Source: Chelativorans alearensis (GTDB taxonomy: Bacteria > Pseudomonadota > Alphaproteobacteria > Rhizobiales > Rhizobiaceae). Taken from it: a DNA stretch of 64,000 nt. This document shows, piece after piece, positions 1 to 64,000 of the stretch (its first letter is position 1; each line of letters starts with the position of its first letter). A program made the position numbers and the translations under genes. A model generated the notes under the pieces. The model was not told where the DNA came from. It saw only the letters and a program-made list of their open reading frames with translations, and did not search any database. The DNA is taken from positions 126,501 through 190,500 of the forward strand of contig NZ_WQNI01000005.1 of NCBI RefSeq assembly GCF_010993735.1, read 5' to 3'.

Positions 1-485
1 CCCGGGACGTCGGACGTCGCGGCCTTGAAGAGATAATAGGTGCCGTCCGCCTCACCGTGCCGGGTTGGGTCGGCGTTGAATATAGCCATGTACTCCGTGC
101 CAGTCGTGTGGTCGCCGGCATGCTGCCAATTCTCTCCCGTGACGGCGTCGATGTGGTCAGGGTTCTTGACGACCGCGTAAGTGCCGGCATCTGTGGAATT
201 CGGCAATGCTCTGTAACTGGTGGTTCCCGGGAGCATCTGGGCACCGGGATCCTGGCTGGAGTTATCGACGCCGGTCTCGAAGGTTTCGGCTACCAGCGTT
301 TGCCAGATTGCCTGCGCATGAGCAGTGGACCAACCCGCGCTGACGACAACTGCAGAAAATGCGAGAAGGGGGATCACCGAGGCAACGGCAAGCGAAAACG
401 CACCCCCCGGCGCCCGTCGCAATCCGCCGGTGGCCAGCGGCCGGTAATGCGCAGCCGGTGCTGCGCGACTGATATCGTTTGACAT
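1..485 (-). CDS. Exported surface protein of the DUF11 family, N-terminal part (cut by window edge)
   Basis: Reading leftward from an ATG at 485, the frame stays open to the window edge (about 161 codons). The protein begins MSNDISRAAP, has a basic region near residues 10-25, then a hydrophobic stretch and a likely signal cleavage after AHA near residue 57. The mature part contains GENWQHAGDHTTG, a pattern I associate with N-terminal domains of DUF11-repeat surface proteins (DHTxG...). It follows two related giant genes on the same strand and shares a start-region sequence with the duplicated leaders upstream. It is probably the third member of this tandem family. Only the N-terminus is visible, so the repeat and tail domains are inferred. 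The Shine-Dalgarno sequence AGGGAAA lies about 7 nt before the ATG. Confidence 0.72.
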   Translation of the reverse strand, partial: MSNDISRAAPAAHYRPLATGGLRRAPGGAFSLAVASVIPLLAFSAVVVSAGWSTAHAQAIWQTLVAETFETGVDNSSQDPGAQMLPGTTSYRALPNSTDAGTYAVVKNPDHIDAVTGENWQHAGDHTTGTEYMAIFNADPTRHGEADGTYYLFKAATSDVP

Positions 486-680
486 TGTGCTTTTCCCTGC
501 CTTCGCTCTTTGTCCTCGAAAGGCCGCGGCGGACGCACCGCGCGGCGTGCTTGACTTCGGGGCAGGGGGAGGTTCGCGTAGTGCTGCCGGCAGCGAACGG
601 ACGAGCCGGCCCGCGGAAGCTCGCTGGCCAGCATCGATCGCTTACGGAAACATAAACGCTGTGCACTCCGTATCGTCCGA

Positions 681-837
681 CATGACGCCTTTCCCTGCCT
701 TTGCCTTTTCGGCTTGGAGAGCTGCGGCTGACGTAAAGAATACGTGGGGGCGCAGCACGCTCGCCCCTGTCGTAGGAAAGACGCAGGTGATTCGTTCAGT
801 TGCGATGGGGTATGCTTACGGTAGTCGGCACTTTTCC
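681..837 (-). repeat. Leader repeat R, copy 1 (upstream of the partial surface-protein gene)
   Basis: A 157-base segment that recurs with only scattered differences at 10772-10928, upstream of the largest gene of the family. Read on the minus strand it ends in a Shine-Dalgarno-like GGGAAA and an ATG at 683, but here the frame stops after 13 codons. A shorter, more diverged copy (about 483-533) supplies the start site of the partial gene. It looks like a duplicated promoter/5'-leader/start region. Confidence 0.8.
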
Positions 838-886
838 AACCGCTCGCACTCGGCAAGGGAAACTGGGGAGGCCGAGGCTGCTTGGG

Positions 887-928
887 CAATTCCAGGAAAA
901 GTGGAAACCGGTTTTCCGTCCGGAATTG
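887..928. repeat. Rhizobial intergenic palindromic repeat, copy 1
   Basis: A 42-base element beginning CAATTCCAGGAAAAG and ending TCCGGAATTG, with an inner GGAAACCGGTTTTCC palindrome. The same element occurs at 27407-27451. It fits the short palindromic repeats common between genes in Mesorhizobium-like genomes. It lies just past the terminator of the 1485-residue protein gene. Confidence 0.75.
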
Positions 929-934
929 GGCGGC

Positions 935-965
935 AAAAAGCGCCCCGCGCAAGCGGCGGGGCGCT
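935..965 (-). terminator. Rho-independent terminator of the 1485-residue surface-protein gene
   Basis: On the minus strand a GC-rich hairpin (AGCGCCCCGC paired with GCGGGGCGCT, short loop) is followed by five T residues. It lies 45 nt past the stop codon at 1010. Confidence 0.8.
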
Positions 966-1009
966 GTCGAAGCCGAAGGTGGGAAAGCAGCGCGGAAGGG
1001 CTGACGCCC

Positions 1010-4000
1010 TTACTCGCGTGTCTCGATCCTGGTTTCGATCTCGAGCCGGTATCGGCGCGGCCTTTCCTTCCACATGCCGCCGATGGCGCGGCGGATGTGC
1101 CTCATGCGGTTGGCGACGAGCTTGCGGTCGGCGCCGGCGTCGACATAGGCAAGGCGCAGAACGGAGACCTCGGGTTCGAGCAGGGCAATGATCTGCGGCA
1201 GCCTGACCTGCCATTCGGGCCTCAACTCCAGCGCCTCCGGCTCGAAGGCGGCGTCGTTCAGGTCGAGGCGGATCACGCGGTTCACCGTAGCGGCGAAGTT
1301 GAGGCGCGAGGCTTTACCTGCCGTCAGCCGCACGGTGCGCGGGTTCTCGCTGATCAGTCGATAGCCCGTCGGCAGCGTGCGCGGGTCGAGCTTCATGATG
1401 AAGGTCGAGCCAATGCGCGCGTTCGGCATGTCCGCGCAGGCCACGTGGAAGCGGCCGTGCGCGTCGGTGGTCACAAGCAGCCCGTCCACTGTCGCCACCC
1501 GCACGCCGCCGAGCCCCGGCTCGCCCACATCCTGGTAGCCGTTGCGGTTGAGATCGTCGAACACACGGCCGATCAGGTCGCCGCAGTCGAAGACAGGCTC
1601 GGTCACCACCTCCACCTCCGCCGAGGCGATCGCGGAGACTGCCGTGCCATCGGCAAGGACCACCCGCGCGCGATTGACATATTTGCCGGGGCTTGCCGCC
1701 CCCGACACGCCAAGCCGGTAGCTGATGACGATCTCCTCCATGTCGGCCGTGTAAGGCACATTCACAAACACCAGGTCGCGGCCACGTATTTCCGGCTCGA
1801 CCGGCCTGCCGCCGATCGCCGCCGTGCCCTCCAGGTAGGTGAAGCCCCGCGGCGTGGTGTCGATCACCGTGACGGGCTCCTCGCTGCCCTTCTCTATACT
1901 CCGTGGCCTCAACGTGACGGTGTACGGCACCGTTTCGCCGCGCCGCACTTCGGCAAGGCGGGATGCCTTGTCGAGGCCGAAGCTCGGCAGCTCCGCCAGG
2001 GACGTAGCCGGCTCGACGTCGTCGATCGGCTTTCCGCTGCGCGCGGAAGCGCCCTCGGCGGAGGCGGTATTCTCGCTTTCGCCCGATTGCAACTGCGCAT
2101 TCTTCACGTCCTCGGCGCTCAACACATAGGTGGCGATGAAGGTCACCGGTGCGTCGTCCGGCGTCAACTCGGCCAGCGGAACCGGCCCGCCATCTTCCAG
2201 AGTGAAGGCCGACAGCGTGTTCGTGCCGCGCCTGCCGCCGAAGGTCGGTCCGGGATCGTTCGGCTTCACGTCCTTGGCCGTGATATTGCCCACATTATCG
2301 ATGGTCACGCGATACTCGATCACATCGCCGGCCTTGGCGAAGCCCTCGGGCATGACCGTCTGCTTATCCGTCACCTTCAGCTTCACCTCTTCCGGCAGCC
2401 GGACATGGGCCGGATCGTCGGGGGTGCCGTCGCCGTCCAGATCCTCATCGGCCGGGTCGGCCGGGTCGTCCGAAAGGTCCGTTACCGGGTCCGCCGGGCT
2501 GCCATCCGCCTTCGGCGGCGGCGTGCCGACCCCCTCCACCTGCAACAACACTCCGCCGGCATCCAGATCCTCCTGGGTCAGCGTATATTCCACGGTGAAG
2601 TTCGTCTTGTTGGACTCCCCCGGCTTGAGCACGGGGATCGGCCCGCCTGCAACATCGGCCACAGGTGTCGTCGCTCCCGGCACCTCGGGTGCTTTCACCC
2701 CGGCGACCGTCACATCGTTCAGCGTCACATTGCCTTTGTTGGTGACGATGACGTCACACTGGAGCTTGTCGCCGGCATCGATGATGCCGGTGCCGTTCGT
2801 GTCCTTGGGCGTGCACACCAACTCGGTCTCGATACCCGGCGTCGCCTCCAGCGGCGTCTCGGTCTCGTCTCCTTCGACGCCTTGCTCCGTACGGGATTTC
2901 TTGGTGAACGTCCCGCCCCCCGTCGTCGTCGCCGTCCCCGTGGCGAGGTTCTTGAATACGCCGGCGTCGATCTCCTCCTGCGTGATCACGTGATAGCCCG
3001 TGAAGCTCGTATCGTCCTGGCCGCCGACCGGGATCGGCGCGGCAAGCGTGCCCTCGATCACCGCCCCGGGATCGTCGATTGCGAAGGCCTCGATCGCCAC
3101 GTTGCCGAGGTTGACGATCGTGAAGGCGTAATTGATGCGGTCGCCCGCATTCCCCGTCACCCCGTCGCCGTTATGGTCCACCACGCCGACCGACGTCTTG
3201 ATGAAGTCGCCGTCCCCAAAGGGAATGTCGGTCGCCGTCAGCGTGCCCGGCGTCTGCCCCTGGTCATGCGACTGCGCCGTCACATCGTTGCCGCCCGGGT
3301 CGGTGCCCGTCGCCGTGGCCGTGTTCTCCACGCGGCCCGCCGCTATATCGTCAGCGGTGATCGTGTAGGTGGCCGTGAAGGTGGTGCTATCCGTCGCCCC
3401 CGCCGCAAGCGTGGCGATCGGCCCGCCCGTGACGCTTACCTTCGGATCGGTGACCGTCACATTGGTCAGGTCGACATCGCCGGTGTTCTCGACCGTGAAG
3501 GTGTAGCCGATCGTCTCCCCGGGCTCTGCATACCCGTTGCCGTTCTCGTCGTTGAACGTGCCTGTCTTGGTGAGGTCGAAGGTGGAGGCGCCCTCCTCCA
3601 GCTCCGTCACCGTCGGCGTGCCCGGCGTCTGCCCTGCGTCATGCGAATCGGTCGTCACCGGATCGCCGCCCGGGTCGGTGCCCGTCGCCGTGGCCGTGTT
3701 CTCCACCTGGCCCGCCGCTATATCATGCGCCGTGATCGTGTAAGTGGCCGTGAAGGTTGTACTGTCTGTCGCCCCCACTGCAAGCGTGGCGATCGGCCCG
3801 CCCATGACGCTTACCTTCGGATCGGTGACCGTCACATTGGTCAGGTCGACATCGCCGGTGTTCTCAACCGTGAAGGTGTAGCCGATCGTCTCCCCGGGCT
3901 CGGCGAAGCCGTTGCCGTTCTCGTCGTTGAATGTGCTTGTCTTGGTGAGGTCGAAGTCGGGGTTCTTCTTCAGCTCCGTCACCGTCGGCGTGCCCGGCGT

Positions 4001-5467
4001 CTCCCCCACGTCGTGCGACTGCGCCGTCACCGGATCGCCGCCCGAGTCGGTGCCCGTCGCCGTGGCCGTGTTCTCCACTTGGCCCGCCGCGATATCGCCC
4101 GCGGTGACCGTGTAGGTCCCCGTGAAGGTAGTGCTGTCCGCAGGATCGCCCGGCGCCAGAGTGATAGGTCCACCCTGCACGGTTACGAGAGGGTCGGTGA
4201 CTGTAATCCCGCTAACCGTCACGTTGCCGGTGTTCTCAACCGTGAAGGTGTAGGTGATGGTCGTCCCATCGTCACTCAACGTGCCTTGCTTGAGTACGTC
4301 GATGGCCGGATTTGCGGGGATCGGCACCTCGGTCGGGCCCTCGGGCTCCCCCGGGCCGGGCCGCGAGCGGGCGACGAACTCGCCAGCAGTGGCGTGCGTT
4401 CCCACGCCTGTGGCCTGGTTCTGGATGAGGCCCGCATCAACATCTTCCTGCGTCAGAACATATGTCGCGGTGAAGGTCGCCTCCTCCTGGGGCTGGAGCG
4501 TGCCCTGCGGGGAGCCACCGCTGTTGGCGACGAAGGTGGGCCCGGAAGTCAACTGCAGCGGTGTGCCGTCGGCGCGCTCGAGCACATTATCGTCCACGCC
4601 GGTTCCCGTCAGCGTGTCGATGCCGATATTCCTCACCACGATAGTGAATGTGACGGTTTCGCCCGCCTCGGTCGCGCCGGTCGACGCAGTCTTGGTCACG
4701 TCCAGAGCTTCGACGCCGAGCGCGAAATTGACCAGACAATTATCTTCGTTACCGCCCCAGGCTTCCACGAAAAGGTCTTGCGTCTCGGCCGTCGCCGTGA
4801 AGGCAAAGCTATAATAACCCCAGGTTTCGTTGGGAACCGTGAAGTCTTGCTGAGTAGTGCCAGTCGAAAGTGTTAATCCAGGACATGATTCATACACGAT
4901 TATATTGCTACCAGTGTCCCACGATACTTTAGCTCCCATGCCGAAGAACGAAATCCGGTATTCTTGTCCCGGGACGAGGCCTGTCATCTCGGTCGCGACA
5001 GACTCGGCGACTTTCCCGTCGTTGTTCGTCTGCACTATCATGGATTCGAAAGTAGGGTCTCCAGTCGGAAGCGGGGGAAGGTCCCCGTTCTCCCACGCGA
5101 CGGGAGTACCAAAACCGTTATCGACCCCTGCCCCCCACCCATCAACCGAAGAGCAATCCGGAGTCGAAACAACCGCTCGCCAACCGTCAGGCACCGTATT
5201 GTAACCCAGTTCACACGGAGATGTCGGCGGAATGTTCTGCGCAGTAGCGGGCGTTGCGCAAAGGGCCAACAGCACCAGAAGCACGACGGCGGGCAGCGCG
5301 CGCGAAAGCTTCTCCGTGCGCCAAACCGATTCAAGCCGGGAGCGAAGGCGGCGGATGATGCCCGCCGCGCGTGGCCGCGCGCGGCCCACCATCCAAAAGC
5401 CAGGCAGATTCCATCTCCCATGCTCCTGCGTGCCACGGAGAAACCGGCGGATTGATATGTTGGGCAT
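1010..5467 (-). CDS. Giant exported DUF11-repeat protein with SdrD-like B domain and OmpA-like tail (1485 aa)
   Basis: The start at 5467 (MPNISIRRF) has AAGGGAG nine bases upstream; a longer frame to 5515 lacks this. A long N-region leads to a signal segment (ALPAVVLLVLLALCATPATA, residues 56-75). The mature protein has a non-repeated domain, then about eight DUF11/DUF7507-type beta-sandwich repeats (pattern GETIGYTFTVENTGDVDLTNV), the middle ones nearly identical. Next comes an SdrD-like B domain (FDDLNRNGYQDVGEPGLGG, near bases 1500-1580). The last 90 residues resemble an OmpA-like fold (FEPEALELRPEW...LVANRMRHIRRAI). I infer an outer-surface protein anchored to peptidoglycan or the outer membrane; its ligand is unknown. 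Large blocks are almost identical to the upstream paralogue. Confidence 0.85.
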   Translation of the reverse strand: MPNISIRRFLRGTQEHGRWNLPGFWMVGRARPRAAGIIRRLRSRLESVWRTEKLSRALPAVVLLVLLALCATPATAQNIPPTSPCELGYNTVPDGWRAVVSTPDCSSVDGWGAGVDNGFGTPVAWENGDLPPLPTGDPTFESMIVQTNNDGKVAESVATEMTGLVPGQEYRISFFGMGAKVSWDTGSNIIVYESCPGLTLSTGTTQQDFTVPNETWGYYSFAFTATAETQDLFVEAWGGNEDNCLVNFALGVEALDVTKTASTGATEAGETVTFTIVVRNIGIDTLTGTGVDDNVLERADGTPLQLTSGPTFVANSGGSPQGTLQPQEEATFTATYVLTQEDVDAGLIQNQATGVGTHATAGEFVARSRPGPGEPEGPTEVPIPANPAIDVLKQGTLSDDGTTITYTFTVENTGNVTVSGITVTDPLVTVQGGPITLAPGDPADSTTFTGTYTVTAGDIAAGQVENTATATGTDSGGDPVTAQSHDVGETPGTPTVTELKKNPDFDLTKTSTFNDENGNGFAEPGETIGYTFTVENTGDVDLTNVTVTDPKVSVMGGPIATLAVGATDSTTFTATYTITAHDIAAGQVENTATATGTDPGGDPVTTDSHDAGQTPGTPTVTELEEGASTFDLTKTGTFNDENGNGYAEPGETIGYTFTVENTGDVDLTNVTVTDPKVSVTGGPIATLAAGATDSTTFTATYTITADDIAAGRVENTATATGTDPGGNDVTAQSHDQGQTPGTLTATDIPFGDGDFIKTSVGVVDHNGDGVTGNAGDRINYAFTIVNLGNVAIEAFAIDDPGAVIEGTLAAPIPVGGQDDTSFTGYHVITQEEIDAGVFKNLATGTATTTGGGTFTKKSRTEQGVEGDETETPLEATPGIETELVCTPKDTNGTGIIDAGDKLQCDVIVTNKGNVTLNDVTVAGVKAPEVPGATTPVADVAGGPIPVLKPGESNKTNFTVEYTLTQEDLDAGGVLLQVEGVGTPPPKADGSPADPVTDLSDDPADPADEDLDGDGTPDDPAHVRLPEEVKLKVTDKQTVMPEGFAKAGDVIEYRVTIDNVGNITAKDVKPNDPGPTFGGRRGTNTLSAFTLEDGGPVPLAELTPDDAPVTFIATYVLSAEDVKNAQLQSGESENTASAEGASARSGKPIDDVEPATSLAELPSFGLDKASRLAEVRRGETVPYTVTLRPRSIEKGSEEPVTVIDTTPRGFTYLEGTAAIGGRPVEPEIRGRDLVFVNVPYTADMEEIVISYRLGVSGAASPGKYVNRARVVLADGTAVSAIASAEVEVVTEPVFDCGDLIGRVFDDLNRNGYQDVGEPGLGGVRVATVDGLLVTTDAHGRFHVACADMPNARIGSTFIMKLDPRTLPTGYRLISENPRTVRLTAGKASRLNFAATVNRVIRLDLNDAAFEPEALELRPEWQVRLPQIIALLEPEVSVLRLAYVDAGADRKLVANRMRHIRRAIGGMWKERPRRYRLEIETRIETRE
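3230..4265 (-). repeat. Tandem repeats coding for near-identical DUF11 units
   Basis: Within the 1485-residue gene, units of about 330-370 bases repeat head to tail. Each encodes GTFNDENGNG, GETIGYTFTVENTGDV, VTDPKVSV and ENTATATGTD. Two units (about 3240-3590 and 3600-3955) are almost identical in DNA as well as protein. That indicates recent expansion or homogenisation and makes this stretch prone to unit-number change. Confidence 0.8.
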
Positions 5468-5659
5468 AAGGAAGAACTCCCTTGCTTCATGACGATGGTT
5501 GTCGGGGTGACACATATACGGGGACGCGTACGGGGGAGCTGCGCTTCGAGCGCGAGCAAAAGATCAGCGGCACTATAGGAAAGGCAGAACGCTTACGTCA
5601 GTTTGCTAACGGTGTGTTTACCGTGAGCGATGGCCATACACGCCGCCGCTCGGCCCGAT

Positions 5660-8600
5660 CTATTTGCTCAGCTCGATCTTGGTCTCGATCTCGAGCCGGT
5701 ATCGGCCGGGCTTTTCCTTCCACATGCCATCGATGGCGCGGCGGATGTGTTTCATGCGGTTGGCGGCGAGCTTGCGGTCTGCGCCGGCGTCGACATAGGC
5801 GAGGCGCAGCACCGATTCCTCGGGTTCCAGCAGAGCGATGAGCAGCGGCAGCTTCACCTGCCACTCGGGCTTCAATTCCTGCATGCCTGGCTCGAAGGCA
5901 GCATCGTTCAGGTCGACGCGCACGACACGGCTGAGTGCGGCAGCGAAGTTGAGGCGCGAGGCTTTGCCCGCCGTCAGCCGCACCGTGCGCGGGTTCTCGC
6001 TGACGATGCGGTAGCCGGTCGGCAGCGTGCGCGGATCGAGCTTCATCAGGTAGGTCGAGCCGATGCGCCCGTCCGGCATGTCGGCGCAGGCCACGTGGAA
6101 GCGGCCGTGCGCATCGGTGGTGAGGAGAAGCCCGTCCACCGTTGCCACCCTAGCGCCTGCCAATCCCGGCTCGCCTTCGTCCTGGTAACCGTTGCGGTTG
6201 ATGTCGTCGAACACCCTGCCGATCAGATCGCCGCAGTCGAAGACAGGTTCGGGCACCACCTCGACCGTGGCCTTGGCGATGGGGGAAATCACCTGCCCCT
6301 CGACACCATCCACGATCACCTTCGCCTGATTGGCATATTCGCCGGGCTTGAGGGCGGCCGAGACGGCGAGGCTCAATTCCACGACGATCTCCTCGGTGTC
6401 GACCGTATAGGGCACGTTCTCGAAGACGAGCTCGCGGCCGCGCTGCTCGGGCCTCACCGCCACGCCATCGATGCTCGCCGAGCCCTCGACATAGATGAAG
6501 CCGGGAGGCATGGTGTCGATCAGCGTGACGGACTGGGTGTCGTCCTCAATGCCCACCGGCCTCATGGTGATGGTGTAGGGCACCCGCTCGCCCCGCCGCG
6601 CTTGCGAAAGCCGCGATTGCTTGGTGAGCCCGAAGCTGGGCAGCTCCGCCTTGGTCGTCGCCGGCTCCACATTGTCGATCGGCTTGCCGCTGCGCGCCGA
6701 GCCGCCCTCGGCGCTGGCGGTGTTCTGGACCCCCTCCGGCTGGCCGGCCGAACGCGCCACATCCTCGGCGGAGAGCGTATAGAAGGCGGTGAATATCGCC
6801 GGGGCGTCGGCCGGCTGCAGCGCGGCCACTGCGGCCGGCTCGAAGGCCGATAGGGTACCCGTGCCAGGCTTGCCGGCAAAGGTCGGGCCGCGATCTTTCG
6901 GCTTCACATCCTTGGCCGTCACATTGCCCACATTGTCGATGGTCACGCGGTACTCGATCACATCGCCGGCCTTGGGGAAGCCCTCAGGCATGACGGTTTC
7001 CTTGTCCGTCACCTTCAGCTTCACCTCTTCCGGCAGCCGGACATGGGCCGGATCGTCGGGAGTGCCGTCGCCGTCCAGATCCTCGTCGGCCGTGTTGGCC
7101 GGGTCGTCCGAAAGGTCCGTCACCGGGTCCGCCGGGCTGCCGTCCGCCTTGGGCGGCGGCGTGCCGACCCCCTCCACCTGCAACAACACCCCGCCGGCAT
7201 CCAGATCCTCCTGGGTCAGCGTGTATTCCACGGTGAAGTTCGTCTTGTTGGACTCCCCCGGCTTGAGCACGGGGATCGGCCCGCCCGCAACATCGGCCAG
7301 GGGCGTCGTCGCTCCCGGCACCCCGGGTGTTTCCACCCCGGCGACCGCCACATCGTTCAGCGTCACGTTGCCGTTGTTGGTGACGATGACGTCGCATTGG
7401 AGCTTGTCGCCGGCATCGATGATGCCGGTGCCGTTCGTGTCCTTGGGCGTGCACACCAGCTCGGTCTCGATACCCGGCGTCGCCTCCAGCGGCGTTTCGG
7501 TCGCGTCACCCTCCTTGCTGCCCTCCTTGTCGTTGCGCGATGTCTTAGTGAACGTCCCGCCCCCCGTCGTCGTCGCCGTCCCCTCGGCAAGGTTGGTGAA
7601 GGAGCCCGCGTCGATCTCCTCCTGCGTGATCACGTGATAGCCCGTGAAGCTCGTATCGTCCTGGCCGCCGACCGGGATCGGCGCGGCAAGCGTGCCCTCG
7701 ATCACCGCCCCGGGATCGTCGATCGCGAAGGCCTCGATCGCCACGTTGCCGAGGTTGACGATCGTGAAGGCGTAGTTGATGCGGTCGCCCGCATTCCCCG
7801 TCACCCCGTCGCCGTTGTGGTCCACCACGCCGACGGATGTCTTGATGAAGTCGCTGTCCCCATGGGGAATATCCGTCACCGTCGGGGTGCCCGGCGGCTT
7901 GCCCTCGGGATGCGACTTCTGCGGGATCTTCTGGCCGGTCGGGTCCGTTGCCGTCGCCACGGCGACGTTCTCGATCATGGCCTCCTCCAGGTCGTCCTTC
8001 TTGATCGCATAGTCGAAGGTGAACTCATGCGTGTCGCCCGCCGTGCCCTTCGGCTGCAGCGTCGCTTTCTGCGAGACATAGCCGATCCTGGCGTCCTCCA
8101 CGCCGACATCGCTCAGCACCACATCGCCAAGGTTCATGGCCTTGAAGGTGTAGGTGATCGTCTCCCCCTCGTCGGCATAGCCGTTGCCGTTCGCGTCCTG
8201 GAAGGCGCCGCTCGACTTGACCACGGTATAGGCCGAAGAGCCCCTCTCCAGCACGACCTCGGTCCCCGCGTTCCCGTTCTCATCGTGCGAGGTCGCCGTC
8301 ACATCCTTGCCCGACGTGTCCGTACCCGTCGCCACGGCCGTGTTCTCGAACCCGCCTGCGTCGATATCCGCGTCCGTGATCGTGTAGTCGAATGTGAACT
8401 CGTGCGTGCCCCCCTTCTCCAGGTCCACCGGCGTCATGGCCGGCAACGCGATCCTCGGGTCCGTCACCACGATCCCGCTTATCTTCACATCGCCCTTGTT
8501 TTCCAGCGTGAAGGTATAGGTGATGGTCTCGCCCGCCTCGGCATAGCCGTTGGGAACCATATCGTCCTGGAACGCCCCCCTCTTGAGAAGATCGAGAGCC

Positions 8601-10552
8601 GGCGCGCCCTGCTTCAATTCCGTAAAGGTTCCCGTCCCCGGCGTCCCGCTACCGTCATGCGACTGCGCCGTCACATCCTGGCCCGACGGGTCCGTGCCCG
8701 TCGCCGTCGCGAGGTTCGTGACACCCCCCGCCGCAATATCGTTCTCCGTAATCGTATACGTGGCCGTGAAGGTGGTGCTGTCGGTGCCCTGCGGCTCCAG
8801 CCTGATCGGCCCGCCCGTTATTTGCCCGCCATTCGCCGTGATGAAATCATCCGTCAGCGTGACGCCCGTGATCGGCACGTTGCCGTTGTTCGTAAGCGTG
8901 AACGTGTAGCTGATCGTCTCCCCAGGCTCCGCAAAGCCATTTCCGCTCGCGGCGCCGGCACCGTCGTCGTTGAACGTCCCCGTCTTGACCAGCTCGAGAG
9001 CCGGCTCCTGCGCCAGCTCGGTCACCGTCGGGCCGTCCGGGCCGCCATCCGGATTGTTCGGATCGCTGGACATGTCGGTGACGTCCTGCCCTCCTGGAGC
9101 TGTCCCCGTCACTGTCGCCTGGTTCTCTACGGAGCCGCTGTCCACGTCAGCCTGGGTGATGGTGTAGGGGGCTGCCGTGAAGGTGGTGCTGTCCGTCGCC
9201 CCCGCCGCAAGCGTCGCGATTGGACCGCCGGTGACTGGCACCGTCGGGTCCGTGACCGTTACATTGGTAAGGTCCACATCCCCCGTGTTCGTCACCGTGA
9301 AGGTGTACTGGATCGTGTCGCCGTCGCTCGCAAAACCGTCCCCGTTTGTGTCCTGGTATACCGCGGCTTTCGTGATCTCCATATGCGCATCCAGGATCGT
9401 GTAGGTCATGGAGTCGATGCCGGCGCCACCGCATTGGCTGGTGCTGGATATTATGTAGGCGGCTTCGTTCTCCACCACTTCGATGGTGAACTGTTCCCTG
9501 TTTTCCTTTTCCTGGTCCGTGAGGATCGACACGGGAATCGCGAAGGGCTCCGCGTCATATGTGCCTTCGGGGATTGTGATCGTGACCGTCGGCCCGCCGC
9601 TGTAGTCGGCAGGTCCGGTTGCCGTCCCGTCGATGACCGCGAGGGTCACGGTGAGCGTTTCACCAGGCTTGACTTCGCCGCTGACGAGGATGTTCCCCGG
9701 ACTTGCCGTGCCCTCCTCGCCCTCGCCGCTCGCCTGCTCCAGTTCGACGAAGGGAACGAGGCCGGAGATATTGATTTCATCGATGAGATTGCCGTAGTCC
9801 AACTGGCCGCCACCGTTCCCCAGCGCCTCGAAGCCGAACTGGTATTCCCCCGCGGCCTGTGTCCATGTGAAGTTGCCCTCATAATAGGACCAGGTGTTCA
9901 CCTTTGCAGCGGGGGCACAGGTGCCGTGGGAACAGGCATCGACGTTGCCGTTGCCGTTGGTGTCGCTCGTGACCTCCGCGATATCCCAAAGCAGGGCGCC
10001 GTTGGAATCGTTGATCCTGAAGACCGCCGTATCCCCGCTGCTCGTGCGGGCGCGATGGCTGAAGTACCACCCGATCTCGTCATCCGGCAGCAGGCAGACG
10101 GACTGATATATGCGCGATACATCCAGCGCGTTCAGTTCCGCGAGTTGGTTTCCCGCGTACGAAGGTATCCCGTTGACCTTTCCGGTGTACCAGATATCGA
10201 TCATTTTGCCGGTAGCCGAGTAGTCCTGCCCGCTCGTCAACGTGCATCGCCCGCTGTGCCCTCCATCCGTCAGCGTCGCATGAGTCGTCTTCCACCCGGG
10301 CACCAATCCGCTTTCCATCGGGATCACGATCGATTCACAGGAACCAGCGCCGTTGTTAGCTCGGTTAGGATTCATCGTCGGCTCTTCAAACCCAAGGTTG
10401 AGAAAGCTTCGCTGAACCGCCTGCGCCACGCCCATATGGGCACCCATGAACAGGGCGCTTGCGAGCATAATCGCGAAAGCCTTCCCGCCCTTGCGCCATG
10501 CTCCGTCGAATTTACCGGAATCTGTCGCCCGACCTTGAATATCTCTCGTCAT
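5660..10552 (-). CDS. Giant exported DUF11-repeat protein with SdrD-like B domain and OmpA-like tail (1630 aa)
   Basis: The start at 10552 (MTRDIQG) has GGAG seven bases upstream. The frame stays open to an ATG at 10774 inside the leader repeat, an alternative start that would add 74 residues. The signal segment (FAIMLASALFMGAHMGVAQA) is cleaved near residue 44. An N-terminal domain and a Calx-beta-like segment (GTATGPADYSGG...EGTYDAEP) precede about eight DUF11-type repeats, then an SdrD-like B domain (NRNGYQDEGEPGL) and an OmpA-like tail (FEPGMQELKPEW...LAANRMKHIRRAI). Bases about 6870-7860 are almost identical to about 2210-3200 of the downstream paralogue. It is probably a surface adhesin or matrix protein; no catalytic motif was seen. 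Confidence 0.85.
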   Translation of the reverse strand: MTRDIQGRATDSGKFDGAWRKGGKAFAIMLASALFMGAHMGVAQAVQRSFLNLGFEEPTMNPNRANNGAGSCESIVIPMESGLVPGWKTTHATLTDGGHSGRCTLTSGQDYSATGKMIDIWYTGKVNGIPSYAGNQLAELNALDVSRIYQSVCLLPDDEIGWYFSHRARTSSGDTAVFRINDSNGALLWDIAEVTSDTNGNGNVDACSHGTCAPAAKVNTWSYYEGNFTWTQAAGEYQFGFEALGNGGGQLDYGNLIDEINISGLVPFVELEQASGEGEEGTASPGNILVSGEVKPGETLTVTLAVIDGTATGPADYSGGPTVTITIPEGTYDAEPFAIPVSILTDQEKENREQFTIEVVENEAAYIISSTSQCGGAGIDSMTYTILDAHMEITKAAVYQDTNGDGFASDGDTIQYTFTVTNTGDVDLTNVTVTDPTVPVTGGPIATLAAGATDSTTFTAAPYTITQADVDSGSVENQATVTGTAPGGQDVTDMSSDPNNPDGGPDGPTVTELAQEPALELVKTGTFNDDGAGAASGNGFAEPGETISYTFTLTNNGNVPITGVTLTDDFITANGGQITGGPIRLEPQGTDSTTFTATYTITENDIAAGGVTNLATATGTDPSGQDVTAQSHDGSGTPGTGTFTELKQGAPALDLLKRGAFQDDMVPNGYAEAGETITYTFTLENKGDVKISGIVVTDPRIALPAMTPVDLEKGGTHEFTFDYTITDADIDAGGFENTAVATGTDTSGKDVTATSHDENGNAGTEVVLERGSSAYTVVKSSGAFQDANGNGYADEGETITYTFKAMNLGDVVLSDVGVEDARIGYVSQKATLQPKGTAGDTHEFTFDYAIKKDDLEEAMIENVAVATATDPTGQKIPQKSHPEGKPPGTPTVTDIPHGDSDFIKTSVGVVDHNGDGVTGNAGDRINYAFTIVNLGNVAIEAFAIDDPGAVIEGTLAAPIPVGGQDDTSFTGYHVITQEEIDAGSFTNLAEGTATTTGGGTFTKTSRNDKEGSKEGDATETPLEATPGIETELVCTPKDTNGTGIIDAGDKLQCDVIVTNNGNVTLNDVAVAGVETPGVPGATTPLADVAGGPIPVLKPGESNKTNFTVEYTLTQEDLDAGGVLLQVEGVGTPPPKADGSPADPVTDLSDDPANTADEDLDGDGTPDDPAHVRLPEEVKLKVTDKETVMPEGFPKAGDVIEYRVTIDNVGNVTAKDVKPKDRGPTFAGKPGTGTLSAFEPAAVAALQPADAPAIFTAFYTLSAEDVARSAGQPEGVQNTASAEGGSARSGKPIDNVEPATTKAELPSFGLTKQSRLSQARRGERVPYTITMRPVGIEDDTQSVTLIDTMPPGFIYVEGSASIDGVAVRPEQRGRELVFENVPYTVDTEEIVVELSLAVSAALKPGEYANQAKVIVDGVEGQVISPIAKATVEVVPEPVFDCGDLIGRVFDDINRNGYQDEGEPGLAGARVATVDGLLLTTDAHGRFHVACADMPDGRIGSTYLMKLDPRTLPTGYRIVSENPRTVRLTAGKASRLNFAAALSRVVRVDLNDAAFEPGMQELKPEWQVKLPLLIALLEPEESVLRLAYVDAGADRKLAANRMKHIRRAIDGMWKEKPGRYRLEIETKIELSK

Positions 10553-11130
10553 TTCCTGTCTCCAAACGCCATCGCTGATTTCATGATTTCTTGCGGCGGT
10601 TCGTGCGCTCCATGCACACAAACCGGCTGCCCCGCCCGGTTCAGTCGCAGGGAAGAATTGGGTGAATCGATCGGCAGTAAACGAGAATGTGGCCGCAAGC
10701 ATCCGCCGCAATCCGCGAACCCGTAGCAGCCGGTTACGGAAAGCTAACGAAGTGCAGTCGGCACCGTTGGACATTACGCCTTTCCCTACCTTTGCCTTTT
10801 CGGCTTTGGAGAACTACGGCAGACGTAAAGAACACGTCGGGCGCAGCGCGCTCGCCCCTGTCGTAGGAAAGACGCAGGTGATTCGTTCAGTTGCGATGGG
10901 GTATGTTTACGGTAATCGGCACTCTTCCTTCCCTGCATAGAGCAGAAGGCGTGAGATGCGATCCGTATCGTCGGAGTAAATTTACGGTAACAATATCCTC
11001 GCCGAGCCGGCCAACACCGCCTCGGCAGAAGAGGGAGAGCAAAGAAGGCCGCCCGTAAGTGGCCATTGGCATTTCCCTCGCCGCGTGCGAAATCTCCAGC
11101 GGAGTTCTGTCGAGCCATGAGCTTACCACG
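10553..11130. other. Gene-free stretch between divergent surface-protein and FAD-oxidase genes
   Basis: These 578 bases contain leader repeat R copy 2 (10772-10928) and TTACGG elements near 10732, 10907 and 10981. An open frame on the minus strand from 10774 runs into the giant gene. Promoters for both divergent genes should lie here, but I cannot place -35/-10 boxes with confidence. No independent gene is evident. Confidence 0.65.
10772..10928 (-). repeat. Leader repeat R, copy 2 (upstream of the 1630-residue gene)
   Basis: A 157-base segment closely matching 681-837. Read leftward it ends in an ATG at 10774 that opens MSNGADC, similar to MSND at the start of the partial family member. In this copy the frame continues without a stop into the giant gene. 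Both full copies sit roughly 200-220 nt before the chosen start of their downstream gene. Confidence 0.8.
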
Positions 11131-12414
11131 ATGCATGACGATGCCGACGGTCAGGGCCTGTGGGCCGAGACCGCCCCGCCCGCGCCTGAAACCGCCCCTC
11201 TCTCCGGCTCCCTCACTGCCAACGTTGCCATCGTCGGCGGCGGTTTCACCGGCCTTTCCGTCGCGCTGCACCTGGCAGGAGCCGGAGCGAAGGTGGCGGT
11301 CCTGGAGGCAGCGGAAATCGGTCATGGCGGCTCGGGCCGCAATGTAGGCCTCGTCAACGCCGGCATGTGGGTCATGCCGGACGACCTGCCGAGCACGCTC
11401 GGAGATGTCTACGGCCAACGGCTCCTCGCCCTCCTGGGCGAGGCCCCGCGCCTCGTCTTCGACCTCATCGAGAAGCACGCCATCGCCTGCGAGCCGGAGC
11501 GGACAGGCACCCTGCACTGCGCGGCGGGCAAAAACGGCCTCCGCCAGATCGAGGAGCGCGCTCGGCAATGGCGGGCGCGGGGCGCGCCCGTCCGCCTGCT
11601 CAATGCTGCAGAAACCGCCGCCAAGACTGGCACCGCCGCCTATGCCGGCGCCCTGCTCGACGAGCGTGCGGGCACCCTCCAGCCACTCGCTTTTGCCCGC
11701 GGCCTGGCGGGCGCGGCGATTAGCGCCGGCGCTCAAATCTTCACCCGCGCACCGGCCATGGCGGTCGAACGCGACGGTGCGCGTTGGCGTGTCGTGACAC
11801 CTTCGGGCAGCGTCACGGCCGAGTGGGTGGTAGCCGCCACCAACGCCTATACCGGGCACCTGTGGCCGGAGCTGCGCACCGAACTCGTCCGTATGCCCTA
11901 TTTCAATTTCGCCACGGAACCCCTCAGCGAGGCGCTGCGAAAGCGCATCCTGCCCGAGCGCCAGGGCGCCTGGGACACCAACAAGGTGCTGACCTCTTTC
12001 CGGATGGACCGCCAGGGCCGGCTCATCTGCGGCAGCATCGGCACGCTTCGTGGCACCGGGCGCCAGGTGCATGCCGCCTGGGCGCGGCGGACCCTGCGCC
12101 GGCTCTTCCCCGCGCTGGAAGACGTCTCGTTCAGCCACGCCTGGTACGGCATGATCGGCATGACCGACGACCACCTGCCGAAATTCCACCGCCTGGCGCC
12201 CAATATCGTTGGCTTCAGCGGCTACAACGGCCGCGGCATCGCCCCCGGCACGGTTTTTGGCCAGGTCCTGGCGCAGCACATCCTCGGTAGCCTTCCGGAG
12301 GCGGACCTGCCCCTACCCGTCACCCCGCCCCGCCCGCGGCCGCTGCGTGCCCTGCACGAGGCCGGCCTCGAATGGGGCGCGCAGGCCTTTCACCTGATGC
12401 GGACGATAGCTTAA
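11131..12414 (+). CDS. FAD-dependent oxidoreductase, DAO / gamma-glutamylputrescine-oxidase-like
   Basis: A 427-residue flavoprotein. The start at 11131 (MHDDADGQGLW) is chosen because the WAETAPPAP segment is the usual N-terminus of PuuB/OrdL-like oxidases; a frame reaching 11059 lacks that support. The dinucleotide-binding motif VAIVGGGFTGLSVALHL is at about residues 32-48, followed by GGSGRNVGLVNAGMW. The C-terminal flavin motif is GYNGRGIAPGT. The family oxidises amines or amino acids with release of H2O2; the substrate here cannot be read from sequence. Its TAA stop shares the TTAA at 12411-12414 with the stop of the convergent flagellar-operon gene. Confidence 0.85.
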   Translation: MHDDADGQGLWAETAPPAPETAPLSGSLTANVAIVGGGFTGLSVALHLAGAGAKVAVLEAAEIGHGGSGRNVGLVNAGMWVMPDDLPSTLGDVYGQRLLALLGEAPRLVFDLIEKHAIACEPERTGTLHCAAGKNGLRQIEERARQWRARGAPVRLLNAAETAAKTGTAAYAGALLDERAGTLQPLAFARGLAGAAISAGAQIFTRAPAMAVERDGARWRVVTPSGSVTAEWVVAATNAYTGHLWPELRTELVRMPYFNFATEPLSEALRKRILPERQGAWDTNKVLTSFRMDRQGRLICGSIGTLRGTGRQVHAAWARRTLRRLFPALEDVSFSHAWYGMIGMTDDHLPKFHRLAPNIVGFSGYNGRGIAPGTVFGQVLAQHILGSLPEADLPLPVTPPRPRPLRALHEAGLEWGAQAFHLMRTIA

Positions 12415-12845
12415 ACGCAGCTCGGCAGCGTCCTGCGAATGCGGGCCTTGGCGAGCGCGGCTTCCAGGAAGGCGGAATTGTCCTCCGGATCGTCCGAAGG
12501 CCGGTCGAATGCCACGTAGCTCACCTCCACCGCCGCCTGCAGCGCGCTCAGCGACAGGGTGAAATAGACCGTCGCTCCCTCCGGCCGCAATTCCAGATCG
12601 AGCGCGATGCGCGGCGTCTCCGTCCAACCGACATGCGCCTCGCAGCCATGGCCGAGCCTCAGTGTACCTGGCATGAAGTAGAGCTCGGCCGCCGATTCCA
12701 CGATATCGGCAATGCTCGCCATGCTCTCCAGGCGGATGAAGGCCACGTAGTCGGCCAATTCGATGAGCCTCAGCTCGTTGGCAACATCCTGGATGGCGTT
12801 TGCCACGACGATCTCGCGGGCGGCGGAATGCGGCTGCCGGTTCAT
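12411..12845 (-). CDS. Uncharacterised protein translationally coupled to flhB (144 aa)
   Basis: The start at 12845 (MNRQPHSAAREI) falls one base past the flhB stop, so translation is almost certainly coupled. The protein is soluble-looking with no signal or membrane segment. It alternates acidic and hydrophobic stretches and has a mixed alpha/beta pattern (LELRPEGATVYFTLSLSALQAAVEVSYVAF is beta-rich). I do not recognise a named domain. Its place as last gene of motA-fliM-fliN-fliG-flhB suggests an accessory role in motor or export-gate assembly, but that rests on context only. Confidence 0.75.
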   Translation of the reverse strand: MNRQPHSAAREIVVANAIQDVANELRLIELADYVAFIRLESMASIADIVESAAELYFMPGTLRLGHGCEAHVGWTETPRIALDLELRPEGATVYFTLSLSALQAAVEVSYVAFDRPSDDPEDNSAFLEAALAKARIRRTLPSCV

Positions 12846-12846
12846 C

Positions 12847-13929
12847 TCATGTCGCCCTTCTCTCTCCCTCTGCCAGCCTGTAGACGCGGCGCACAAGCTC
12901 GGCCATGGCCTTGTAAAACTCAGGCGGGATCATGCTATCCACCGAAACTTGTTTGTACATGGAGCGGGCGAGCGCCGGCTCCTCGAAAATGGGAATGTCG
13001 TGCTCGCGCGCGATCTCGCGGATCTTGAGCGCGATGAGATCCTGCCCCTTTGCGACGACCACCGGGGCGGGGTCCTTATCGCGTTGATAGCGCATGGCGA
13101 TGGCGTAGTGTGTCGGGTTGGCGATCACCAGCGTGGCCTGCGGCACCGCCGCCATCATGCGTTGCCGTGCCCGGTCGCGCGCCAGAGAACGCTGCCTGGC
13201 CCGGACGATCGGATCGCCTTCCGTCTGCTTGTGCTCGTCCTTCACCTCCTGGCGCGTCATGCGCAGGTCCTGCCGCCAGTTGAAGCGCGACCAGACAACG
13301 TCCGCCACCGCGATCAGCGCCATGACCAGCGTCACGGCGATTAGGATGTCGATGGCGATGTCGCGGATGGTAACCGTGAAGGCAAACGGGTGGGTGACCA
13401 TGCCGGAGAGCAGCCGTACATCGGCCGCGCGCAGCATGAAAGCGACGAAAGTGCCCGCCACCAGCAGCTTGCCCAGCGACTTGGCGAACTCGACCAGCCC
13501 GCGCGGTCCGAAGAGGCGCGACCAGCCCTTGGCGAGCGAGATGCGCGAGGCTTTCGGCTGTATGCGTTCAAGCACGAAACGCGGCATGTTCTGCAGCACG
13601 GAAGCCGCGATCCCAGCCGACACCAGGAGCAGCATGACCGTGCTGACCACCTTTGCGATCTCCAGGAAGACGATGCGGTAAAGGGCGATCGCGTCCGACT
13701 GCGTCTCGAGCGACCAGTCGTCCGCCCGCTCGATGAAGATGGAAAGAAACTGGCCGAGGTCCACGGCGCTGTCGCGGGCGAAAAACAGAACGAAGGCAAG
13801 GATGGCGAGAGACGAGGCGAAGACCGGCGCCTCCTTCGAGAACGGCAATTGCCCCTTCTCGACCGAGTCGCGGACCTTCTTTTCCGTGGCCTCTTCTGTC
13901 TTGCTTTCCTTGTCCGGCCCTTCAGCCAT
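12847..13929 (-). CDS. flhB: Flagellar export-gate protein FlhB
   Basis: 360 residues, normal for FlhB. It is the substrate-specificity switch of the flagellar type III export apparatus in the inner membrane. The N-terminal acidic/basic segment (ESKTEEATEKKVRDS) is typical. Several membrane segments lie between about residues 35 and 215. The self-cleavage motif NPTH is intact at residues 271-274, followed by the family's AMRY and PEFYKAMAELV motifs. The gene lies 15 bases after fliG and is coupled to the small unknown gene downstream. Confidence 0.97.
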   Translation of the reverse strand: MAEGPDKESKTEEATEKKVRDSVEKGQLPFSKEAPVFASSLAILAFVLFFARDSAVDLGQFLSIFIERADDWSLETQSDAIALYRIVFLEIAKVVSTVMLLLVSAGIAASVLQNMPRFVLERIQPKASRISLAKGWSRLFGPRGLVEFAKSLGKLLVAGTFVAFMLRAADVRLLSGMVTHPFAFTVTIRDIAIDILIAVTLVMALIAVADVVWSRFNWRQDLRMTRQEVKDEHKQTEGDPIVRARQRSLARDRARQRMMAAVPQATLVIANPTHYAIAMRYQRDKDPAPVVVAKGQDLIALKIREIAREHDIPIFEEPALARSMYKQVSVDSMIPPEFYKAMAELVRRVYRLAEGERRAT

Positions 13930-13944
13930 TCGCGCTCCGGCTCG

Positions 13945-14949
13945 CTACGCCGCCTTCTGCGCCGACGGCAGCTCGAACAGGCCCTGCTGGGAAAGCGCCA
14001 CGGCGGCGGCGGCGATGCGTCGGCGCGCCTGGGCGATCTCCTCGGCCGGGATGCCGTCCGCCGGCATGGCGAGTTCCGCCTCGATCATGCGGCGCGAACG
14101 GGCGCCGAGTGCTGAAAGAACCGCCTCGGCGAGGTCTTTCGGCGCGTTGCGCAGGGCGAGCGTGACGAGATCCGTGGCCAGCCCGTCCAACAGCGCCACC
14201 CGCGCCTTCTGCGGCAGGTGCACCACCTCCTCGAAGGTGAAGAGCCGCCCGCGGATCGCCTCGACGTCCTCGGAGCCCGCCTCCTCCAGATCGCCGATGA
14301 CCTCGTCGATCTGCGCCTTGTCCATCTCGTTGAGGACACTTGCCACCCGCGCCTGTCCCGCGGAGGCATCCCTGCCGTTGGCCTCCGCGCGCAGGATTTC
14401 GGCGATGCGCTTTTCGATGACGATGCGGGCGGCGGGCGGAACCTGCCCCATCGAGGCCATGCGCCGCATCACCTCGCCGCGCTGCGTCTTTTTGAGGACG
14501 AGCACCACCTTCGAGGCGGCCTGTGGCGCCATATGCGCGAGGATGACCGCCACGGTTTGCGGATGCTCGCGCGCCAGCACCTGTGCCAGGCGGTCCGCGT
14601 CGAGCTTTTCCAGTTCACGCCAGACCTCCTCCATGCTGACGGGCGGCGGCTCGCTGTGCCCCATCAGCACGCTCACTTCCTCCGGCGACAGCGAGTCTGT
14701 CAGGATCCTGTCCATGCTGTCGGCCGAATCGAGCAGGCCCGCCCCTTCCGTGAACTCGTTCTCGAATTCCCGCACCACCTTTTCCAGCTCGGCCTGCGGT
14801 ATCGTGCGCAAGAGCCTTGCTGCCTCGATCAGCGACTTCAGTTCCTCCTGCTTGAAGAACTTCAGGAGCCTTCCTGCCGAGGGCTTGCCCATGGCGACGA
14901 GGATCGCCGCCGCCTTCTGCGCCTGCGTAAGCTTCACCGGCAACCCCAT
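13945..14949 (-). CDS. fliG: Flagellar motor switch protein FliG
   Basis: 334 residues, full length for FliG. It forms the part of the C-ring attached to FliF and makes torque with MotA. The N-terminal part (KLTQAQKAAAILVAMGKPSAGRLLKFF) and the middle EHPQTVAVILAHM segment are diagnostic. The C-terminal domain carries charged helices (FTFEEVVHLPQKARVALLDG). The gene lies between fliN and flhB in the minus-strand motA operon. Confidence 0.97.
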   Translation of the reverse strand: MGLPVKLTQAQKAAAILVAMGKPSAGRLLKFFKQEELKSLIEAARLLRTIPQAELEKVVREFENEFTEGAGLLDSADSMDRILTDSLSPEEVSVLMGHSEPPPVSMEEVWRELEKLDADRLAQVLAREHPQTVAVILAHMAPQAASKVVLVLKKTQRGEVMRRMASMGQVPPAARIVIEKRIAEILRAEANGRDASAGQARVASVLNEMDKAQIDEVIGDLEEAGSEDVEAIRGRLFTFEEVVHLPQKARVALLDGLATDLVTLALRNAPKDLAEAVLSALGARSRRMIEAELAMPADGIPAEEIAQARRRIAAAAVALSQQGLFELPSAQKAA

Positions 14950-14992
14950 CGGCTGCCCCCGATCGTAACCGGAGAGGGGGGAACGGAACCCA

Positions 14993-15352
14993 TCATTTAC
15001 CCGCGCCGCCGATCTCGGTCAGGCGCACGCCGAAGCGGCTCGGATCGTGCTCCAGAAGAGTGATCTCGCCGCGCGCGATACGCCGGCCGTTGACGATGAT
15101 GTCCACCGGCTCGCCGATGCGCCGGTCGAGCGAGACCGTGGAGCCCTTCTGCAAGGCCATCAGTTCAGAAACCGGCATCTCCGCGCTGCCAAGCACGATC
15201 TGCACTTCGACGGGGATGTTCATGACGAAGCCGGCATGGCCGGTGGCTACCCCGGGGGCGGCCTCGTCCTGCAACACGTCGCGCAGCTCCTCGATCGCCT
15301 TGTTGAGCTGCTCGTCGTCGCTCTCGTCGGTCGCCGGATCGCTCTTGCCCAT
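14993..15352 (-). CDS. fliN: Flagellar motor switch protein FliN
   Basis: 119 residues. The first 45 are acidic and variable; the rest is the SpoA/FliN domain ([37 protein letters not shown]...). FliN forms the base of the C-ring with FliM and helps dock export cargo. It lies between fliM and fliG, 13 bases after the fliM stop. Length and order match rhizobial operons. Confidence 0.96.
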
Positions 15353-15365
15353 CGGTCTCTCCTGA

Positions 15366-16307
15366 TTAGCCGGCCAGTAGCCCGTCCAGGACGTCCTGCC
15401 TGGCGTCGAAGGGCTGCTTCACCCGTACCGTGTAATGCTGCCCCAGCCTGCCGAACTCGCAGGTGAAGATCGTGCGGCCGCGCACCGAAAGCCGGGTCTC
15501 GGCCTGCGCGTTCTCGCGCAGTTCCAGCACCTGACCCTCTTTGAGGCCGGCCAGCGCCTTGAGCGGCATCTTCATGAGCGGGATGGTCGCCGTCAGCTCG
15601 ACATTGGAGCGCAGGACCTCGTCGTTGAAACGTTGCCGCCACGCGACCGCCTGCACCCGCTCCTCGGCCGAGTCCGGAGGGGCGGCACCACGCTCCAGGA
15701 GGACGCGCTGCGGCATCCAGGCAGACAGAAGCCCCACCTCGTCGCCCGCGCCAAGGGAAAAAGTGATGCGCACGCCGGGTCCGTCGCGAACGACAAAGCG
15801 CTTGAAATCGCTCACGCCGGAAAGCGGCTGCGGCACCGGCAGGCGCAGGCCCAGCGCCCGCGGCCCATTGCCGTCGAGGGCCCGCGCGAAGGCCTCGAAG
15901 ACGATTGCCGCCACGTCGAGCTCGATCTTCGACGGCGCCCTGTCGAGCGGCGGCGGCGGAATGTCCGGATCGCCGCCGAACAGCGTGCTGACGAGCAGCG
16001 AAAGCGCCTGCGGGTCGAGCCGCATGGTCAGCGCATCGCGCGATGTCGTCGCGGGAACCACCACCAGCGCGTCGAGCGAATCCCTCTCCGGCTTCAGTTC
16101 GGCCATGCGGACGACATCGATACCCGCCACGTCGACCGCCATCGGCGTGGGAAACTTCTCGCTGAATGTATCGGCCACGATGGGCAGGGCCCGCATCGCT
16201 GCGGCGCGCGCCGTCTCGACCACGTGGCGCGGGTCGCCCGTCTCGCCGACCAGCCGCTCGACGATGAGCTTGCGCATCAGCTCCGGATTTTCGACCTGCG
16301 CCTTCAT
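15366..16307 (-). CDS. fliM: Flagellar motor switch protein FliM
   Basis: 313 residues from the ATG at 16307 ([10 protein letters not shown]); the same frame continues open upstream only as a shadow of motA. The middle domain (about residues 40-190) and a C-terminal SpoA-type domain ([28 protein letters not shown]) are present. FliM binds CheY-P and sets the direction or speed of rotation in the C-ring. The usual N-terminal CheY-binding EIDALL-type motif is not obvious. The gene starts 5 bases after motA ends. Confidence 0.95.
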
Positions 16308-16312
16308 TTCAC

Positions 16313-17197
16313 TCACGCCGCCTTCTTCTCCGCATCGCCCGGCGCACCCGGCGCCAGCGTGTTCTGCTCGACCGCGTCGATGGACGGGCGGTCGTAGGCG
16401 GAGATGGTCTTGCGTCCGAACTCCAGCGCCACCTGCGGCAGCGAGCCGTTCATGTAGGCAAGCAGTGTCTGCTTGACGATCACGTAAAGCCGGTTGTTCT
16501 TCTCGCGCACGATCTTGATCTTCGTGGCGATGGGGCCGACCACGGCGTAGGACAGGAAGATGCCGAGGAAGGTGCCGACAAGGGCCGCCCCCACCAGCGC
16601 GCCGAGGATCTCCGGCGACTGGTCGAGCGCACCCATCGCCTTGATGACGCCGAGCACCGCCGCGACGATACCAAGCGCCGGCAGGCCGTCGGCCACCGCC
16701 GTCAGCGCGTGATAAGGCTTCAGCTTGTCGCGCTTGATGGTCTGGATCTCCTCGTCCATCAGCGCCTCGATCTCGAAGGGCCGCGCATTGCCGATGATGA
16801 TGATGCGGCAGTAGTCGCAGATGAAGTTCATCAGATCCCGGTTCTTCAGCACTGTGGGGAAGGCCTGGAAGATCGCCGATTCGTCTGGGTTGTCGATGTG
16901 GGCTTCCACCTCGCTGCGCGATTTGGCGCGCAGTTCGCGCATCAGGCTGTGGAGCACGCCGAGCGTCTCCAGATATTCCGTCTGCTTCGGCACGGCGTGC
17001 CTGAACGCCTCGAGGCACGCCTTGCCCGTGTCCTTCACCGTCCCCATCGGCGTGGCGACCAGGAAGGTGCCGAGCGCCGCGCCGCCGATGATGACCAGTT
17101 CCCACGGCTGCATGAGCACGTCCAGGTGCCCACCCATGGCCATGAACCCGCCGATCACGCAGCCAAAGGTGACAACCAATCCGATGAGAATGCCCAC
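16313..17197 (-). CDS. motA: Flagellar stator protein MotA (GTG start)
   Basis: 294 residues. I place the start at the GTG at 17197 ([12 protein letters not shown]) because AAGG lies about 8 nt upstream and MotA proteins begin here; an upstream ATG frame to 17296 is unsupported. Four membrane segments are visible, with the cytoplasmic loop ([14 protein letters not shown]...) between the second and third. MotA conducts protons with MotB, encoded elsewhere in this window. First gene of the minus-strand operon, downstream of a CRCRCAAG-N10-TA element at 17230-17253. Confidence 0.95.
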
Positions 17198-17229
17198 GTC
17201 ACGACCTTCGTATGAAGAACAACTTCCCC

Positions 17230-17253
17230 GAAGTAGCCCCCGTGGCTTGCGTG
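17230..17253 (-). promoter_or_regulatory. Flagellar promoter element upstream of motA
   Basis: Minus-strand CACGCAAG, ten bases, then TA at positions 19-20 of the element. Its right-hand end is about 33 nt from the motA GTG. The spacing is the same as in five other flagellar leaders in this window. Confidence 0.6.
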
Positions 17254-17289
17254 AGGCTTGAAAGGGGGCGAACGGCCCGAAGAAAGCTT

Positions 17290-17313
17290 CGCACAAGGCA
17301 GGCCCGCTAGCTT
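17290..17313 (+). promoter_or_regulatory. Flagellar promoter element upstream of the DUF1217 gene
   Basis: CGCACAAG, ten bases, TAG, about 28 nt before the GTG at 17341. It is divergent from the motA element 37 bases away, so both operons are probably switched together. Confidence 0.6.
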
Positions 17314-17340
17314 CATCCTACGGAGTTGCGGGAGCCGGGC

Positions 17341-18117
17341 GTGATCAACACCTATACGAGCTATCAGCTGATAACGCGCGACATGGCGCAGTCCATCAGC
17401 CGCATCGAGGCGCAGCCGATCGTGAGCCGCGAGACGGAGTATTACCGTGCCAATATCGAGAATGTGAAATCGATCGAGGAGTTCGTCGCCGACGACCGCC
17501 TCTTCCGCTACGCCATGAAGGCGCACGGGCTGGACGACATGGCCTATGCCAAGGCCCTGATGGTCAAGGCGATGGAGGAGGGCGTCGACGACAAGGACAG
17601 CTTTGCCAACAAGCTGACCGACAAGCGCTACAAGGATTTCGTGGAAACCTTCAACTTCGCCCGCTACGGCGAGGAGACGACCACCTTCTACAGCCCCACG
17701 ACCGGCACCGTCGACAAATACCTGCGCCAATCGCTCGAGGAGGACGCCGGTGCTCGGAACGAAGGCGTGCGCCTGGCGCTCTATTTCGAGCGCAAGGCGG
17801 GCAGCCTGAAATCGTTCTACGAGGTGCTGGCCGACCCCGCCATGTCGCAGGTCGTGCGCACCGCGCTCGGCTTCCCCGACGAACTTGCCCAGGCCGACAT
17901 CGACAAGCAGGCGGAGATGTTCAAGGCCCGGATCGACCTCGAGGATTTCAAGGACCCCGAAAAGCTCAATGAGTTCCTCAAGCGCTTCACCGCGCTCTGG
18001 GAAGTCGAAAACCCGAGCAACAACGCGCAAAGCTCCATCGCTGCGCTGTTCACCCAGCCAGCCGAATTCGGCATTTCCACCGACGTTCTTCTGACCATTG
18101 CCCAGATGAGGAAATAG
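17341..18117 (+). CDS. DUF1217 flagellar-locus protein (GTG start)
   Basis: 258 residues. The GTG at 17341 (VINTYTSYQLITRD) has CGGGAG six bases upstream and matches the family's usual N-terminus; the TTG at 17326 is less likely. The sequence is mostly helical and charged, with no signal peptide or membrane segment. DUF1217 proteins are found in alphaproteobacterial flagellar loci; I know of no firm biochemical role. It is first in a unit with flgF, fliI and an unknown membrane protein, divergent from motA. Confidence 0.85.
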   Translation: MINTYTSYQLITRDMAQSISRIEAQPIVSRETEYYRANIENVKSIEEFVADDRLFRYAMKAHGLDDMAYAKALMVKAMEEGVDDKDSFANKLTDKRYKDFVETFNFARYGEETTTFYSPTTGTVDKYLRQSLEEDAGARNEGVRLALYFERKAGSLKSFYEVLADPAMSQVVRTALGFPDELAQADIDKQAEMFKARIDLEDFKDPEKLNEFLKRFTALWEVENPSNNAQSSIAALFTQPAEFGISTDVLLTIAQMRK

Positions 18118-18120
18118 ACC

Positions 18121-18840
18121 GTGCAGACCGGACTCTACGTCGCCCTGTCCTCTCAGATGGCGCTGGAGCGGCGGCTCACCACACTCGCCGACAATGTCGC
18201 CAATGCCGGCACCGTCGGCTTCCGCGCCGGCGGCATCACCTTCGACGATGTGATGAGCGGCCTCACCGACAAGTCGGTAAGCTTCGTCTCCGCCGGCGAC
18301 GACTTTTACGACACGCGCGCCGGCGGGCTTCAGGAGACCGGCAACCCCTTCGACTTCGCCGTGCAGGGCGACGCCTGGTTCGCCGTCGAGACGCAAGCCG
18401 GTCCGATGATGACGCGCGACGGCCGTTTCACCATGCTCGAGACGGGCGAGCTTGTCACGCTGGAAGGCCACCCCGTGCTCGACGCCGGCGGCGCGCCGCT
18501 GGTGCTCGACCCGCAGGCCGGCCCGCCCGAGGCCGGCGCCGACGGCACACTGCGCCAGAACGGCCAGCTTCTCGGCGCCATCGGGCTCTTCGCCTTCACG
18601 CCCGGCCCCAACACCCAGCGCTACGGCAACTCCGGCTTCCTGCCCCGCATGCAGCCACAGCCGGTGGTCGATCAGCCGGATGTCGGTGTGGCGCAAGGCT
18701 TCCTTGAGGACTCCAACGTCAATGCCGTTCAGGAGATGATGCGCCTGATCCAGGTGCAGCGCGCCTTCGAGCAGGTCACCACGCTGATGCGCGACAGCGA
18801 CACCTCGATGAAGGACGCCATCAAGACGATGGGCTCCTAA
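18121..18840 (+). CDS. flgF: Flagellar basal-body rod protein FlgF
   Basis: 239 residues from the GTG at 18121. It has the rod/hook family N-terminus (MALERRLTTLADNVANAGTVGFR) and C-terminal EDSNVNAVQEMMRLIQVQRAFEQV helix. FlgF is a proximal rod subunit exported through the flagellar apparatus, so it has no signal peptide. It lies three bases after the DUF1217 gene and its TAA overlaps the fliI ATG. Confidence 0.94.
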   Translation: MQTGLYVALSSQMALERRLTTLADNVANAGTVGFRAGGITFDDVMSGLTDKSVSFVSAGDDFYDTRAGGLQETGNPFDFAVQGDAWFAVETQAGPMMTRDGRFTMLETGELVTLEGHPVLDAGGAPLVLDPQAGPPEAGADGTLRQNGQLLGAIGLFAFTPGPNTQRYGNSGFLPRMQPQPVVDQPDVGVAQGFLEDSNVNAVQEMMRLIQVQRAFEQVTTLMRDSDTSMKDAIKTMGS

Positions 18841-20216
18841 TGGGCAGCAGTGCCGAGCGCGCGGGCGGCGACGCCCTGACAGCCCTGGAATCCGCTTATC
18901 TGCGCTTCCGCGAACCGCGCCACATCGTCAAGCATGGCGGCCGCATCTCCGAGGTCACCCCCGTGCACTACCGGGTGCGCGGCCTGTCGCGCGCGGCGCG
19001 CCTGGGCGATGTCGTCTCCTACCGCGCCCACGGCGCCGAGCACCGCGGCGAGGTCGTGCGCATCTCCGCCGAGGACGTCCTGGTGGCGCCCTTCGAGCGT
19101 AACGCCGAGGCGAGCCTCGGCCAGCCGGTTTTCACCGCCGGCCCGCTCGACATCGTCCCGCATGAGAGCTGGCGCGGCCGCGTCATCGACGCGCTGGGGC
19201 GTCCGGTGGACGATGGCCCGCCGCTCATCCGTCCGCCAGTCACGGCTGCCGGCAAGAAACCGCGCACGCCGCCGGCGCTGCGCCGCCAGCGCGTCGCCAC
19301 GCCCTTCCTCACCGGCGTGCGCGTCATCGACCTGTTCACCCCGCTCTGCCACGGCCAGCGCATGGGCATCTTTGCCGGTTCCGGCGTCGGAAAGTCGACG
19401 CTGCTTGCGATGCTGGCAAGGGCCGAGGCCTTCGAGACGGTGGTGGTGGCGATGATCGGCGAGCGCGGCCGCGAGGTGCGCGAATTCCTGGAAGACACCA
19501 TCGGCGAAGCCGGCATGAAGAAGACCGTCGCCGTTGTCGCCACCAGCGATGAGAGCGCCATGATGCGCCGCCGCGCCGCCGACGCCGCCATGCGCGTGGC
19601 CGAAAGCTTCCGCGACCGCGGCGAAAAAGTCCTGCTCATCCTCGATTCCATCACCCGTTACGCGCACGCCGCGCGCGAGGTGGCCACCGGGGCCGGTGAG
19701 CCGCCGGTCGCTCGCGGCTACCCCGCCTCCGTCTTCACCGACCTGCCGAAGCTCCTCGAACGCGCCGGGCCGGGCGAAGATGGCCGCGGGTCCATCACCG
19801 CCATCCTCTCCGTCCTCGTCGACGGCGACGACCACAACGATCCGGTGGCGGATTCGGTGCGCGGCATCCTCGACGGGCACATCGTGCTCGACCGGGCGGT
19901 CGCCGAGCAGGGCCGCTATCCGCCGGTCAATCCGCTCGCCTCCATCTCCCGCCTGGCCGACCGTGCCTGGAGCGACGACAAGCGCCTCCTGATCCAGCGC
20001 CTCAAGGCCATGATCGCCCGTTTCGAGGAAACCCGCGACATCCGGCTGCTGGGCGGTTTCCAGGCCGGCCTCGATGCCGAGCTGGACCTTGCCGTGCGCC
20101 AGGTGCCGGTCATCTACGACGTGCTGCGGCAAGGCCCGAAGGACCCGCCGGTGGCCGATCCCTTCGCCGAGCTCGCCACGCAACTGAAGGCCAGGGAGGC
20201 GCCCCGTGACGGATAA
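18840..20216 (+). CDS. fliI: Flagellum-specific ATPase FliI
   Basis: 458 residues, close to the family norm. FliI energises export of rod, hook and filament subunits. Walker A (FAGSGVGKST) lies near residues 178-187. The RGREVREF segment, the KVLLILDSITRYAHAAREVA Walker B region and the ERAGPGEDGRGSITAI segment are all typical. The ATG overlaps the flgF stop and the 3' end overlaps the next gene by 11 bases, implying strong coupling. Its partner FliH is encoded at 30315-30956. Confidence 0.97.
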   Translation: MGSSAERAGGDALTALESAYLRFREPRHIVKHGGRISEVTPVHYRVRGLSRAARLGDVVSYRAHGAEHRGEVVRISAEDVLVAPFERNAEASLGQPVFTAGPLDIVPHESWRGRVIDALGRPVDDGPPLIRPPVTAAGKKPRTPPALRRQRVATPFLTGVRVIDLFTPLCHGQRMGIFAGSGVGKSTLLAMLARAEAFETVVVAMIGERGREVREFLEDTIGEAGMKKTVAVVATSDESAMMRRRAADAAMRVAESFRDRGEKVLLILDSITRYAHAAREVATGAGEPPVARGYPASVFTDLPKLLERAGPGEDGRGSITAILSVLVDGDDHNDPVADSVRGILDGHIVLDRAVAEQGRYPPVNPLASISRLADRAWSDDKRLLIQRLKAMIARFEETRDIRLLGGFQAGLDAELDLAVRQVPVIYDVLRQGPKDPPVADPFAELATQLKAREAPRDG

Positions 20217-20808
20217 GCTCGCCGGCCTCGTGCTGCCCGACGCGACGCCCGTGGAAGAAACGGCGGAAGAGCCCACGAAGAGCAAAGGAAACTTCGGCCA
20301 CCGCAAAGCCCCCAGCGCCGGCGGTGAAGGCCGCGATTGGCTCACCATCGGCTGCGGCATCGGGCTGGCGGCCATATGCGCGCTGTTTCCCTGGTACATC
20401 TTCTTCAACCAGGAGGCATTCGGCATAAGGCCGCTGCAGTTCTCCGGGCGTCCGGGCGGCTTCGACGCCACCGGCCTTGCGGCGCGAGGCGAGCTCGTGG
20501 GCGAGCGCGTCCCTCTATCCGTCGACAGCTTCCCGCAGCTCGACTTCATCCCCACCGGCACGGTGCCCGCCACCCCGGCGTTTGACAACGACGACCCGCC
20601 GGAGCAACCCTACCCCGGCGATCGGCAAAGCTTCCGCCTTGTCGAGGCGGGCAACGGCCGGGCGATGATCGAGGACGAGGACGGCTTCTGGATCGTCGAG
20701 CGCGGCTCTCCCCTTCCCGACGGCAGCCACGTGGCGCAAATTCTGGAGCGCGAGGGAACCTGGATGCTGATTACGTCCAATAAGGCGGAAATCGCCCTTT
20801 CACGCTAA
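20206..20808 (+). CDS. Single-pass membrane protein of the flagellar locus, unknown function
   Basis: 200 residues from a GTG at 20206 that overlaps the end of fliI. The N-terminal 45 residues are basic and polar. One strong membrane segment follows (WLTIGCGIGLAAICALFPWYIFF, about 44-66), then a C-terminal region of about 135 residues that probably faces the periplasm. That region ends in a beta-rich module (FRLVEAGNGRAMIEDEDGFWIVERGSPLPDGSHV). I do not recognise a named domain. Overlap with fliI suggests a role near the export apparatus or basal body; this is inference. Confidence 0.78.
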   Translation: MTDKLAGLVLPDATPVEETAEEPTKSKGNFGHRKAPSAGGEGRDWLTIGCGIGLAAICALFPWYIFFNQEAFGIRPLQFSGRPGGFDATGLAARGELVGERVPLSVDSFPQLDFIPTGTVPATPAFDNDDPPEQPYPGDRQSFRLVEAGNGRAMIEDEDGFWIVERGSPLPDGSHVAQILEREGTWMLITSNKAEIALSR

Positions 20809-20863
20809 GCGTGGGGACAAGGGCAGAATACCTATATACCATTGATTTACCTATTTTACTATG

Positions 20864-20880
20864 CAATGTACAGTACATTG
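20864..20880. promoter_or_regulatory. Perfect 17-base palindrome, possible operator
   Basis: CAATGTAC-A-GTACATTG is a perfect inverted repeat in an AT-rich stretch (about 20830-20907), unlike the surrounding GC-rich genes. It ends 27 bases before the lipoprotein ATG, a plausible position for an operator over the promoter. The cognate regulator is not evident. Confidence 0.5.
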
Positions 20881-20907
20881 TAAACGCAACGTATTGGAAT
20901 AATTTTA

Positions 20908-21273
20908 ATGAAGAACCACCTTGCGCTTCTTGCCTGTCTCGCGCTTGCTGCGGGATGCGCGACGAAATCGACAGACATTGCTGCCAATTATGTTTCGGCC
21001 ACCCAGTACCAGAACTATAGCTGCGCTCAGCTTGCGGAAGAGGCCAGGGCCGTTTCCGCCAAGGCGGCCCAGCTTTCCGGCACGCAGGATAGACGCGCCA
21101 CGAACGACAAGTGGATCGTGGGGGCAGGCGTCATCGTCTTCTGGCCCGCGCTCCTCCTCACCAAAGGCAACGACCATCTCGCCGCCGAGCTTGGCCAGCT
21201 GAAGGGCGAGAAGGAAGCGATCGAGGCCGCAGCGCGCAAGAAGGGCTGCAGCATCCGCTTCAATCGCGGGTAA
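20908..21273 (+). CDS. Small lipoprotein with a C-terminal-half hydrophobic segment (121 aa)
   Basis: The signal and lipobox are clear (LALAAGC, Cys at residue 17). The mature part begins with STDIAANYVSATQYQNYSC, then a helical charged segment, a hydrophobic stretch (WIVGAGVIVFWPALLL) and a charged tail ending in a Cys. This matches a widespread family of small proteobacterial lipoproteins with YVSPxxYxxYxC and FWPALF motifs; its function is unknown to me. It has its own AT-rich leader and sits between two flagellar units. It may be an unrelated insertion. Confidence 0.85.
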   Translation: MKNHLALLACLALAAGCATKSTDIAANYVSATQYQNYSCAQLAEEARAVSAKAAQLSGTQDRRATNDKWIVGAGVIVFWPALLLTKGNDHLAAELGQLKGEKEAIEAAARKKGCSIRFNRG

Positions 21274-21329
21274 ACCCTGGCCCAAGCGCCGTGCCCTTTT
21301 CGGGACATAAAGTACTTTGCAATTATTGA

Positions 21330-21354
21330 CACCGGCCCGAAAACCGGGCCGGTG
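21330..21354. terminator. Strong hairpin between the lipoprotein gene and flgB
   Basis: Ten-base perfect stem CACCGGCCCG / CGGGCCGGTG with a five-base loop, without a U-run on the plus strand. It may act as a factor-dependent terminator or processing site for the lipoprotein mRNA. Confidence 0.4.
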
Positions 21355-21378
21355 CGACATGCTGACGGACGCAAGGCC

Positions 21379-21402
21379 CACGCAAGACTGGCGACATAGC
21401 CT
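21379..21402 (+). promoter_or_regulatory. Flagellar promoter element upstream of flgB
   Basis: CACGCAAG, ten bases, TAG, then CCT, 27 nt before the flgB ATG. Same spacing as the motA, DUF1217, fliF, flgE and flhA elements. Confidence 0.6.
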
Positions 21403-21428
21403 CGGATACAAATTCCGTGGGAGTCGCC

Positions 21429-21806
21429 ATGCAACCCGTCAACCTGTTCGATCTGGCCACGCAGCAGGCGCGCTGGCTCTCGGTGCGCCAGGCGGCGGTG
21501 GCCGGCAACATCGCCAACATCAACACGCCCGGCTACAAGGCCATCGACGTAGAGCCGTTCGAGAACGTGCTTACCAACAGCCGCGTCGCCATGCAGGCAA
21601 CCCACGCGGTGCACCAGAAGACCGGCGCGACCGCGGCCTCCTTCGCCCTCAACGAGCAGGAAGACCCGAAGCTCCTGCCGTCGGAAAACAGCGTCGTGCT
21701 GGAGGAGGAACTCGTCAAGTCCGGTGAGATCCGCCGCGCTTTCGAGCTCAACACGGCCATCGTCAAGGCCTTCCACCGCATGATGACCATGACGACGAGG
21801 AGCTAG
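21429..21806 (+). CDS. flgB: Flagellar basal-body rod protein FlgB
   Basis: 125 residues from the ATG at 21429 ([16 protein letters not shown]), which has GGGAG five bases upstream; a GTG at 21417 would add four residues. The rod-family motif ([21 protein letters not shown]) is intact. FlgB is a proximal rod subunit. First gene of the long flgB-to-fliP unit. Confidence 0.95.
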
Positions 21807-21810
21807 AGGG

Positions 21811-22233
21811 ATGGTCGACGCCCTTTCCACCGCCCTGAAAGTCGGCGGCTCCGGCCTCACTGCGCAGTCGGAGCGCATGCGCATCGTCTCCGAAAACCTT
21901 GCCAATGCCCAGTCGACCAGCGACATCCCCGGCGGCGATCCCTACCGGCGCAAGACCGTCAGCTTCTCCGCCGAGCTCGACCGCGCAACCGGCGGCAGCA
22001 TGGTCGAGGTCTCGGCGATCGCCCGCGATCCGACGGCCTTCCCGGTCGAGTTCCAGCCCGGCCACGAGGCCGCCGACGAACTCGGCTACGTCAAGATGCC
22101 CAACGTGAACATGCTGGTTGAAATGGCCGACATGCGCGAGGCAAACCGCGGCTACGAGGCAAACCTGCAAACCATCAAGCAGGCGCGGGAGATGATTTCA
22201 ATGACCATCGACCTGTTGCGGAGCAACTCATGA
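21811..22233 (+). CDS. flgC: Flagellar basal-body rod protein FlgC
   Basis: 140 residues. The N-terminal segment ([21 protein letters not shown]) and the C-terminal [24 protein letters not shown] helix are diagnostic for the FlgC proximal rod subunit. It lies 4 bases after flgB, and its end overlaps the fliE start by 4 bases (ATGA). Confidence 0.96.
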
Positions 22234-22532
22234 TCACCGGCATCGGCAACATCGCCCCGCTTTCGGGCACGCAATCGATCTTTCCCGAAACGAGAACGGC
22301 AGAGGTCGCCACCGGCGACGCCTTCTCGGCCATGGTCACCGAGCTTGCCACCAACACGGTTACACGGCTCGAAAACGCCGAGGACCTGTCGCTCAAGGCG
22401 CTCGAGGGTGAGGCCGATACGCGCGCCGTGGTCGACGCGGTGATGAGCGCCGAACAGTCGCTGCAGGCGGCCATCGCCATCCGCGACAAGATCGTCAACG
22501 CCTATCTCGACATCAGCCGCATGGCGATCTGA
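22230..22532 (+). CDS. fliE: Flagellar hook-basal body complex protein FliE
   Basis: 100 residues, the usual length. FliE links the MS ring to the rod and is one of the first exported subunits. The C-terminal half ([36 protein letters not shown]) carries the conserved helix. Position between flgC and flgG is the normal order. Confidence 0.95.
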
Positions 22533-22543
22533 GGAGCAAGCCC

Positions 22544-23332
22544 ATGAAAGCCCTGTCCATCGCCGCCACCGGCATGAACGCCCAGCAGACAAACCTGGAA
22601 GTCATCGCCAACAACATCGCCAACATCAACACCACCGGCTTCAAGCGCGCCCGTGCCGAGTTCTCCGACCTGCTCTACCAGGTGGAGCGGCTTCAGGGCG
22701 TGCCGGAGCGGGCGAACCAGAACATCGTCCCGGAAGGCGCCAATATCGGCCTCGGCGTGAAGACGGCGGCCGTGCGCAACGTGCATATCCAGGGATCGCT
22801 CAACAACACCGGCAACAAGTTCGACGTGGCGCTGGTTGGCAAGGGCTGGTTCGAGATCGGCGGCGCGGATGGCGAGCCGCTCTACACCCGCGCCGGCGCC
22901 TTCAATACCAACGCCAACGGCGAGCTCGTCACCGTCGACGGCTTCCCAGTCATGCCGGCCATTGTCGTGCCGGAAGATGCGGTGGACGTCATCATCAACA
23001 AATCCGGCCAGGTCTTCGCTCGCATCGATGGGCAGAACGAGTTGCAGGAACTTGGGCAGCTCACGCTCGCCACCTTCTCCAACGAAGCCGGCCTCGCCCC
23101 CATCGGCAACAATCTCTTCCGCGAGACCGTGGCCTCCGGCCCCGCCAATGTCGGCGTGCCGGGCGATCCCGGCTTCGCCACCGTCGAGCAGGGCTATCTG
23201 GAAGATTCCAACGTCGACCCGGTGAAGGAGATCACAGACCTGATCTCCGCCCAGCGCGCCTACGAGATGAACTCCAAGGTCATCCGCGCGGCCGACGAGA
23301 TGGCCGCCACCGTTACCCAGTCAATGCGGTAG
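22544..23332 (+). CDS. flgG: Flagellar distal rod protein FlgG
   Basis: 262 residues, full length. It begins [24 protein letters not shown] and has the rod/hook motif [15 protein letters not shown]. The C-terminus ([33 protein letters not shown]) is typical of FlgG. GAGGAGC precedes the start. Followed directly by flgA and flgI, whose products build the P-ring around this rod. Confidence 0.97.
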
Positions 23333-23339
23333 GGCGATC

Positions 23340-23813
23340 ATGCGCGGCGGCTTTCTCAAACGGCGTGTCTGGCTGGCGGGGCTCCTTGCGGCCCTGCCGC
23401 TCCTTTCCGCCCCTGCCGCCGCCCAGGAGACGGTGGTCGTCCCCGTCCGCGTGATCTATCCCGGCGAGACCGTCTCGGCCGACGTGCTGGACGAAGTATT
23501 ACTGCGCCACCCTCGGAGCGGCATGGCGGCCATCGCCCGCCTGCCCGAGGACCTCGACGGCAAGGTCGCGCGACGCACGCTTCTGCCGGGCCGGCTGGTG
23601 CCACTGTCATCCGTACGCGAACCTTATCTGGTCGAGAAGGGCGCAGCCGTAACGGTGGTCTTCTCCGAAGGCGCGCTGACGATTTCCCTCTTGGCCGTAT
23701 CGCTGCAATCAGGCGCCGCCGGCGACCTCGTCAAGCTGCGCAACGCCGACAGCGGCGCCGTCATCACCGGCATCGTCATGGGCGACGGCACCGTCAGGGT
23801 CGGCGCGTCATGA
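23340..23813 (+). CDS. flgA: P-ring assembly chaperone FlgA
   Basis: 157 residues with a signal peptide (LAGLLAALPLLSAPAAAQ). The mature part is the SAF-type FlgA domain (VPVRVIYPGETVSADVLDEVLLRH...) and ends DGTVRVGAS. FlgA helps FlgI polymerise in the periplasm. It is short, as in other alphaproteobacteria. Its TGA overlaps the flgI ATG. Confidence 0.93.
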   Translation: MRGGFLKRRVWLAGLLAALPLLSAPAAAQETVVVPVRVIYPGETVSADVLDEVLLRHPRSGMAAIARLPEDLDGKVARRTLLPGRLVPLSSVREPYLVEKGAAVTVVFSEGALTISLLAVSLQSGAAGDLVKLRNADSGAVITGIVMGDGTVRVGAS

Positions 23814-24913
23814 TGCTGCGCGGCCTCGTTCTCGCGCTTGCCCTCATTGCCGCCGCCTTCCCCGCGGCGGCCGCTTCGCGCATCAAGGACGTGGCCGAGC
23901 TTCAAGCCTCGCGCGACAACCAGCTCGTCGGCTACGGCCTCGTGATAGGCCTCAACGGCAGCGGCGACAGCCTGCGCAACGCCCCCTTCACCGAGCAGTC
24001 CATCCGCGCCATGCTGCAGAACCTGGGCATCGCCACGGAAGGCGGTCGGGCGCGGGCGAAGAACGTGGCGGCCGTCATCGTCACCGCCAACCTGCCGCCC
24101 TTCGTGCAATCCGGCGCACGCATCGATGCCACGGTTTCCTCGCTGGGCGACGCCACGTCGCTGGCCGGCGGCACGCTGGTGATGACCCCGCTGCGCGCCG
24201 CCGACGGGGATATCTACGCCGTGGCGCAGGGCCCTGTCGTCGTCTCCGGCTTCAGCGCCGAGGGCCAGGCCGAGACGCTGACCCAGGGCGTGCCGACAGC
24301 CGGCCGCGTGCCCAACGGCGCCATCATCGAGCGCCACGTCGCCGCCTCCTTCGATGAAATGCTGATGCTCACGCTGCAGCTCCGCAACCCGGATTTTTCC
24401 ACCGCCGTGCGCATCACCGACACCATCAACGCCTACACCGACCGGCGCTTCGGCGCTCGCCTCGCCGCCGAGCAGGACTCGCGAACCGTGGTGATCCGCA
24501 AGCCGAAGGGAGTCTCAGCCGCGCGCTTCTACGCGGAGCTGGAAAACCTCATGGTGGAGGCCGATGCCCCGGCGCGCGTCGTCGTCGACGAGCGCACGGG
24601 CACCGTCGTCATAGGCAACGACGTGCGCATCTCCCGCGTCGGCATCAGCCACGGCGCGCTGACGGTGCGGGTGACGGAGATGCCGCGCGTCGTCCAGCCG
24701 GAGCCCTTCTCGCGCGGCGAGACGGAAATCGAGCCCTTCACCGTCATCGAAGCCGACCAGCCCGACGCCAATGTAGCCGTGCTCGACGGGCCCGACCTGC
24801 AGACCCTCGTCTCCGGTCTCAATCGCCTCGGCGTGAAGCCGGACGGCATCATTGCCATCCTGCAGGGCATCAAATCCGCCGGCGCGCTGCAGGCCGAGCT
24901 TGTGCTGCAATAG
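23810..24913 (+). CDS. flgI: Flagellar P-ring protein FlgI
   Basis: 367 residues with an N-terminal signal (LVLALALIAAAFPAAAA). Conserved family segments RIKDVAELQASRDNQLVGYGLVIGLNGSGD and NVAAVIVTANLPPF are intact, as is the C-terminal LNRLGVKPDGIIAILQGIKSAGAL. It forms the P-ring bushing in the peptidoglycan layer. Overlaps flgA by 4 bases and precedes motE by 9. Confidence 0.97.
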   Translation: MMLRGLVLALALIAAAFPAAAASRIKDVAELQASRDNQLVGYGLVIGLNGSGDSLRNAPFTEQSIRAMLQNLGIATEGGRARAKNVAAVIVTANLPPFVQSGARIDATVSSLGDATSLAGGTLVMTPLRAADGDIYAVAQGPVVVSGFSAEGQAETLTQGVPTAGRVPNGAIIERHVAASFDEMLMLTLQLRNPDFSTAVRITDTINAYTDRRFGARLAAEQDSRTVVIRKPKGVSAARFYAELENLMVEADAPARVVVDERTGTVVIGNDVRISRVGISHGALTVRVTEMPRVVQPEPFSRGETEIEPFTVIEADQPDANVAVLDGPDLQTLVSGLNRLGVKPDGIIAILQGIKSAGALQAELVLQ

Positions 24914-24922
24914 GAGCGAGCG

Positions 24923-25447
24923 ATGAAGAGGAGCTTCTGTGCAAGAACCGCAGCGCCGGCAGGACGGACAAGGCTGCCGCTGGCCGCTCTCGCCACCGTC
25001 GTTCTCCTGTCCGTGCCCGGCGCCCGTGCCGCCGATACAGCGAATGCGCCAGAGGACGAGGTGGAGCGTTTCTGCACCAACATCGCCGATGCCGCGCGCG
25101 ACCGGCGCTACGCGCTGCAGGCGCAGGAGCTGGACGGGCTGCGCGGCGAGGTCGATGCGCGCATCGCCGCCCTTGAGGAAAAACGTGCCGAATACGAAGC
25201 CTGGCTCGCACGCCGCGACGCCTTCCTCGCCAGGGCCGAGGGCAACCTCGTCGAGATCTACTCCAACATGCGGCCCGACGCCGCCGCCGAGCGCCTGGCC
25301 GAAGTGCGGGCGGAGCTCGCGGCGGCCATCCTGATGAAGCTCGAGCCGCGCACGGCAGGCGTTATCCTCAACGAGATGAACAGCAAGGACGCCGCCGCCC
25401 TGACCACCATCATGGCAAGCGCGGCCCGTCCTGAGGATCCATCATGA
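24923..25447 (+). CDS. motE: Periplasmic motility chaperone MotE (MgtE-N-like domain)
   Basis: 174 residues. A long basic N-region and hydrophobic core (LAALATVVLLSVPGARA) form a signal peptide. A coiled-coil segment follows (about residues 65-110), then the short MgtE-N-like end (MKLEPRTAGVILNEMNSKDAAALTTIM). In Sinorhizobium meliloti MotE is the periplasmic chaperone of MotC; MotC is encoded at 32254-33399 here. Overlaps flgH by 4 bases. Confidence 0.88.
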   Translation: MKRSFCARTAAPAGRTRLPLAALATVVLLSVPGARAADTANAPEDEVERFCTNIADAARDRRYALQAQELDGLRGEVDARIAALEEKRAEYEAWLARRDAFLARAEGNLVEIYSNMRPDAAAERLAEVRAELAAAILMKLEPRTAGVILNEMNSKDAAALTTIMASAARPEDPS

Positions 25448-26151
25448 AAAAGACCGCGGGCATTTCACTCCTCGCCGCCGCCCTGGCGCTCGGCGGCTGC
25501 GCCTCGACCGAGGAGCTGGGCAGGCCGTCGGCCCTCTCTCCCGTCGGCGCCGGCGCAGTGCCGACGATGCTGCCGGCCTATCACTATGCCGGCCAGCCGG
25601 CGCGGCCCATCACCCGCTATTCGCTGTGGAGCGACCGCCAGAGCCGTCTGTTCACCGATCCGCGCGCCCTCGCGGTGGGCGATATCCTCACCGTCGAGAT
25701 CGTCATCAACGACAAGGCGCGGTTCAAGAACGAATCGGAGCGCTCGCGCCAGGTAAGCCGCAGCCTCGGCCTTGGCGGCTCCTTCAACACCGGCGGTGCC
25801 AGCGGCGCGGCCGAAGCCGAAGGCGAGATCGGCTCCGGCACCTCGACCACCGGCACTGGCGCCACCGAACGCTCGGAGGACATCAAGCTGGTGGTGGCGG
25901 CGATCGTGACGGAGAAGCTGCCGAACGGAAACCTGCGCATCTCCGGCACCCAGGAAGTGCGCGTCAATGCCGAGCTTCGGGTGCTCACCATCGCCGGCAT
26001 CGCGCGCCCTGCAGACATCGGCCCCTACAACACCATCTCCTACGAGCGCATTGCCGAGGCGCGCATCTCCTACGGCGGCCGAGGCCGGCTCACCGAGGTG
26101 CAGCAGCCCCCCTACGGGCAGCAGATCCTCGACACCGTGCTGCCGTTCTAG
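25444..26151 (+). CDS. flgH: Flagellar L-ring lipoprotein FlgH
   Basis: 235 residues. Lipobox LALGGC places the lipidated Cys at residue 19. Conserved segments include SLWSDRQSRLFTDPRA, VGDILTVEIVINDKA and the C-terminal GRGRLTEVQQPPYGQQILD. FlgH forms the outer-membrane L-ring. A Gly/Ala/Ser-rich low-complexity stretch lies near residues 105-140, which is normal for the family. Confidence 0.96.
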   Translation: MKKTAGISLLAAALALGGCASTEELGRPSALSPVGAGAVPTMLPAYHYAGQPARPITRYSLWSDRQSRLFTDPRALAVGDILTVEIVINDKARFKNESERSRQVSRSLGLGGSFNTGGASGAAEAEGEIGSGTSTTGTGATERSEDIKLVVAAIVTEKLPNGNLRISGTQEVRVNAELRVLTIAGIARPADIGPYNTISYERIAEARISYGGRGRLTEVQQPPYGQQILDTVLPF

Positions 26152-26162
26152 AGGCGAGGAAC

Positions 26163-26669
26163 ATGGCGCTGGTCTCCCAGGAAGAACAGAAGAAAGGCCC
26201 CTCGCCCATCGTACAGGCGGCAGCGCTCCTGGTCGTGACCGCGCTCGCCGTCGGCATGGGATGGTACACGGGGGGGTATCTGGAAGGCCATCAGGCACCG
26301 GTCTCCGAACCCGGCACCATCAAGGACCAAGGCAGCGTCGAGAGCAAGGAAGAGCAGGTGGATGGCGAGGGCGAGGCCCGACCGGCGCCGACCGTCACCG
26401 TCCTCGATCCGATCACCGCCAATCTCGCCGACCCGACGGAGGTCTGGGTGCGCATGGAACTGGCGGTCGTCTTCGACGGCGAGCCGGACCCGGCGCTCGC
26501 CCGGGCGATCCACCAGGACCTCTTCGCCTACATGCGCACGGTCAAGCTGCGGCAGATCGAAAGCGCCAGCGGCTTTCAGTACCTCAAGGCGGACCTGCGC
26601 GAGCGCGCCCGCATCCGCAGCGAGGGCCGCGTCAGCGACGTTCTCGTCATAACCTTCATCTACGAATGA
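26163..26669 (+). CDS. fliL: Flagellar basal-body-associated protein FliL
   Basis: 168 residues from the ATG at 26163 (MALVSQEEQKKG); the frame is open further upstream only across flgH. One membrane segment lies at about residues 20-38, followed by an acidic linker and the FliL domain ending DVLVITFIYE. FliL surrounds the stator and supports torque. The stop overlaps the fliP start (ATGA). Confidence 0.93.
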   Translation: MALVSQEEQKKGPSPIVQAAALLVVTALAVGMGWYTGGYLEGHQAPVSEPGTIKDQGSVESKEEQVDGEGEARPAPTVTVLDPITANLADPTEVWVRMELAVVFDGEPDPALARAIHQDLFAYMRTVKLRQIESASGFQYLKADLRERARIRSEGRVSDVLVITFIYE

Positions 26670-27403
26670 AGCGCCTCGGCCTTGCCATAGCGATCCTTGT
26701 CGCCGCCGCGGCTCCCGCCGCCGCGCAGACGTTCGACCTCGGTGCCCTCGCCGGCGATGCGAACGGGACGACCGTCGGCTACATCATCCAGCTCTTCGGC
26801 CTTCTGACGGTGCTGTCGATCGCCCCTGGCCTCCTCATCATGGTGACGAGCTTCACCCGCTTCGTCATCGCCTTCTCCATCCTGCGCGCCGGCATGGGCC
26901 TGCCGACGACCCCGGCCAACCTCATCCTCATCAGCCTGGCGCTCTTCATGACATTCTACGTCATGGCGCCGACCTTCGACCGGGCGTGGAACGACGGCAT
27001 GCGCCCGCTGATGGATAACGAGATTTCCGAGGAAGTGGCGGTGGCGCGGATCGCCGAGCCGTTCCGTGCCTTCATGGCCGGCAATGTGCGGGAAGCAGAC
27101 TACAACCTCTTCGCCGACCTGGCTGCCGAGCGCGGCGGGGTTGAGGTCTCCCCTCAAACAGCCGATCTGCGCGTCCTCATCCCCGCCTTCATGATCTCCG
27201 AGATCCGCCGCGGATTCGAGATCGGCTTCCTCGTCGTGCTGCCCTTTCTGGTCATCGACCTGATCGTCGCCACCATCACCATGTCCATGGGCATGATGAT
27301 GCTGCCGCCAACCGTCGTTTCCCTGCCCTTCAAGATCCTGTTCTTCGTGCTTATCGACGGCTGGAACCTGCTCGTTGGCAGCCTCGTGCGCTCGTTCGCA
27401 TAG
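26666..27403 (+). CDS. fliP: Flagellar export-gate protein FliP
   Basis: 245 residues from the ATG at 26666. A cleavable signal (AIAILVAAAAPAAAQ) precedes four membrane segments. Diagnostic motifs are SIAPGLLIMVTSFTRFVIAFSILR, TPANLILISLALFMTFYVM and MGMMMLPPTVVSLPFKILFFVLIDGW. FliP forms the core export channel with FliQ and FliR, whose genes lie about 14-18 kb downstream. Last gene of the flgB unit; a palindromic repeat follows directly. Confidence 0.97.
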   Translation: MKRLGLAIAILVAAAAPAAAQTFDLGALAGDANGTTVGYIIQLFGLLTVLSIAPGLLIMVTSFTRFVIAFSILRAGMGLPTTPANLILISLALFMTFYVMAPTFDRAWNDGMRPLMDNEISEEVAVARIAEPFRAFMAGNVREADYNLFADLAAERGGVEVSPQTADLRVLIPAFMISEIRRGFEIGFLVVLPFLVIDLIVATITMSMGMMMLPPTVVSLPFKILFFVLIDGWNLLVGSLVRSFA

Positions 27404-27406
27404 ATA

Positions 27407-27451
27407 GCAATTCCAGGAAAAGCGGAAGCCGGTTTTCCCTCCGGAATTGCG
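27407..27451. repeat. Rhizobial intergenic palindromic repeat, copy 2
   Basis: Same element as at 887-928, bounded here by GCAATTCC and GGAATTGC. It starts three bases after the fliP stop and can fold into a long hairpin, so it may end or stabilise the flgB-fliP message before the flagellin unit. Confidence 0.78.
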
Positions 27452-27506
27452 ACAAAACAAAAAGTTCACGAATAATTTCACCTGATTACGATTTGGTAGG
27501 AAGTTC

Positions 27507-27597
27507 CCCGCCATAAAGGGCGCCGAACGCATGGCGGGCTGATCTCGAACGAGCTCACAGGCATGATGCCGTCCCGCCATACCGGATCGCCCGGTAT
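27507..27597 (+). promoter_or_regulatory. Structured flagellin mRNA leader with alternative stems
   Basis: CCCGCCAT occurs at 27507-27514 and again at 27573-27580; its complement ATGGCGGG lies between them at 27531-27538 and can pair with only one at a time. A third hairpin, ATACCGG / CCGGTAT (27579-27597), partly excludes the second stem. The start codon is 41 nt further on. In Caulobacter the FlbT protein acts on flagellin 5' leaders; flbT is present here at 40258-40695. Confidence 0.5.
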
Positions 27598-27638
27598 GTC
27601 CCTCAAAAATCTCCATTCGAATCAAAGGGGCACTTCCT

Positions 27639-28553
27639 ATGTCCAGCCTTCTGACCAATGCGTCCGCCATGACGGCGCTGCAGACCCTGACCAACATCAA
27701 CAAGGACCTCGCCACCACGCAGAACCGCATTTCCACCGGTCTGCGCGTGAACGAGGCGTCCGACAACGCCGCCTACTGGTCGATCGCCACCACGATGCGC
27801 TCGGACAACAAGGCCAACTCCGTCGTCCAGGACGCCCTCGGCCTCGCCGCCGGCAAGATCGACACCGCCTACACGGCGATGGACTCGGCCAAGGACGTGG
27901 TCGACCAGATCAAGGAAAAGGTCCTGCTCGCCAAGACGTCGAGCACCGAGGACCGCACCAAGATCCAGAGCGAGATCACTGCCCTGCAGGCGCAGCTCAC
28001 CGAGGCCGCCTCGGCAAGCTATGCCGGCTCCAGCCTTCTGACCACCGACTCCACGGGTACCGCGACCGAGTTCAGTGTCATCTCCTCCTACAGCCGTGAC
28101 GCTACCGGCAACGTCACGACCGGTGAGATCTCGGTGACGCTGGCCGACATCCGGCTGGTTGACAGCGGTGCCGACACTGGCATCCTCGACACCACGTTCA
28201 CGACCACCGGCGCCGGCGCCGTCACGGCATCGGTCCTGACGCTCGACGTCACCGCGGCGGGCTTGGACGACACGGACTTCAACGAGATGCTGACCGGCGT
28301 CGAAACCGCCCTCAGCGACATCGCCACCGGCGCCTCCTCGCTCGGTGCCGCCAAGTCGCGCATCGATCTGCAGACGAGCTTCACCTCGGCGCTGATGGAT
28401 GCCATCGACCGCGGCGTCGGCCAGCTCGTCGATGCCGACATGAACGAGGAGTCGACCCGCCTCGCCGCCCTGCAGACCCAGCAGCAGCTCGGCATCCAGG
28501 CGCTGTCGATCGCCAACTCCAACGCTCAGAGCATCCTGTCGCTGTTCCGCTAA
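27639..28553 (+). CDS. Flagellin
   Basis: 304 residues, a short rhizobial-type flagellin. The N-terminal D0/D1 helices (MTALQTLTNINKDLATTQNRISTGLRVNEASDNAAYW) and the C-terminal helix (LGIQALSIANSNAQSILSLFR) are conserved. The central domain (about residues 125-210) is variable. Only one flagellin gene lies in the window, although related bacteria often carry several. It is a single-gene unit with its own structured leader and a clear terminator, and lacks the CRCRCAAG-N10-TA element found at the basal-body units. Confidence 0.97.
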   Translation: MSSLLTNASAMTALQTLTNINKDLATTQNRISTGLRVNEASDNAAYWSIATTMRSDNKANSVVQDALGLAAGKIDTAYTAMDSAKDVVDQIKEKVLLAKTSSTEDRTKIQSEITALQAQLTEAASASYAGSSLLTTDSTGTATEFSVISSYSRDATGNVTTGEISVTLADIRLVDSGADTGILDTTFTTTGAGAVTASVLTLDVTAAGLDDTDFNEMLTGVETALSDIATGASSLGAAKSRIDLQTSFTSALMDAIDRGVGQLVDADMNEESTRLAALQTQQQLGIQALSIANSNAQSILSLFR

Positions 28554-28582
28554 GTTCGGGGAACAGCCCACCAAGCAGGAAG

Positions 28583-28616
28583 ATGGGGCCGTCTCGTGCG
28601 GCCCCATTTCATTTTC
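28583..28616 (+). terminator. Terminator of the flagellin gene
   Basis: Nine-base stem ATGGGGCCG / CGGCCCCAT with a seven-base loop, followed by TTCATTTTC. It lies 30 bases after the flagellin stop and abuts the fliF promoter element. Confidence 0.8.
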
Positions 28617-28639
28617 GCACAAGCTTCGACCGCTAGTCT
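28616..28639 (+). promoter_or_regulatory. Flagellar promoter element upstream of fliF
   Basis: CGCACAAG, ten bases, TAG then TCT, about 33 nt before the fliF TTG. The first 13 bases are identical to the flhA element at 42865-42888. In Brucella the regulator FtcR is known to bind the fliF promoter. Confidence 0.65.
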
Positions 28640-28671
28640 CGCCCCGGTTCATTGCTGGGAGTATCGGGGCG

Positions 28672-30315
28672 TTGCCGGAGCAGCTTCAGACCGTCGTCGA
28701 AAATCTGAAAAGCCTGGGGCCGCGGCGCCTCGCCATGATGGGCGGCGTCCTGGCGCTCGTCATGGCCGTCATCGTCGCCGGCGCCGTCTATCTCAACCGC
28801 CCCGCCTACGAGACGCTCTATGTCGGCCTGGAGCGTTCGGACGTGAACCAGATCGGCCTCGTGCTCGGCGAGGCGGGCATCGGCTTCGACGTGGTTTCGG
28901 ACGGCACGGCCGTGCTGGTGCCGGCCGGCAAGACGGCGCAGGCGCGCATGCTCCTCGCCGAAAAGGGCCTGCCGACCAGCACCAACGCCGGCTACGAGCT
29001 GTTCGACAATGTCGGCTCGCTAGGGCTCACCACCTTCATGCAAGAGGTGACCCGCGTGCGCGCGCTGGAGGGCGAGATCGCCCGCACCATCCAGTCCATC
29101 TCCGGGGTGAGGGCCGCGCGCGTGCATATCGTCATGGCCGAGCGCGGCAACTTCCGCCGCGAGGAGCAGGAGCCCTCCGCCTCAGTCGTCATCCGCGCCT
29201 CCGGTCTCGACGGCGCCGACAAGGCTGCCGCCATCCGCTACCTGGTCTCCGCCGCCGTGCCGGGGCTGGAGGCGGAAAAGGTGACCGTGCTCGATTCCTC
29301 CGGCGCGCTGCTCGCCGCCGGCGACGATCCGGCCAACAACACCGCCCAGCGCTCCATCGGCATCGAGCGCACGGTGGAAACCCAGGTGGAAGAGAACATT
29401 CGCCGCGCGCTCGCACCCTATCTCGGCCCCGATAACTTCCGCGCCAGCGTAAGGGCCGAGGTCAACACCGACGCCCGCCAGGTGGAGGAGATCATCTACG
29501 ATCCGGATTCGCGCGTCGAGCGGTCCGTGCAGATCGTGCGCTCCAGCGACAACGCCACCCAGGAGACGGCGGCCACGCCGACGACCGTCCTGCAGAACCT
29601 GCCGCAGGAGGAAACGCCGGCGGCCGAATTGCCCCGCTCCTCCGAGGAGAGCGAACGGCGCGAGGAAACCACCAACTATGAACTCAACACGAAACGCATC
29701 GCCACCACCAGCAACGGCTACCAGGTCTCCAAGCTCTCCATCGCCGTGGTGGTGAATGAGGCACGCCTTACCGCCATCCTCGGCGAGGGCGCCGCGCCCG
29801 ATCAGGTAGAGGCGCGCATCGAGGAGATACAGGCGGTCGTGGCCTCGGCCACCGGCTTCAGCCAAGCACGCGGCGATGTGCTGAACGTCACCGCCGTCGA
29901 ATTCATCGACGGGCTCGACGGGGTGGAGATCGCCGAGCCCGGCCCCCTGGCCTTCGTCAACCGGCACGCCGGCACGTTGATCAACGCCGCCGCCTTCGTG
30001 CTCGTCGCCTTCCTCGTCACCTGGTTCGGCCTGAAGCCGCTCGGCACCGCGTTGATGCGGCCGGCGGCCGTCGGCGAACTGGAGTCGGCCGCCGCGCAGC
30101 GCTCGCTGCCCAACCCCGCCGGCGAGCCGCGCCTGCCCACCGCCGGCGACGAGGAGGCGGACGGCCTGGAGATGGAAGAAGAGAACGAGGAGTTCCGGCT
30201 GAAGATCAGGCCGGCGCCCCAGGCGCGCCTCGCCCGCATGGTCGACCTTAGCGAGGAACGCACGGCCCACATCCTGCGCAAATGGGCACGCACCGAAGCG
30301 GAGGCCGCGGGCTGA
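28672..30315 (+). CDS. fliF: Flagellar MS-ring protein FliF (TTG start)
   Basis: 547 residues. The TTG at 28672 has GGGAG ten bases upstream. Membrane segments lie near residues 20-42 and 425-445. The periplasmic part carries YVGLERSDVNQIGLVLGEAGI and RVRALEGEIARTIQSISGVRAARVHIVMAER. The C-terminal cytoplasmic tail that binds FliG is present (about 500-547). FliF forms the MS ring on which the C-ring and rod assemble. Its TGA overlaps the ATG of the next gene. Confidence 0.96.
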   Translation: MPEQLQTVVENLKSLGPRRLAMMGGVLALVMAVIVAGAVYLNRPAYETLYVGLERSDVNQIGLVLGEAGIGFDVVSDGTAVLVPAGKTAQARMLLAEKGLPTSTNAGYELFDNVGSLGLTTFMQEVTRVRALEGEIARTIQSISGVRAARVHIVMAERGNFRREEQEPSASVVIRASGLDGADKAAAIRYLVSAAVPGLEAEKVTVLDSSGALLAAGDDPANNTAQRSIGIERTVETQVEENIRRALAPYLGPDNFRASVRAEVNTDARQVEEIIYDPDSRVERSVQIVRSSDNATQETAATPTTVLQNLPQEETPAAELPRSSEESERREETTNYELNTKRIATTSNGYQVSKLSIAVVVNEARLTAILGEGAAPDQVEARIEEIQAVVASATGFSQARGDVLNVTAVEFIDGLDGVEIAEPGPLAFVNRHAGTLINAAAFVLVAFLVTWFGLKPLGTALMRPAAVGELESAAAQRSLPNPAGEPRLPTAGDEEADGLEMEEENEEFRLKIRPAPQARLARMVDLSEERTAHILRKWARTEAEAAG

Positions 30316-30956
30316 TGCCGGTTGTGGCCCTTGCCGACGCGCTGCCGGATTTCGGCGCCGGAGCATCCGCGCCCGGCAAGCGCAAACCCGCCGCGGACAC
30401 TTTCGGAACGCTGCGGGAGGCGCCCCCGGCGCCAGCTGTGGCTACGGCCGAACGGCGGCCGACGATCGAGGAGATCGTTGCCAAAGCCGAGGCCACGCTC
30501 ACCGAACGTCTGCAGCGCGAGCATGAAGAGAAGCTTGCTGCCGAGCGAGAGCGCCACGCCGCCGAGATGGAAGAGGCGATGACCCGTCTTGGCGAGGAAG
30601 CCGGTACTGCGGTTGCCGCCCGCTTCGCCGAAATGCAGCGGGAGGTAGTGGCGCTCACCAGCGCCGTGACGGCGCGCATCCTCGGCGTGGTGCTTACCGA
30701 AGACCTGCAGAAGCGCGCCGTCGACGAACTCGCGCGCATCGTCGAGGCGGCGCTGGAGGACCGTGAGGCGGTGCGCATACGCATCCGCGGCACCACGCTT
30801 CTGTGCAGCGCCTTGAAGGGCAAGCTCGGCGAGCGTGCTCAGCAGGTGGGCTTTACCGAGGCATCCGGCTTCGACCTGACCGCCGAGATAGACGAGAGCC
30901 TGTTCGAGACGCGCCTTGCCGAATGGTCCGAGGCGCTGGCCGAGGTTCTGTCATGA
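30315..30956 (+). CDS. fliH: FliH-like regulator of the export ATPase
   Basis: 213 residues from the ATG at 30315, coupled to the fliF stop (TGATG). The layout fits FliH: a proline-rich N-terminus, a long charged coiled coil (about residues 55-110, rich in Glu, Arg and Ala), and a C-terminal domain (AVDELARIVEAALEDREAVRIRIRG...). Rhizobial homologues are often listed as hypothetical; I assign FliH from layout and position, since fliI is present and no other candidate exists. Its stop overlaps the motB start (ATGA). Confidence 0.72.
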   Translation: MPVVALADALPDFGAGASAPGKRKPAADTFGTLREAPPAPAVATAERRPTIEEIVAKAEATLTERLQREHEEKLAAERERHAAEMEEAMTRLGEEAGTAVAARFAEMQREVVALTSAVTARILGVVLTEDLQKRAVDELARIVEAALEDREAVRIRIRGTTLLCSALKGKLGERAQQVGFTEASGFDLTAEIDESLFETRLAEWSEALAEVLS

Positions 30957-32257
30957 GCGTGGCCGACGGCGAGGAGCGCCACCCCGAGATCATCATCGTG
31001 CGCCGCGGCGGCGATGATGAGGACGAAGGCCATCACGGCGGCGTATGGAAGATCGCCTTCGCCGACTTCATGACGGCGATGATGTGCTTCTTCCTCGTCA
31101 TGTGGCTCATCAACGCCGCCAACGAGCAGACGCGCGCTGCCCTCGCCAGCTATTTCAACCCCGTCAAGCTCATCGACCGCAACACCAACCGCAAGGGCCT
31201 GGAGGAGATCGGCCAGGGCCCGCAGGCAACGTCGAGCGACACCGACGCGGAAAAGATCACCGATGCCCCGGCCGGCGAAAACGACAAGACCTCCGGTCCC
31301 TCGACCTTCAAGAACTCGGCCGACCTCGCCGACACGCGCAAATATTCTGACCAGAACTTCTTCTCCAATCCCTATGCCGTGCTGGCCGAGATCGCTGCCG
31401 ACATCGGCACTGAGCAGAACATCTCCGAAAAAGGCGAGGGCGGCCAACAGGACGCTGGCCCCTCCTCCGGTGCCTCCGGCGGCGAAGCCTACCGCGATCC
31501 CTTCGCGCCGGACTTCTGGTCGCAGCAGGTCGCCGTCCCGCGGATCGGCGTGGAGGGCGACCCCGATGAGGCCCGCGAGCAACCGGCTGGCGCCGACGCC
31601 GAAGCTGCCGAGACGGGCAAGCATCAGCTTGCCGCCGCCAACGCGGAGATCGAGCTGGAAAGCCGGCAGGAAGAGGCCACGTCACTCGCGCCCGTCCCTG
31701 AGGTGGAGCCGCTTGCAGCCCGACCGGAAGAACCCGAGCAGGCACGCAACGAGAAAAAAGCACGAGAAGCCGAACCGGACGTCAAAGCCACCGAGGCGCG
31801 CGAGAAGACCGCCGATGCGGTGCGCACCGAGATCATGGAGGCACTGGCGAGCGAAGGCCTCGACACCTCCGTCACCGTGACGTCGGGAGAGGACGGCGTG
31901 CTGATCTCCGTCACCGACGAAGTGAAAAACGGCATGTTCGCTGTCGGCTCGGCGGTGCCGGTGCGCCAGCTCGTGCTGGCCATGGAAAAGATCGGCCGCA
32001 CGCTCGCAGAGCGCCCCGGCGCCATCCGCGTGCACGGCCACACTGACGCACGGCCGTTCAACAGCGGCGATTACGACAACTGGCGGCTGTCCACCGCTCG
32101 TGCCCATGCGGCGCAGTACATGCTGGTGCGCGGCGGCCTGGACGAAGGCCGCATCGCCGAAGTGGCGGGCTTCGCCGACCGGCGTCTGAAGCTGCCCGAC
32201 GACCCGCTGGCCGACGCCAACCGCCGCATCGACATCCTCTTGGAGGTGCAGCGATGA
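30953..32257 (+). CDS. motB: Flagellar stator protein MotB
   Basis: 434 residues from the ATG at 30953. The membrane segment (WKIAFADFMTAMMCFFLVMWLI, about 32-53) carries the conserved proton-accepting Asp at residue 38. A long Glu/Ala-rich linker (about 70-300) is characteristic of rhizobial MotB and is thought to contact MotC. The C-terminal OmpA-like domain (IRVHGHTDARPFNSGDYDNWRLSTARA) binds peptidoglycan. Overlaps motC by 4 bases. Confidence 0.95.
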   Translation: MSVADGEERHPEIIIVRRGGDDEDEGHHGGVWKIAFADFMTAMMCFFLVMWLINAANEQTRAALASYFNPVKLIDRNTNRKGLEEIGQGPQATSSDTDAEKITDAPAGENDKTSGPSTFKNSADLADTRKYSDQNFFSNPYAVLAEIAADIGTEQNISEKGEGGQQDAGPSSGASGGEAYRDPFAPDFWSQQVAVPRIGVEGDPDEAREQPAGADAEAAETGKHQLAAANAEIELESRQEEATSLAPVPEVEPLAARPEEPEQARNEKKAREAEPDVKATEAREKTADAVRTEIMEALASEGLDTSVTVTSGEDGVLISVTDEVKNGMFAVGSAVPVRQLVLAMEKIGRTLAERPGAIRVHGHTDARPFNSGDYDNWRLSTARAHAAQYMLVRGGLDEGRIAEVAGFADRRLKLPDDPLADANRRIDILLEVQR

Positions 32258-33399
32258 AGCGGTATCTCGGCGCCATCGCCCTTGCCGCCATGCTGTCCGG
32301 CCAGGCCCTGGCCGGCGGGCTGCAACCCTTTCAGATGGTGCGTTCGCTGCAGCGCCTGCAAGACCGGATCGCCGACGGCGACCACGCCGCCCTTCCCATG
32401 CAGCGCAAGCTTCTGGGCATCATAGACGAGCGCCTGCGCGCAGCCGGGCCGGAGGAGTTCGACGACCCGCACAACTTCCACGCCCTCCTCGTCTACGGCG
32501 CCAGCGGCGGCAACCCCGCGACGCTGGACATGGCCGTCTCGCGCCTCGCCTTGGAGGGAATGGAACAGACATTGGGCGACGGCCTCGTGCGCTACGCCCG
32601 CGGCGATTTCTCCGGCGCGCGCGAAATCCTGCGCGACGTCGAGCCGCTGGATGTGACCGATGAGCTGTCGGCCCCGCTGGCGCTGGTGATCGGCTCACTC
32701 CTGGTGCAGGAAAACCCTTCGGGCGCGCTCCGCCTGTTCGACGAGGCCCGGCTCCTGAGCCCCGGCACGCTGATCGAGGAGGCGGCGCTGCGCCGCACCA
32801 TCGCCGTCAGCGCGACGTTGCACGATGTGGACCGTTTTGCCCTGGCGGCATCGCAATATGTCCGCCGTTTCCTGCACTCGCCCTACGCCAGCCAGTTCGC
32901 CGAGGCCTTCGTCTCCGCCATCATCACCCTGCACGAAGAGGTCGACCTCGAATTGATCGAGGAGGTGGCAATGGAGATGAACACCGAGCAGGCGCACGTC
33001 ATCTACCTGCGGATAGCCCGCCAGAGCGCCATCGAGGGCCACGAAAGACTGCTCGCCTTCGCCTCCCGCAATGCCGAGAAATACGTGGCCGGAGAGCAGG
33101 AGGAGAGCGACCCGCGCGCCATCCTCTACGCCAACGTCGCCTCCGTGAACTCGCAGAACGCGGGCGACGTGCTGGAGACGCTGAAGGGTATCGACGTGCG
33201 GCGTCTTTCCGCGAACGACCGGCGCTTGCTGAAGGCGGCGACTAAGATCGCCGAAAGGGTGGTGGCGCGCCCGGTCTCCCCGGAACCCATGGCGCAAGAA
33301 GAAACGCCGCCCGAGGATGGCGGGGACACCGCCTTCGTCGCCGAGACCTTGGAAAGGCTCCATGCGATCGACGCGCTGCTTCAGGAGGAGACACCATGA
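32254..33399 (+). CDS. motC: Periplasmic motility protein MotC
   Basis: 381 residues with a signal peptide (LGAIALAAMLSGQALAG). The mature protein is largely helical with a short acidic C-terminus. In Sinorhizobium meliloti MotC is periplasmic and acts with MotB to support torque, aided by MotE. Length, gene order and the ARQSAIEGHERLLAFASRNAEKYV region fit the family. It overlaps motB and fliK by 4 bases each. Confidence 0.93.
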   Translation: MKRYLGAIALAAMLSGQALAGGLQPFQMVRSLQRLQDRIADGDHAALPMQRKLLGIIDERLRAAGPEEFDDPHNFHALLVYGASGGNPATLDMAVSRLALEGMEQTLGDGLVRYARGDFSGAREILRDVEPLDVTDELSAPLALVIGSLLVQENPSGALRLFDEARLLSPGTLIEEAALRRTIAVSATLHDVDRFALAASQYVRRFLHSPYASQFAEAFVSAIITLHEEVDLELIEEVAMEMNTEQAHVIYLRIARQSAIEGHERLLAFASRNAEKYVAGEQEESDPRAILYANVASVNSQNAGDVLETLKGIDVRRLSANDRRLLKAATKIAERVVARPVSPEPMAQEETPPEDGGDTAFVAETLERLHAIDALLQEETP

Positions 33400-34697
33400 C
33401 CGAGGCCGTGAAAGCCGCTGGCCTTGCCGCCATCTTCGGTGCGCGGGACGGTGCGCGCGGCTATAAGGGGTCTCCCCTGCAGGCACCAGCCTTCAGCGAT
33501 GCCCTGCTGGAGGATGGAAACAAGATGCCGACCCTACTGCGGGAAACGGACGGCCACACATGGCGCCTCGCCGACCTCGCCGAAAAGCTCTCCCTCCCCT
33601 TGCAGCATGGAGCCGGCGCACCGGGGGAAGAAGGATTCGGTGAAGACAAAACCCTCGACATGCTGCCGGTGACGAAGAAAGCCGAAGCACCGGAGCATGA
33701 GGACGGAGAAACCAGCACCGCCCCCTCAACCGACGAAGCGAAAGAGGATGAAATCGCGACCGCGATGGATCCGGCGCGGCCAGACACGGCCATATCGGAG
33801 CGAAAGGCTGCAGGCTCCGAGAAGGCCGCCGCCACCTCCCCCTCGCCCGGTTCGTCCGATGCACCCGATACGAACGACGCGGCCCTCCTCCGCGACAGCG
33901 CGCCACCGGCCAGCATAACCACCACGGACAAGACAAACGCCCGGCAGAACCCGCAGGAACTCTCCTCTCTTCCCGAGGCCGACCAGCCGGCACCACCGCG
34001 CCTTACAGACAGCGCCGAGCCTTCCGCGAAGACCGACACACGCCCCGCCTCGACGCTGACGGCGCAGGACGGAGCCAGACAGGACAACCCCTCCGGCGGC
34101 AGCCGCCAGGACGCCGAGAGCGGCAAGCCGCCGGTGCGTGTGGTGAGCGTCCAGTCCGCCCCCGCGCCGGCCTCCCCCTTCGGCACGAGCCCCACGAGCG
34201 CCGCCCTCATCTCCACGCTCGAGGCCAGTCCGGCCTTCGCATCGGCCGCGATGGAAGCCGCCAACGCCATCGCCACCGGCACACAGCGCGCAAACGAAAC
34301 CCTGCACACCCTGAAAATCCAGCTTCAGCCGGCCGAACTCGGCCCCGTGACGGCCCGTCTCAGCATTTCCGGCGACAAACTTTTGGTTGAATTGCAGGTC
34401 GAGACCGCGGAAGCCCGGCAGAAGCTGAATGCCGATGGCGAAGCCATGACGCGGGCATTGCGCGCGCTCGGCTACGAGGTGGATCGCGTGACGGTCCAGC
34501 AGGCGCCGGGCGGCACGAACGCCAACGCGGGCAGCGGCACGAGCGGCCGCGAACCCGGCTTCCAGTCGGCCGCCGACGAGGGACGGCAAGGCGGAGGCAC
34601 CCGGGGTGAAGGCAACCGCAGCGGCGAACGGCACGGCACCCGCGGAAGGGACGAGGACCATCGCGATGCTGACGCGGGCCGCGGTCTTTATATCTAG
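33396..34697 (+). CDS. fliK: Hook-length control protein FliK (formerly MotD)
   Basis: 433 residues. The first 300 are low-complexity, rich in Ala, Pro, Ser, Thr and charged residues, as expected for the ruler part. The conserved C-terminal domain begins near residue 305 (LKIQLQPAELGPVTARLSISGDKLLVELQVETAEARQKL). The S. meliloti homologue MotD was reassigned as FliK. It stops export of hook subunits by acting on FlhB. The Gly/Arg-rich end overlaps the start of the lytic transglycosylase gene by 32 bases. Confidence 0.93.
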   Translation: MTEAVKAAGLAAIFGARDGARGYKGSPLQAPAFSDALLEDGNKMPTLLRETDGHTWRLADLAEKLSLPLQHGAGAPGEEGFGEDKTLDMLPVTKKAEAPEHEDGETSTAPSTDEAKEDEIATAMDPARPDTAISERKAAGSEKAAATSPSPGSSDAPDTNDAALLRDSAPPASITTTDKTNARQNPQELSSLPEADQPAPPRLTDSAEPSAKTDTRPASTLTAQDGARQDNPSGGSRQDAESGKPPVRVVSVQSAPAPASPFGTSPTSAALISTLEASPAFASAAMEAANAIATGTQRANETLHTLKIQLQPAELGPVTARLSISGDKLLVELQVETAEARQKLNADGEAMTRALRALGYEVDRVTVQQAPGGTNANAGSGTSGREPGFQSAADEGRQGGGTRGEGNRSGERHGTRGRDEDHRDADAGRGLYI

Positions 34698-35217
34698 CCT
34701 GCTCTTCTCGACCGCCCTCGCCGCGGCCAATCCGTGCGAGGCCGAAATCCTGCGCGCAGCGCAGAAATACGACGTTCCGCCCGGCATCCTCTATTCGGTA
34801 GGCCTTACGGAAACCGGCGTGAAAGGCAGCCTGCAGCCGTATGCGCTGAACATCGAGGGCAAGGCCGTCTTCGCCCGCAGCACCAGGGAAGCGGCAACGG
34901 AGTTCGCAAAGGCACGGGAGCGCGGCGCCAGGCTGATCGACCTCGGCTGCATGCAGATCAACCACCACTACCACGGCGACCGGTTCGGCAGCCTCGCCGA
35001 GATGCTCGACCCGCGCCGCAACGTCGACTACGCGGCCCGCTTCCTAGCCCAGCTGAAGCGGCGACACGGGACCTGGTCCATGGCCGTTGCGCGCTATCAT
35101 GCCGGGCCCGACAACGATCCCGCGCAGAAGCGCTACCTGTGCCGCGTCATCGCCAACATGGTCGCCACCGGCTTCGGCGAGTGGACACCGCAAGCGCGCT
35201 CCTTCTGCCACTCCTGA
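34666..35217 (+). CDS. Periplasmic SLT-type lytic transglycosylase, probably flagellum-linked
   Basis: 183 residues from the ATG at 34666, inside the end of fliK; GAGGA lies upstream. Signal peptide TRAAVFISSLLFSTALAAA. The SLT-type domain has the catalytic Glu in GLTETGVKG and the motifs RLIDLGCMQINHHYHGD, AARFLAQLKRRHGTWSMAVARYHAG. It would cut peptidoglycan glycan strands. Because FlgJ here lacks a muramidase domain, this enzyme is a good candidate to clear the wall for the rod, as SltF does in Rhodobacter; that role is inferred. Confidence 0.85.
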   Translation: MLTRAAVFISSLLFSTALAAANPCEAEILRAAQKYDVPPGILYSVGLTETGVKGSLQPYALNIEGKAVFARSTREAATEFAKARERGARLIDLGCMQINHHYHGDRFGSLAEMLDPRRNVDYAARFLAQLKRRHGTWSMAVARYHAGPDNDPAQKRYLCRVIANMVATGFGEWTPQARSFCHS

Positions 35218-35342
35218 TTGAAGTCCCGATTCGCACCTGCGGATCAAAATATCCCTAAAGATTTATTACAAAAATAAATAGTTGTGCGAGATTCCTCTCA
35301 CCGGGTACCTCTTGGTGGGGTAACTGATTCGGAGGCGGGCTG

Positions 35343-36014
35343 ATGATTGTCGTTGTGGACGAACGCGAACTCGTAACCGATGGGTACACATCACTTTTCG
35401 GCCGAGAAGGCGTTGCCACCGCGGGTTTCGGGCCCGGCGAATTCGGCGAATGGGTGGAAACGGCGGCCGAAGACGACCTGAAGGCGGTCAGCGCCTTCCT
35501 CCTCGGCCAATGCGATACGCCGGAGAAGCCGGCGCGAAGCATCCGCGATAGGTCGAACGCGCCGGTCATCGCGTTGAGCGAGCAGAACTCCCTCGAAGAC
35601 ACGCTGAGGCTTTTCGAATACGGCGTCGACGATGTGGTGCGCAAGCCGGTGCATGTGCGCGAAATCCTCGCCCGCATCGCCGCCATCAGCCGCCGCACCC
35701 AGCAGCAGGACACGAGCTTCACCGAGGTCGGGCCGATGCGCATCTACGCCGACGGCCGTGACCCGGAGATCGACGGCGAGCCCCTGCCCCTGCCGCGCCG
35801 TGAGCGGCGCATCCTCGAATACCTCGCCGGCAACGCCTCCCGCCGCGTGACCAAGACGCAGATCTTCAACGCCATCTACGGCATCTTCGACGAGGAAGTC
35901 GAAGAGAACGTCGTGGAAAGCCACATCAGCAAGCTGCGCAAGAAACTGCGCACCAGGCTGGGCTTCGATCCCATCGAATCCAAACGCTACCTCGGATACC
36001 GGCTGGTCACCTGA
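35343..36014 (+). CDS. ftcR: Flagellar transcriptional regulator FtcR (Rem), OmpR-type
   Basis: 223 residues. An N-terminal receiver-like domain ([19 protein letters not shown]... to about 120) precedes a winged-helix DNA-binding domain ([32 protein letters not shown]...[13 protein letters not shown]...YLGYRLV). FtcR of Brucella and Rem of Sinorhizobium control basal-body genes. The receiver keeps the Lys in VRKPV, but where the phosphorylated Asp is expected the sequence reads AVSAFLLGQ with no acidic residue. Activity may therefore not depend on phosphorylation. The AT-rich leader (35218-35342) lacks the CRCRCAAG-N10-TA element, consistent with ftcR acting upstream of that regulon. Confidence 0.93.
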
Positions 36015-36039
36015 GGCCGCGCAGGCGGCAGACCAGCTT

Positions 36040-36063
36040 CACGCAAGTCCCATCGGCTAGCCT
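36040..36063 (+). promoter_or_regulatory. Flagellar promoter element upstream of flgE
   Basis: CACGCAAG, ten bases, TAG then CCT, 36 nt before the flgE ATG and directly downstream of ftcR. Same spacing as the other five elements. Confidence 0.6.
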
Positions 36064-36098
36064 TTGCCCCGAATGCGCAAAGCGACGAGAGGTCCGCG

Positions 36099-37349
36099 AT
36101 GAGTCTGTATGGCATGATGAGAACCGGTGTGTCCGGCATGAACGGACAGGCCAACCGATTGTCCACGGTTGCCGATAACATCGCCAACTCCAGCACCAAC
36201 GGCTACAAGCGGGCAAAGACCGAGTTCTCCACGCTGGTCGTCCCGAGCACGTCCGGCTCCTACAATTCAGGCGGCGTCACCACCTCGGTGCGCAATTCGA
36301 TCTCCACGCAAGGCGTGCTGCAGTACACCACCTCGGTGACCGACCTCGCGGTCGAGGGCGACGGCTTCTTCGTCGTGCAGGATTCCGGTGGCCAGCCTTA
36401 TCTGACGCGCGCCGGCTCGTTCGTCCTCGACGGCGAAGGCCGCCTTGTCAACGCGGCCGGCTTTCAATTGATGGGCTACAGCTACGCAAACGGCGAGCCC
36501 GCCCCCACGGCCAACGGCTATGCAGGCCTGGAGCCCATCACCATCGCCCAGGCGGAGCTCGTGGCATCGCCGTCGCGCAACGGCATCTTCGCCGGCAACC
36601 TGCCGCTCGACGCCGACATCGTCGCCGATCTGCCTTCGGGCAATGCGGCGACCGCCCAATACTCGGCCAAGACCTCGCTGGTCGCCTATGGCAACCGCGG
36701 CGAAGAGGTCCTGCTCGACGTCTATTTCACCAAGACGGCGGACGACACGTGGGAAGTCGCCGTCTTCGACCGGGCCGACGCGGCGCCCAACACCTCCTTC
36801 CCCTATGCCTCGGCGCCCTTGGCCACGCAGACCCTCACCTTCGATGCGACGACCGGCAAGCTCACAGGTCCAGCCACCGGCATCACCATACCGGTTCCGG
36901 ACGGCGACAATCTGGAGCTCGACCTTTCCACCCTCACCCAGCTCGACTCGGACTTCGCCGTTGCCGATGCCAAGGTGGACGGCACGCCGCCGAGCGGTAT
37001 CGAAAGCGTCGAGATCGGCACCGACGGCATCGTCTACGCGCAGTATGCAGACGGCTCCTTCCGCCCGCTCTACCGCATTCCGCTCGCCACCGTGCCGAGC
37101 CCGGACCAGCTACAGGTCGTCTCGGGCAACGTCTTTGCCGAAGGCGCGGAGTCCGGCGCCGTGCGCATCGGCTTCGCCGGCGAGGCGGGGTTTGGGAAGG
37201 TCGTCTCCGGGGCGCTGGAGAATTCCAACGTCGACATCGCCCAGGAGCTCACCGACATGATCGAGTCCCAGCGCAGCTACACGGCGAATTCGAAGGTATT
37301 CCAGACCGGTTCCGACCTCATGGAGCTTCTGGTGAACCTGAAAAGGTAA
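36099..37349 (+). CDS. flgE: Flagellar hook protein FlgE
   Basis: 416 residues. The N-terminus (MSLYGMMRTGVSGMNGQANRLSTVADNIANSSTNGYKRAKTEF) and C-terminus (ENSNVDIAQELTDMIESQRSYTANSKVFQTGSDLMELLVNLKR) are the conserved hook-family ends; the centre carries the variable hook domains. It forms the flexible hook. First gene of the flgE-flgK-flgL-flaF-flbT-flgD-fliQ unit. Confidence 0.97.
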   Translation: MSLYGMMRTGVSGMNGQANRLSTVADNIANSSTNGYKRAKTEFSTLVVPSTSGSYNSGGVTTSVRNSISTQGVLQYTTSVTDLAVEGDGFFVVQDSGGQPYLTRAGSFVLDGEGRLVNAAGFQLMGYSYANGEPAPTANGYAGLEPITIAQAELVASPSRNGIFAGNLPLDADIVADLPSGNAATAQYSAKTSLVAYGNRGEEVLLDVYFTKTADDTWEVAVFDRADAAPNTSFPYASAPLATQTLTFDATTGKLTGPATGITIPVPDGDNLELDLSTLTQLDSDFAVADAKVDGTPPSGIESVEIGTDGIVYAQYADGSFRPLYRIPLATVPSPDQLQVVSGNVFAEGAESGAVRIGFAGEAGFGKVVSGALENSNVDIAQELTDMIESQRSYTANSKVFQTGSDLMELLVNLKR

Positions 37350-37380
37350 TTGATGTGAAGAGGGGTCGAGAAAGGAAGCA

Positions 37381-38829
37381 ATGTCGCTTACGTCCGCACT
37401 GAGTACCGCCCAATCGGCGCTGTTCAACACGTCGCGCCAAACCAGCATCGTCTCGCGGAATGTCGCCGAGGCCTCCAACCCCGACTATGCGCGCCGCTCC
37501 GGCATCACCACCAGCACGGCGCCCGGCGCCCGCATCAGCGGCATCCAGCGGGCGACCGACGACGTCCTCTTCCGGCAGAACCTTTCCGCCCTGTCCGGCT
37601 GGGAAGGCCAGTCCGCCCTGTCGCGGGGCCTCGACAGCCTGCAGATCCGGGTGAACGGCGTCGACAACGCCACCTCGCCGGCATCCGCGCTCACCAAGCT
37701 GCAGGAGGCGCTGCAGAGCTACGCCGCCGCGCCCTCCAACCGCACCGTGGCCGAAAGCGCGCTCGAAGCAGCGCGCGGCGTGGTCCGCTCCCTCAACAAC
37801 GGAACCACCGCCGTCCAGTCCTTCCGCGCCGATGTCGACCGTGAGATCGCCATCTCCGTGGAAGAGCTGAACCGGCTCCTGGCCGAGTTCGAGGCCGCCA
37901 ACAAGGAGGTGACCTCGGGCACCCGCACCGGCCGCGACGTTTCCGACGCGCTCGACCAGCGAGACGCGCTCTTGAAGAAGATCTCGGCCTATGTGCCGGT
38001 CTCCACCATCACCCGCGCCGGCAACGACATGGTCGTGCTGACGGCCGACGGCGTGACGCTGTTCGAAACCGTCGCGCGCCCCGTCACCTTCACCCCCAAC
38101 GGCACCTACACCGCCGGTATGGCCGGCAATGCGATCTACATCGATGGCGTGCCGTTGACGGCCGGCAACGGCGGCAACACCACCGCCTCGGGCAGCCTGG
38201 CCGCAAACCTGCAATTGCGTGACGAGGTGGCGGTGGGCATGCAGCGCCAGCTCGACGAGATCGCCCGCGGTCTGATTTCCGCCTTCGCCGAGACCGATCC
38301 CGACGGCGTTCTTGCCGACGCGGCGGGTCTGTTCACCTGGCCCGGCGGCCCCGGCCTGCCAGCAGCCGGCGCGTTGGAGGATGGGCTGGCCGGCAATATC
38401 ACGCTCAACGCCGCCTTCGAGGCCGACCCAACCTTGCTGCGCGACGGCGGCGCCAACGGCGCCGGCTATGTCCACAACACAGAAGGCGGCGCGTCCTACT
38501 CCGACCTCCTCAACGCCTATCTCGCCAAGCTCGATGAGCCGGCGGGCTTCGATCCGGCTGCCGGCCTCGGCGCCACGCTAAGCCTCACCGCTTTCTCCAG
38601 CCAGTCCATCGGCTGGCTGGAGAGCCTGCGCAAGGATGCAGCCACCGGCGTAGAGGCCAAGGAGGCGCTGGCCACGCACACCGCCACGGCACTTTCCAAC
38701 GCCACCGGCGTCAACATCGACAAGGAGATGGCCCTGCTGCTCGACCTCGAGCACGCCTATGAGGCCTCGGCGCGGCTGATGAGCGTCGTCGACGAGATGC
38801 TGTACACACTGATGGAGGTCGCGCGCTAG
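37381..38829 (+). CDS. flgK: Hook-filament junction protein FlgK
   Basis: 482 residues, near the normal rhizobial length. Conserved N-terminus (TSLTSALSTAQSALFNTSRQTSIVSRNVAEASNPDYARR-like) and C-terminus (VNIDKEMALLLDLEHAYEASARLMSVVDEMLYTLMEV) are present. FlgK caps the hook and seats FlgL and flagellin. It follows flgE after 31 bases and is two bases from flgL. Confidence 0.95.
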   Translation: MSLTSALSTAQSALFNTSRQTSIVSRNVAEASNPDYARRSGITTSTAPGARISGIQRATDDVLFRQNLSALSGWEGQSALSRGLDSLQIRVNGVDNATSPASALTKLQEALQSYAAAPSNRTVAESALEAARGVVRSLNNGTTAVQSFRADVDREIAISVEELNRLLAEFEAANKEVTSGTRTGRDVSDALDQRDALLKKISAYVPVSTITRAGNDMVVLTADGVTLFETVARPVTFTPNGTYTAGMAGNAIYIDGVPLTAGNGGNTTASGSLAANLQLRDEVAVGMQRQLDEIARGLISAFAETDPDGVLADAAGLFTWPGGPGLPAAGALEDGLAGNITLNAAFEADPTLLRDGGANGAGYVHNTEGGASYSDLLNAYLAKLDEPAGFDPAAGLGATLSLTAFSSQSIGWLESLRKDAATGVEAKEALATHTATALSNATGVNIDKEMALLLDLEHAYEASARLMSVVDEMLYTLMEVAR

Positions 38830-38831
38830 CC

Positions 38832-39872
38832 ATGAAAACCTCCTTCATCTCCACCTCCAGCATTTCGCAGACCCTGCGCTACCAGATGATGCGCATGCAG
38901 GTGGAACTAGCCGAGCGCCAGCAGGAGGCCACCACCGGCCGCGTGGCCGATCCCGGCGTGACGCTGGGCGCCCGCGCCGGCGTCAGCTTCTCCATGACGC
39001 GCGACATGGCGCGGCTGGACAGCCTGATCGATGCCAACGGCCTGGCCTCCGGCCGGCTCTCCGCCACCCAAAACGGCCTGGAGCAGCTCGGCGGCATCGC
39101 CCAAGACATGCTGGAGGCGCTGACGGCCGCATCTTCCGGGGACAGCGATCCGGAGATCATCCGCGCCAGCGCCAAGCAGGCGCTGGAATCGATGACGAGC
39201 ATCCTCAACAGCAACCTGAACGGCGAATACCTGTTCGCCGGCATCAACACCGATGTGAAGCCGCTCAACGACTTCACCGATCCCGCTTCGCCCAACAAGG
39301 CGCAGTTCGATACGCTTTTCTCCGCCCATTTCGGCTTCGCCCAGACCGACCCCGCCGCCGAGAACATCACCGCCGCGGAAATGGCGGCGTTCCTCGATGA
39401 CCTTGAGGCGAGCTTCATGGGCGCCGGCTGGAGCGATTGGTCCGAGGCCTCGGACCAGAAGATCACCAGCCGCATCACCCTTAACGAGACGGCCGAGACC
39501 TCGACCACGGCCAACGGCCCGGGCATGCGCAGGCTTGCCATGGCCACCGCGGCACTCACCGATCTGATGCAGATACCCCTTGACGACGAGGCGCTGCAGG
39601 CGCTCTACGGGCGCGCCACCGCGCTGGTCGGCGCGGCAGTCGCCGATTTCGCGCACGCGCAATCCGAGGTCGGCCTTGCCGAGACCCGCGTCGAGGAAGC
39701 CAGCGAACGCATCTCCTCGCAGATCGACCTGTTCAACACATTGGTCACGGATCTTGAAGGCGTCGACCCGTTCGAGGCCGCCACGAAGGTCAATGACCTC
39801 CTGACCCAGATCGAAACCGCCTACGCGCTGACCGCCCGCATCCAGCAGCTCAGCCTCTTACGATATCTGTGA
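38832..39872 (+). CDS. flgL: Hook-filament junction protein FlgL
   Basis: 346 residues. The N-terminal flagellin-like helix (SISQTLRYQMMRMQVELAERQQEATTGRVADPG) and the C-terminal helix (VNDLLTQIETAYALTARIQQLSLLRYL) match FlgL. It joins the hook to the filament. Directly after flgK in the same unit. Confidence 0.95.
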   Translation: MKTSFISTSSISQTLRYQMMRMQVELAERQQEATTGRVADPGVTLGARAGVSFSMTRDMARLDSLIDANGLASGRLSATQNGLEQLGGIAQDMLEALTAASSGDSDPEIIRASAKQALESMTSILNSNLNGEYLFAGINTDVKPLNDFTDPASPNKAQFDTLFSAHFGFAQTDPAAENITAAEMAAFLDDLEASFMGAGWSDWSEASDQKITSRITLNETAETSTTANGPGMRRLAMATAALTDLMQIPLDDEALQALYGRATALVGAAVADFAHAQSEVGLAETRVEEASERISSQIDLFNTLVTDLEGVDPFEAATKVNDLLTQIETAYALTARIQQLSLLRYL

Positions 39873-39913
39873 CGACATATCCGTGACGACCAGGAAGCGA
39901 GACCTCAGACCCC

Positions 39914-40261
39914 ATGTACCAGTTTTCCTATAGCGAGGTTCAGACGGATTCGGTTGCCGACGCGAAGGACCGCGAGCGCCAGTTGCTGACACGCTCCATC
40001 GACCTTCTCGCCACAGCGCGCGACGCCGGGCCGAATGCGCGCGAGACGATCGAGGCCATCCTGTTCATGAACCGGGTGTGGACCTCGCTCATCAGCGACC
40101 TGGGCAGCCCCGACAACGAGCTGCCGAAGGAGCTGCGCGCCAACCTGATCTCCATCGGCCTGTGGCTTCTGCGCGAGGGCGAGGAGGTGCGCCAGGGCCG
40201 CTCGGACAATTTCGATGGGCTTATCGAGGTCTCGCAGATCATCCGCGACGGGCTGAAATGA
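39914..40261 (+). CDS. flaF: Flagellin biosynthesis regulator FlaF
   Basis: 115 residues, all soluble and helical. The motifs [24 protein letters not shown] and [38 protein letters not shown] are characteristic. FlaF is needed for flagellin synthesis or export in Caulobacter and Brucella and works against FlbT. It ends in ATGA, overlapping flbT. Confidence 0.95.
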
Positions 40262-40695
40262 CCAACACGCTCAAGATATCGCTCAAAGCCGGCGAGAAGA
40301 TCTATGTCAACGGTGCCGTCATCAAGGTCGACCGCAAGGTCTCGCTGGAGTTCCTGAACGACGTGCAGTTCCTGCTGCAGAATCACGTCCTCCAGCCGGA
40401 GGACGCGAAGACGCCGCTGCGCCAGCTCTATTTCATCGTGCAGATCATGCTGATGAACCCCGACGGCGGGGACAACGCGCACGAACTCTTCCGCCGGACC
40501 CTTGCCAACCTGCTTGCCACCTTCCGCAACGAGCCCGTGCTGGCCGGGCTGAAGCACGTCGACACGCTCGTATGCGAGGGCCAGGTCTACGAGGCGCTGA
40601 AGGCGATCCGCGCGCTCTATCCGTTGGAAGAGGAAATCCTGGAAGGGCCGCGCCGGCACCAGGAAACCGCATTCGCCAAGGCCGTAGGGGAATAG
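40258..40695 (+). CDS. flbT: Flagellin post-transcriptional repressor FlbT
   Basis: 145 residues from the ATG at 40258, coupled to flaF. Conserved N-terminus ([41 protein letters not shown]) and IVQIMLMNP segment. In Caulobacter FlbT binds the flagellin mRNA leader and lowers its stability until the hook is complete. A likely target here is the structured leader at 27507-27597. Confidence 0.95.
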
Positions 40696-40697
40696 AC

Positions 40698-41087
40698 ATG
40701 AACGTTTCGACCGTAACCGGCACCGCGCAGGACCAGACCAGCACCGCCGCGCCTCAGGCCGTGGACTACCAGTCCTTCCTCAAGCTGCTCGTCGCCGAGA
40801 TGAAGAACCAGGACCCGACGAGCCCGATGGAATCCACCGACTACGTGGCCCAGCTCGCCAGCTTCTCCCAGGTTGAGCAGTCCGTGCAGATCAATGACAA
40901 GCTGGAACAGATCCTCGCCGCCTCCTCGCTCTCCCAGGCAGGCAGCCTCGTCGGCCGCGAGATCACCTCGGCCGACGGCACGGTGACCGGCATCGTCTCG
41001 GAGGTGAAGCTCTACAGCGACGGCGTGGTCGCCAAGCTCGAAGGCGGCCAGGAAGTGATCGTCGGCCCCGGCGTCGTGATCCGCTGA
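40698..41087 (+). CDS. flgD: Hook assembly protein FlgD
   Basis: 129 residues, a short FlgD as in other rhizobia. The conserved N-terminal domain (VDYQSFLKLLVAEMKNQDPTSPMESTDYVAQLASFSQVEQSVQIN) is complete. The C-terminal immunoglobulin-like part of enterobacterial FlgD is missing and replaced by a short beta segment. FlgD is the hook-cap scaffold. It begins 2 bases after flbT and precedes fliQ by 3 bases. Confidence 0.94.
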   Translation: MNVSTVTGTAQDQTSTAAPQAVDYQSFLKLLVAEMKNQDPTSPMESTDYVAQLASFSQVEQSVQINDKLEQILAASSLSQAGSLVGREITSADGTVTGIVSEVKLYSDGVVAKLEGGQEVIVGPGVVIR

Positions 41088-41090
41088 CCC

Positions 41091-41357
41091 ATGAACGAGG
41101 CCGACGCCCTCGACATCGTCCAGTATGCCATCTGGACGGTGCTGATCGCCGCCAGCCCGGCGGTGATCGTCGCCATGGTCGTCGGCATCGGCATCGCGCT
41201 CGTCCAGGCGCTGACCCAGGTGCAGGAAATCACCCTCACCTTCGTCCCCAAGATCGTCGCCATCCTGTTGGCCGTGGCCTTTTCCGGACCCTTCGTCGGC
41301 GCGCAGATATCCTCTTTCACGACGGTGATCTTCCAGCGGATCGAGAACAGCTTCTAA
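41091..41357 (+). CDS. fliQ: Flagellar export-gate protein FliQ
   Basis: 88 residues, standard length. Two membrane segments flank VQEITLTFVPKI. FliQ is part of the FliPQR export channel. It normally precedes flhA and fliR in related genomes; here a 1.5-kb sigma-factor module separates them. Confidence 0.96.
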   Translation: MNEADALDIVQYAIWTVLIAASPAVIVAMVVGIGIALVQALTQVQEITLTFVPKIVAILLAVAFSGPFVGAQISSFTTVIFQRIENSF

Positions 41358-41405
41358 CGCTGTGACTCCCGCGATCCGCTGCGATTACAAAAAATCTCGC
41401 CCGCG

Positions 41406-41432
41406 TGTCACATACCGGCGATCCATCTCGTC
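41406..41432 (+). promoter_or_regulatory. ECF41-type sigma promoter
   Basis: TGTCACA, exactly 16 bases, then CGTC. This is the known ECF41 target-promoter pattern. It lies 37 bases before the ATG of the AhpD-like gene, whose product pairs with the ECF41 sigma factor encoded next, so the module is probably autoregulated. Confidence 0.85.
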
Positions 41433-41469
41433 ATGTCATCGGGAATTGTCCCTGATGAAGGAGATCGAC

Positions 41470-41928
41470 ATGACACCACGACTGGACCCCTTTGCCGCCG
41501 CGCCCGCTTCCCTGCAATCCTTCCTCGCCTTTGGGAAGGACATTATCGGCAGCGGCTTGGAACCCAGCCTGATGGAACTGGTGAAGATACGTGCCTCGCA
41601 GATCAACGGCTGCGCCCGCTGCCTTCACATGCACACAACCGACGCCCGGGCGAAGGGCGAGACGGAGGAGCGCCTCTATCTGCTCGACGCATGGCGCGAA
41701 TCGCCACTCTACAGCGAGCGTGAACGCGCCGCGCTTGCCTGGACCGAAGCCCTGACGCTGGTGGCGGAGACGCGCGCGCCCGATGACGTGTATGATGCGC
41801 TGCAGGCTCAGTTCACCGAGGAGGAACAGGTGAATCTCACCCTGCTGATCGTAGCCATCAACGGCTGGAACCGGGTCCAGGTCGGCTTTCGCGGCATCCA
41901 CCCGGTCGAAAAGCGCCAAGCCGCCTGA
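41470..41928 (+). CDS. Carboxymuconolactone decarboxylase / AhpD-family protein, ECF41 partner
   Basis: 152 residues from the ATG at 41470, with AGGAG six bases upstream. The alkylhydroperoxidase-like active site CARCLHMH gives Cys48, Cys51 and His55. Proteins of this family are the usual partners and targets of ECF41 sigma factors. The redox or other substrate is unknown. The stop overlaps the sigma-factor ATG (TGATG). Confidence 0.9.
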   Translation: MTPRLDPFAAAPASLQSFLAFGKDIIGSGLEPSLMELVKIRASQINGCARCLHMHTTDARAKGETEERLYLLDAWRESPLYSERERAALAWTEALTLVAETRAPDDVYDALQAQFTEEEQVNLTLLIVAINGWNRVQVGFRGIHPVEKRQAA

Positions 41929-42806
41929 TGGCGGGGATTCCCAGCCAGGACGCAGCGGCGGCCTTCGATCCGCTGCGTCCGCGATTGATCCGCGTCGCCT
42001 ATCGGATGCTGGGATCCGTTGCCGACGCGGAGGACATCGTACAGGAGGCGTTCCTGCGCTGGCTCAACACCGATCGCGATGCGGTGCGGGAGCCCGAAGC
42101 CTATCTCCGCCGCATCGTGACGCGTCTGTGCCTCGATCATCTGAAATCCGCCCGCCACCGCCGCGAGACCTATGTAGGGCCATGGCTGCCGGAACCGGTC
42201 ATCGAGGAGGAGGACGAGATCGACGACGACGTCACGCTGCCGCTGATGATGGCGCTGGAGCGCCTGTCGCCGCTCGAACGCGCCGCCTTTCTCCTCCATG
42301 ACGTGTTCGGCGTCGGCTTCGATGAGGTTGCCGCGACGATCGGGCGCGAGCCGGCGGCCTGCCGTCAGCTCGCGAGCCGCGCGCGCGGTCACGTGCGCGC
42401 CGCGCGCCCGCGCTTCGCGGTGCCGAAGGAGCGCGTCCTGGAAATCGCCTCCGCCTTCTTCGCGGCCTCCCGCGGCGGCGACATGCAGCAACTGCGCTCG
42501 CTCCTGGCGGAAGATGTGACCATCTACGCCGATGGCGGCGGCAAGGCACCGGCCGCGCCGCGGCCGATCGTCGGGCTCGAAGGCGCCATGCAACTCCACG
42601 CCTCGCTCGCCCGTCTTTTCGCCGAGAATATGTCGCAACTCGTGCGTTACGGCTTCATCAACGGCTTGCCCGGGTTCGTCACGGTCGAGCCGGGCGATAT
42701 CCTGCAGACCACCGCGCTGCAGATCGAGGACGGGAAGATCGCCGCGATCTACATCACCCGCAATCCCGACAAGCTGGCGCATGTGAAGGATCACGTGGTC
42801 CACTGA
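41928..42806 (+). CDS. ECF41-family RNA polymerase sigma factor with SnoaL-like C-terminal domain
   Basis: 292 residues. Sigma region 2 (RVAYRMLGSVADAEDIVQEAFLRW) and region 4 (LSPLERAAFLLHDVFGVGFDEVAATIG) are followed by a SnoaL-like extension. All three ECF41 signature motifs are present: WLPEP (86-90), DGGGK (202-206) and NPDKL (279-283). In this family the C-terminal domain controls sigma activity in place of a separate anti-sigma factor. It lies between fliQ and flhA, so its transcription may run toward flhA. Confidence 0.94.
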   Translation: MAGIPSQDAAAAFDPLRPRLIRVAYRMLGSVADAEDIVQEAFLRWLNTDRDAVREPEAYLRRIVTRLCLDHLKSARHRRETYVGPWLPEPVIEEEDEIDDDVTLPLMMALERLSPLERAAFLLHDVFGVGFDEVAATIGREPAACRQLASRARGHVRAARPRFAVPKERVLEIASAFFAASRGGDMQQLRSLLAEDVTIYADGGGKAPAAPRPIVGLEGAMQLHASLARLFAENMSQLVRYGFINGLPGFVTVEPGDILQTTALQIEDGKIAAIYITRNPDKLAHVKDHVVH

Positions 42807-42864
42807 CCGGCCAACGATCTGGCGGCGGTGCACACACGCTGCCGCCAGACGCCCTTTCCGCCCT

Positions 42865-42888
42865 CGCACAAGCTTCGCCGCCTATCCT
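42865..42888 (+). promoter_or_regulatory. Flagellar promoter element upstream of flhA
   Basis: CGCACAAG, ten bases, TA, then TCCT, 22 nt before the flhA ATG. It gives flhA its own start downstream of the ECF41 module. Confidence 0.62.
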
Positions 42889-42909
42889 CCCGCCCACATG
42901 GAGGCGTGA

Positions 42910-44997
42910 ATGGCGTTGAGCGAAGGCATTGTCGGCAGCGAACCCCGCAAGCACAGCCGGGACATTGGCTTTGCCGTCGGCGTCATCATTATTCTGGCGA
43001 TCCTGTTCCTGCCGATCCCGCCTTTCCTCATCGACGTCGGCCTCGCCTTCTCCATCGCCTTCTCGGTGCTCATCCTGATGGTGGCGCTGTGGATCCAGCG
43101 CCCGCTCGACTTCTCCTCCTTCCCCACCATCCTCCTGATCGCCACCATGATGCGCCTGTCGCTCAACATCGCGACGACGCGCATGATCCTGTCCGAGGGC
43201 CACGAGGGCACCAACGCGGCGGGTCATGTCATCGGCGGCTTCTCCAAGCTGGTGATGAGCGGCGACTTCGTCATCGGCCTGATCATCTTCCTGATCCTCG
43301 TCGTCGTGAACTTCGTCGTCATCACCAAGGGCTCGACCCGCATCGCCGAGGTCGGCGCGCGCTTCACGCTCGATGCCATTCCCGGCAAACAGATGTCGAT
43401 CGACGCGGACCTGTCCGCCGGCATGATCGACGACAAGGAGGCCCAGCGCCGGCGCCGCGAGCTGGAGGAGGAGAGTTCCTTCTTCGGCGCCATGGACGGC
43501 GCATCGAAATTCGTGCGTGGAGACGCCGTCGCCGGCCTCATCATCACCGCCATCAACATCGTCGGCGGCATCGCCATCGGCTATTCCCGCCACGACATGG
43601 ACCTCGGCGAGGCCTCGGACGTCTTCACCAGGCTTTCGGTGGGCGACGGCCTCGTCTCGCAGATTCCTGCCCTCATCGTCTCGCTCGCCGCTGGCCTGCT
43701 CGTCTCCAAGGGGGGCACGCGCGGCTCGGCCGACAAGGCCGTATTCGACCAGTTGGGCGCTTATCCGCGTGCCCTCTTCGTGGCGGCCATGCTGCTTGCC
43801 GTTCTCGCCCTGATGCCGGGCCTGCCGGCTCTGCCCTTCCTGGCGCTGGCCGGCACCATGGCCGGGCTCGGCTATCTGCTGCCGCGCCGCGAACGGCAGC
43901 GAGAGGAGGCCGCCGCCGAGGCCGTGCGCCGCGAGAAGCTCGACGCCGTCGAGGAGGAGCGCAACTCGGTCAAATCCTCGCTCAAGACGGCGGAGATCGA
44001 GCTTTTGATCGGCAAGCAGCTTTCCACCCGGCTCATCGCCTCGCATCAGGAGCTCGCCTTCCGCATGAACAAGATGCGGAAGAAATTCGCCGCGCAATAC
44101 GGCTTCGTCGTGCCCGAGGTGCGGCTCACCGACGACTTCACCATCCCGCCCAAGAGCTACCGCATCAATATCCATGGCACGGTCGTGGCCGAGCACCGCC
44201 TGCGCGTCGGCGAGCTGATGGTGCTTTTGGGCGGCAAGCCGGCGCCCGACCTGCCGGGCGAAGAGGTGAAGGAGCCCGCCTTCGGCCTGCGCGCCTATTC
44301 GGTCTCCGACATGTTCGCCGAGGAACTGAAGAACAAGCAGCTTGCCTACGCCGACAACATGTCGGTTCTGCTCACGCACCTTTCCGAGGTGATCCGCAAC
44401 AACCTGCCGCAGCTTCTCTCCTACAAGGATATGAAGGCGCTGATCGACCGGCTCGACCCCGAGTACCGCAAGCTGGCCGACGAGATCTGCTCCTCGCACA
44501 TCACCTACCCCGGCCTCCAGGCGGTCCTGAAGCTGCTCTTGGCCGAGCGCATCTCCATCCGCAACCTGCATCTCATCATCGAGGCCATCGCCGAGATCGC
44601 CCCGCATATCCGCCGCACGGAGCAGATCGTCGAGCACGTGCGCATCCGCATGGCGCAGCAGATCTGCGGCGATCTGAGCGAGGGCGGCGTCCTCAAGGTG
44701 CTCCGCCTCGGCAACCGCTGGGACCTCGCCTTCCACCAGGCGCTGAAGCGCGACCCCAAGGGCGAAGTGCGCGAGTTCGACATCGACCCGCGCCAGCTCG
44801 AGGAGTTCGGCCAGGAAGCGGGCAAGGCAATCCGCAACCACATCGACGCCGGCGAGCGCTTCGTGCTTGTAACGGCCCCCGAGGCCCGCCCCTACGTGCG
44901 CATGATCGTCGAGCGCCTGTTCCCGACCCTGCCGGTGCTGAGCCACGTCGAGATCGCCAAGGGCGTGGAGATCAGCGTCCTGGGGTCGATCTCCTAA
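42910..44997 (+). CDS. flhA: Flagellar export-gate protein FlhA
   Basis: 695 residues, full length. Eight membrane segments fill the first half. The FHIPEP-family loop includes DATPGKQ-like [20 protein letters not shown] and [21 protein letters not shown]. The C-terminal cytoplasmic domain (about 350-695) contains [19 protein letters not shown] and binds export cargo and chaperones. FlhA is the proton-driven export gate. Confidence 0.97.
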
Positions 44998-45048
44998 CCG
45001 TCAATGCCGAGCCCCCTTCCCCCACCACGCCCAGTATCGCGGTAACCA

Positions 45049-45795
45049 ATGCTGGAAACCGCCATCCTCGCCGCCTTCCTCGCCTTCTGCCGCATCGGCG
45101 CCTGTTTCCTCCTCCTGCCGGGGCTGGGGAGCGCGCGCGTTCCCGTGCAGGTCCGTCTCTTCGTCGCCGTCGGCGCCTCGCTGGCGCTGCTTGCGCATCT
45201 GTGGGAGGCGATCGTGCCGCATGTCTCGCGCCAACCCCAGGCGATGCTCGTCCTCATCGGTTCCGAGCTCCTCATCGGCGCGCTGATCGGCCTCGTCGCA
45301 CGCTTCTACGTGCTGGCGCTCCAGTTCATCGGCGCCGCCATGGCCATGATGATGGGCTATGGCATGGCCGGCGGCGGCGTGGCGGTCGAGGAGAACGAGC
45401 CGCAGCCGGCGGTCGCCGCCCTCATCTCCTTTTCCGCACTGCTTCTGCTTTTCGTGTTCGATTTCCACCATGCCATCATCCAGGCGCTGGTGGCTTCCTA
45501 CCGGCTGGCGCCCATCGACGCCCTGTTCGACCCGCAATCCGCGCTTGTCGACCTCTCCGACACCCTCTCCGCGGCCTTCTTCGTGATGATCAGGCTCGGC
45601 AGTCCCTTCGTGGCCTATGCGATCCTGGTCAACCTCGCCATCGGTTTCATCAACAAGCTGACGCCGCAGATCCCCATCTACTTCATCTCGCTCCCCTTCG
45701 TCATCGCCGGCGGCCTGTTGCTCCTCTACTTCGGCATCGGCACCTTCCTGCGCCTCTTCGCCGACGGCTTCTTCCCGACAACCATCGGCGGGTGA
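45049..45795 (+). CDS. fliR: Flagellar export-gate protein FliR
   Basis: 248 residues with six membrane segments, normal for FliR. The segment FCRIGACFLLLPGLGSARVPVQVRLFVAVG and the VNLAIGFINKLTPQIPIYFISLPFVIAGGLLLLYFG end are characteristic. It completes the FliPQR channel. It follows flhA by 51 bases and precedes a FliJ-like gene by 4. Confidence 0.96.
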   Translation: MLETAILAAFLAFCRIGACFLLLPGLGSARVPVQVRLFVAVGASLALLAHLWEAIVPHVSRQPQAMLVLIGSELLIGALIGLVARFYVLALQFIGAAMAMMMGYGMAGGGVAVEENEPQPAVAALISFSALLLLFVFDFHHAIIQALVASYRLAPIDALFDPQSALVDLSDTLSAAFFVMIRLGSPFVAYAILVNLAIGFINKLTPQIPIYFISLPFVIAGGLLLLYFGIGTFLRLFADGFFPTTIGG

Positions 45796-45799
45796 AGCG

Positions 45800-46183
45800 A
45801 TGACGGTGGACAGGCGGCAAAAGCTGGCACGGCTCGTAAAGCTTCAGGAGCGCCTCAAGGAACTGCACGAGGCCCGCCGCGCCACGCACTTGAAGGAAGC
45901 AGCCATGGCCGAAGCCGAGGCGGCGGAGCTTGCAGAGCGCCTGGACGCGCCCGACAGCCTGGCAGCCCTCTTTCCCGCGCTCTATCATGACCGCATCGCC
46001 CGTGCCCTCACCCGCAAGGAGAAGTGCCTGGAGCGCGCCGCCGAAGAGGCCGCCATGGTCGCCGCTGCCGGCGCCCGCGCGGATGTGGCCGGGCGCGCCC
46101 ACACGAGCGCGGTGCGCAGGCATGAAAGGGCGGCCGAGGAAAAGGCTGTGCTGGAGCTGCTGGAGCAGCAGCGCGAGCCCTGA
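45800..46183 (+). CDS. fliJ: FliJ-like coiled-coil protein
   Basis: 127 residues, almost entirely helical and rich in Ala, Glu, Arg and Leu (KLARLVKLQERLKELHEARRATHLKEAAMAEAEAAELAERL). This matches FliJ, the export chaperone-escort that contacts FliI and FlhA, in size, charge and coiled-coil nature. No other fliJ candidate is in the window. Sequence identity in this family is low, so the name rests on layout and position after fliR. Confidence 0.62.
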   Translation: MTVDRRQKLARLVKLQERLKELHEARRATHLKEAAMAEAEAAELAERLDAPDSLAALFPALYHDRIARALTRKEKCLERAAEEAAMVAAAGARADVAGRAHTSAVRRHERAAEEKAVLELLEQQREP

Positions 46184-46223
46184 GCGGCCGGATTTGAACG
46201 GCAAATCACGCCGGGCAAGCCTG

Positions 46224-46247
46224 CCGCAAGCTTTCCCTGCCATAGTC
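46224..46247 (+). promoter_or_regulatory. Variant flagellar promoter element upstream of flgJ
   Basis: CCGCAAG followed by TAG, with two more bases between the halves than in the six other elements. It sits 33 nt before the flgJ GTG. It may be a weak site or chance. Confidence 0.3.
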
Positions 46248-46279
46248 GGCTCACTGAAAACGGTTCGCGGTAGACATTC

Positions 46280-46813
46280 GTGGCGATTTCACCCCCCGGC
46301 GACATTCTTCTGGACGTGGCGAAGGCGGCCGACCCCGCAAAGGTCGAGGCCGCGCGGGCACGGCTGAGGGCCCATGCCGGCGATGCGGCCACGGCCTTCG
46401 AGGTCGCCGCGCCCACCCCACGCGCTCAGAACGCGACAGCCGGCAGGCCCGAGCACTTCGTTGAGTTCGAGTCCATGGTGCTGCAGAGCTTCCTGCAGAA
46501 CATGCTGCCGGAGGATACCGCCGCCTTCTACGGCGAGGGCCTCTCCGGCGAGATGTGGCGCGGCCTGCTGGCGCAGGAGCTCGGCAACGTCATGGCCCGG
46601 CGCGGCGGCATCGGCATCGCCGACCGCGTGCTCGGCGACCACACGCTGGAGGACGGCAGGAAGGTGCCCGTCGCCGGCGTCTCCTCCGGCCCCGAGGCGA
46701 AGGAAGCCGCGACCCAGGCCTCGCTCGCCGCCAGCCTGATAGAGGAGATCGAGCGGCAGACGGCCAAGACCCTCGCGGCCGATGCGGCGCCGCCCTCCAC
46801 CCATGAAGAATAG
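46280..46813 (+). CDS. flgJ: Rod-binding protein FlgJ (no muramidase domain)
   Basis: 177 residues from the GTG at 46280. The rod-binding domain is clear: FVEFESMVLQSFLQNMLPEDTAAFYGEGLSGEMWRGLLAQELGNVMARRGGIGIADRVL. The C-terminal peptidoglycan hydrolase domain of enterobacterial FlgJ is absent, as in most alphaproteobacteria. It acts as the rod cap. Followed after 15 bases by the FlgN-like gene. Confidence 0.92.
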   Translation: MAISPPGDILLDVAKAADPAKVEAARARLRAHAGDAATAFEVAAPTPRAQNATAGRPEHFVEFESMVLQSFLQNMLPEDTAAFYGEGLSGEMWRGLLAQELGNVMARRGGIGIADRVLGDHTLEDGRKVPVAGVSSGPEAKEAATQASLAASLIEEIERQTAKTLAADAAPPSTHEE

Positions 46814-46828
46814 CCTTTTACCGAGCGG

Positions 46829-47248
46829 ATGCAGACACTCCCCATGCACGACCTGAAACCCACCGCCAACGCCGCCCCCGCTGCTGAAACCACAAAGACA
46901 GACGGACGCACCGGCGCCCTGCTCGCCCTCATCGAGCGCATCACCGATGCGATCGAGGCCGAGACGGCCGCGATCCGCAGCGATCCGAAATACGACATCA
47001 AGGCCTCGAACGCCCGCAAGAGCCGCCATCTCCACGAGCTCGGCAAGGCCTTCAAGGGCATTGTGCCGGAGGATCTCGGCGTCGACCACCGCGAGGCGAT
47101 GCTCCGCCTGCGCGGCAAGCTGGCCGCCAACGAAGCGACGATTGAGGCGCATCTGGGCGCCGTTGGCGAGGTCGCCGCCCTCCTGCAAAAAGCTATCGAG
47201 CAAGCGCAGGCGGACGGCACCTACACCGTCCGCGAATTCGGTCGGTAG
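46829..47248 (+). CDS. flgN: FlgN-like export chaperone
   Basis: 139 residues, helical. The core (ALLALIERITDAIEAETAAIRSDPKYDIKASNARKSRHLHELGKAF) resembles the FlgN family, which guards FlgK and FlgL before export. An internal ATG at 46844 (MHDLKP) is a possible start. Position after flgJ supports the assignment. The homology is suggestive, not strong. Confidence 0.68.
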   Translation: MQTLPMHDLKPTANAAPAAETTKTDGRTGALLALIERITDAIEAETAAIRSDPKYDIKASNARKSRHLHELGKAFKGIVPEDLGVDHREAMLRLRGKLAANEATIEAHLGAVGEVAALLQKAIEQAQADGTYTVREFGR

Positions 47249-47253
47249 ACCCG

Positions 47254-47739
47254 ATGTTCAAGTTCCTGCTGGTCGCAGTCTGGGTCAGCGCCGCCACCCT
47301 CGGCGCGGTGTTCTACTCGTTCCAGACGTCGCAGGCGGCGAGGAACGCCACCCCCCTGCCCCCCTTCTTCGGTGGGCTCGACTACGTGCGTACGCCGGTG
47401 ATCTCCGTGCCCGTCGTCAAGGACAGGCAGGTGGACGGCTATTTCCTAGCCCGCCTCGTCTTCACCGCCGAGCCGGAGAAGTTGAAGACATTGTCACTGC
47501 CCGCCGACGTGCTTCTGGTCGACGAATTGCACAGCTATCTCTACGCCAACCCGCAAATCGACTTCACCGATCGCAACGGCGTCGACCTGGACGCGCTCCG
47601 GACCGGCATACGGGACAGCATAAACGAGCGTGCGGGCGAGACACTGGTCCACGAGGTCATGATCGAGCAGGTCGACTATCTTTCCAAGGCCGAGATACGC
47701 GACAACGCCATCCGTCGCCGTATCGGCCCGGGGGAATGA
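47254..47739 (+). CDS. Single-pass membrane protein of the flagellar locus, FliL-like layout
   Basis: 161 residues. An N-terminal membrane anchor (FLLVAVWVSAATLGAVFYSF) is followed by an extracytoplasmic domain with the pattern VPVVKDRQVDGYFLARLVFTAEPEKL and ending TLVHEVMIEQVDYLSKAEIRDNAIRRR. The layout, with one anchor and a domain of about 130 residues whose end reads like a basal-body ring protein, recalls FliL. A true fliL exists at 26163, so this may be a second stator-associated protein. It lies 6 bases after flgN and is last in the unit. Confidence 0.75.
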   Translation: MFKFLLVAVWVSAATLGAVFYSFQTSQAARNATPLPPFFGGLDYVRTPVISVPVVKDRQVDGYFLARLVFTAEPEKLKTLSLPADVLLVDELHSYLYANPQIDFTDRNGVDLDALRTGIRDSINERAGETLVHEVMIEQVDYLSKAEIRDNAIRRRIGPGE

Positions 47740-47808
47740 CGGTTATAAAATAGTAAATGTCGTATTCAGAGCAGGGCGCTTCCCCTATTCGCCCTATGCC
47801 GGTTATTG

Positions 47809-47827
47809 TTTTCGATAATATTTTCGA
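47809..47827. promoter_or_regulatory. Direct repeat upstream of the MarR-type gene
   Basis: TTTTCGA-N5-TTTTCGA, two copies 12 bases apart, in a 250-base AT-richer gap (47740-47991). It could be a tandem regulator site about 165 nt before the MarR ATG. The rest of the gap shows no gene I can support. Confidence 0.3.
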
Positions 47828-47991
47828 GGTGCGGGCTGTTTATCCGGCTCGCTATATTTTGATGATCAATCGGGCGTGCTTTTTGCGCCGGCATATCCGT
47901 TGCGGTTCGTGCAATGCGTTGGCTCGCGGTCATTCCCGGAGCCTCCTCTGCAACCAATGCTCGACGTCAGGCACGGCATTTTGGAGGTGTC

Positions 47992-48543
47992 ATGACATTA
48001 CCCGCGGGCCAATCCGACAAACCTTGCGAAGGCAACCGCTCCCTCTCGGAGGCGCCGTTTGAGGCGCCCGGCGGAGAGGCCGAGCTGCCCTGCATCACCT
48101 CGCTTCTCGACTTCAAGCTGCGCCGCGCCCAGCTTCTGGTCTTCCACGATTTCGCCACCACCCTGGCGAAGCTGAAGCTGCGCCCGGCGGAATTTTCCGT
48201 CCTTGCCATGATCGCCAAATATCCCGGACAGAAGCAGACCACCATCGCCGAGGGACTGGGCATCAAGAGGGCCAACTTCGTCTTCCTGATGGACAGCATC
48301 GAGGCGCGTGGCCTTGCGGAGCGGCGCAAGGGCCGCGCCGACCGCCGCTCGCACTCGCTGTATCTCACCGAGGAAGGCAAGCGCTACGTCGACCGCATGA
48401 CGGCGCTTTGGCACGAACACGAGAACCGCATGATCGGCCGCCTCGGCGGCAGGGAGAATCTGGAGCGGCTGACCGAGCTTCTGGACCGCCTGCTCGGCAC
48501 CTCGGCCGGCGGCGGAAATCCGATGTTGACCGATCCGCATTGA
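47992..48543 (+). CDS. MarR-family transcriptional regulator
   Basis: 183 residues from the ATG at 47992, with GGAGG about four bases upstream. The winged-helix domain is typical: LRPAEFSVLAMIAKYPGQKQTTIAEGLGIKRANFVFLMDSIEARGLAERRKGRADRRSHSLYLTEEGK. Such proteins are dimeric repressors or activators, often for stress or aromatic-compound genes. No obvious target gene is adjacent; it follows the flagellar cluster by 250 bases and may have its own control. Confidence 0.88.
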   Translation: MTLPAGQSDKPCEGNRSLSEAPFEAPGGEAELPCITSLLDFKLRRAQLLVFHDFATTLAKLKLRPAEFSVLAMIAKYPGQKQTTIAEGLGIKRANFVFLMDSIEARGLAERRKGRADRRSHSLYLTEEGKRYVDRMTALWHEHENRMIGRLGGRENLERLTELLDRLLGTSAGGGNPMLTDPH

Positions 48544-48656
48544 CGTAAACGTAATCCGATTGCTATTCCCTGTGCGTCTCCCGCATCGGCTTTCCTTGCG
48601 GCGGGCGCAGGCAAGCGGGCCCTGCTTTAGACCAAGCGCCGCCACGAGGAGTAGCT

Positions 48657-48938
48657 ATGGGAATGGATGAGATCGCCGCCAAGATGCAAGAGCGCATGGC
48701 CGGTTCGGACTTCGCCAATTCGGTGAAGTTCGACTGCGGCACCGACGGCGCCATCGTGATCGACGGAAAGACGGTTTCCCTGAGCGACGCTGGTGCCGAC
48801 TGCATCATCACGCTCACCAAGGAAGACCTGGAGGCCATGATCGCCGGCGATCTGGATCCGACAGCGGCCTTCATGCAGGGCAAGCTCAGGGTCGATGGCA
48901 ACATGTCGGTAGCCATGCAACTCAGCCAGGTACTCTGA
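48657..48938 (+). CDS. SCP2 sterol-binding-domain protein (93 aa)
   Basis: A compact SCP2-like domain: FDCGTDGAIVIDGKTVSLSDAGADCIITLTKEDLEAMIAGDLDPTAAFMQGKLRVDGNMSVAMQLSQVL. The MQGKLRVDGNM segment is diagnostic. Free-standing proteins of this type bind lipids or acyl chains; the ligand is unknown. GAGGAGTAGCT precedes the start. Its stop lies in a small tandem duplication (ACTCTGATATC at 48932 and 48949). Confidence 0.9.
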   Translation: MGMDEIAAKMQERMAGSDFANSVKFDCGTDGAIVIDGKTVSLSDAGADCIITLTKEDLEAMIAGDLDPTAAFMQGKLRVDGNMSVAMQLSQVL

Positions 48939-48961
48939 TATCCCAGGGACTCTGATATCGA

Positions 48962-48987
48962 GGCGCGCGCGTCATGCCGCGCGCGCC
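48962..48987. terminator. Hairpin between convergent SCP2 and acetyltransferase genes
   Basis: Nine-base stem GGCGCGCGC / GCGCGCGCC around an eight-base loop. It overlaps the last codons of the acetyltransferase. No U-run follows, so terminator function is only possible. Confidence 0.35.
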
Positions 48988-49610
48988 AACGCCTCCGAAC
49001 GGGTATTCCGCCGAGCGGGTTTCAGCACTCCATGCGCCCTATCGAGCGCCCCGCCGACAAGCTCCAACGCCAGAAAGCGCTCCCGCTCATACGGGCCGGG
49101 CATGGAAAGCCGGCCGGTCTTTTCCGCCGAGAAGCCGAAACGCGCATAGTACGGCGCGTCGCCGACCAGCAGGATAGCGCCGTGGCCGCGCCGCTTCGCT
49201 TCGCCGACCGCATGGCGCATCAAAGCCGTACCGATGCCCACACCCTTCATCGCCGGGTCGACCGCCAGCGGCCCGAGCAGCAAGGCAGGCGCATCCGTCT
49301 CGCCGAGCCGTACGTCCCACAACCGCACGGTTCCCACGAGAGAACCGTCCGGACCGCGCGCGACAAACGCCAACCCCTCCGCCGGCAAGCGCCCGCGCCG
49401 CAGCTTCTCCGACGATTTGCGCTTGCGCTTCGGGCCCATGGCCCGGTCAAGCAGCGCCTCGCGCGCCGGAACGTCCGCGGGAGTTTCGGGGGCGATGGCA
49501 AAAGCCTCCCGCCCGTGGCCGACGTCCCCCTCTGGCCGCCGCGCGGCCATCTCCCCCTCAAGGAAGGAGAGCGGCCAAACGCCGGCATTCTCTAAGAATA
49601 CCGCTTCCAT
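48972..49610 (-). CDS. GNAT-family N-acetyltransferase with repeat-derived N-terminal insertion
   Basis: 212 residues. The GNAT core is clear: LVGTVRLWDVRLG...LLLGPLAVDPAMKGVGIGTALMRHAVGEAKRRGHGAILLVGDAPYYARFGF, with acetyl-CoA-binding GVGIGTALM. The start at 49610 (MEAVFLENAG) has AAGGA nine bases upstream. Residues about 12-34 (PLSFLEGEMAARRPEG) are the translation of a common rhizobial intergenic repeat and look inserted in frame between the start and the domain (FAIAPETPADV). The substrate is unknown. Confidence 0.85.
   Translation of the reverse strand: MEAVFLENAGVWPLSFLEGEMAARRPEGDVGHGREAFAIAPETPADVPAREALLDRAMGPKRKRKSSEKLRRGRLPAEGLAFVARGPDGSLVGTVRLWDVRLGETDAPALLLGPLAVDPAMKGVGIGTALMRHAVGEAKRRGHGAILLVGDAPYYARFGFSAEKTGRLSMPGPYERERFLALELVGGALDRAHGVLKPARRNTRSEALARAA
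49515..49580 (-). repeat. Rhizobial intergenic repeat inside a coding region
   Basis: On the plus strand the stretch reads CGTCCCCCTCTGG ... CATCTCCCCCTCAAGG, the CT-rich mosaic repeat often found between genes in Mesorhizobium-like genomes. Here it is part of the reading frame of the acetyltransferase. A related piece lies at 61341-61385. Confidence 0.6.
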
Positions 49611-49641
49611 GTCGGTGATCCTTCACAAACCTCAAGCGTAC

Positions 49642-50775
49642 TCAGATCACGTAGGCACGCAGCGGCTCGAAGCCGTTGAAGGCCACCGAGGCGTAAGTCG
49701 TCGTGTAGGCGCCCGTCCCCTCGATCAGCACCTCGTCGCCGATGGTAAGCGACAGCGGCAGCGGATACGGCGTCTTCTCGTAGAGCACATCGGCCGAATC
49801 GCAGGTCGGGCCGGCCAGCACGCAAGGCGCCGTTGCGCCGCCGTCATGCCGGGTGACCAGCGGATAGCGGATTGCCTCGTCCATCGTCTCGGCGAGCCCG
49901 CCGAACTTGCCGATGTCGAGATAGACCCAGCGCACGTCGTCGTCTTCCGCCTTCTTCGACACCAGCACCACCTCGGACTTGATGACGCCGGCATTGCCCA
50001 CCATGCCGCGGCCGGGCTCGATGATGGTCTCCGGCAGGCGGTTGCCGAAATGCTTGCGGAGCGCGGTGAAGATCGCCTGCCCGTAGGCCTGCGCGGCCGG
50101 CACGTCGCGCAGGTAGCGCGTCGGAAAGCCGCCGCCCATGTTGACCATCTTCAGGACGATGCCTTCCTCGGCCAGCGTCTGGAAGACGAAGCGGGCGTCG
50201 TCCAGCGCGCGGTCCCAGGCGGAAAGGTCCGTCTGCTGCGAGCCGACATGGAAGGAGACGCCGTAAGGGGCAAGGCCCAGCGCCTTCGCCTGGCGCAGCA
50301 CGTCCACCGCCATCGCCGGCACGCAGCCGAACTTGCGCGACAGCGGCCACTCCGCGCCCGCCCCGTCGGTGAGCACGCGGCAGAAGACGCGGGCGCCGGG
50401 CGCCGCGCGGGCGATCTTCTCCACCTCTTCCACGCTGTCGACGGCGTAAAGACGCACGCCGAGCTCAAAAGCGCGCGCAACGTCCCGCTCCTTCTTGATG
50501 GTGTTGCCGAAGGAGATGCGGTCGGGCGTCGCCCCCGCATTCAGCGCCATCTCGATCTCCGCCACGGAAGCCGTGTCGAAGGACGAGCCGAGGTTCGCCA
50601 GGAGCTTGAGGATCTCCGGCGCGGGATTGGCCTTCACGGCGTAGAAGATCTTCGAATCCGGCAGGGCCTTCTCGAAGGCGCGGTAGTTGTCGTGCACGAC
50701 GTCGAGGTCGACGACGAGGCAGGGGCCGTCGGGGCGTCGCGTGGCGAGAAAGTCGAGGATGCGCTGGGTGGCCAT
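49642..50775 (-). CDS. Ornithine/lysine decarboxylase, fold-III PLP enzyme
   Basis: 377 residues from the ATG at 50775 (MATQRILDFL), with GAAGGAG upstream. The PLP lysine is Lys48 in FYAVKAN. Other family motifs are FDTASVAEIEMAL, SFHVGSQQ, MVNMGGGFP, EPGRGMVGNAG and the catalytic Cys in GPTCDSADVL. The enzyme makes putrescine from ornithine or cadaverine from lysine; rhizobial homologues often use both. A 400-base structured leader precedes it, which suggests control by polyamines or ornithine. Confidence 0.93.
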   Translation of the reverse strand: MATQRILDFLATRRPDGPCLVVDLDVVHDNYRAFEKALPDSKIFYAVKANPAPEILKLLANLGSSFDTASVAEIEMALNAGATPDRISFGNTIKKERDVARAFELGVRLYAVDSVEEVEKIARAAPGARVFCRVLTDGAGAEWPLSRKFGCVPAMAVDVLRQAKALGLAPYGVSFHVGSQQTDLSAWDRALDDARFVFQTLAEEGIVLKMVNMGGGFPTRYLRDVPAAQAYGQAIFTALRKHFGNRLPETIIEPGRGMVGNAGVIKSEVVLVSKKAEDDDVRWVYLDIGKFGGLAETMDEAIRYPLVTRHDGGATAPCVLAGPTCDSADVLYEKTPYPLPLSLTIGDEVLIEGTGAYTTTYASVAFNGFEPLRAYVI

Positions 50776-51208
50776 CGGGGTCTCTCCTTCGGCGGCCGGA
50801 GCCGCTTCGATCAAAGCTCAAGCTCAGCGGGCTTGGTCTGCCCGCGGTGGACAAAGGATGCGATGAACGGATCGATGGGCCGGAGGGTGGAAATCACCGG
50901 AAACCACGGATGCGTTTAACGCATGACGATGAGCTCCCGCCTCGCGGCGAATGCTCGCTTTGTCTGCCTCAGCTTTGGTATGGGAGACCCCATCCGCACT
51001 GCCGGCAATGAAGGTGTGCCTCTTCAGTAACCCCGGTTTTTGGACAACCGGCAGACACCAGAAAGGCCCGCACCGTCGTTGCTTCAAGATGTCCTCGATT
51101 TCGTGGTTGGCCGCGAAACCGACTGGAGGGGTTAGTTCCAGGTACCTTACCGAGTTCCTCGCCATTTCCGAGGGTCGGCGGACACCCACAGGCACGTGCG
51201 ACTTTGGG
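50776..51208 (-). ncRNA. Ornithine decarboxylase mRNA leader, candidate speF-type element
   Basis: Between a promoter at 51216-51244 and the decarboxylase lies a leader of about 430 nt. It can form stems such as CCGGTT/AACCGG (near 51030-51050) and ATGCGTT/AACGCAT (near 50910). The speF RNA motif is known upstream of ornithine decarboxylase genes in alphaproteobacteria and has this size and position. A frame of 113 codons (50824-51165, MARNSVRYLEL...) runs through it and could encode a leader peptide. The assignment rests on position and structure; I could not align it. Confidence 0.55.
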
Positions 51209-51215
51209 CAGGCGC

Positions 51216-51244
51216 GATATAGTCGTCCTGTCTGTCACAATCAA
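51216..51244 (-). promoter_or_regulatory. Sigma-70-type promoter of the decarboxylase leader
   Basis: On the minus strand TTGATT and TATATC are separated by 17 bases. It lies about 440 nt before the decarboxylase start, which sets the length of the leader. Confidence 0.6.
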
Positions 51245-51318
51245 TGAAAAATCCGCATGAGGTTGAAAAAAATCCACCGAGCGCCGATTGTCGGCCCGAA
51301 GTGCCACGAGGAGCGAAA

Positions 51319-52500
51319 ATGACGGCGACACGGGACCCCCTGAACGCGTTTCTGAACTATCCCGAGGCCCCCGTGCCCTCGGCCCCGGATGGCCCCCTCA
51401 TGGGCCTCACCCTCGCCGTCAAGGATATCTACGACGTGGCCGGCTATCCGACCGGCGGCGGCAACCCGCAGAAGGAGGCCGAAAGCGGCAATGCCGAGGC
51501 CACCGCCCCCCCTATCCAGGCGCTGCTCGACGCCGGCGCCCGCTTCGCCGGCAAGACGCAGACGGACGAGCTCACCTACTCCATGATCGGCATGAACGCC
51601 CATTTCCCCCCGCCGGTGAACCCGCGGGCGCGCGAAAGGGTCACCGGCGGCTCTTCCTCCGGCTCGGCAGCGGCGGTGGCCGGCGGGCTTGCCGACATCG
51701 CCATAGGCTCCGACACGAACGGCTCCATCCGCGCCCCCGCCTCTTTCTGCGGCCTCATCGGCCTGCGCACCACCCATGGCCGCATTTCGATGCAAGGCGC
51801 CATGCCGCTCGCCCCTTCCTTCGACACCTTCGGCTGGTTCGCCCGCGACGCCGCCGCCTATACGGCAGTGGGCGAGGTGCTTCTGGGCGAGGATACGCAC
51901 CGCCAGACGCTGCGCCGCCCGGTGCGCATCGCCGAGTTGGAGGCACTTTTATTCGGAGAGGAGGAACGCACGGCCTACGGCACCATGCTCGGCCATGTCC
52001 TCGACCGTTTCGGGCGCGAACCGAGCTTCATGGCCCTGCCCGGCGAGCCGGACGAGCTCTTCGAGCGCTTCAAGGAAATCCAGGCATACGAAGCCTGGCA
52101 GGTGCACGGGCCCTTCCTCAAGAAGAAGGATCGTAACCTCGGCCCCGGCGTGAAGGAGCGCTTCGCCTACGCCCGCTCCATAAGCACGGCGACGGTGGAG
52201 GCGGCGCGCCGGCGCCAGCGCGATTTCCAGGCCGATTTCGCCGCCCTCATGGACGCGGACATGGTGGTGGTCATGCCGACGCAGCCTTCCGCCCCGCCCC
52301 TGAAGATCGCCACCCAGGCCGAGCTGGAGACCTACCGCGCCAAGGCGCTGACGCTGACCTCGGTCGCCGGCCTGCTCGCCTGGCCGCAGATCACTATTCC
52401 CCTCGGCAAGGTGCACGGCGCGCCCTTCGGCATATCCCTCCTCGGCCCCCCCGGCAGCGACCGCCAGTTGATCCGTCTCACTGCAAGCATCCTTTCATAG
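51319..52500 (+). CDS. Amidase-signature-family hydrolase
   Basis: 393 residues from the ATG at 51319 (MTATRDPLNAF), with GAGGAG upstream. The Ser-cisSer-Lys triad can be placed: Lys35 in LAVKDIYD, Ser112 in TGGSSSGSA and Ser136 in GSDTNGSIRAP. The usual GG before the nucleophile region is NG here, a mild variation. Such enzymes hydrolyse amides of many kinds; the substrate cannot be read from sequence. It is followed 13 bases later by a LysR regulator on the same strand. Confidence 0.9.
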   Translation: MTATRDPLNAFLNYPEAPVPSAPDGPLMGLTLAVKDIYDVAGYPTGGGNPQKEAESGNAEATAPPIQALLDAGARFAGKTQTDELTYSMIGMNAHFPPPVNPRARERVTGGSSSGSAAAVAGGLADIAIGSDTNGSIRAPASFCGLIGLRTTHGRISMQGAMPLAPSFDTFGWFARDAAAYTAVGEVLLGEDTHRQTLRRPVRIAELEALLFGEEERTAYGTMLGHVLDRFGREPSFMALPGEPDELFERFKEIQAYEAWQVHGPFLKKKDRNLGPGVKERFAYARSISTATVEAARRRQRDFQADFAALMDADMVVVMPTQPSAPPLKIATQAELETYRAKALTLTSVAGLLAWPQITIPLGKVHGAPFGISLLGPPGSDRQLIRLTASILS

Positions 52501-52513
52501 GCGGGTAACCCCC

Positions 52514-53425
52514 ATGGACACGCTCACCCGCATGCGCGCCTTCATCGACGTGGTCGAGGCGGAAGGCTTCTCCGCCGCCGCCCGCAAGGTCGGCCGCTCC
52601 AAGGCGCTTCTGTCGAAATATGTCCGCGAGCTGGAGGATGAACTGGGCGCCCTGCTCCTGAACCGCACCACGCGGCAGTTCTCGCTGACGGAGACCGGCC
52701 ACACCTATTACCAGCGGGCTCTCGAGATCGTTCGCGAGATCGACAACCTCTCGGAGGCCGTCCGCGAGACCTCCGGCGACATCAAGGGCCGTATCAAGCT
52801 GTCGGCCTCGCGCACCTTTGCCGACGCGCCGATCGGCCGCTCGCTGATCGAGTTCGCCGCCTCCCATCCCGATATCGTACTCGACATCCAGCTCGACGAC
52901 CGCTTCGTCGACCTGGTGGAGGAAGGTTTCGACCTCGCCATCCGCATCACCAAGCTCGACGATTCCTCGCTGATCGCCCGGCGCCTGGCGCCCTTCAGCG
53001 TCCCCCTCTGCGCATCGCCGGCGCTCATCGAGAAGGTGGGCCGGCCAATGCATCCGCGCGACCTGGCAAATTTGCCCTGCATCGTCGACACCAACAGCCG
53101 CCACCGTCACAATTGGCCGTTCCGCGAAGCCGACGGCACGATGTTCACCGTTCCCGTGTCGCCGCGCATCGAGGTCAACAGCCCGCTGACCGTGCGCGCG
53201 GCGGCGGTCGCCGGGCTCGGCTTCGCCTTCCAGCCGGATTTCATCGCCGCACCGGAGGTCGCCGCCGGCCGGCTCGTCACCGTCCTTGAGGAGCACATCA
53301 CCGACGGCGCCGGCATCTTCGCCGTCTATCCCCACCGCCGCTACCTGCCGGCGAAGGTGCGCGCCCTGGTCGATTTCCTGGCCCAGTGGCTGAAGGAGAA
53401 TTGCAGCGCTGAAGATCGTTTGTGA
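52514..53425 (+). CDS. LysR-family transcriptional regulator
   Basis: 303 residues. The N-terminal helix-turn-helix is typical (MDTLTRMRAFIDVVEAEGFSAAARKVGRSKALLSKYVRELEDELGALLLNRTTRQFSLTETG). The rest is the LysR substrate-binding domain. The DTLTRMRAF beginning is common in the CrgA/DmlR subgroup. It is co-directional with the amidase gene, so it may control that gene or itself. Confidence 0.93.
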   Translation: MDTLTRMRAFIDVVEAEGFSAAARKVGRSKALLSKYVRELEDELGALLLNRTTRQFSLTETGHTYYQRALEIVREIDNLSEAVRETSGDIKGRIKLSASRTFADAPIGRSLIEFAASHPDIVLDIQLDDRFVDLVEEGFDLAIRITKLDDSSLIARRLAPFSVPLCASPALIEKVGRPMHPRDLANLPCIVDTNSRHRHNWPFREADGTMFTVPVSPRIEVNSPLTVRAAAVAGLGFAFQPDFIAAPEVAAGRLVTVLEEHITDGAGIFAVYPHRRYLPAKVRALVDFLAQWLKENCSAEDRL

Positions 53426-53494
53426 TGTCCCATTTTCGCCGGCTTCGTGGTAGATAAGGCACCTCTCTCACGATACCGACGGGGACAACAGCGC

Positions 53495-54160
53495 ATGCAC
53501 TCTTGGAAGAGAACGGCAACGGCGATGGGGACGGTCGCCGTTCTGTCCGCCACGAGCGCTCCGGCACCCGCGCACCCTCACGTCTTCGCCGAGGCCCGGT
53601 TGGACGTCGCCATCTCCAAGGACAGCAAGGTCGAGGCGCTGCGCCACGTCTGGCGCTTCGACGATCTCTTCTCCAGCACCGTGCTCGTCGAGTTCGACCA
53701 GAACCAGGACCTCGAGCTCGACGCCGATGAGCTGCAGGAGGTCGCGAACGTCGTCCACGAATCGCTCGCCGAGTTCGATTATTTCCAGATCGTCACCGAC
53801 GACGGCCGCGACGTGGCCATGGAGCCGCCGGAAAAGCTCATCGCCGACTTCACCGACAATCAGCTCATCATCCTCTTCGAATCGCGGCCGAAGGAGCCTC
53901 TGGAGCTTCAGGGCAAGTTGGATTTCGGCGTCTACGACCCCACCTTCTACACCGCCATAGACTTCACCGAGGACAGCTACATGGCGGTGGAGAACCTGCC
54001 GCAAGGCTGTAGCCGCGAGGTGATCCGCCCCGACCCGGACGAGGCCATCGCCCAGAACCAGCAAACGCTGACGGACGCCTTCTTCAACGAACCCGGCGGC
54101 AACGACCTCAGCAAGATCTTCGCAACCAAGCTCGAAATCCAGTGCAGCGCCAATGGATAG
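53495..54160 (+). CDS. DUF1007-family periplasmic protein, metal-transport associated
   Basis: 221 residues from the ATG at 53495 (MHSWKRTATAMG). Signal peptide ends near APAPA, followed by the family's HPHVFAEARLDV start. The acidic EF-hand-like stretch FDQNQDLELDADELQEV is typical of DUF1007. Members often stand beside, or are fused to, NicO/RcnA-type nickel-cobalt permeases, as here: the next gene begins 28 bases downstream. Confidence 0.88.
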   Translation: MHSWKRTATAMGTVAVLSATSAPAPAHPHVFAEARLDVAISKDSKVEALRHVWRFDDLFSSTVLVEFDQNQDLELDADELQEVANVVHESLAEFDYFQIVTDDGRDVAMEPPEKLIADFTDNQLIILFESRPKEPLELQGKLDFGVYDPTFYTAIDFTEDSYMAVENLPQGCSREVIRPDPDEAIAQNQQTLTDAFFNEPGGNDLSKIFATKLEIQCSANG

Positions 54161-54188
54161 ACCGTTCCGTTCAGGTGGGAGCAGTCAA

Positions 54189-55295
54189 ATGAAGACGACG
54201 GCGCCCGTCGTGCCAGCTTCTAACTCCATGCGTTTTGCGAAAGCCGCCAACGCCGTGATCGTCCTTGCGCTCGCGGCCACGGCCTTGGCATTCCTCCTCC
54301 CCGCCGCCCACGCCCAGAGCTCACTTGGCATCGGCACGGCCGAGCCGTCGATGGCCCCGAGCGGCCCCCTGGCCGGCCTCCTGCAATGGGTCAACGTCCA
54401 GCAGCAGGCCTTCTACCGGGCGCTGACCGGCGCATTGAAGGCGATGCGCGAGGACGGCTCGCAGGTCTGGATGCTCGTCGGCCTCTCCTTCGCCTACGGC
54501 GTCTTCCACGCCGCCGGCCCCGGCCATGGCAAGGCGGTCATCTCCTCATACATGGTCGCCAACGAGGTGGCGCTGAGGCGCGGTGTCGTGCTCTCCTTCG
54601 CCGCCGCCATGCTGCAGGCGGTCACGGCGATCGTCTTGATGGCGGCGGTCTTTCTGGCGCTGCGCGGCACCGCCGTCTCCATGACCGATGCGACATGGTT
54701 CCTCGAAAGCGCCAGCTTCGCCTTCATCGCCGCCTTCGGCGCCTGGCTCCTGTGGCGCAAATTGCGCCAGATCACCGCGCGTGAGGAGCTCTCGCAGCCC
54801 ATGCACAGCCTGTCGGCCGCCCATACGGGAGGCGACCATCACCACCACCACGCGCACGAGGACGGGCATCACCACCACCATCACGATGACCACGGCCACC
54901 ATCACGCGCCGGGCGAGGTCTGCCCCTCCTGCGGCCACGCCCATGCCCCCGATCCCACACGTCTTGCCGGAGACCGCCTCGATTGGAAGACAGGCTGGTC
55001 GGCGGTCGCGGCAGTGGGCCTGCGGCCCTGCTCCGGCGCCTTGATCGTCCTCACCTTCTCCTTCCTCAACGCGCTCTGGCTGGGCGGCATCGTCTCCGTC
55101 TTCGCCATGGCGCTGGGCACGGCCATCACCGTCTCCATCCTGGCAACGCTCGCCGTGACGGCCAAGAACTGGGCCGTTGCCATCGCCGGAGGCGGCACCT
55201 GGAGCGCCCGCATCCACACAGGCATCGAGATCGCCGGCGCCGCCCTGGTGCTGGTGCTGGGGCTGACACTGCTGGCGGCGAGCTTGGCAGCATAG
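54189..55295 (+). CDS. NicO/RcnA-type nickel-cobalt transporter with His-rich loop
   Basis: 368 residues from the ATG at 54189, with GGGAG seven bases upstream. About six membrane segments. The metal-binding motif FHAAGPGHGKAVISSY is intact. A central loop (about 212-255) is packed with His (DHHHHHAHEDGHHHHHH) and contains CPSCGH, likely a metal-binding sensor or buffer. The motif LRPCSGALIVL is typical of the family. Whether it exports or imports Ni/Co cannot be decided; a cytoplasmic sensor gene is not adjacent. Confidence 0.92.
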   Translation: MKTTAPVVPASNSMRFAKAANAVIVLALAATALAFLLPAAHAQSSLGIGTAEPSMAPSGPLAGLLQWVNVQQQAFYRALTGALKAMREDGSQVWMLVGLSFAYGVFHAAGPGHGKAVISSYMVANEVALRRGVVLSFAAAMLQAVTAIVLMAAVFLALRGTAVSMTDATWFLESASFAFIAAFGAWLLWRKLRQITAREELSQPMHSLSAAHTGGDHHHHHAHEDGHHHHHHDDHGHHHAPGEVCPSCGHAHAPDPTRLAGDRLDWKTGWSAVAAVGLRPCSGALIVLTFSFLNALWLGGIVSVFAMALGTAITVSILATLAVTAKNWAVAIAGGGTWSARIHTGIEIAGAALVLVLGLTLLAASLAA

Positions 55296-55350
55296 CAGCA
55301 TTCAGCTTGATGCGAAGCTCTCTGGTCAGTTGAGCGCGCCTTCGCGCCCC

Positions 55351-55554
55351 TCACTTCCCCTTCCGCCTCTGGCTACGCGCCCGCAGCCAGAAAATCAGGA
55401 AGAATCCCGCCACGAAAAGGACCGCCACCACCACGGCGGCCACCGTCGAAACATCACCGACGGCAATCATCACACGCGGCAGAAAGAACGCGGCAAGGCC
55501 GAAACCGACAAGGATCACGGCCGCGGCGATGATGGCTTCACGGTTCTCCTTCAT
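55351..55554 (-). CDS. Small two-helix membrane protein (67 aa)
   Basis: Starts MKENREAIIAAAVILVGFGLAAFF, then a second membrane segment (VAAVVVAVLFVAGFFLIFWL) and a basic end (RARSQRRKGK). This is a real-looking small membrane protein; the function is unknown. It stands alone between the convergent nickel transporter gene and a co-directional acetyltransferase gene upstream. Confidence 0.75.
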   Translation of the reverse strand: MKENREAIIAAAVILVGFGLAAFFLPRVMIAVGDVSTVAAVVVAVLFVAGFFLIFWLRARSQRRKGK

Positions 55555-55596
55555 GACGGCGCGCCGCCCGCTTCAGGCTTCACCGCCCGTCTTCCC

Positions 55597-56307
55597 TCAA
55601 ACCGTCCCCGCACCCATCGTCTCCCTGATCGTCTCGAGCCGCCTTGCCTGGCGCCCGTCGCCGTCGAAATTGTCCGGCGCCAGCCAGGCTTCCAGCGCCG
55701 CCCTTATCGTCGGCCATTCATGGTCGAGCATGGCATACCACGCCGTGTCGCGGTTTTCGCCCTTGACCACCATATGCTGGCGGAAAATTCCCTCGAAGCG
55801 GAAGCCGAAGCGCAGCGCGGCGCGCTTGGAGGGCTCGTTGCGGTCGTTGCACTTCCACTCGAACCGGCGGTAGCCAAGATCGTCGAAGATGTGGCGGGCA
55901 AAGAGATAAAACGCCTCCGTCGCCAGGCGCGTCCGGGCGATCGCCGGGCCCCAATAGATATTGCCGATCTCCGCCACGCCGTTGGCGGCGTCGATGCGCA
56001 TGAAGGTCTGCCGCCCGCCGATCTGGCCGGTCGCGGCATCGATGAGAACGAAGAAAAGCGGATCGCGGCTCGCCGCCGCCCTGTCCAGCCAAGGCTGGAA
56101 GGTTTCGCGGCTCTCCGGTGCATAATCGCCCAGCCAGCGGAAGCGCTCTTCGGCGTCGGCCACGCTCGAAGCGGTAAAGAGCCCGTCGCCGTGGCGCGCC
56201 GGCTCCAGCGGCTCCAGCCGCACATAACGCCCCGCAAGCGGCGCGCGGGCGGGCGCGGGCCTCGCGGTCCAGTGTTTCAGGTCGCCCACCGCCGTCTCCT
56301 TCACCAC
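55597..56307 (-). CDS. RimJ/RimL-type GNAT acetyltransferase
   Basis: 236 residues from the GTG at 56307, with AAGGAG upstream; a longer frame to 56535 is mostly the complement of the aminotransferase start. The domain begins GRYVRLEPLEPARHGDGLF and contains IGNIYWGPAIARTRLATEAFYLFARHIFDDLGYRRFEWKCNDRNEPSKRAALRFGFRFEGIFRQHMVVKG, the usual pattern of the RimJ/RimL group. The substrate is unknown; many relatives modify small molecules. Divergent from the aminotransferase gene. Confidence 0.88.
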   Translation of the reverse strand: MVKETAVGDLKHWTARPAPARAPLAGRYVRLEPLEPARHGDGLFTASSVADAEERFRWLGDYAPESRETFQPWLDRAAASRDPLFFVLIDAATGQIGGRQTFMRIDAANGVAEIGNIYWGPAIARTRLATEAFYLFARHIFDDLGYRRFEWKCNDRNEPSKRAALRFGFRFEGIFRQHMVVKGENRDTAWYAMLDHEWPTIRAALEAWLAPDNFDGDGRQARRLETIRETMGAGTV

Positions 56308-56389
56308 CGCCCTCTCCTTCAATTGACGTTTCCCGCGCGAAGCTTCACAAAAGCCCCGCACCATAACAGAACCAGATGGACGTCCTGAA

Positions 56390-57562
56390 ATGCTCCAAAC
56401 AGTGCCCGCCTTCGACCGCATCGGCGAGGAAAACGCCTTCGCCGTTCTCGCGCGGGCGACGGAACTCGCCCACCAGGGGCGCGATATCATCAATCTCGGC
56501 ATCGGCCAGCCCGATTTCCGCACGCCGGAGCACATTGTCGAGGCGGCGGTGAAGGCACTGCGCGACGGCCACCACGGCTATACGCCGGCCACCGGCATCC
56601 TCCCCGCCCGCGAGGCGGTGGTCCGCCGCACGCTCATGACCACCGGCGTAGAGGTCTCGCCCGACAATGTGATGATCCTGCCCGGCGGCAAACCCACCAT
56701 GTACGCCGCCATTGTCATGTTCGGCGAGCCGGGCGCGGAAATCCTCTATCCCGATCCGGGCTTCCCCATCTACCGCTCGATGATCGAGTTCACCGGCGCC
56801 ACGCCCGTGCCGGTTCCCATCCGCGAGGAGAACGGCTTCGCCTTCTCCGCCGAGGAGACGCTGTCGCTCATCACCCCGAAGACCCGCCTCCTGATCCTCA
56901 ATTCGCCCGCCAACCCCACCGGCGGCGTGACCCCGCGCGAAGAGATCGCAAAGCTGGTGAAGGGGCTTGAGGCGCATCCGCACGTCGCCATCCTCTCCGA
57001 CGAGATCTACGACGTCATGACCTACGACGGTGAGGAGGCCACCTCGCTCCTCACCTTCCCGCAAATCCGCGACCGCCTCATCGTCCTCAACGGCTGGTCG
57101 AAGACCTGGGCCATGACCGGCTGGCGCCTCGGCTGGTCCATCTGGCCGAACGACCTCTACGACAAGGTGCGCAAGCTCGCCGTCAATTGCTGGTCCTGCG
57201 TCAACGCGCCGGCGCAATACGCCGGCATCGCCGCCATCGAAGGTCCGCAGGACGACGTGGAAAAGATGATGCGCGCCTTCGACGCGCGGCGGCGGATCGT
57301 CGTCGAAGGGCTGAACGGCCTTCCCGGCATCACCTGCCAGACGCCGAAAGGCGCCTTCTACGCCTTCCCCAACATCGGCGGGACGGGCTGGAAGGCCAAG
57401 GCGCTGGCCTCGTCCCTTCTGGAGGAAGCCGGCGTCGCCCTCATCGGCGGTCCGGATTTCGGCATCCTCGGCGAGGGCTACATCAGGCTTTCCTACGCCA
57501 ACTCGGAAGAAAACATCCTCCGCGCCATCGAACGCATCCGCGACTTCCTGGCGGGGCAGTAG
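56390..57562 (+). CDS. Class I/II PLP-dependent aminotransferase
   Basis: 390 residues. Fold-I motifs are complete: INLGIGQPDFRTPEHI, SPANPTGGVTPREEI, SDEIYDVMTYDG, and the PLP lysine in NGWSKTWAMTGWRLGW, with the C-terminal YIRLSYANS Arg for the substrate carboxylate. It belongs to the aspartate-aminotransferase-like group; the exact amino acid is not determined. It stands alone, divergent from the acetyltransferase gene. Confidence 0.92.
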   Translation: MLQTVPAFDRIGEENAFAVLARATELAHQGRDIINLGIGQPDFRTPEHIVEAAVKALRDGHHGYTPATGILPAREAVVRRTLMTTGVEVSPDNVMILPGGKPTMYAAIVMFGEPGAEILYPDPGFPIYRSMIEFTGATPVPVPIREENGFAFSAEETLSLITPKTRLLILNSPANPTGGVTPREEIAKLVKGLEAHPHVAILSDEIYDVMTYDGEEATSLLTFPQIRDRLIVLNGWSKTWAMTGWRLGWSIWPNDLYDKVRKLAVNCWSCVNAPAQYAGIAAIEGPQDDVEKMMRAFDARRRIVVEGLNGLPGITCQTPKGAFYAFPNIGGTGWKAKALASSLLEEAGVALIGGPDFGILGEGYIRLSYANSEENILRAIERIRDFLAGQ

Positions 57563-57655
57563 GGCAGGACAGAGAGGGGGCGCGAAGGGGGCGGTGTTTC
57601 CGTTCAGCCGAACCGGCTATCAGTATCAGAGTGCTCCGGAACCACCCAAACGGAA

Positions 57656-57684
57656 GGGGCGGCACCAGGAGCGCCGCCCCTGTT
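57656..57684. terminator. GC-rich hairpin after the aminotransferase gene
   Basis: Eight-base stem GGGGCGGC / GCCGCCCC. The plus-strand tail (TGTTCG) and minus-strand tail (TTCCGTTT) are only weakly U-rich, so it may end transcripts from either side. Confidence 0.45.
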
Positions 57685-57742
57685 CGAACCGTGCTTGGGA
57701 GGAGGAAAGCCGATCCGAAGACATCAGCCTGCGCCCCGAACG

Positions 57743-57769
57743 TTAAGAAATGGTTAACGAAATCTTAAC
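57743..57769. promoter_or_regulatory. Two overlapping CtrA-type boxes
   Basis: Two exact matches to the CtrA site TTAA-N7-TTAAC overlap at 57743-57758 and 57754-57769, sharing the central TTAAC. They lie only 12 bases past the dctM stop, between two converging genes, with no gene start nearby. Confidence 0.6.
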
Positions 57770-57780
57770 CGCACCACCCC

Positions 57781-59400
57781 TCACCGCGACATGATCTCCG
57801 GCCCCATCAGACTATAGGGCAGCCAGGTGGAAAGCACCGGCATGTAGGTGACCAGGATCAGGAACAGGAACAGCACCGCCACGAAGGGAAGTGCGGCCCG
57901 CACCACCTGGATCAGGCTCATTCCGGTAATGCCGGACGTGACGAACAGATTGAGCCCGATCGGCGGCGTGATCATGCCGATCTCCATGTTCACCACCATG
58001 ATGATGCCCAGATGCACCGGGTCGACGCCCAGTTCCATGGCGATGGGAAAGACCACGGGTGCGACGATCAGGAGCAGGCCCGAGGGCTCCATGAACTGCC
58101 CGCCCAGCAGCAGAAGCAGGTTGATGGCGATGAGGAAGGTGAACCAGGTGAAGCCGGCATCCACCATCAGCCCGGTGATCGCCTGCGGGATGCGTTCGGA
58201 CGTCAGCACATGGGCGAAGAGCAGCGCGTTGACGATGATGAACATCAGCATCACCGTGGTGCGCGAGGCGTCCACCATCACCTTGTGCGTGTCGTCGTTG
58301 AAGAACGCCCTGAAGAAGTTGCGGCCCATCAGCGCAAGGTTGCGCCGCCAGGCGGGCAGGCTCGCGCCGATGAAGGCAGGGATGTTGCGCGGGTCCGTCT
58401 CCTCGTCGCGCCACACCGCATAGGCCGCCATGACGCAGAGCGAAAGCGCCAGCCCCACCAATGTGCGCCCGCGCAGGCTGACCCATTCCCAATCGGCCGT
58501 CAGGAAGAAGGTGAGGATCATCCATACGAAGAAGAAGGCGACGGCATAGACGGTCGCCGAGAAGCCGGTGCGCGCACGCTTGGGATCGTCGCCCGTCACC
58601 CACGGGATACCTTTCATCGGCCCCATGTCGCGGTAGACGAAAAGCGCCACCGCAAAGGCGTAGACGGCGGCGACGGCCGCCGCTTCGGTCGGTGTGAAGA
58701 CACCGCCATAGATGCCGCCGAGGATGATGATGATCAGGAACAGGCCCCACCCCGCCTGCTTGCCGCCTTCGACGATCTCGTGGATGCCCTTCCACTTCTC
58801 CGCCGGCAGGTCCTTTACCCGGGCCATGATATAGATGGCGATCATCAGCATGAGCCCGGCTACCAGGCCCGGCACCACGCCGGCAAGGAACATGCGTCCC
58901 ACCGAGACGTCCGTCGCCGCCGAATAGACCACCATGACGATCGACGGCGGGATGAGGATGCCGAGCGTACCGGCATTGGCGATGATGCCGGCCGAGAAAT
59001 CCCTGGTGTAACCCACCTGCCGCATGCCGGCGATCGCGATGGTGCCGATGGCGACCACCGTCGCCGGCGAGGAGCCGGAAAGGGCCGCGAACATCATGCA
59101 GGCAAGCACCGAGGCCATCGCCAGCCCGCCCCGGAAATGGCCGACCGAGGCGATGGCGAAACGGATGATCCGCCGCGCCACGCCGCCGGTCGACATGAAG
59201 GCGGAGGCGAGAACGAAGAAGGGGATGGCAAGCAGCGTATAGTTCTGCGAGGCCGTGAAAAGCTGCAGCGCCACCGACGAAACGGAATCGTTCGAGAAAA
59301 AGGCGATGACGATCAGCGACGACAGCCCCAGCGACACCGCCACCGGCACGCCGAGAAAAAGCAGCGTCAGGACGAGGATGATGAGGATCAGCGGCTCCAT
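57781..59400 (-). CDS. dctM: TRAP transporter large permease DctM, enlarged
   Basis: 539 residues, against about 430 for a typical DctM. It has the family start (LILIILVLTLLFLGVPVAVSLGLSSLIVI) and motifs (GILIPPSIVMVVYSAAT, GVFTPTEAAAVAAVYAF, VVNMEIGMITPPIGLNLFV). About 110 extra residues (about 255-365) carry two more membrane segments between the two halves. It drives solute uptake with the sodium or proton gradient. It begins 3 bases after dctQ. Confidence 0.93.
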   Translation of the reverse strand: MEPLILIILVLTLLFLGVPVAVSLGLSSLIVIAFFSNDSVSSVALQLFTASQNYTLLAIPFFVLASAFMSTGGVARRIIRFAIASVGHFRGGLAMASVLACMMFAALSGSSPATVVAIGTIAIAGMRQVGYTRDFSAGIIANAGTLGILIPPSIVMVVYSAATDVSVGRMFLAGVVPGLVAGLMLMIAIYIMARVKDLPAEKWKGIHEIVEGGKQAGWGLFLIIIILGGIYGGVFTPTEAAAVAAVYAFAVALFVYRDMGPMKGIPWVTGDDPKRARTGFSATVYAVAFFFVWMILTFFLTADWEWVSLRGRTLVGLALSLCVMAAYAVWRDEETDPRNIPAFIGASLPAWRRNLALMGRNFFRAFFNDDTHKVMVDASRTTVMLMFIIVNALLFAHVLTSERIPQAITGLMVDAGFTWFTFLIAINLLLLLGGQFMEPSGLLLIVAPVVFPIAMELGVDPVHLGIIMVVNMEIGMITPPIGLNLFVTSGITGMSLIQVVRAALPFVAVLFLFLILVTYMPVLSTWLPYSLMGPEIMSR

Positions 59401-59403
59401 CGC

Positions 59404-60099
59404 TCAGTCCCCCACCACATCGCGGTTTTCGCTGACGAGGTCCTCCGCCTCGTGCCCGGCGATGATGACATCGCGCTCGCCGGTGGCGATGGCGACGACG
59501 CCCTCAAGCGCCCGGAAGGCGAGCAGCCCGAGCCCCACCGGCAGCATGAGATAGGCGATCCACCGCTGCATCCGCTCCTGCAGGCCGAACGTCTCCTGCA
59601 TCCAAAGGGGATAGCGCAAGTCGTCGAGCCCGGTGCCGCGGTCGAACATGAAGGTCCAGTAGCCGATAGCGCCCGTCTGGCGCCAGTTGGTCGATACGTC
59701 GGCGCCCAGCCAGGCGAGCCAGCCCGCGTAAAGCAGGATGAAGGCATAGAGGAAGGTGCAGACGGCGCCGAAGATGGCGGCAGCCCGGAACAGCGGCTTC
59801 GGCATCAGCCGCACGAAGGCATCGACCCCTAGATGGATGCCGCGCTTCACGCCGTAGCTCATGCCGAACAGGATCATCCAGGCAAAGAGGATGCGCGTGA
59901 ACTCCAGCGCCCCGCCCCAGCCCCGGTTGAAGCCGTAGCGGGCGACCACCTGCGTGAAGGAAACGAAGGTGATGAGGGCAAGAAGAACGGAAAGGACGTT
60001 CTCCTCGAGGCGCCCGACGCCGGCCGGATAACGCCTTTCGGCAAGGAACAGAACAGCCACCAGCACGCCGAGCGCGAGCGAAGGCCATAGCAATGTCAT
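59404..60099 (-). CDS. dctQ: TRAP transporter small permease DctQ
   Basis: 231 residues from the ATG at 60099 (MTLLWPSLALG), with GGAGG five bases upstream. Four core membrane segments include NVLSVLLALITFVSFTQVVARYGFN and ILFAWMILFGMSYGVKRGIHLGVD, which are diagnostic. An extra loop (about 130-170, with RYPLWMQETFGLQ) makes it longer than usual, as in the paired enlarged DctM. It works with the DctP protein encoded upstream. Confidence 0.9.
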   Translation of the reverse strand: MTLLWPSLALGVLVAVLFLAERRYPAGVGRLEENVLSVLLALITFVSFTQVVARYGFNRGWGGALEFTRILFAWMILFGMSYGVKRGIHLGVDAFVRLMPKPLFRAAAIFGAVCTFLYAFILLYAGWLAWLGADVSTNWRQTGAIGYWTFMFDRGTGLDDLRYPLWMQETFGLQERMQRWIAYLMLPVGLGLLAFRALEGVVAIATGERDVIIAGHEAEDLVSENRDVVGD

Positions 60100-60170
60100 C
60101 GGAGCCTCCCGAGCGGAAATCGCCGCGCTGTTCCCCAGGCTCAAGCCTTATCGTTCTTTGCGCGGATGCA

Positions 60171-60198
60171 TAAAGCGCACCCGCCGGAGCGGGTGCGC
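60171..60198 (-). terminator. Terminator between dctP and dctQ
   Basis: On the minus strand a ten-base stem GCGCACCCGC / GCGGGTGCGC with a four-base loop is followed by TTTAT. It should reduce read-through from dctP into dctQM, giving more binding protein than permease. Confidence 0.7.
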
Positions 60199-60208
60199 GG
60201 TTGCTTGA

Positions 60209-61204
60209 TCAGGAACCGTTCGAAGCGGCGGCGTTGATGAGGTCGGCGCCGATGTCGCCCTCGAACTGCTCCCAGACGGGCTTCATCGTCGACACCCATT
60301 CCTCGCGCTGCTCGGGGGTGAGCTCGCGGATTTCCCCGCCCGCGTCGAGGATGTTCTGGCGGCAGGTGGCTTCCTTGTCGGCGACGGCCGCATTGGCCTC
60401 CTCCGTCACCGCGTCGACGATCGACACGAACTGGTCGCGCACCTCCGGCTCAAGGCCTTCGAGCCATTCCGTCGACGTCACCAGCAGGTAGGCCAGAAGC
60501 TGGTGGTTGGTCTCGGTGATGCCGTCCTGCACCTCGAAGAACTTCTGCGTGTAGATGTTGCACCAGGAGTTTTCCTGGCCGTCCACGACACCGGTCTGCA
60601 GCGCACCGTAGACCTCGTTGAAGGCCAGTTTCTGCGCCGACCCGCCCATCGCCTCGATCATCGCCACGGCGACATCGGAGGTCTGCACGCGGAATTTCAG
60701 GCCACTGGCGTCGCTCGGCTCGACAAGCGGCTTGTTGGCCGAAAACTGCTTCAGGCCCGACATCCAGTAGCCGAGGCCCGTGTAGCCCTCGTCCTCGGTC
60801 ACCTTGAGCAGTCCCTTGCCTTGGTCGGAACCGTTGAAGGCGTTCACCGCCTCGAGGGTGGGAAACAGGAACGGCAGGTCGAACAGCCGGTACTTGAGTG
60901 TGTAGGCCTCGAACTTCGACAGCGAGGGAGCAGCCAGCTGCACGTCGCCCAGAACCAGCGCTTCCATCACCTTGTCGTCGTCGTAGAGCGTCGAGTTCGG
61001 GTAGACCTCCATGCAGGCCGTGCCGTTCATCTCCTCGTTCACCCGCTCTGCAAGCATCTGCGCGGCATCGCCCTTCGGATGCCCCTTCGCGGCAACCACG
61101 TGGCTGAACTTGATGACCATCTCGCCGTCGTCGCACTGGGCATAGGCGTTGGAAGCCAGCGTCGTCAGCGCAACGGCGGATAGCGCTCCTATAAGCATTT
61201 TCAT
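60209..61204 (-). CDS. dctP: TRAP transporter solute-binding protein DctP
   Basis: 331 residues from the ATG at 61204 (MKMLIGALSAVAL), with AGGAG seven bases upstream; a longer frame to 61354 lacks support. Signal peptide ends ASNAYA. The DctP family pattern is clear: IKFSHVVAAKGHPKGDAAQMLAERVNEEMNG, then GLKFRVQTSDVAVAMIEAMGGSAQKLAFNEVYGALQTGVVDGQENSW. The conserved Arg in FRVQ usually binds the carboxylate of an organic-acid substrate. The exact ligand is unknown. Confidence 0.94.
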   Translation of the reverse strand: MKMLIGALSAVALTTLASNAYAQCDDGEMVIKFSHVVAAKGHPKGDAAQMLAERVNEEMNGTACMEVYPNSTLYDDDKVMEALVLGDVQLAAPSLSKFEAYTLKYRLFDLPFLFPTLEAVNAFNGSDQGKGLLKVTEDEGYTGLGYWMSGLKQFSANKPLVEPSDASGLKFRVQTSDVAVAMIEAMGGSAQKLAFNEVYGALQTGVVDGQENSWCNIYTQKFFEVQDGITETNHQLLAYLLVTSTEWLEGLEPEVRDQFVSIVDAVTEEANAAVADKEATCRQNILDAGGEIRELTPEQREEWVSTMKPVWEQFEGDIGADLINAAASNGS

Positions 61205-61340
61205 GGCTCTACTCCTCCTCAATCGTCTTTTCGTCTTTGTTCCTGAGCTCGCGGCCAAGGAATACCCCATGGGCTGGAGAATGCATAGATAAGCAAGACG
61301 CCTTTCACAAGCGCTGGCAATGAATTCGGGTTGAGAGGTT

Positions 61341-61385
61341 GCGTCGACCCCCACTCCGACCGCTTCGCGGCCACCTCTCCCTCGC
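61341..61385. repeat. Fragment of rhizobial intergenic CT-rich repeat
   Basis: CCCCCACTCCGACCGCTTCG and CCACCTCTCCCTCG belong to a repeat family common between genes of Mesorhizobium-like bacteria, related to the copy at 49515-49580. It lies in the 210-base gap between dctP and modC. Confidence 0.5.
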
Positions 61386-61414
61386 TCGACGGCTCGCCAG
61401 CCAGCCCGGCGGCA

Positions 61415-62500
61415 CTACTCCCCCGTCTCGTCCGGCCGCATCAGTCGTGCCCGCTCCACCGAGACCGCCTTGACCAGCGCCACCACCTCCTGCCCGACGG
61501 CAAGGCCGAGCGTGTCGGCGGACTTGCCGGTGATGCGCGAAACGAGCCTCTGTTCGCCAAGCGCCAGAAGGACATCTGCGGCCGAGCCCGTCACCGACAC
61601 GCGCTCGACCGTGCACGAAAGCTGGTTGCGGATGGAAAGCCCGTCATGCGGCCTTGTAGCGATTGCGACATCCGAAGCCCGCACCCTCAGCCGCACGCGG
61701 GCGCCCGCCGTCAGGCCGGGCGCCGGCAATTCCACCCTGGCGCCGCCGATATCCACGGTCGCCGTCTCGTAGTGCGGGTCGATGCCCGTCACCCGCCCCT
61801 CCAAAAGCGCGACGGTCTCCCCGCCCTCTTCCCCGCCGAGGATCTCGGCAGGCGAGCCGACGGCGCGCACGCGCCCCGCCTCCACGGCCACCACCCTGTC
61901 GGCAAGCCGCGCCACCTCGTCCGTCTCGTGACTGACATAGATGACGGGAATGCGCGTCTCACCCGCGACCGCCTCCAGATAGGGCAGTATCTCCGCCCGC
62001 CTCTGCCGGTCGAGCGAGGAGAGCGGCTCGTCCATCAGGAGGATCCGCGGATCGGCAAGAAGCGCCCGGCCGATGGCCACGCGCTGCCGCTCGCCGCCCG
62101 AAAGGGTGCCGGGCAGGCGGTCGAGATGGTCTTCGAGGCCCAGAAGCGCCACCACCTCTGGCAAGGGCCTTCCCGCCGCCCGCCGGCCGGCCCAGCGCGC
62201 ATAGGTGAGGTTCCGCCGCACGGAAAGATGGGGAAATAGCCTGTCCTCCTGAAAGACGAAGCCGATACCCCGCGCGCGCGCCGGCAGGTCGATGCCGGCC
62301 GCCGCATCAAAGAGCACGCGGCCGTCCGCCACGATGCGCCCTTCATCCGGCCTCGCCGTGCCGGCGATCATCTTGAGGATCGTGCTCTTGCCCGCCCCCG
62401 AGCGGCCGAAAAGCGCGGTCACGCCCGGCTCGGCGGTAAAACGCGCCGAGACCGCGAAGCTGCCGGCTTTGCCGGCAATGTCGACCTCAAGCCCGCCCAT
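61415..62500 (-). CDS. modC: Molybdate ABC transporter ATP-binding protein ModC
   Basis: 361 residues from the ATG at 62500 (MGGLEVDI), preceded by AAAGGGG; an ATG at 62518 would add six residues. Walker A GRSGAGKST, signature LSGGERQRVAIGRALL and Walker B RILLMDEPLSSLD are intact. The C-terminal MOP/TOBE domain (GLSIRNQLSCTVERVSVTGSAADVLLALGEQRLVSRITGKSADTLGLAVGQEVVALVK) is diagnostic for ModC. It overlaps the end of modB, so translation is coupled. Confidence 0.95.
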   Translation of the reverse strand: MGGLEVDIAGKAGSFAVSARFTAEPGVTALFGRSGAGKSTILKMIAGTARPDEGRIVADGRVLFDAAAGIDLPARARGIGFVFQEDRLFPHLSVRRNLTYARWAGRRAAGRPLPEVVALLGLEDHLDRLPGTLSGGERQRVAIGRALLADPRILLMDEPLSSLDRQRRAEILPYLEAVAGETRIPVIYVSHETDEVARLADRVVAVEAGRVRAVGSPAEILGGEEGGETVALLEGRVTGIDPHYETATVDIGGARVELPAPGLTAGARVRLRVRASDVAIATRPHDGLSIRNQLSCTVERVSVTGSAADVLLALGEQRLVSRITGKSADTLGLAVGQEVVALVKAVSVERARLMRPDETGE

Positions 62501-63194
62501 CGCCGCCCCTTTGCCCATCTCCGCCCCTCTGGATAAGCCGCCCCGCCCACTCCGACAAAAGCACCGCGCCGAGCGCCAACAGGATGGAGACGACGATGAG
62601 GCGCAGCGCCGCGGCGTCGCCGGTGGGGCTCTGTAAGAGGGCGTAGATCGCCAGCGAGAGCGTCTGCGTCTCACCGGGGATGTTGGAGACGAAGGTGATG
62701 GTGGCGCCAAACTCGCCCAGCGCCTTGGCAAATGCCAGGACGGCGCCGGCCAGTAGCCCCGGCAATGCCAGCGGCAGCGTCACCGTCAGGAAAACGATGA
62801 CGCGCGGCGCACCGAGCGTCGCCGCCGCCTCCTCGAGCCCCCGGTCGACCGCCTCCAGCGACAGGCGAATGGGCCGCACCAGCAGCGGAAAGGCCATGAC
62901 GCCGGCGGCAAGCGCGGCCCCTGTCCAGCGGAAGGCGAAGGTGAGGCCGAACACGGCCTCCATGATCCGGCCGAGTGGGCCTTGCGTGCCGAAGAGAAGG
63001 AGCAGCCCATAGCCGGTGGCGACCGGCGGCAGCACCAGCGGCAGGGTGACGATCGCCTGCAAAAGCCCCTTCCCGGCAAAGCGCCGGCGCGCCAGCAGCC
63101 ACGCCACGGCAAAAGCCGGCGGAAGCGCGCACAAGGTGGCCGCGATCGCCACCTTGGCGGATAACAGGATGATCGCCGTTTCGGTCTCCGTCAT
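62487..63194 (-). CDS. modB: Molybdate ABC transporter permease ModB
   Basis: 235 residues from the ATG at 63194, which overlaps the modA stop (ATGA). Five or six membrane segments. The permease loop FAKALGEFGATITFVSNIPGETQTLSLAIY matches ModB exactly in pattern. The PLVLPPVATGYGLLLLFG segment is also typical. It forms the inner-membrane channel with ModC. Confidence 0.95.
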   Translation of the reverse strand: MTETETAIILLSAKVAIAATLCALPPAFAVAWLLARRRFAGKGLLQAIVTLPLVLPPVATGYGLLLLFGTQGPLGRIMEAVFGLTFAFRWTGAALAAGVMAFPLLVRPIRLSLEAVDRGLEEAAATLGAPRVIVFLTVTLPLALPGLLAGAVLAFAKALGEFGATITFVSNIPGETQTLSLAIYALLQSPTGDAAALRLIVVSILLALGAVLLSEWAGRLIQRGGDGQRGGDGRA

Positions 63195-63949
63195 CGCCCG
63201 CCCGCCGTCATCGCATCGGGCCGAGCAAAGCCCAACGCGCGGAAAATCGCCTGCCCCTTGTCGCCCGCCAGGAAATCGAGAAAGGCTTCCGCCTGCGGCT
63301 TCGCCTTCACCGTTGCGGCGGCGGGATAGAGGATGGGCGGATGGCTCTCCGGCGGGAAGGTGTAGAGGGGGGGAAGCCCCGCCGCCTCCGCGTCCGACGC
63401 GTAGACGATCGCCGCCGCCGCCTCGCCACGCCGCGCAAGCTCCAGCGCCACGCGCACGTTCTCGGCATAGACGGCCCTCTCCCGCACCGTTTCCCACAGG
63501 CCGAGATGCGACAGGGCAGCCCGTGCGTAGCGCCCCGCCGGCACGTGGCTCGGGTCGCCCATGGCAATGCGCCCGCGGGCAAGAAGCGCGTCCGGCCGGC
63601 TGTCCGCCGCCGCCTCGGACGAGACGATGGCAAGCGCGTTCCCCGCCACCGTCTCGACGCTCGCCTCCCGGACAAGCCCGCGCTCAGTGAGCCAGTCCAT
63701 CCACGCGATATCGGCCGAGACATAGACATCGGCCGGCGCCCCCGCCTCGATCTGGCGCGCCAGCACGGAGCTCGCGGCAAGGGAAACGACGGCCTCGATC
63801 CCGCTTTCCGCCGTAAAGGCAGGCACCACGCGATCCATCGCGTCCTTCATGCTGGCGGCGGCAAAGATGGTAAGGCGCTCGGAAGCCCCCGCCGCGGGCG
63901 GAAGAAAGCCGGCAAGTGCCACGAGAACGGCGGCAACAACCTTGATCAA
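63191..63949 (-). CDS. modA: Molybdate-binding periplasmic protein ModA
   Basis: 252 residues. Signal peptide VVAAVLVALAGFLPPAAGAS. Binding-site motifs of ModA are present: IFAAASMKDAMDRV, SLAASSVLARQIEAGAPADVYVSADIAWMDWL and the C-terminal ETVRERAVYAENVRVALELARRGEAAAAIVYASDA. GGAGG lies flush against an ATG at 63955 but five bases before the TTG at 63949, so I prefer the TTG start; the ATG would add two residues. First gene of modABC. No clear ModE site was found in the 51 bases left before the window edge. Confidence 0.93.
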   Translation of the reverse strand: MIKVVAAVLVALAGFLPPAAGASERLTIFAAASMKDAMDRVVPAFTAESGIEAVVSLAASSVLARQIEAGAPADVYVSADIAWMDWLTERGLVREASVETVAGNALAIVSSEAAADSRPDALLARGRIAMGDPSHVPAGRYARAALSHLGLWETVRERAVYAENVRVALELARRGEAAAAIVYASDAEAAGLPPLYTFPPESHPPILYPAAATVKAKPQAEAFLDFLAGDKGQAIFRALGFARPDAMTAGGR

Positions 63950-64000
63950 ACACATCCTCCAGGGTCGGCGGCGCTCTCCGCGCCCATGAGCAGGACGTGA

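Follow-up and report, generated by a model that had tools for sequence, protein, structure and literature searches.

The FtcR-type flagellum of Hyphomicrobiales appears, on balance, to have a private promoter code, which consists of a rigid box of 11 + 11 bp, a 2-bp gap and a TAnnnT hexamer without a -35 hexamer, and which stands before nearly all early operons across families. Bacteria with two flagella would therefore wire them apart: one would be driven from the FtcR box and the other, at least in part, from CtrA-type sites. The motif published for Brucella FtcR would not be this flagellar site. In rhizobia and related bacteria, pathogens included, flagella are under the master control of Rem, FtcR and LafR. 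The searchable literature yielded no sequence stating where these regulators bind flagellar operons and, outside the primary Rem and FtcR papers, no printed consensus of the present form. A consensus of fixed geometry allows candidate regulons to be drawn up from sequence alone and start sites to be predicted nearly to the base; it also puts the published FtcR motif in question and suggests how one cell drives two flagella by separate switches.

Sites in the window and in the genome

The window (i.e. the whole 64-kb stretch of DNA analysed) contained exactly six matches to CRCRCAAG-N10-TA, as compared to a mean of 0.17 (SD 0.40, maximum 2) in 100 shuffles. All six were intergenic and lay upstream of motA, a DUF1217 gene, flgB (a flgB-type rod protein gene), fliF, flgE and flhA, as identified with Pfam, in agreement with a previous sequence-only reading that had placed this 20-mer before six flagellar units (Table 1). 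That reading set the end of the 20-mer 22–36 nt ahead of the start codon. Recounting gave 25–39 nt, i.e. 36 nt for motA and fliF, 39 nt for flgE, 25 nt for flhA and, assuming GTG and ATG starts picked by eye, 31 nt for DUF1217 and 30 nt for flgB. The TAG ending described as usual occurred in four of the six sites but was TAC at motA and TAT at flhA. The degenerate CRCR fitted every site, although only CACG or CGCA was used in the window and never CGCG, a variant that is common in relatives.

The looser copy reported at flgJ was found ahead of a rod-binding protein gene (46280–46813; PF10135), with CATAGT replacing TAnnnT. A second weak copy, missing from the earlier list, lay within the 3' end of flhB and precedes an ORF of 143 aa (12411–12842), whose longer reading (12411–12896) matched no Pfam family; the same post-flhB gene has a stronger site in L228 and in Sinorhizobium meliloti (M 26.4 in the latter). 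The signal thus heads six flagellar gene blocks, and probably eight when flgJ and the post-flhB gene are counted. The flagellin and ftcR leaders, said to lack the motif, gave best scores of -2.7 and -1.7, respectively, and no site preceded ftcR in the window.

Two matrices were used for scoring. Matrix M was trained only on 80 named related loci (L001–L080), whilst W2 was built from 64 non-iterated matches; W2 and a further model, R1, were partly trained on genomes that were later scanned. The clean tests are therefore those of M on L081–L180 and S. meliloti and of W2 on the window. An unsupervised iterated matrix was dropped because of drift, its group B matches having risen from 19 to 97.

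Table 1. Positions of ftcR and of the extended and weaker sites in the window
Feature	Position	Strand	20-mer	Details
ftcR, orphan OmpR-type regulator, candidate binder of the site	35343..36014	+		Trans_reg_C and weak Response_reg
Extended site, motA	17228..17259	-	17234-17253	M 21.7, W2 25.1; motA start GTG at 17197; last -10 position C, not T
Extended site, DUF1217-flgF-fliI unit	17284..17315	+	17290-17309	21.0 bits (trained model), W2 28.5
Extended site, flgB-flgC-fliE-flgG unit	21373..21404	+	21379-21398	W2 21.7; 12.3 bits, E 1.25 (trained model)
Extended site, fliF	28610..28641	+	28616-28635	22.5 bits, top match of the genome; -10-like TAGTCT at 28634-28639
Extended site, flgE	36034..36065	+	36040-36059	directly 3' of ftcR; -10-like TAGCCT at 36058-36063
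Extended site, flhA-fliR	42859..42890	+	42865-42884	exact 20-mer and trained-model match
Weaker site, flgJ	46217..46248	+		W2 22.8, M only 0.8; 8.0 bits, E 0.35 (trained model)
Weaker site within 3' end of flhB	12930..12961	-		M 15.0, W2 17.5; 5.3 bits, E 2.7 (trained model)

The bare 20-mer is not specific for flagella: the 5.7-Mb genome held 24 copies, 18 of them elsewhere than the six in the window, and a reversed control pattern occurred 38 times. The genome scan put forward previously, in which equal frequency away from flagellar genes would count against the motif, consequently goes against the short form, whereas the extended element is specific. Only nine matches to the trained model were obtained in the whole genome; the six sites took ranks 1–5 and 7, and the remaining three matches had E > 1. 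The training set contains near-identical C. xinjiangense copies of the fliF, flgE and flhA sites and none of the motA, DUF1217 and flgB sites. Reversed W2 produced two matches in the window at a score of 10, one at 12 and none at 14. A search of 142 genomes, about one per family, with CRCRCAAG-N10-TANNNT gave matches in 118 with no excess, by eye, over the reversed control, indicating that the bare pattern is too loose for class-wide inference.

A longer element, [CAGCTTCGCGC][AAGCTTnGnnn]-NN-[TAnnnT], has the 20-mer as its core; in it, two direct half-sites 11 bp apart are followed by a -10-like hexamer at a fixed distance, with no -35 hexamer. Self-matching among 163 sites peaked at an offset of 11 bp (0.386 versus 0.185–0.313 elsewhere), and this offset was the highest in both site sets examined, the second being that of the drifted matrix. 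When the box alone was scored in the named loci, TAnnnT stood at a single offset in 188 of 268 box sites and at any other offset in at most three. In other families TAnnnT occupied that offset in 38 of 179 sites and nAnnnT in 87, the first T often being replaced. From its sequence, TAnnnT looks like a sigma-70 -10 hexamer, and an 11-bp direct repeat is the arrangement expected of an OmpR/PhoB-family dimer.

Distribution across relatives

Within the 80 named loci, 191 of 196 exact copies preceded fliF, flgE or flhA. The site was found at fliF in 72/72, at flgE in 74/77 and at flhA in 44/45 of the named loci holding the gene, those in which it was not found (8, 3 and 35 of the 80, respectively) having been dropped from the counts. 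Beyond the named loci, all five full-length flgB upstream regions carried a site. Eight sites were detected in S. meliloti with M and none with reversed M, and their operons match those of the window. Counterparts of the motA site lie before motA in S. meliloti and other families; DUF1217 and flgB sites both recur in S. meliloti and Phyllobacterium, the former also in other families and the latter in other genomes, and flgJ sites recur in other genomes. Genes internal to operons had no site (flgC 0/8, fliE 0/6, flgH 0/19, motC 0/34, fliI 0/6 and flgK 0/21).

The two flagellum types were compared on a subset of the places among the matches listed: 43 genomes supplied 64 FtcR-type (type A) regions, and 36 genomes supplied 36 regions of the other type (type B). 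Matrix M gave 52 matches in 29 of the 64 FtcR-type regions (reversed control 0) and none in the 36 others (control 2). Counted by genome, with two Mesorhizobium-like ones removed, the difference was 23/41 versus 0/36 (p = 8e-9). M sites were present at 17/38 FtcR-type fliF starts as compared to 0/36 of the other type, and at 5/12 versus 0/26 flhA starts. With W2, 27/38 FtcR-type fliF starts had a site and one of 36 type-B fliF starts reached a score of 10; the other 11 of the 38 had no scoring site even with this broader matrix. A drifted copy with unchanged spacing was seen by eye in the two f165 genomes inspected (G168 and G266), and no clear copy was seen by eye at FtcR-type fliF in g196, f159 and G142. 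Seven genomes with two systems were scored with W2, three of the seven sites being in the W2 training set: FtcR-type fliF scored 19.8–26.0 and the other fliF (8/8 second copies) ≤4.7.

Model R1 was run on 199 genomes, with FtcR presence assigned by hand from among the matches listed. At E ≤0.01, matches were obtained in 35/54 FtcR genomes and 2/145 others (G070 and G243); at E ≤0.1 these counts, again for FtcR among the matches listed, were 49/54 and 26/145. Genomes without a training site gave 12/25 at E ≤0.01 (p = 4.9e-10), a value that overstates the tie to FtcR: close relatives of G000, G204 and G329 are in the training set, the best matches of G266, G312 and G284 are not near flagellar genes, and G337 was unchecked. 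The element tracks the FtcR-type flagellum across families and not the other flagellum of the same genomes. Association with FtcR is inseparable from association with the whole ftcR-bearing flagellar cluster.

FtcR as the candidate activator

We propose that early (class II) flagellar operons have this motif as their promoter, a two-part compound of rigid spacing. The 22-bp box would span about -36 to -15, and TAnnnT, 2 bp past it, would serve as the -10 hexamer. FtcR (Rem, LafR), an OmpR-family protein encoded in the cluster, very probably binds the repeat as a dimer in place of a -35 hexamer and brings in RNA polymerase carrying the housekeeping sigma factor, such that production of FtcR would turn on all box-bearing operons together. 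Earlier, an FtcR/Rem site and a core promoter of the basal-body class had been offered as alternatives; both readings are favoured at once because of the OmpR-type 11-bp repeat, the fixed TAnnnT, the FtcR-type distribution and the S. meliloti operons. The closest solved chains to FtcR were RegX3, response regulator D (1kgs) and PrrA. The protein of the window has no phospho-acceptor aspartate, its DNA-binding part is well conserved among 45 homologues, and it shares 69.9% identity with the S. meliloti homologue. The available text of two reports describes Rem as an activator of class II genes in S. meliloti (PMC8429497, PMC9812332).

It is unlikely that FtcR acts further up in the cascade and that the box is the target of a different activator or repressor, be it VisN/VisR, CtrA, MucR or a factor not yet known. 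Inheritance of the cluster as a block could explain the joint presence of FtcR and box, and the published FtcR ChIP motif, as given in the text available, differs from the box (PMC9456535). Against this, the box was found in the FtcR-type system of genomes with two flagella. Direct repeats, moreover, are known to fit OmpR-type proteins rather than LuxR-type binding, which uses a palindrome. For CtrA, the site TTAA-N7-TTAA was present in 0/83 FtcR-type upstream regions (fliF 0/39, flgE 0/32 and flhA 0/12) whilst occurring in the other type at 7/36 fliF and 6/26 flhA, with backgrounds of 0.32 and 0.56 per 20 kb. The available part of PMC8429497 describes B. diazoefficiens and A. caulinodans as having Rem homologues but no VisNR.

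Less probable still is a core promoter for an alternative sigma factor (ECF or FliA-like) in which CRCRCAAG is an unusual -35 and no activator takes part. The constant distance to a -10-like hexamer is what a two-part sigma site would show, and an ECF sigma gene (41928–42806) lies directly ahead of flhA. The upstream part nevertheless spans about 18 bp as a direct repeat with an 11-bp period, bigger than a -35, and the 10 bp from CAAG to TA fall short of the usual -35/-10 spacer. Among the 80 named loci no relative of the ECF gene was found; flhA is reached by 45 of them, and 44 of these 45 carry the motif. A FliA (sigma-28) promoter was set aside: the genome encodes no FliA above the TIGR02479 cut-off, its three weaker sigma-70-type matches all falling below it. 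A sigma-54 reading was likewise considered and set aside. A conserved element acting in the leader RNA or in translation, or chance similarity preserved by descent, is highly improbable: the six main window sites are only tens of nt from the start codon, but the distance from site to projected start varies from 25 to >100 nt at constant box-to-TAnnnT spacing, sites ahead of unrelated genes share the sequence and operon-internal genes lack it.

Relation to known promoters and to the Brucella motif

Class II activator promoters of the PhoB/PmrA type have an 11-bp direct repeat overlapping the -35 and retain the sigma-70 -10. The proposed FtcR promoter differs from these in half-site sequence and in its 2-bp box-to-hexamer gap, closer than is usual for the pho box, as well as in the absence of a phospho-acceptor aspartate from its candidate regulator. 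CtrA promoters (Caulobacter and Rhodobacter fla2), according to the available part of PMC6180460, likewise involve an OmpR-type regulator and a two-part site near -35 that activates flagellar operons; their site is the TTAA-N7-TTAA pattern that was lacking in the FtcR-type regions but found in some regions of the other type. Class II flagellar promoters that depend on Rem have been described in Sinorhizobium, Rhizobium and Agrobacterium, according to papers citing Rotter 2006 and Tambalo 2010; they share the regulator family, and the S. meliloti cluster has the box at matching operons.

In B. melitensis, the accessible text of PMC9456535 gives TGTGGGCA as the FtcR ChIP-seq motif and reports binding of FtcR to its own promoter. 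The regulator is homologous and fliF is a target there, on that text, and a proposed one here; the motif as printed is nonetheless a different sequence with neither a direct repeat nor a fixed -10, unlike the present site. TGTGGGCA was found in one of 407 upstream regions checked (full-length only), and its copies in the window lie only at 2287, 6925 and 49235, on the other strand.

Sites were additionally observed outside flagellar clusters; examples precede genes for an MCP (L206), a serralysin-like protein (L198) and a DUF2336 protein (L204), and an unannotated ORF common to G266 and G312 (L190 and L194). Some of these may be members of the regulon and some may be due to chance.

Copies of the motif in the window and the genome

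A motif of fixed spacing, CRCRCAAG-N10-TA, had been noticed from the sequence alone ahead of six flagellar genes. A search of both strands of the 64 kb confirmed six copies, as compared to a chance expectation of 0.17 (mean of 100 dinucleotide shuffles; maximum, 2). All six were intergenic and were located upstream of motA (minus strand), the DUF1217 gene, a flgB-type rod gene, fliF, flgE and flhA (names assigned by Pfam), ending 25–39 nt before the start codons, with two of the six gaps read by eye. As a mark specific to flagellar genes the bare pattern did not hold up: the 5.7-Mb genome contained 24 copies versus 38 for the reversed control, so the pattern alone is not specific.

The window was then scored with W2, a broader matrix of 64 non-iterated matches from genomes other than the window's own. 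Sites were found for fliF (31.2), flgE (28.6), DUF1217 (28.5), flhA (26.6), motA (25.1), flgJ (22.8), flgB (21.7) and the gene after flhB (17.5), followed by sites of 14.9 and 10.2; the reversed matrix matched two places at ≥10 and none at 14. Operon-internal genes scored <6 and, in agreement with the sequence-only reading, the flagellin (−2.7) and ftcR (−1.7) leaders lacked the motif. The looser copy proposed for flgJ was upheld by W2 but was weak with M (i.e. the matrix from 80 named loci, L001–L080). As this copy and an additional site at 12930 are weak with M or the trained model R1, their support comes mainly from sites of the same genes in S. meliloti and other genomes. The copy at 56340 probably arose by chance.

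R1, a trained sequence-only model, produced nine matches in the window's genome at E up to 10. The six flagellar sites filled ranks one to five (E < 0.03) and rank seven (flgB, E 1.25); the remaining three had E > 1. Training of R1 had included the near-identical C. xinjiangense fliF, flgE and flhA sites and no motA, DUF1217 or flgB sites. This genome-wide scan gave no hint that the regulon extends past flagellar genes.

Between flgD and flhA lie two genes, one for a carboxymuconolactone-decarboxylase family protein and the other for an ECF sigma factor. Relatives of these genes were searched for and not detected in the 80 named loci, 45 of which reach flhA, suggesting that this segment of the flagellar cluster is a local insertion.

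Conservation and anatomy of the element

The named loci (1.59 Mb; the best 80 of more from an FtcR scan) were from Chelativorans, Nitratireductor, Mesorhizobium, Aminobacter and kin, and the FtcR of C. xinjiangense was 100% identical to that of the window, marking the window's genome as Chelativorans-like. The exact pattern occurred 196 times, with 72 copies before fliF, 74 before flgE, 45 before flhA and five elsewhere (two nearest flgF, one nearest flagellin and two without a placed gene). Where the locus held the gene, a site was present for 72/72 fliF, 74/77 flgE and 44/45 flhA. Conservation extended to CA(T/G)YYT directly ahead of the motif and to a T five bases past the first T of TA (157 of 161 sites), turning TA into TAnnnT.

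Alignment of 102 sites from many families gave the consensus CAGCTTCGCGCAAGCTTnGnnnnCTAnnnTnn, whose upstream part is an 11-bp direct repeat, [CAGCTTCGCGC][AAGCTTnG...]. Self-comparison of 163 sites, which are related by descent and hence not independent counts, produced a peak at offset 11 (0.386; range 0.185–0.313 for the remaining offsets between 3 and 16), and a wider set of 364 sites, whose matrix had drifted, behaved likewise (0.375 versus 0.215–0.294). Dimers of the OmpR/PhoB family bind repeats with an 11-bp period.

When the box (i.e. the two direct half-sites) was scored alone in the named loci, 188 of 268 sites had TAnnnT at a single, shared position, and no other offset had more than three. 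The 179 sites from other families had TAnnnT 38 times at that position versus ≤1 elsewhere, and nAnnnT 87 times versus ≤17. Both counts used box columns taken from W2, whose training sites were picked with a hexamer-including matrix. The reversed box matched 50 (named loci) and 36 (other families) places, indicating that some box sites are background. No box enrichment was detected in the control group with the other flagellum type (19 versus 18 with the reversed box).

The three strongest positions of the sigma-70 −10 hexamer are present in TAnnnT. Were TAnnnT set at −12 to −7, the box would span about −36 to −15 (numbering inferred). Inspection of the consensus revealed no −35 hexamer at 16–18 bp spacing. 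The element is real, promoter-like and kept across families. The original guess named two alternatives, a core promoter and a binding site for FtcR/Rem. Most likely the two are joined, a predicted FtcR/Rem box being fused with the −10 element of class II flagellar promoters.

Association with FtcR-type flagella

Close FtcR proteins were found in 54 of 199 genomes of the order (hand count; best E ≤2.5e-49, next genome 1.2e-25), and FliF split into type A (≥356 bits; the FtcR-type flagellum) and type B (≤242 bits). Two sets of regions were compared: 64, drawn from 43 genomes, surround FtcR or type-A fliF, and the other 36 surround type-B fliF. M, trained on the named loci only and applied at ≥14, produced 52 matches in the FtcR regions (1.27 Mb) versus none when reversed, spread over 29 of the 64, and no matches in the type-B regions (0.72 Mb; two when reversed). 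Counted by genome and minus two Mesorhizobium-like ones, matches were present in 23/41 versus 0/36 (p = 8e-9).

Upstream of type-A genes, M scored ≥8 for fliF (17/38), flgE (15/28), flhA (5/12), motA (6/6) and flgB (3/5), and for none of the type-B fliF (0/36) or flhA (0/26). W2, trained on part of the regions in which it was counted, scored ≥10 for type-A fliF (27/38), flgE (22/28), flhA (8/12), motA (6/6), flgB (5/5), DUF1217 (4/6) and ftcR (3/45) and for type-B fliF (1/36) and flhA (0/26). Even with W2, 11 of 38 type-A fliF starts lacked a scoring site. A drifted fliF copy of the same spacing (CAAG-N10-nAnnnT or TAAG-N10-nAnnnT) was visible in the two genomes inspected from family group f165 (G168 and G266); no clear copy was seen by eye in the regions inspected from the groups g196 and f159 and from genome G142.

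A fliF start could be placed for both types in seven genomes, and two of the two-flagella genomes compared may be Bradyrhizobium-like. Type-A fliF of each of the seven scored 19.8–26.0 with W2, whose training set included three of the sites (G303, G338 and G248); type-B fliF scored ≤4.7 there and in an eighth genome. The type-A side of a further genome, G318, scored 11.3. The CtrA box TTAA-N7-TTAA was absent from all 83 type-A upstream regions; full boxes were present in type-B loci (L145–L180) upstream of fliF (7/36) and flhA (6/26). In the available text of one paper ctrA is called the master of the subpolar flagellar set (PMC10888616), and that of a review states that Bradyrhizobium diazoefficiens controls its lateral, and not its polar, flagella through the Rem homologue LafR (PMC8429497).

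Known regulators and further loci

The flagellar cluster of S. meliloti Ak57 plasmid CP090106.1 encodes a homologue of Rem that shares 69.9% identity with the window FtcR. M at ≥12 detected eight sites, 28 to 291 nt from annotated starts; flhA is unannotated in this record and was placed in this analysis. The DUF1217 gene probably corresponds to orf38. Reversed M and reversed W2 produced zero matches in this cluster, and W2 added weaker sites before fliN, fliK and flgJ and two without a following gene. In Phyllobacterium zundukense, W2 sites preceded flgB, fliF, flgE, flhA, flgJ and DUF1217 (only 4.1 with M). The accessible portions of two publications attribute class II activation directly to Rem (PMC9812332) and list fliM, orf38, assembly and motor genes as its targets (PMC8429497).

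The box differs from the B. melitensis FtcR motif TGTGGGCA, given for 118 of 363 peaks in the available text of PMC9456535; of the 407 upstream regions checked, one contained this motif. The same text reports FtcR autoregulation, whereas the window ftcR has no box upstream. No consensus of this form was found in the available text of the Rem/FtcR/LafR literature searched, and the primary papers (Rotter 2006, Alakavuklar 2021, Leonard 2007) may print one. The regulator and targets are already known; what seems new is the site with its geometry.

An OmpR-type DNA-binding domain is present in FtcR (window 35343-36014), whose receiver match falls slightly short of the Pfam cut-off; the closest solved chains were RegX3, response regulator D (1kgs) and PrrA. 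Ser50 aligns with the phospho-acceptor aspartate of RegX3, and this column held Glu (23), Gln (15), Arg (3), Asp (3), Ser (1) and Lys (1) in 46 sequences. Absence of this aspartate is in line with the aspartate-less receiver described for Rem in the available text of PMC9812332.

Some Mesorhizobium-type loci (L081, L076, L078, L080, L020 and others) have a variant box, mostly with CAAC for CAAG, ~160 nt before flagellin (7/59 named loci at W2 ≥14); copies in other families preceded flagellin by a median of 157 nt (15/36 full-length regions). The 40-kb Microvirga plasmid stretch with an orphan FtcR-like gene contains no annotated flagellar genes and has a box-like site (M 13.8) ~140 nt upstream of that gene. 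In family group f165, loci L190 (G266) and L194 (G312) have the same box ahead of the same unannotated ORF, a possible extra regulon member. Box copies also precede a chemoreceptor gene and a protease gene.

Sites and neighbouring features in the window and compared loci
Feature	Coordinates	Strand	Score	Remark
Window, flgJ copy	46217-46248		W2 22.8; M 0.8; R1 8.0 bits	
Window, additional weaker site	12930-12961	minus	W2 17.5; R1 5.3 bits	before ORF 12411-12842
Window, weak copy	56340-56371	+	W2 14.9	just ahead of ORF 56390-57562, overlapping preceding ORF's end
Window, putative insertion	41362-42806			
S. meliloti, fliF			M 31.5	
S. meliloti, after-flhB gene			M 26.4	
S. meliloti, motA			M 12.6	
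S. meliloti, DUF1217			M 16.5	
S. meliloti, flgB			M 19.1	
S. meliloti, motB unit			M 38.8	
S. meliloti, flgE			M 22.8	
S. meliloti, flhA			M 28.8	
Microvirga sp. VF16 plasmid, orphan FtcR-like gene	L232:19959-20627			47% identical
MCP chemoreceptor gene	L206:1043-2749			
Serralysin-like M10 protease gene	L198:2582-3817			RTX repeats
fliF match, G287	C124:12339-14039			one in-frame TGA
fliF match, G272	C1:1641829-1643445			one in-frame TGA
fliF match, G297	C5:28657-30273			one in-frame TGA
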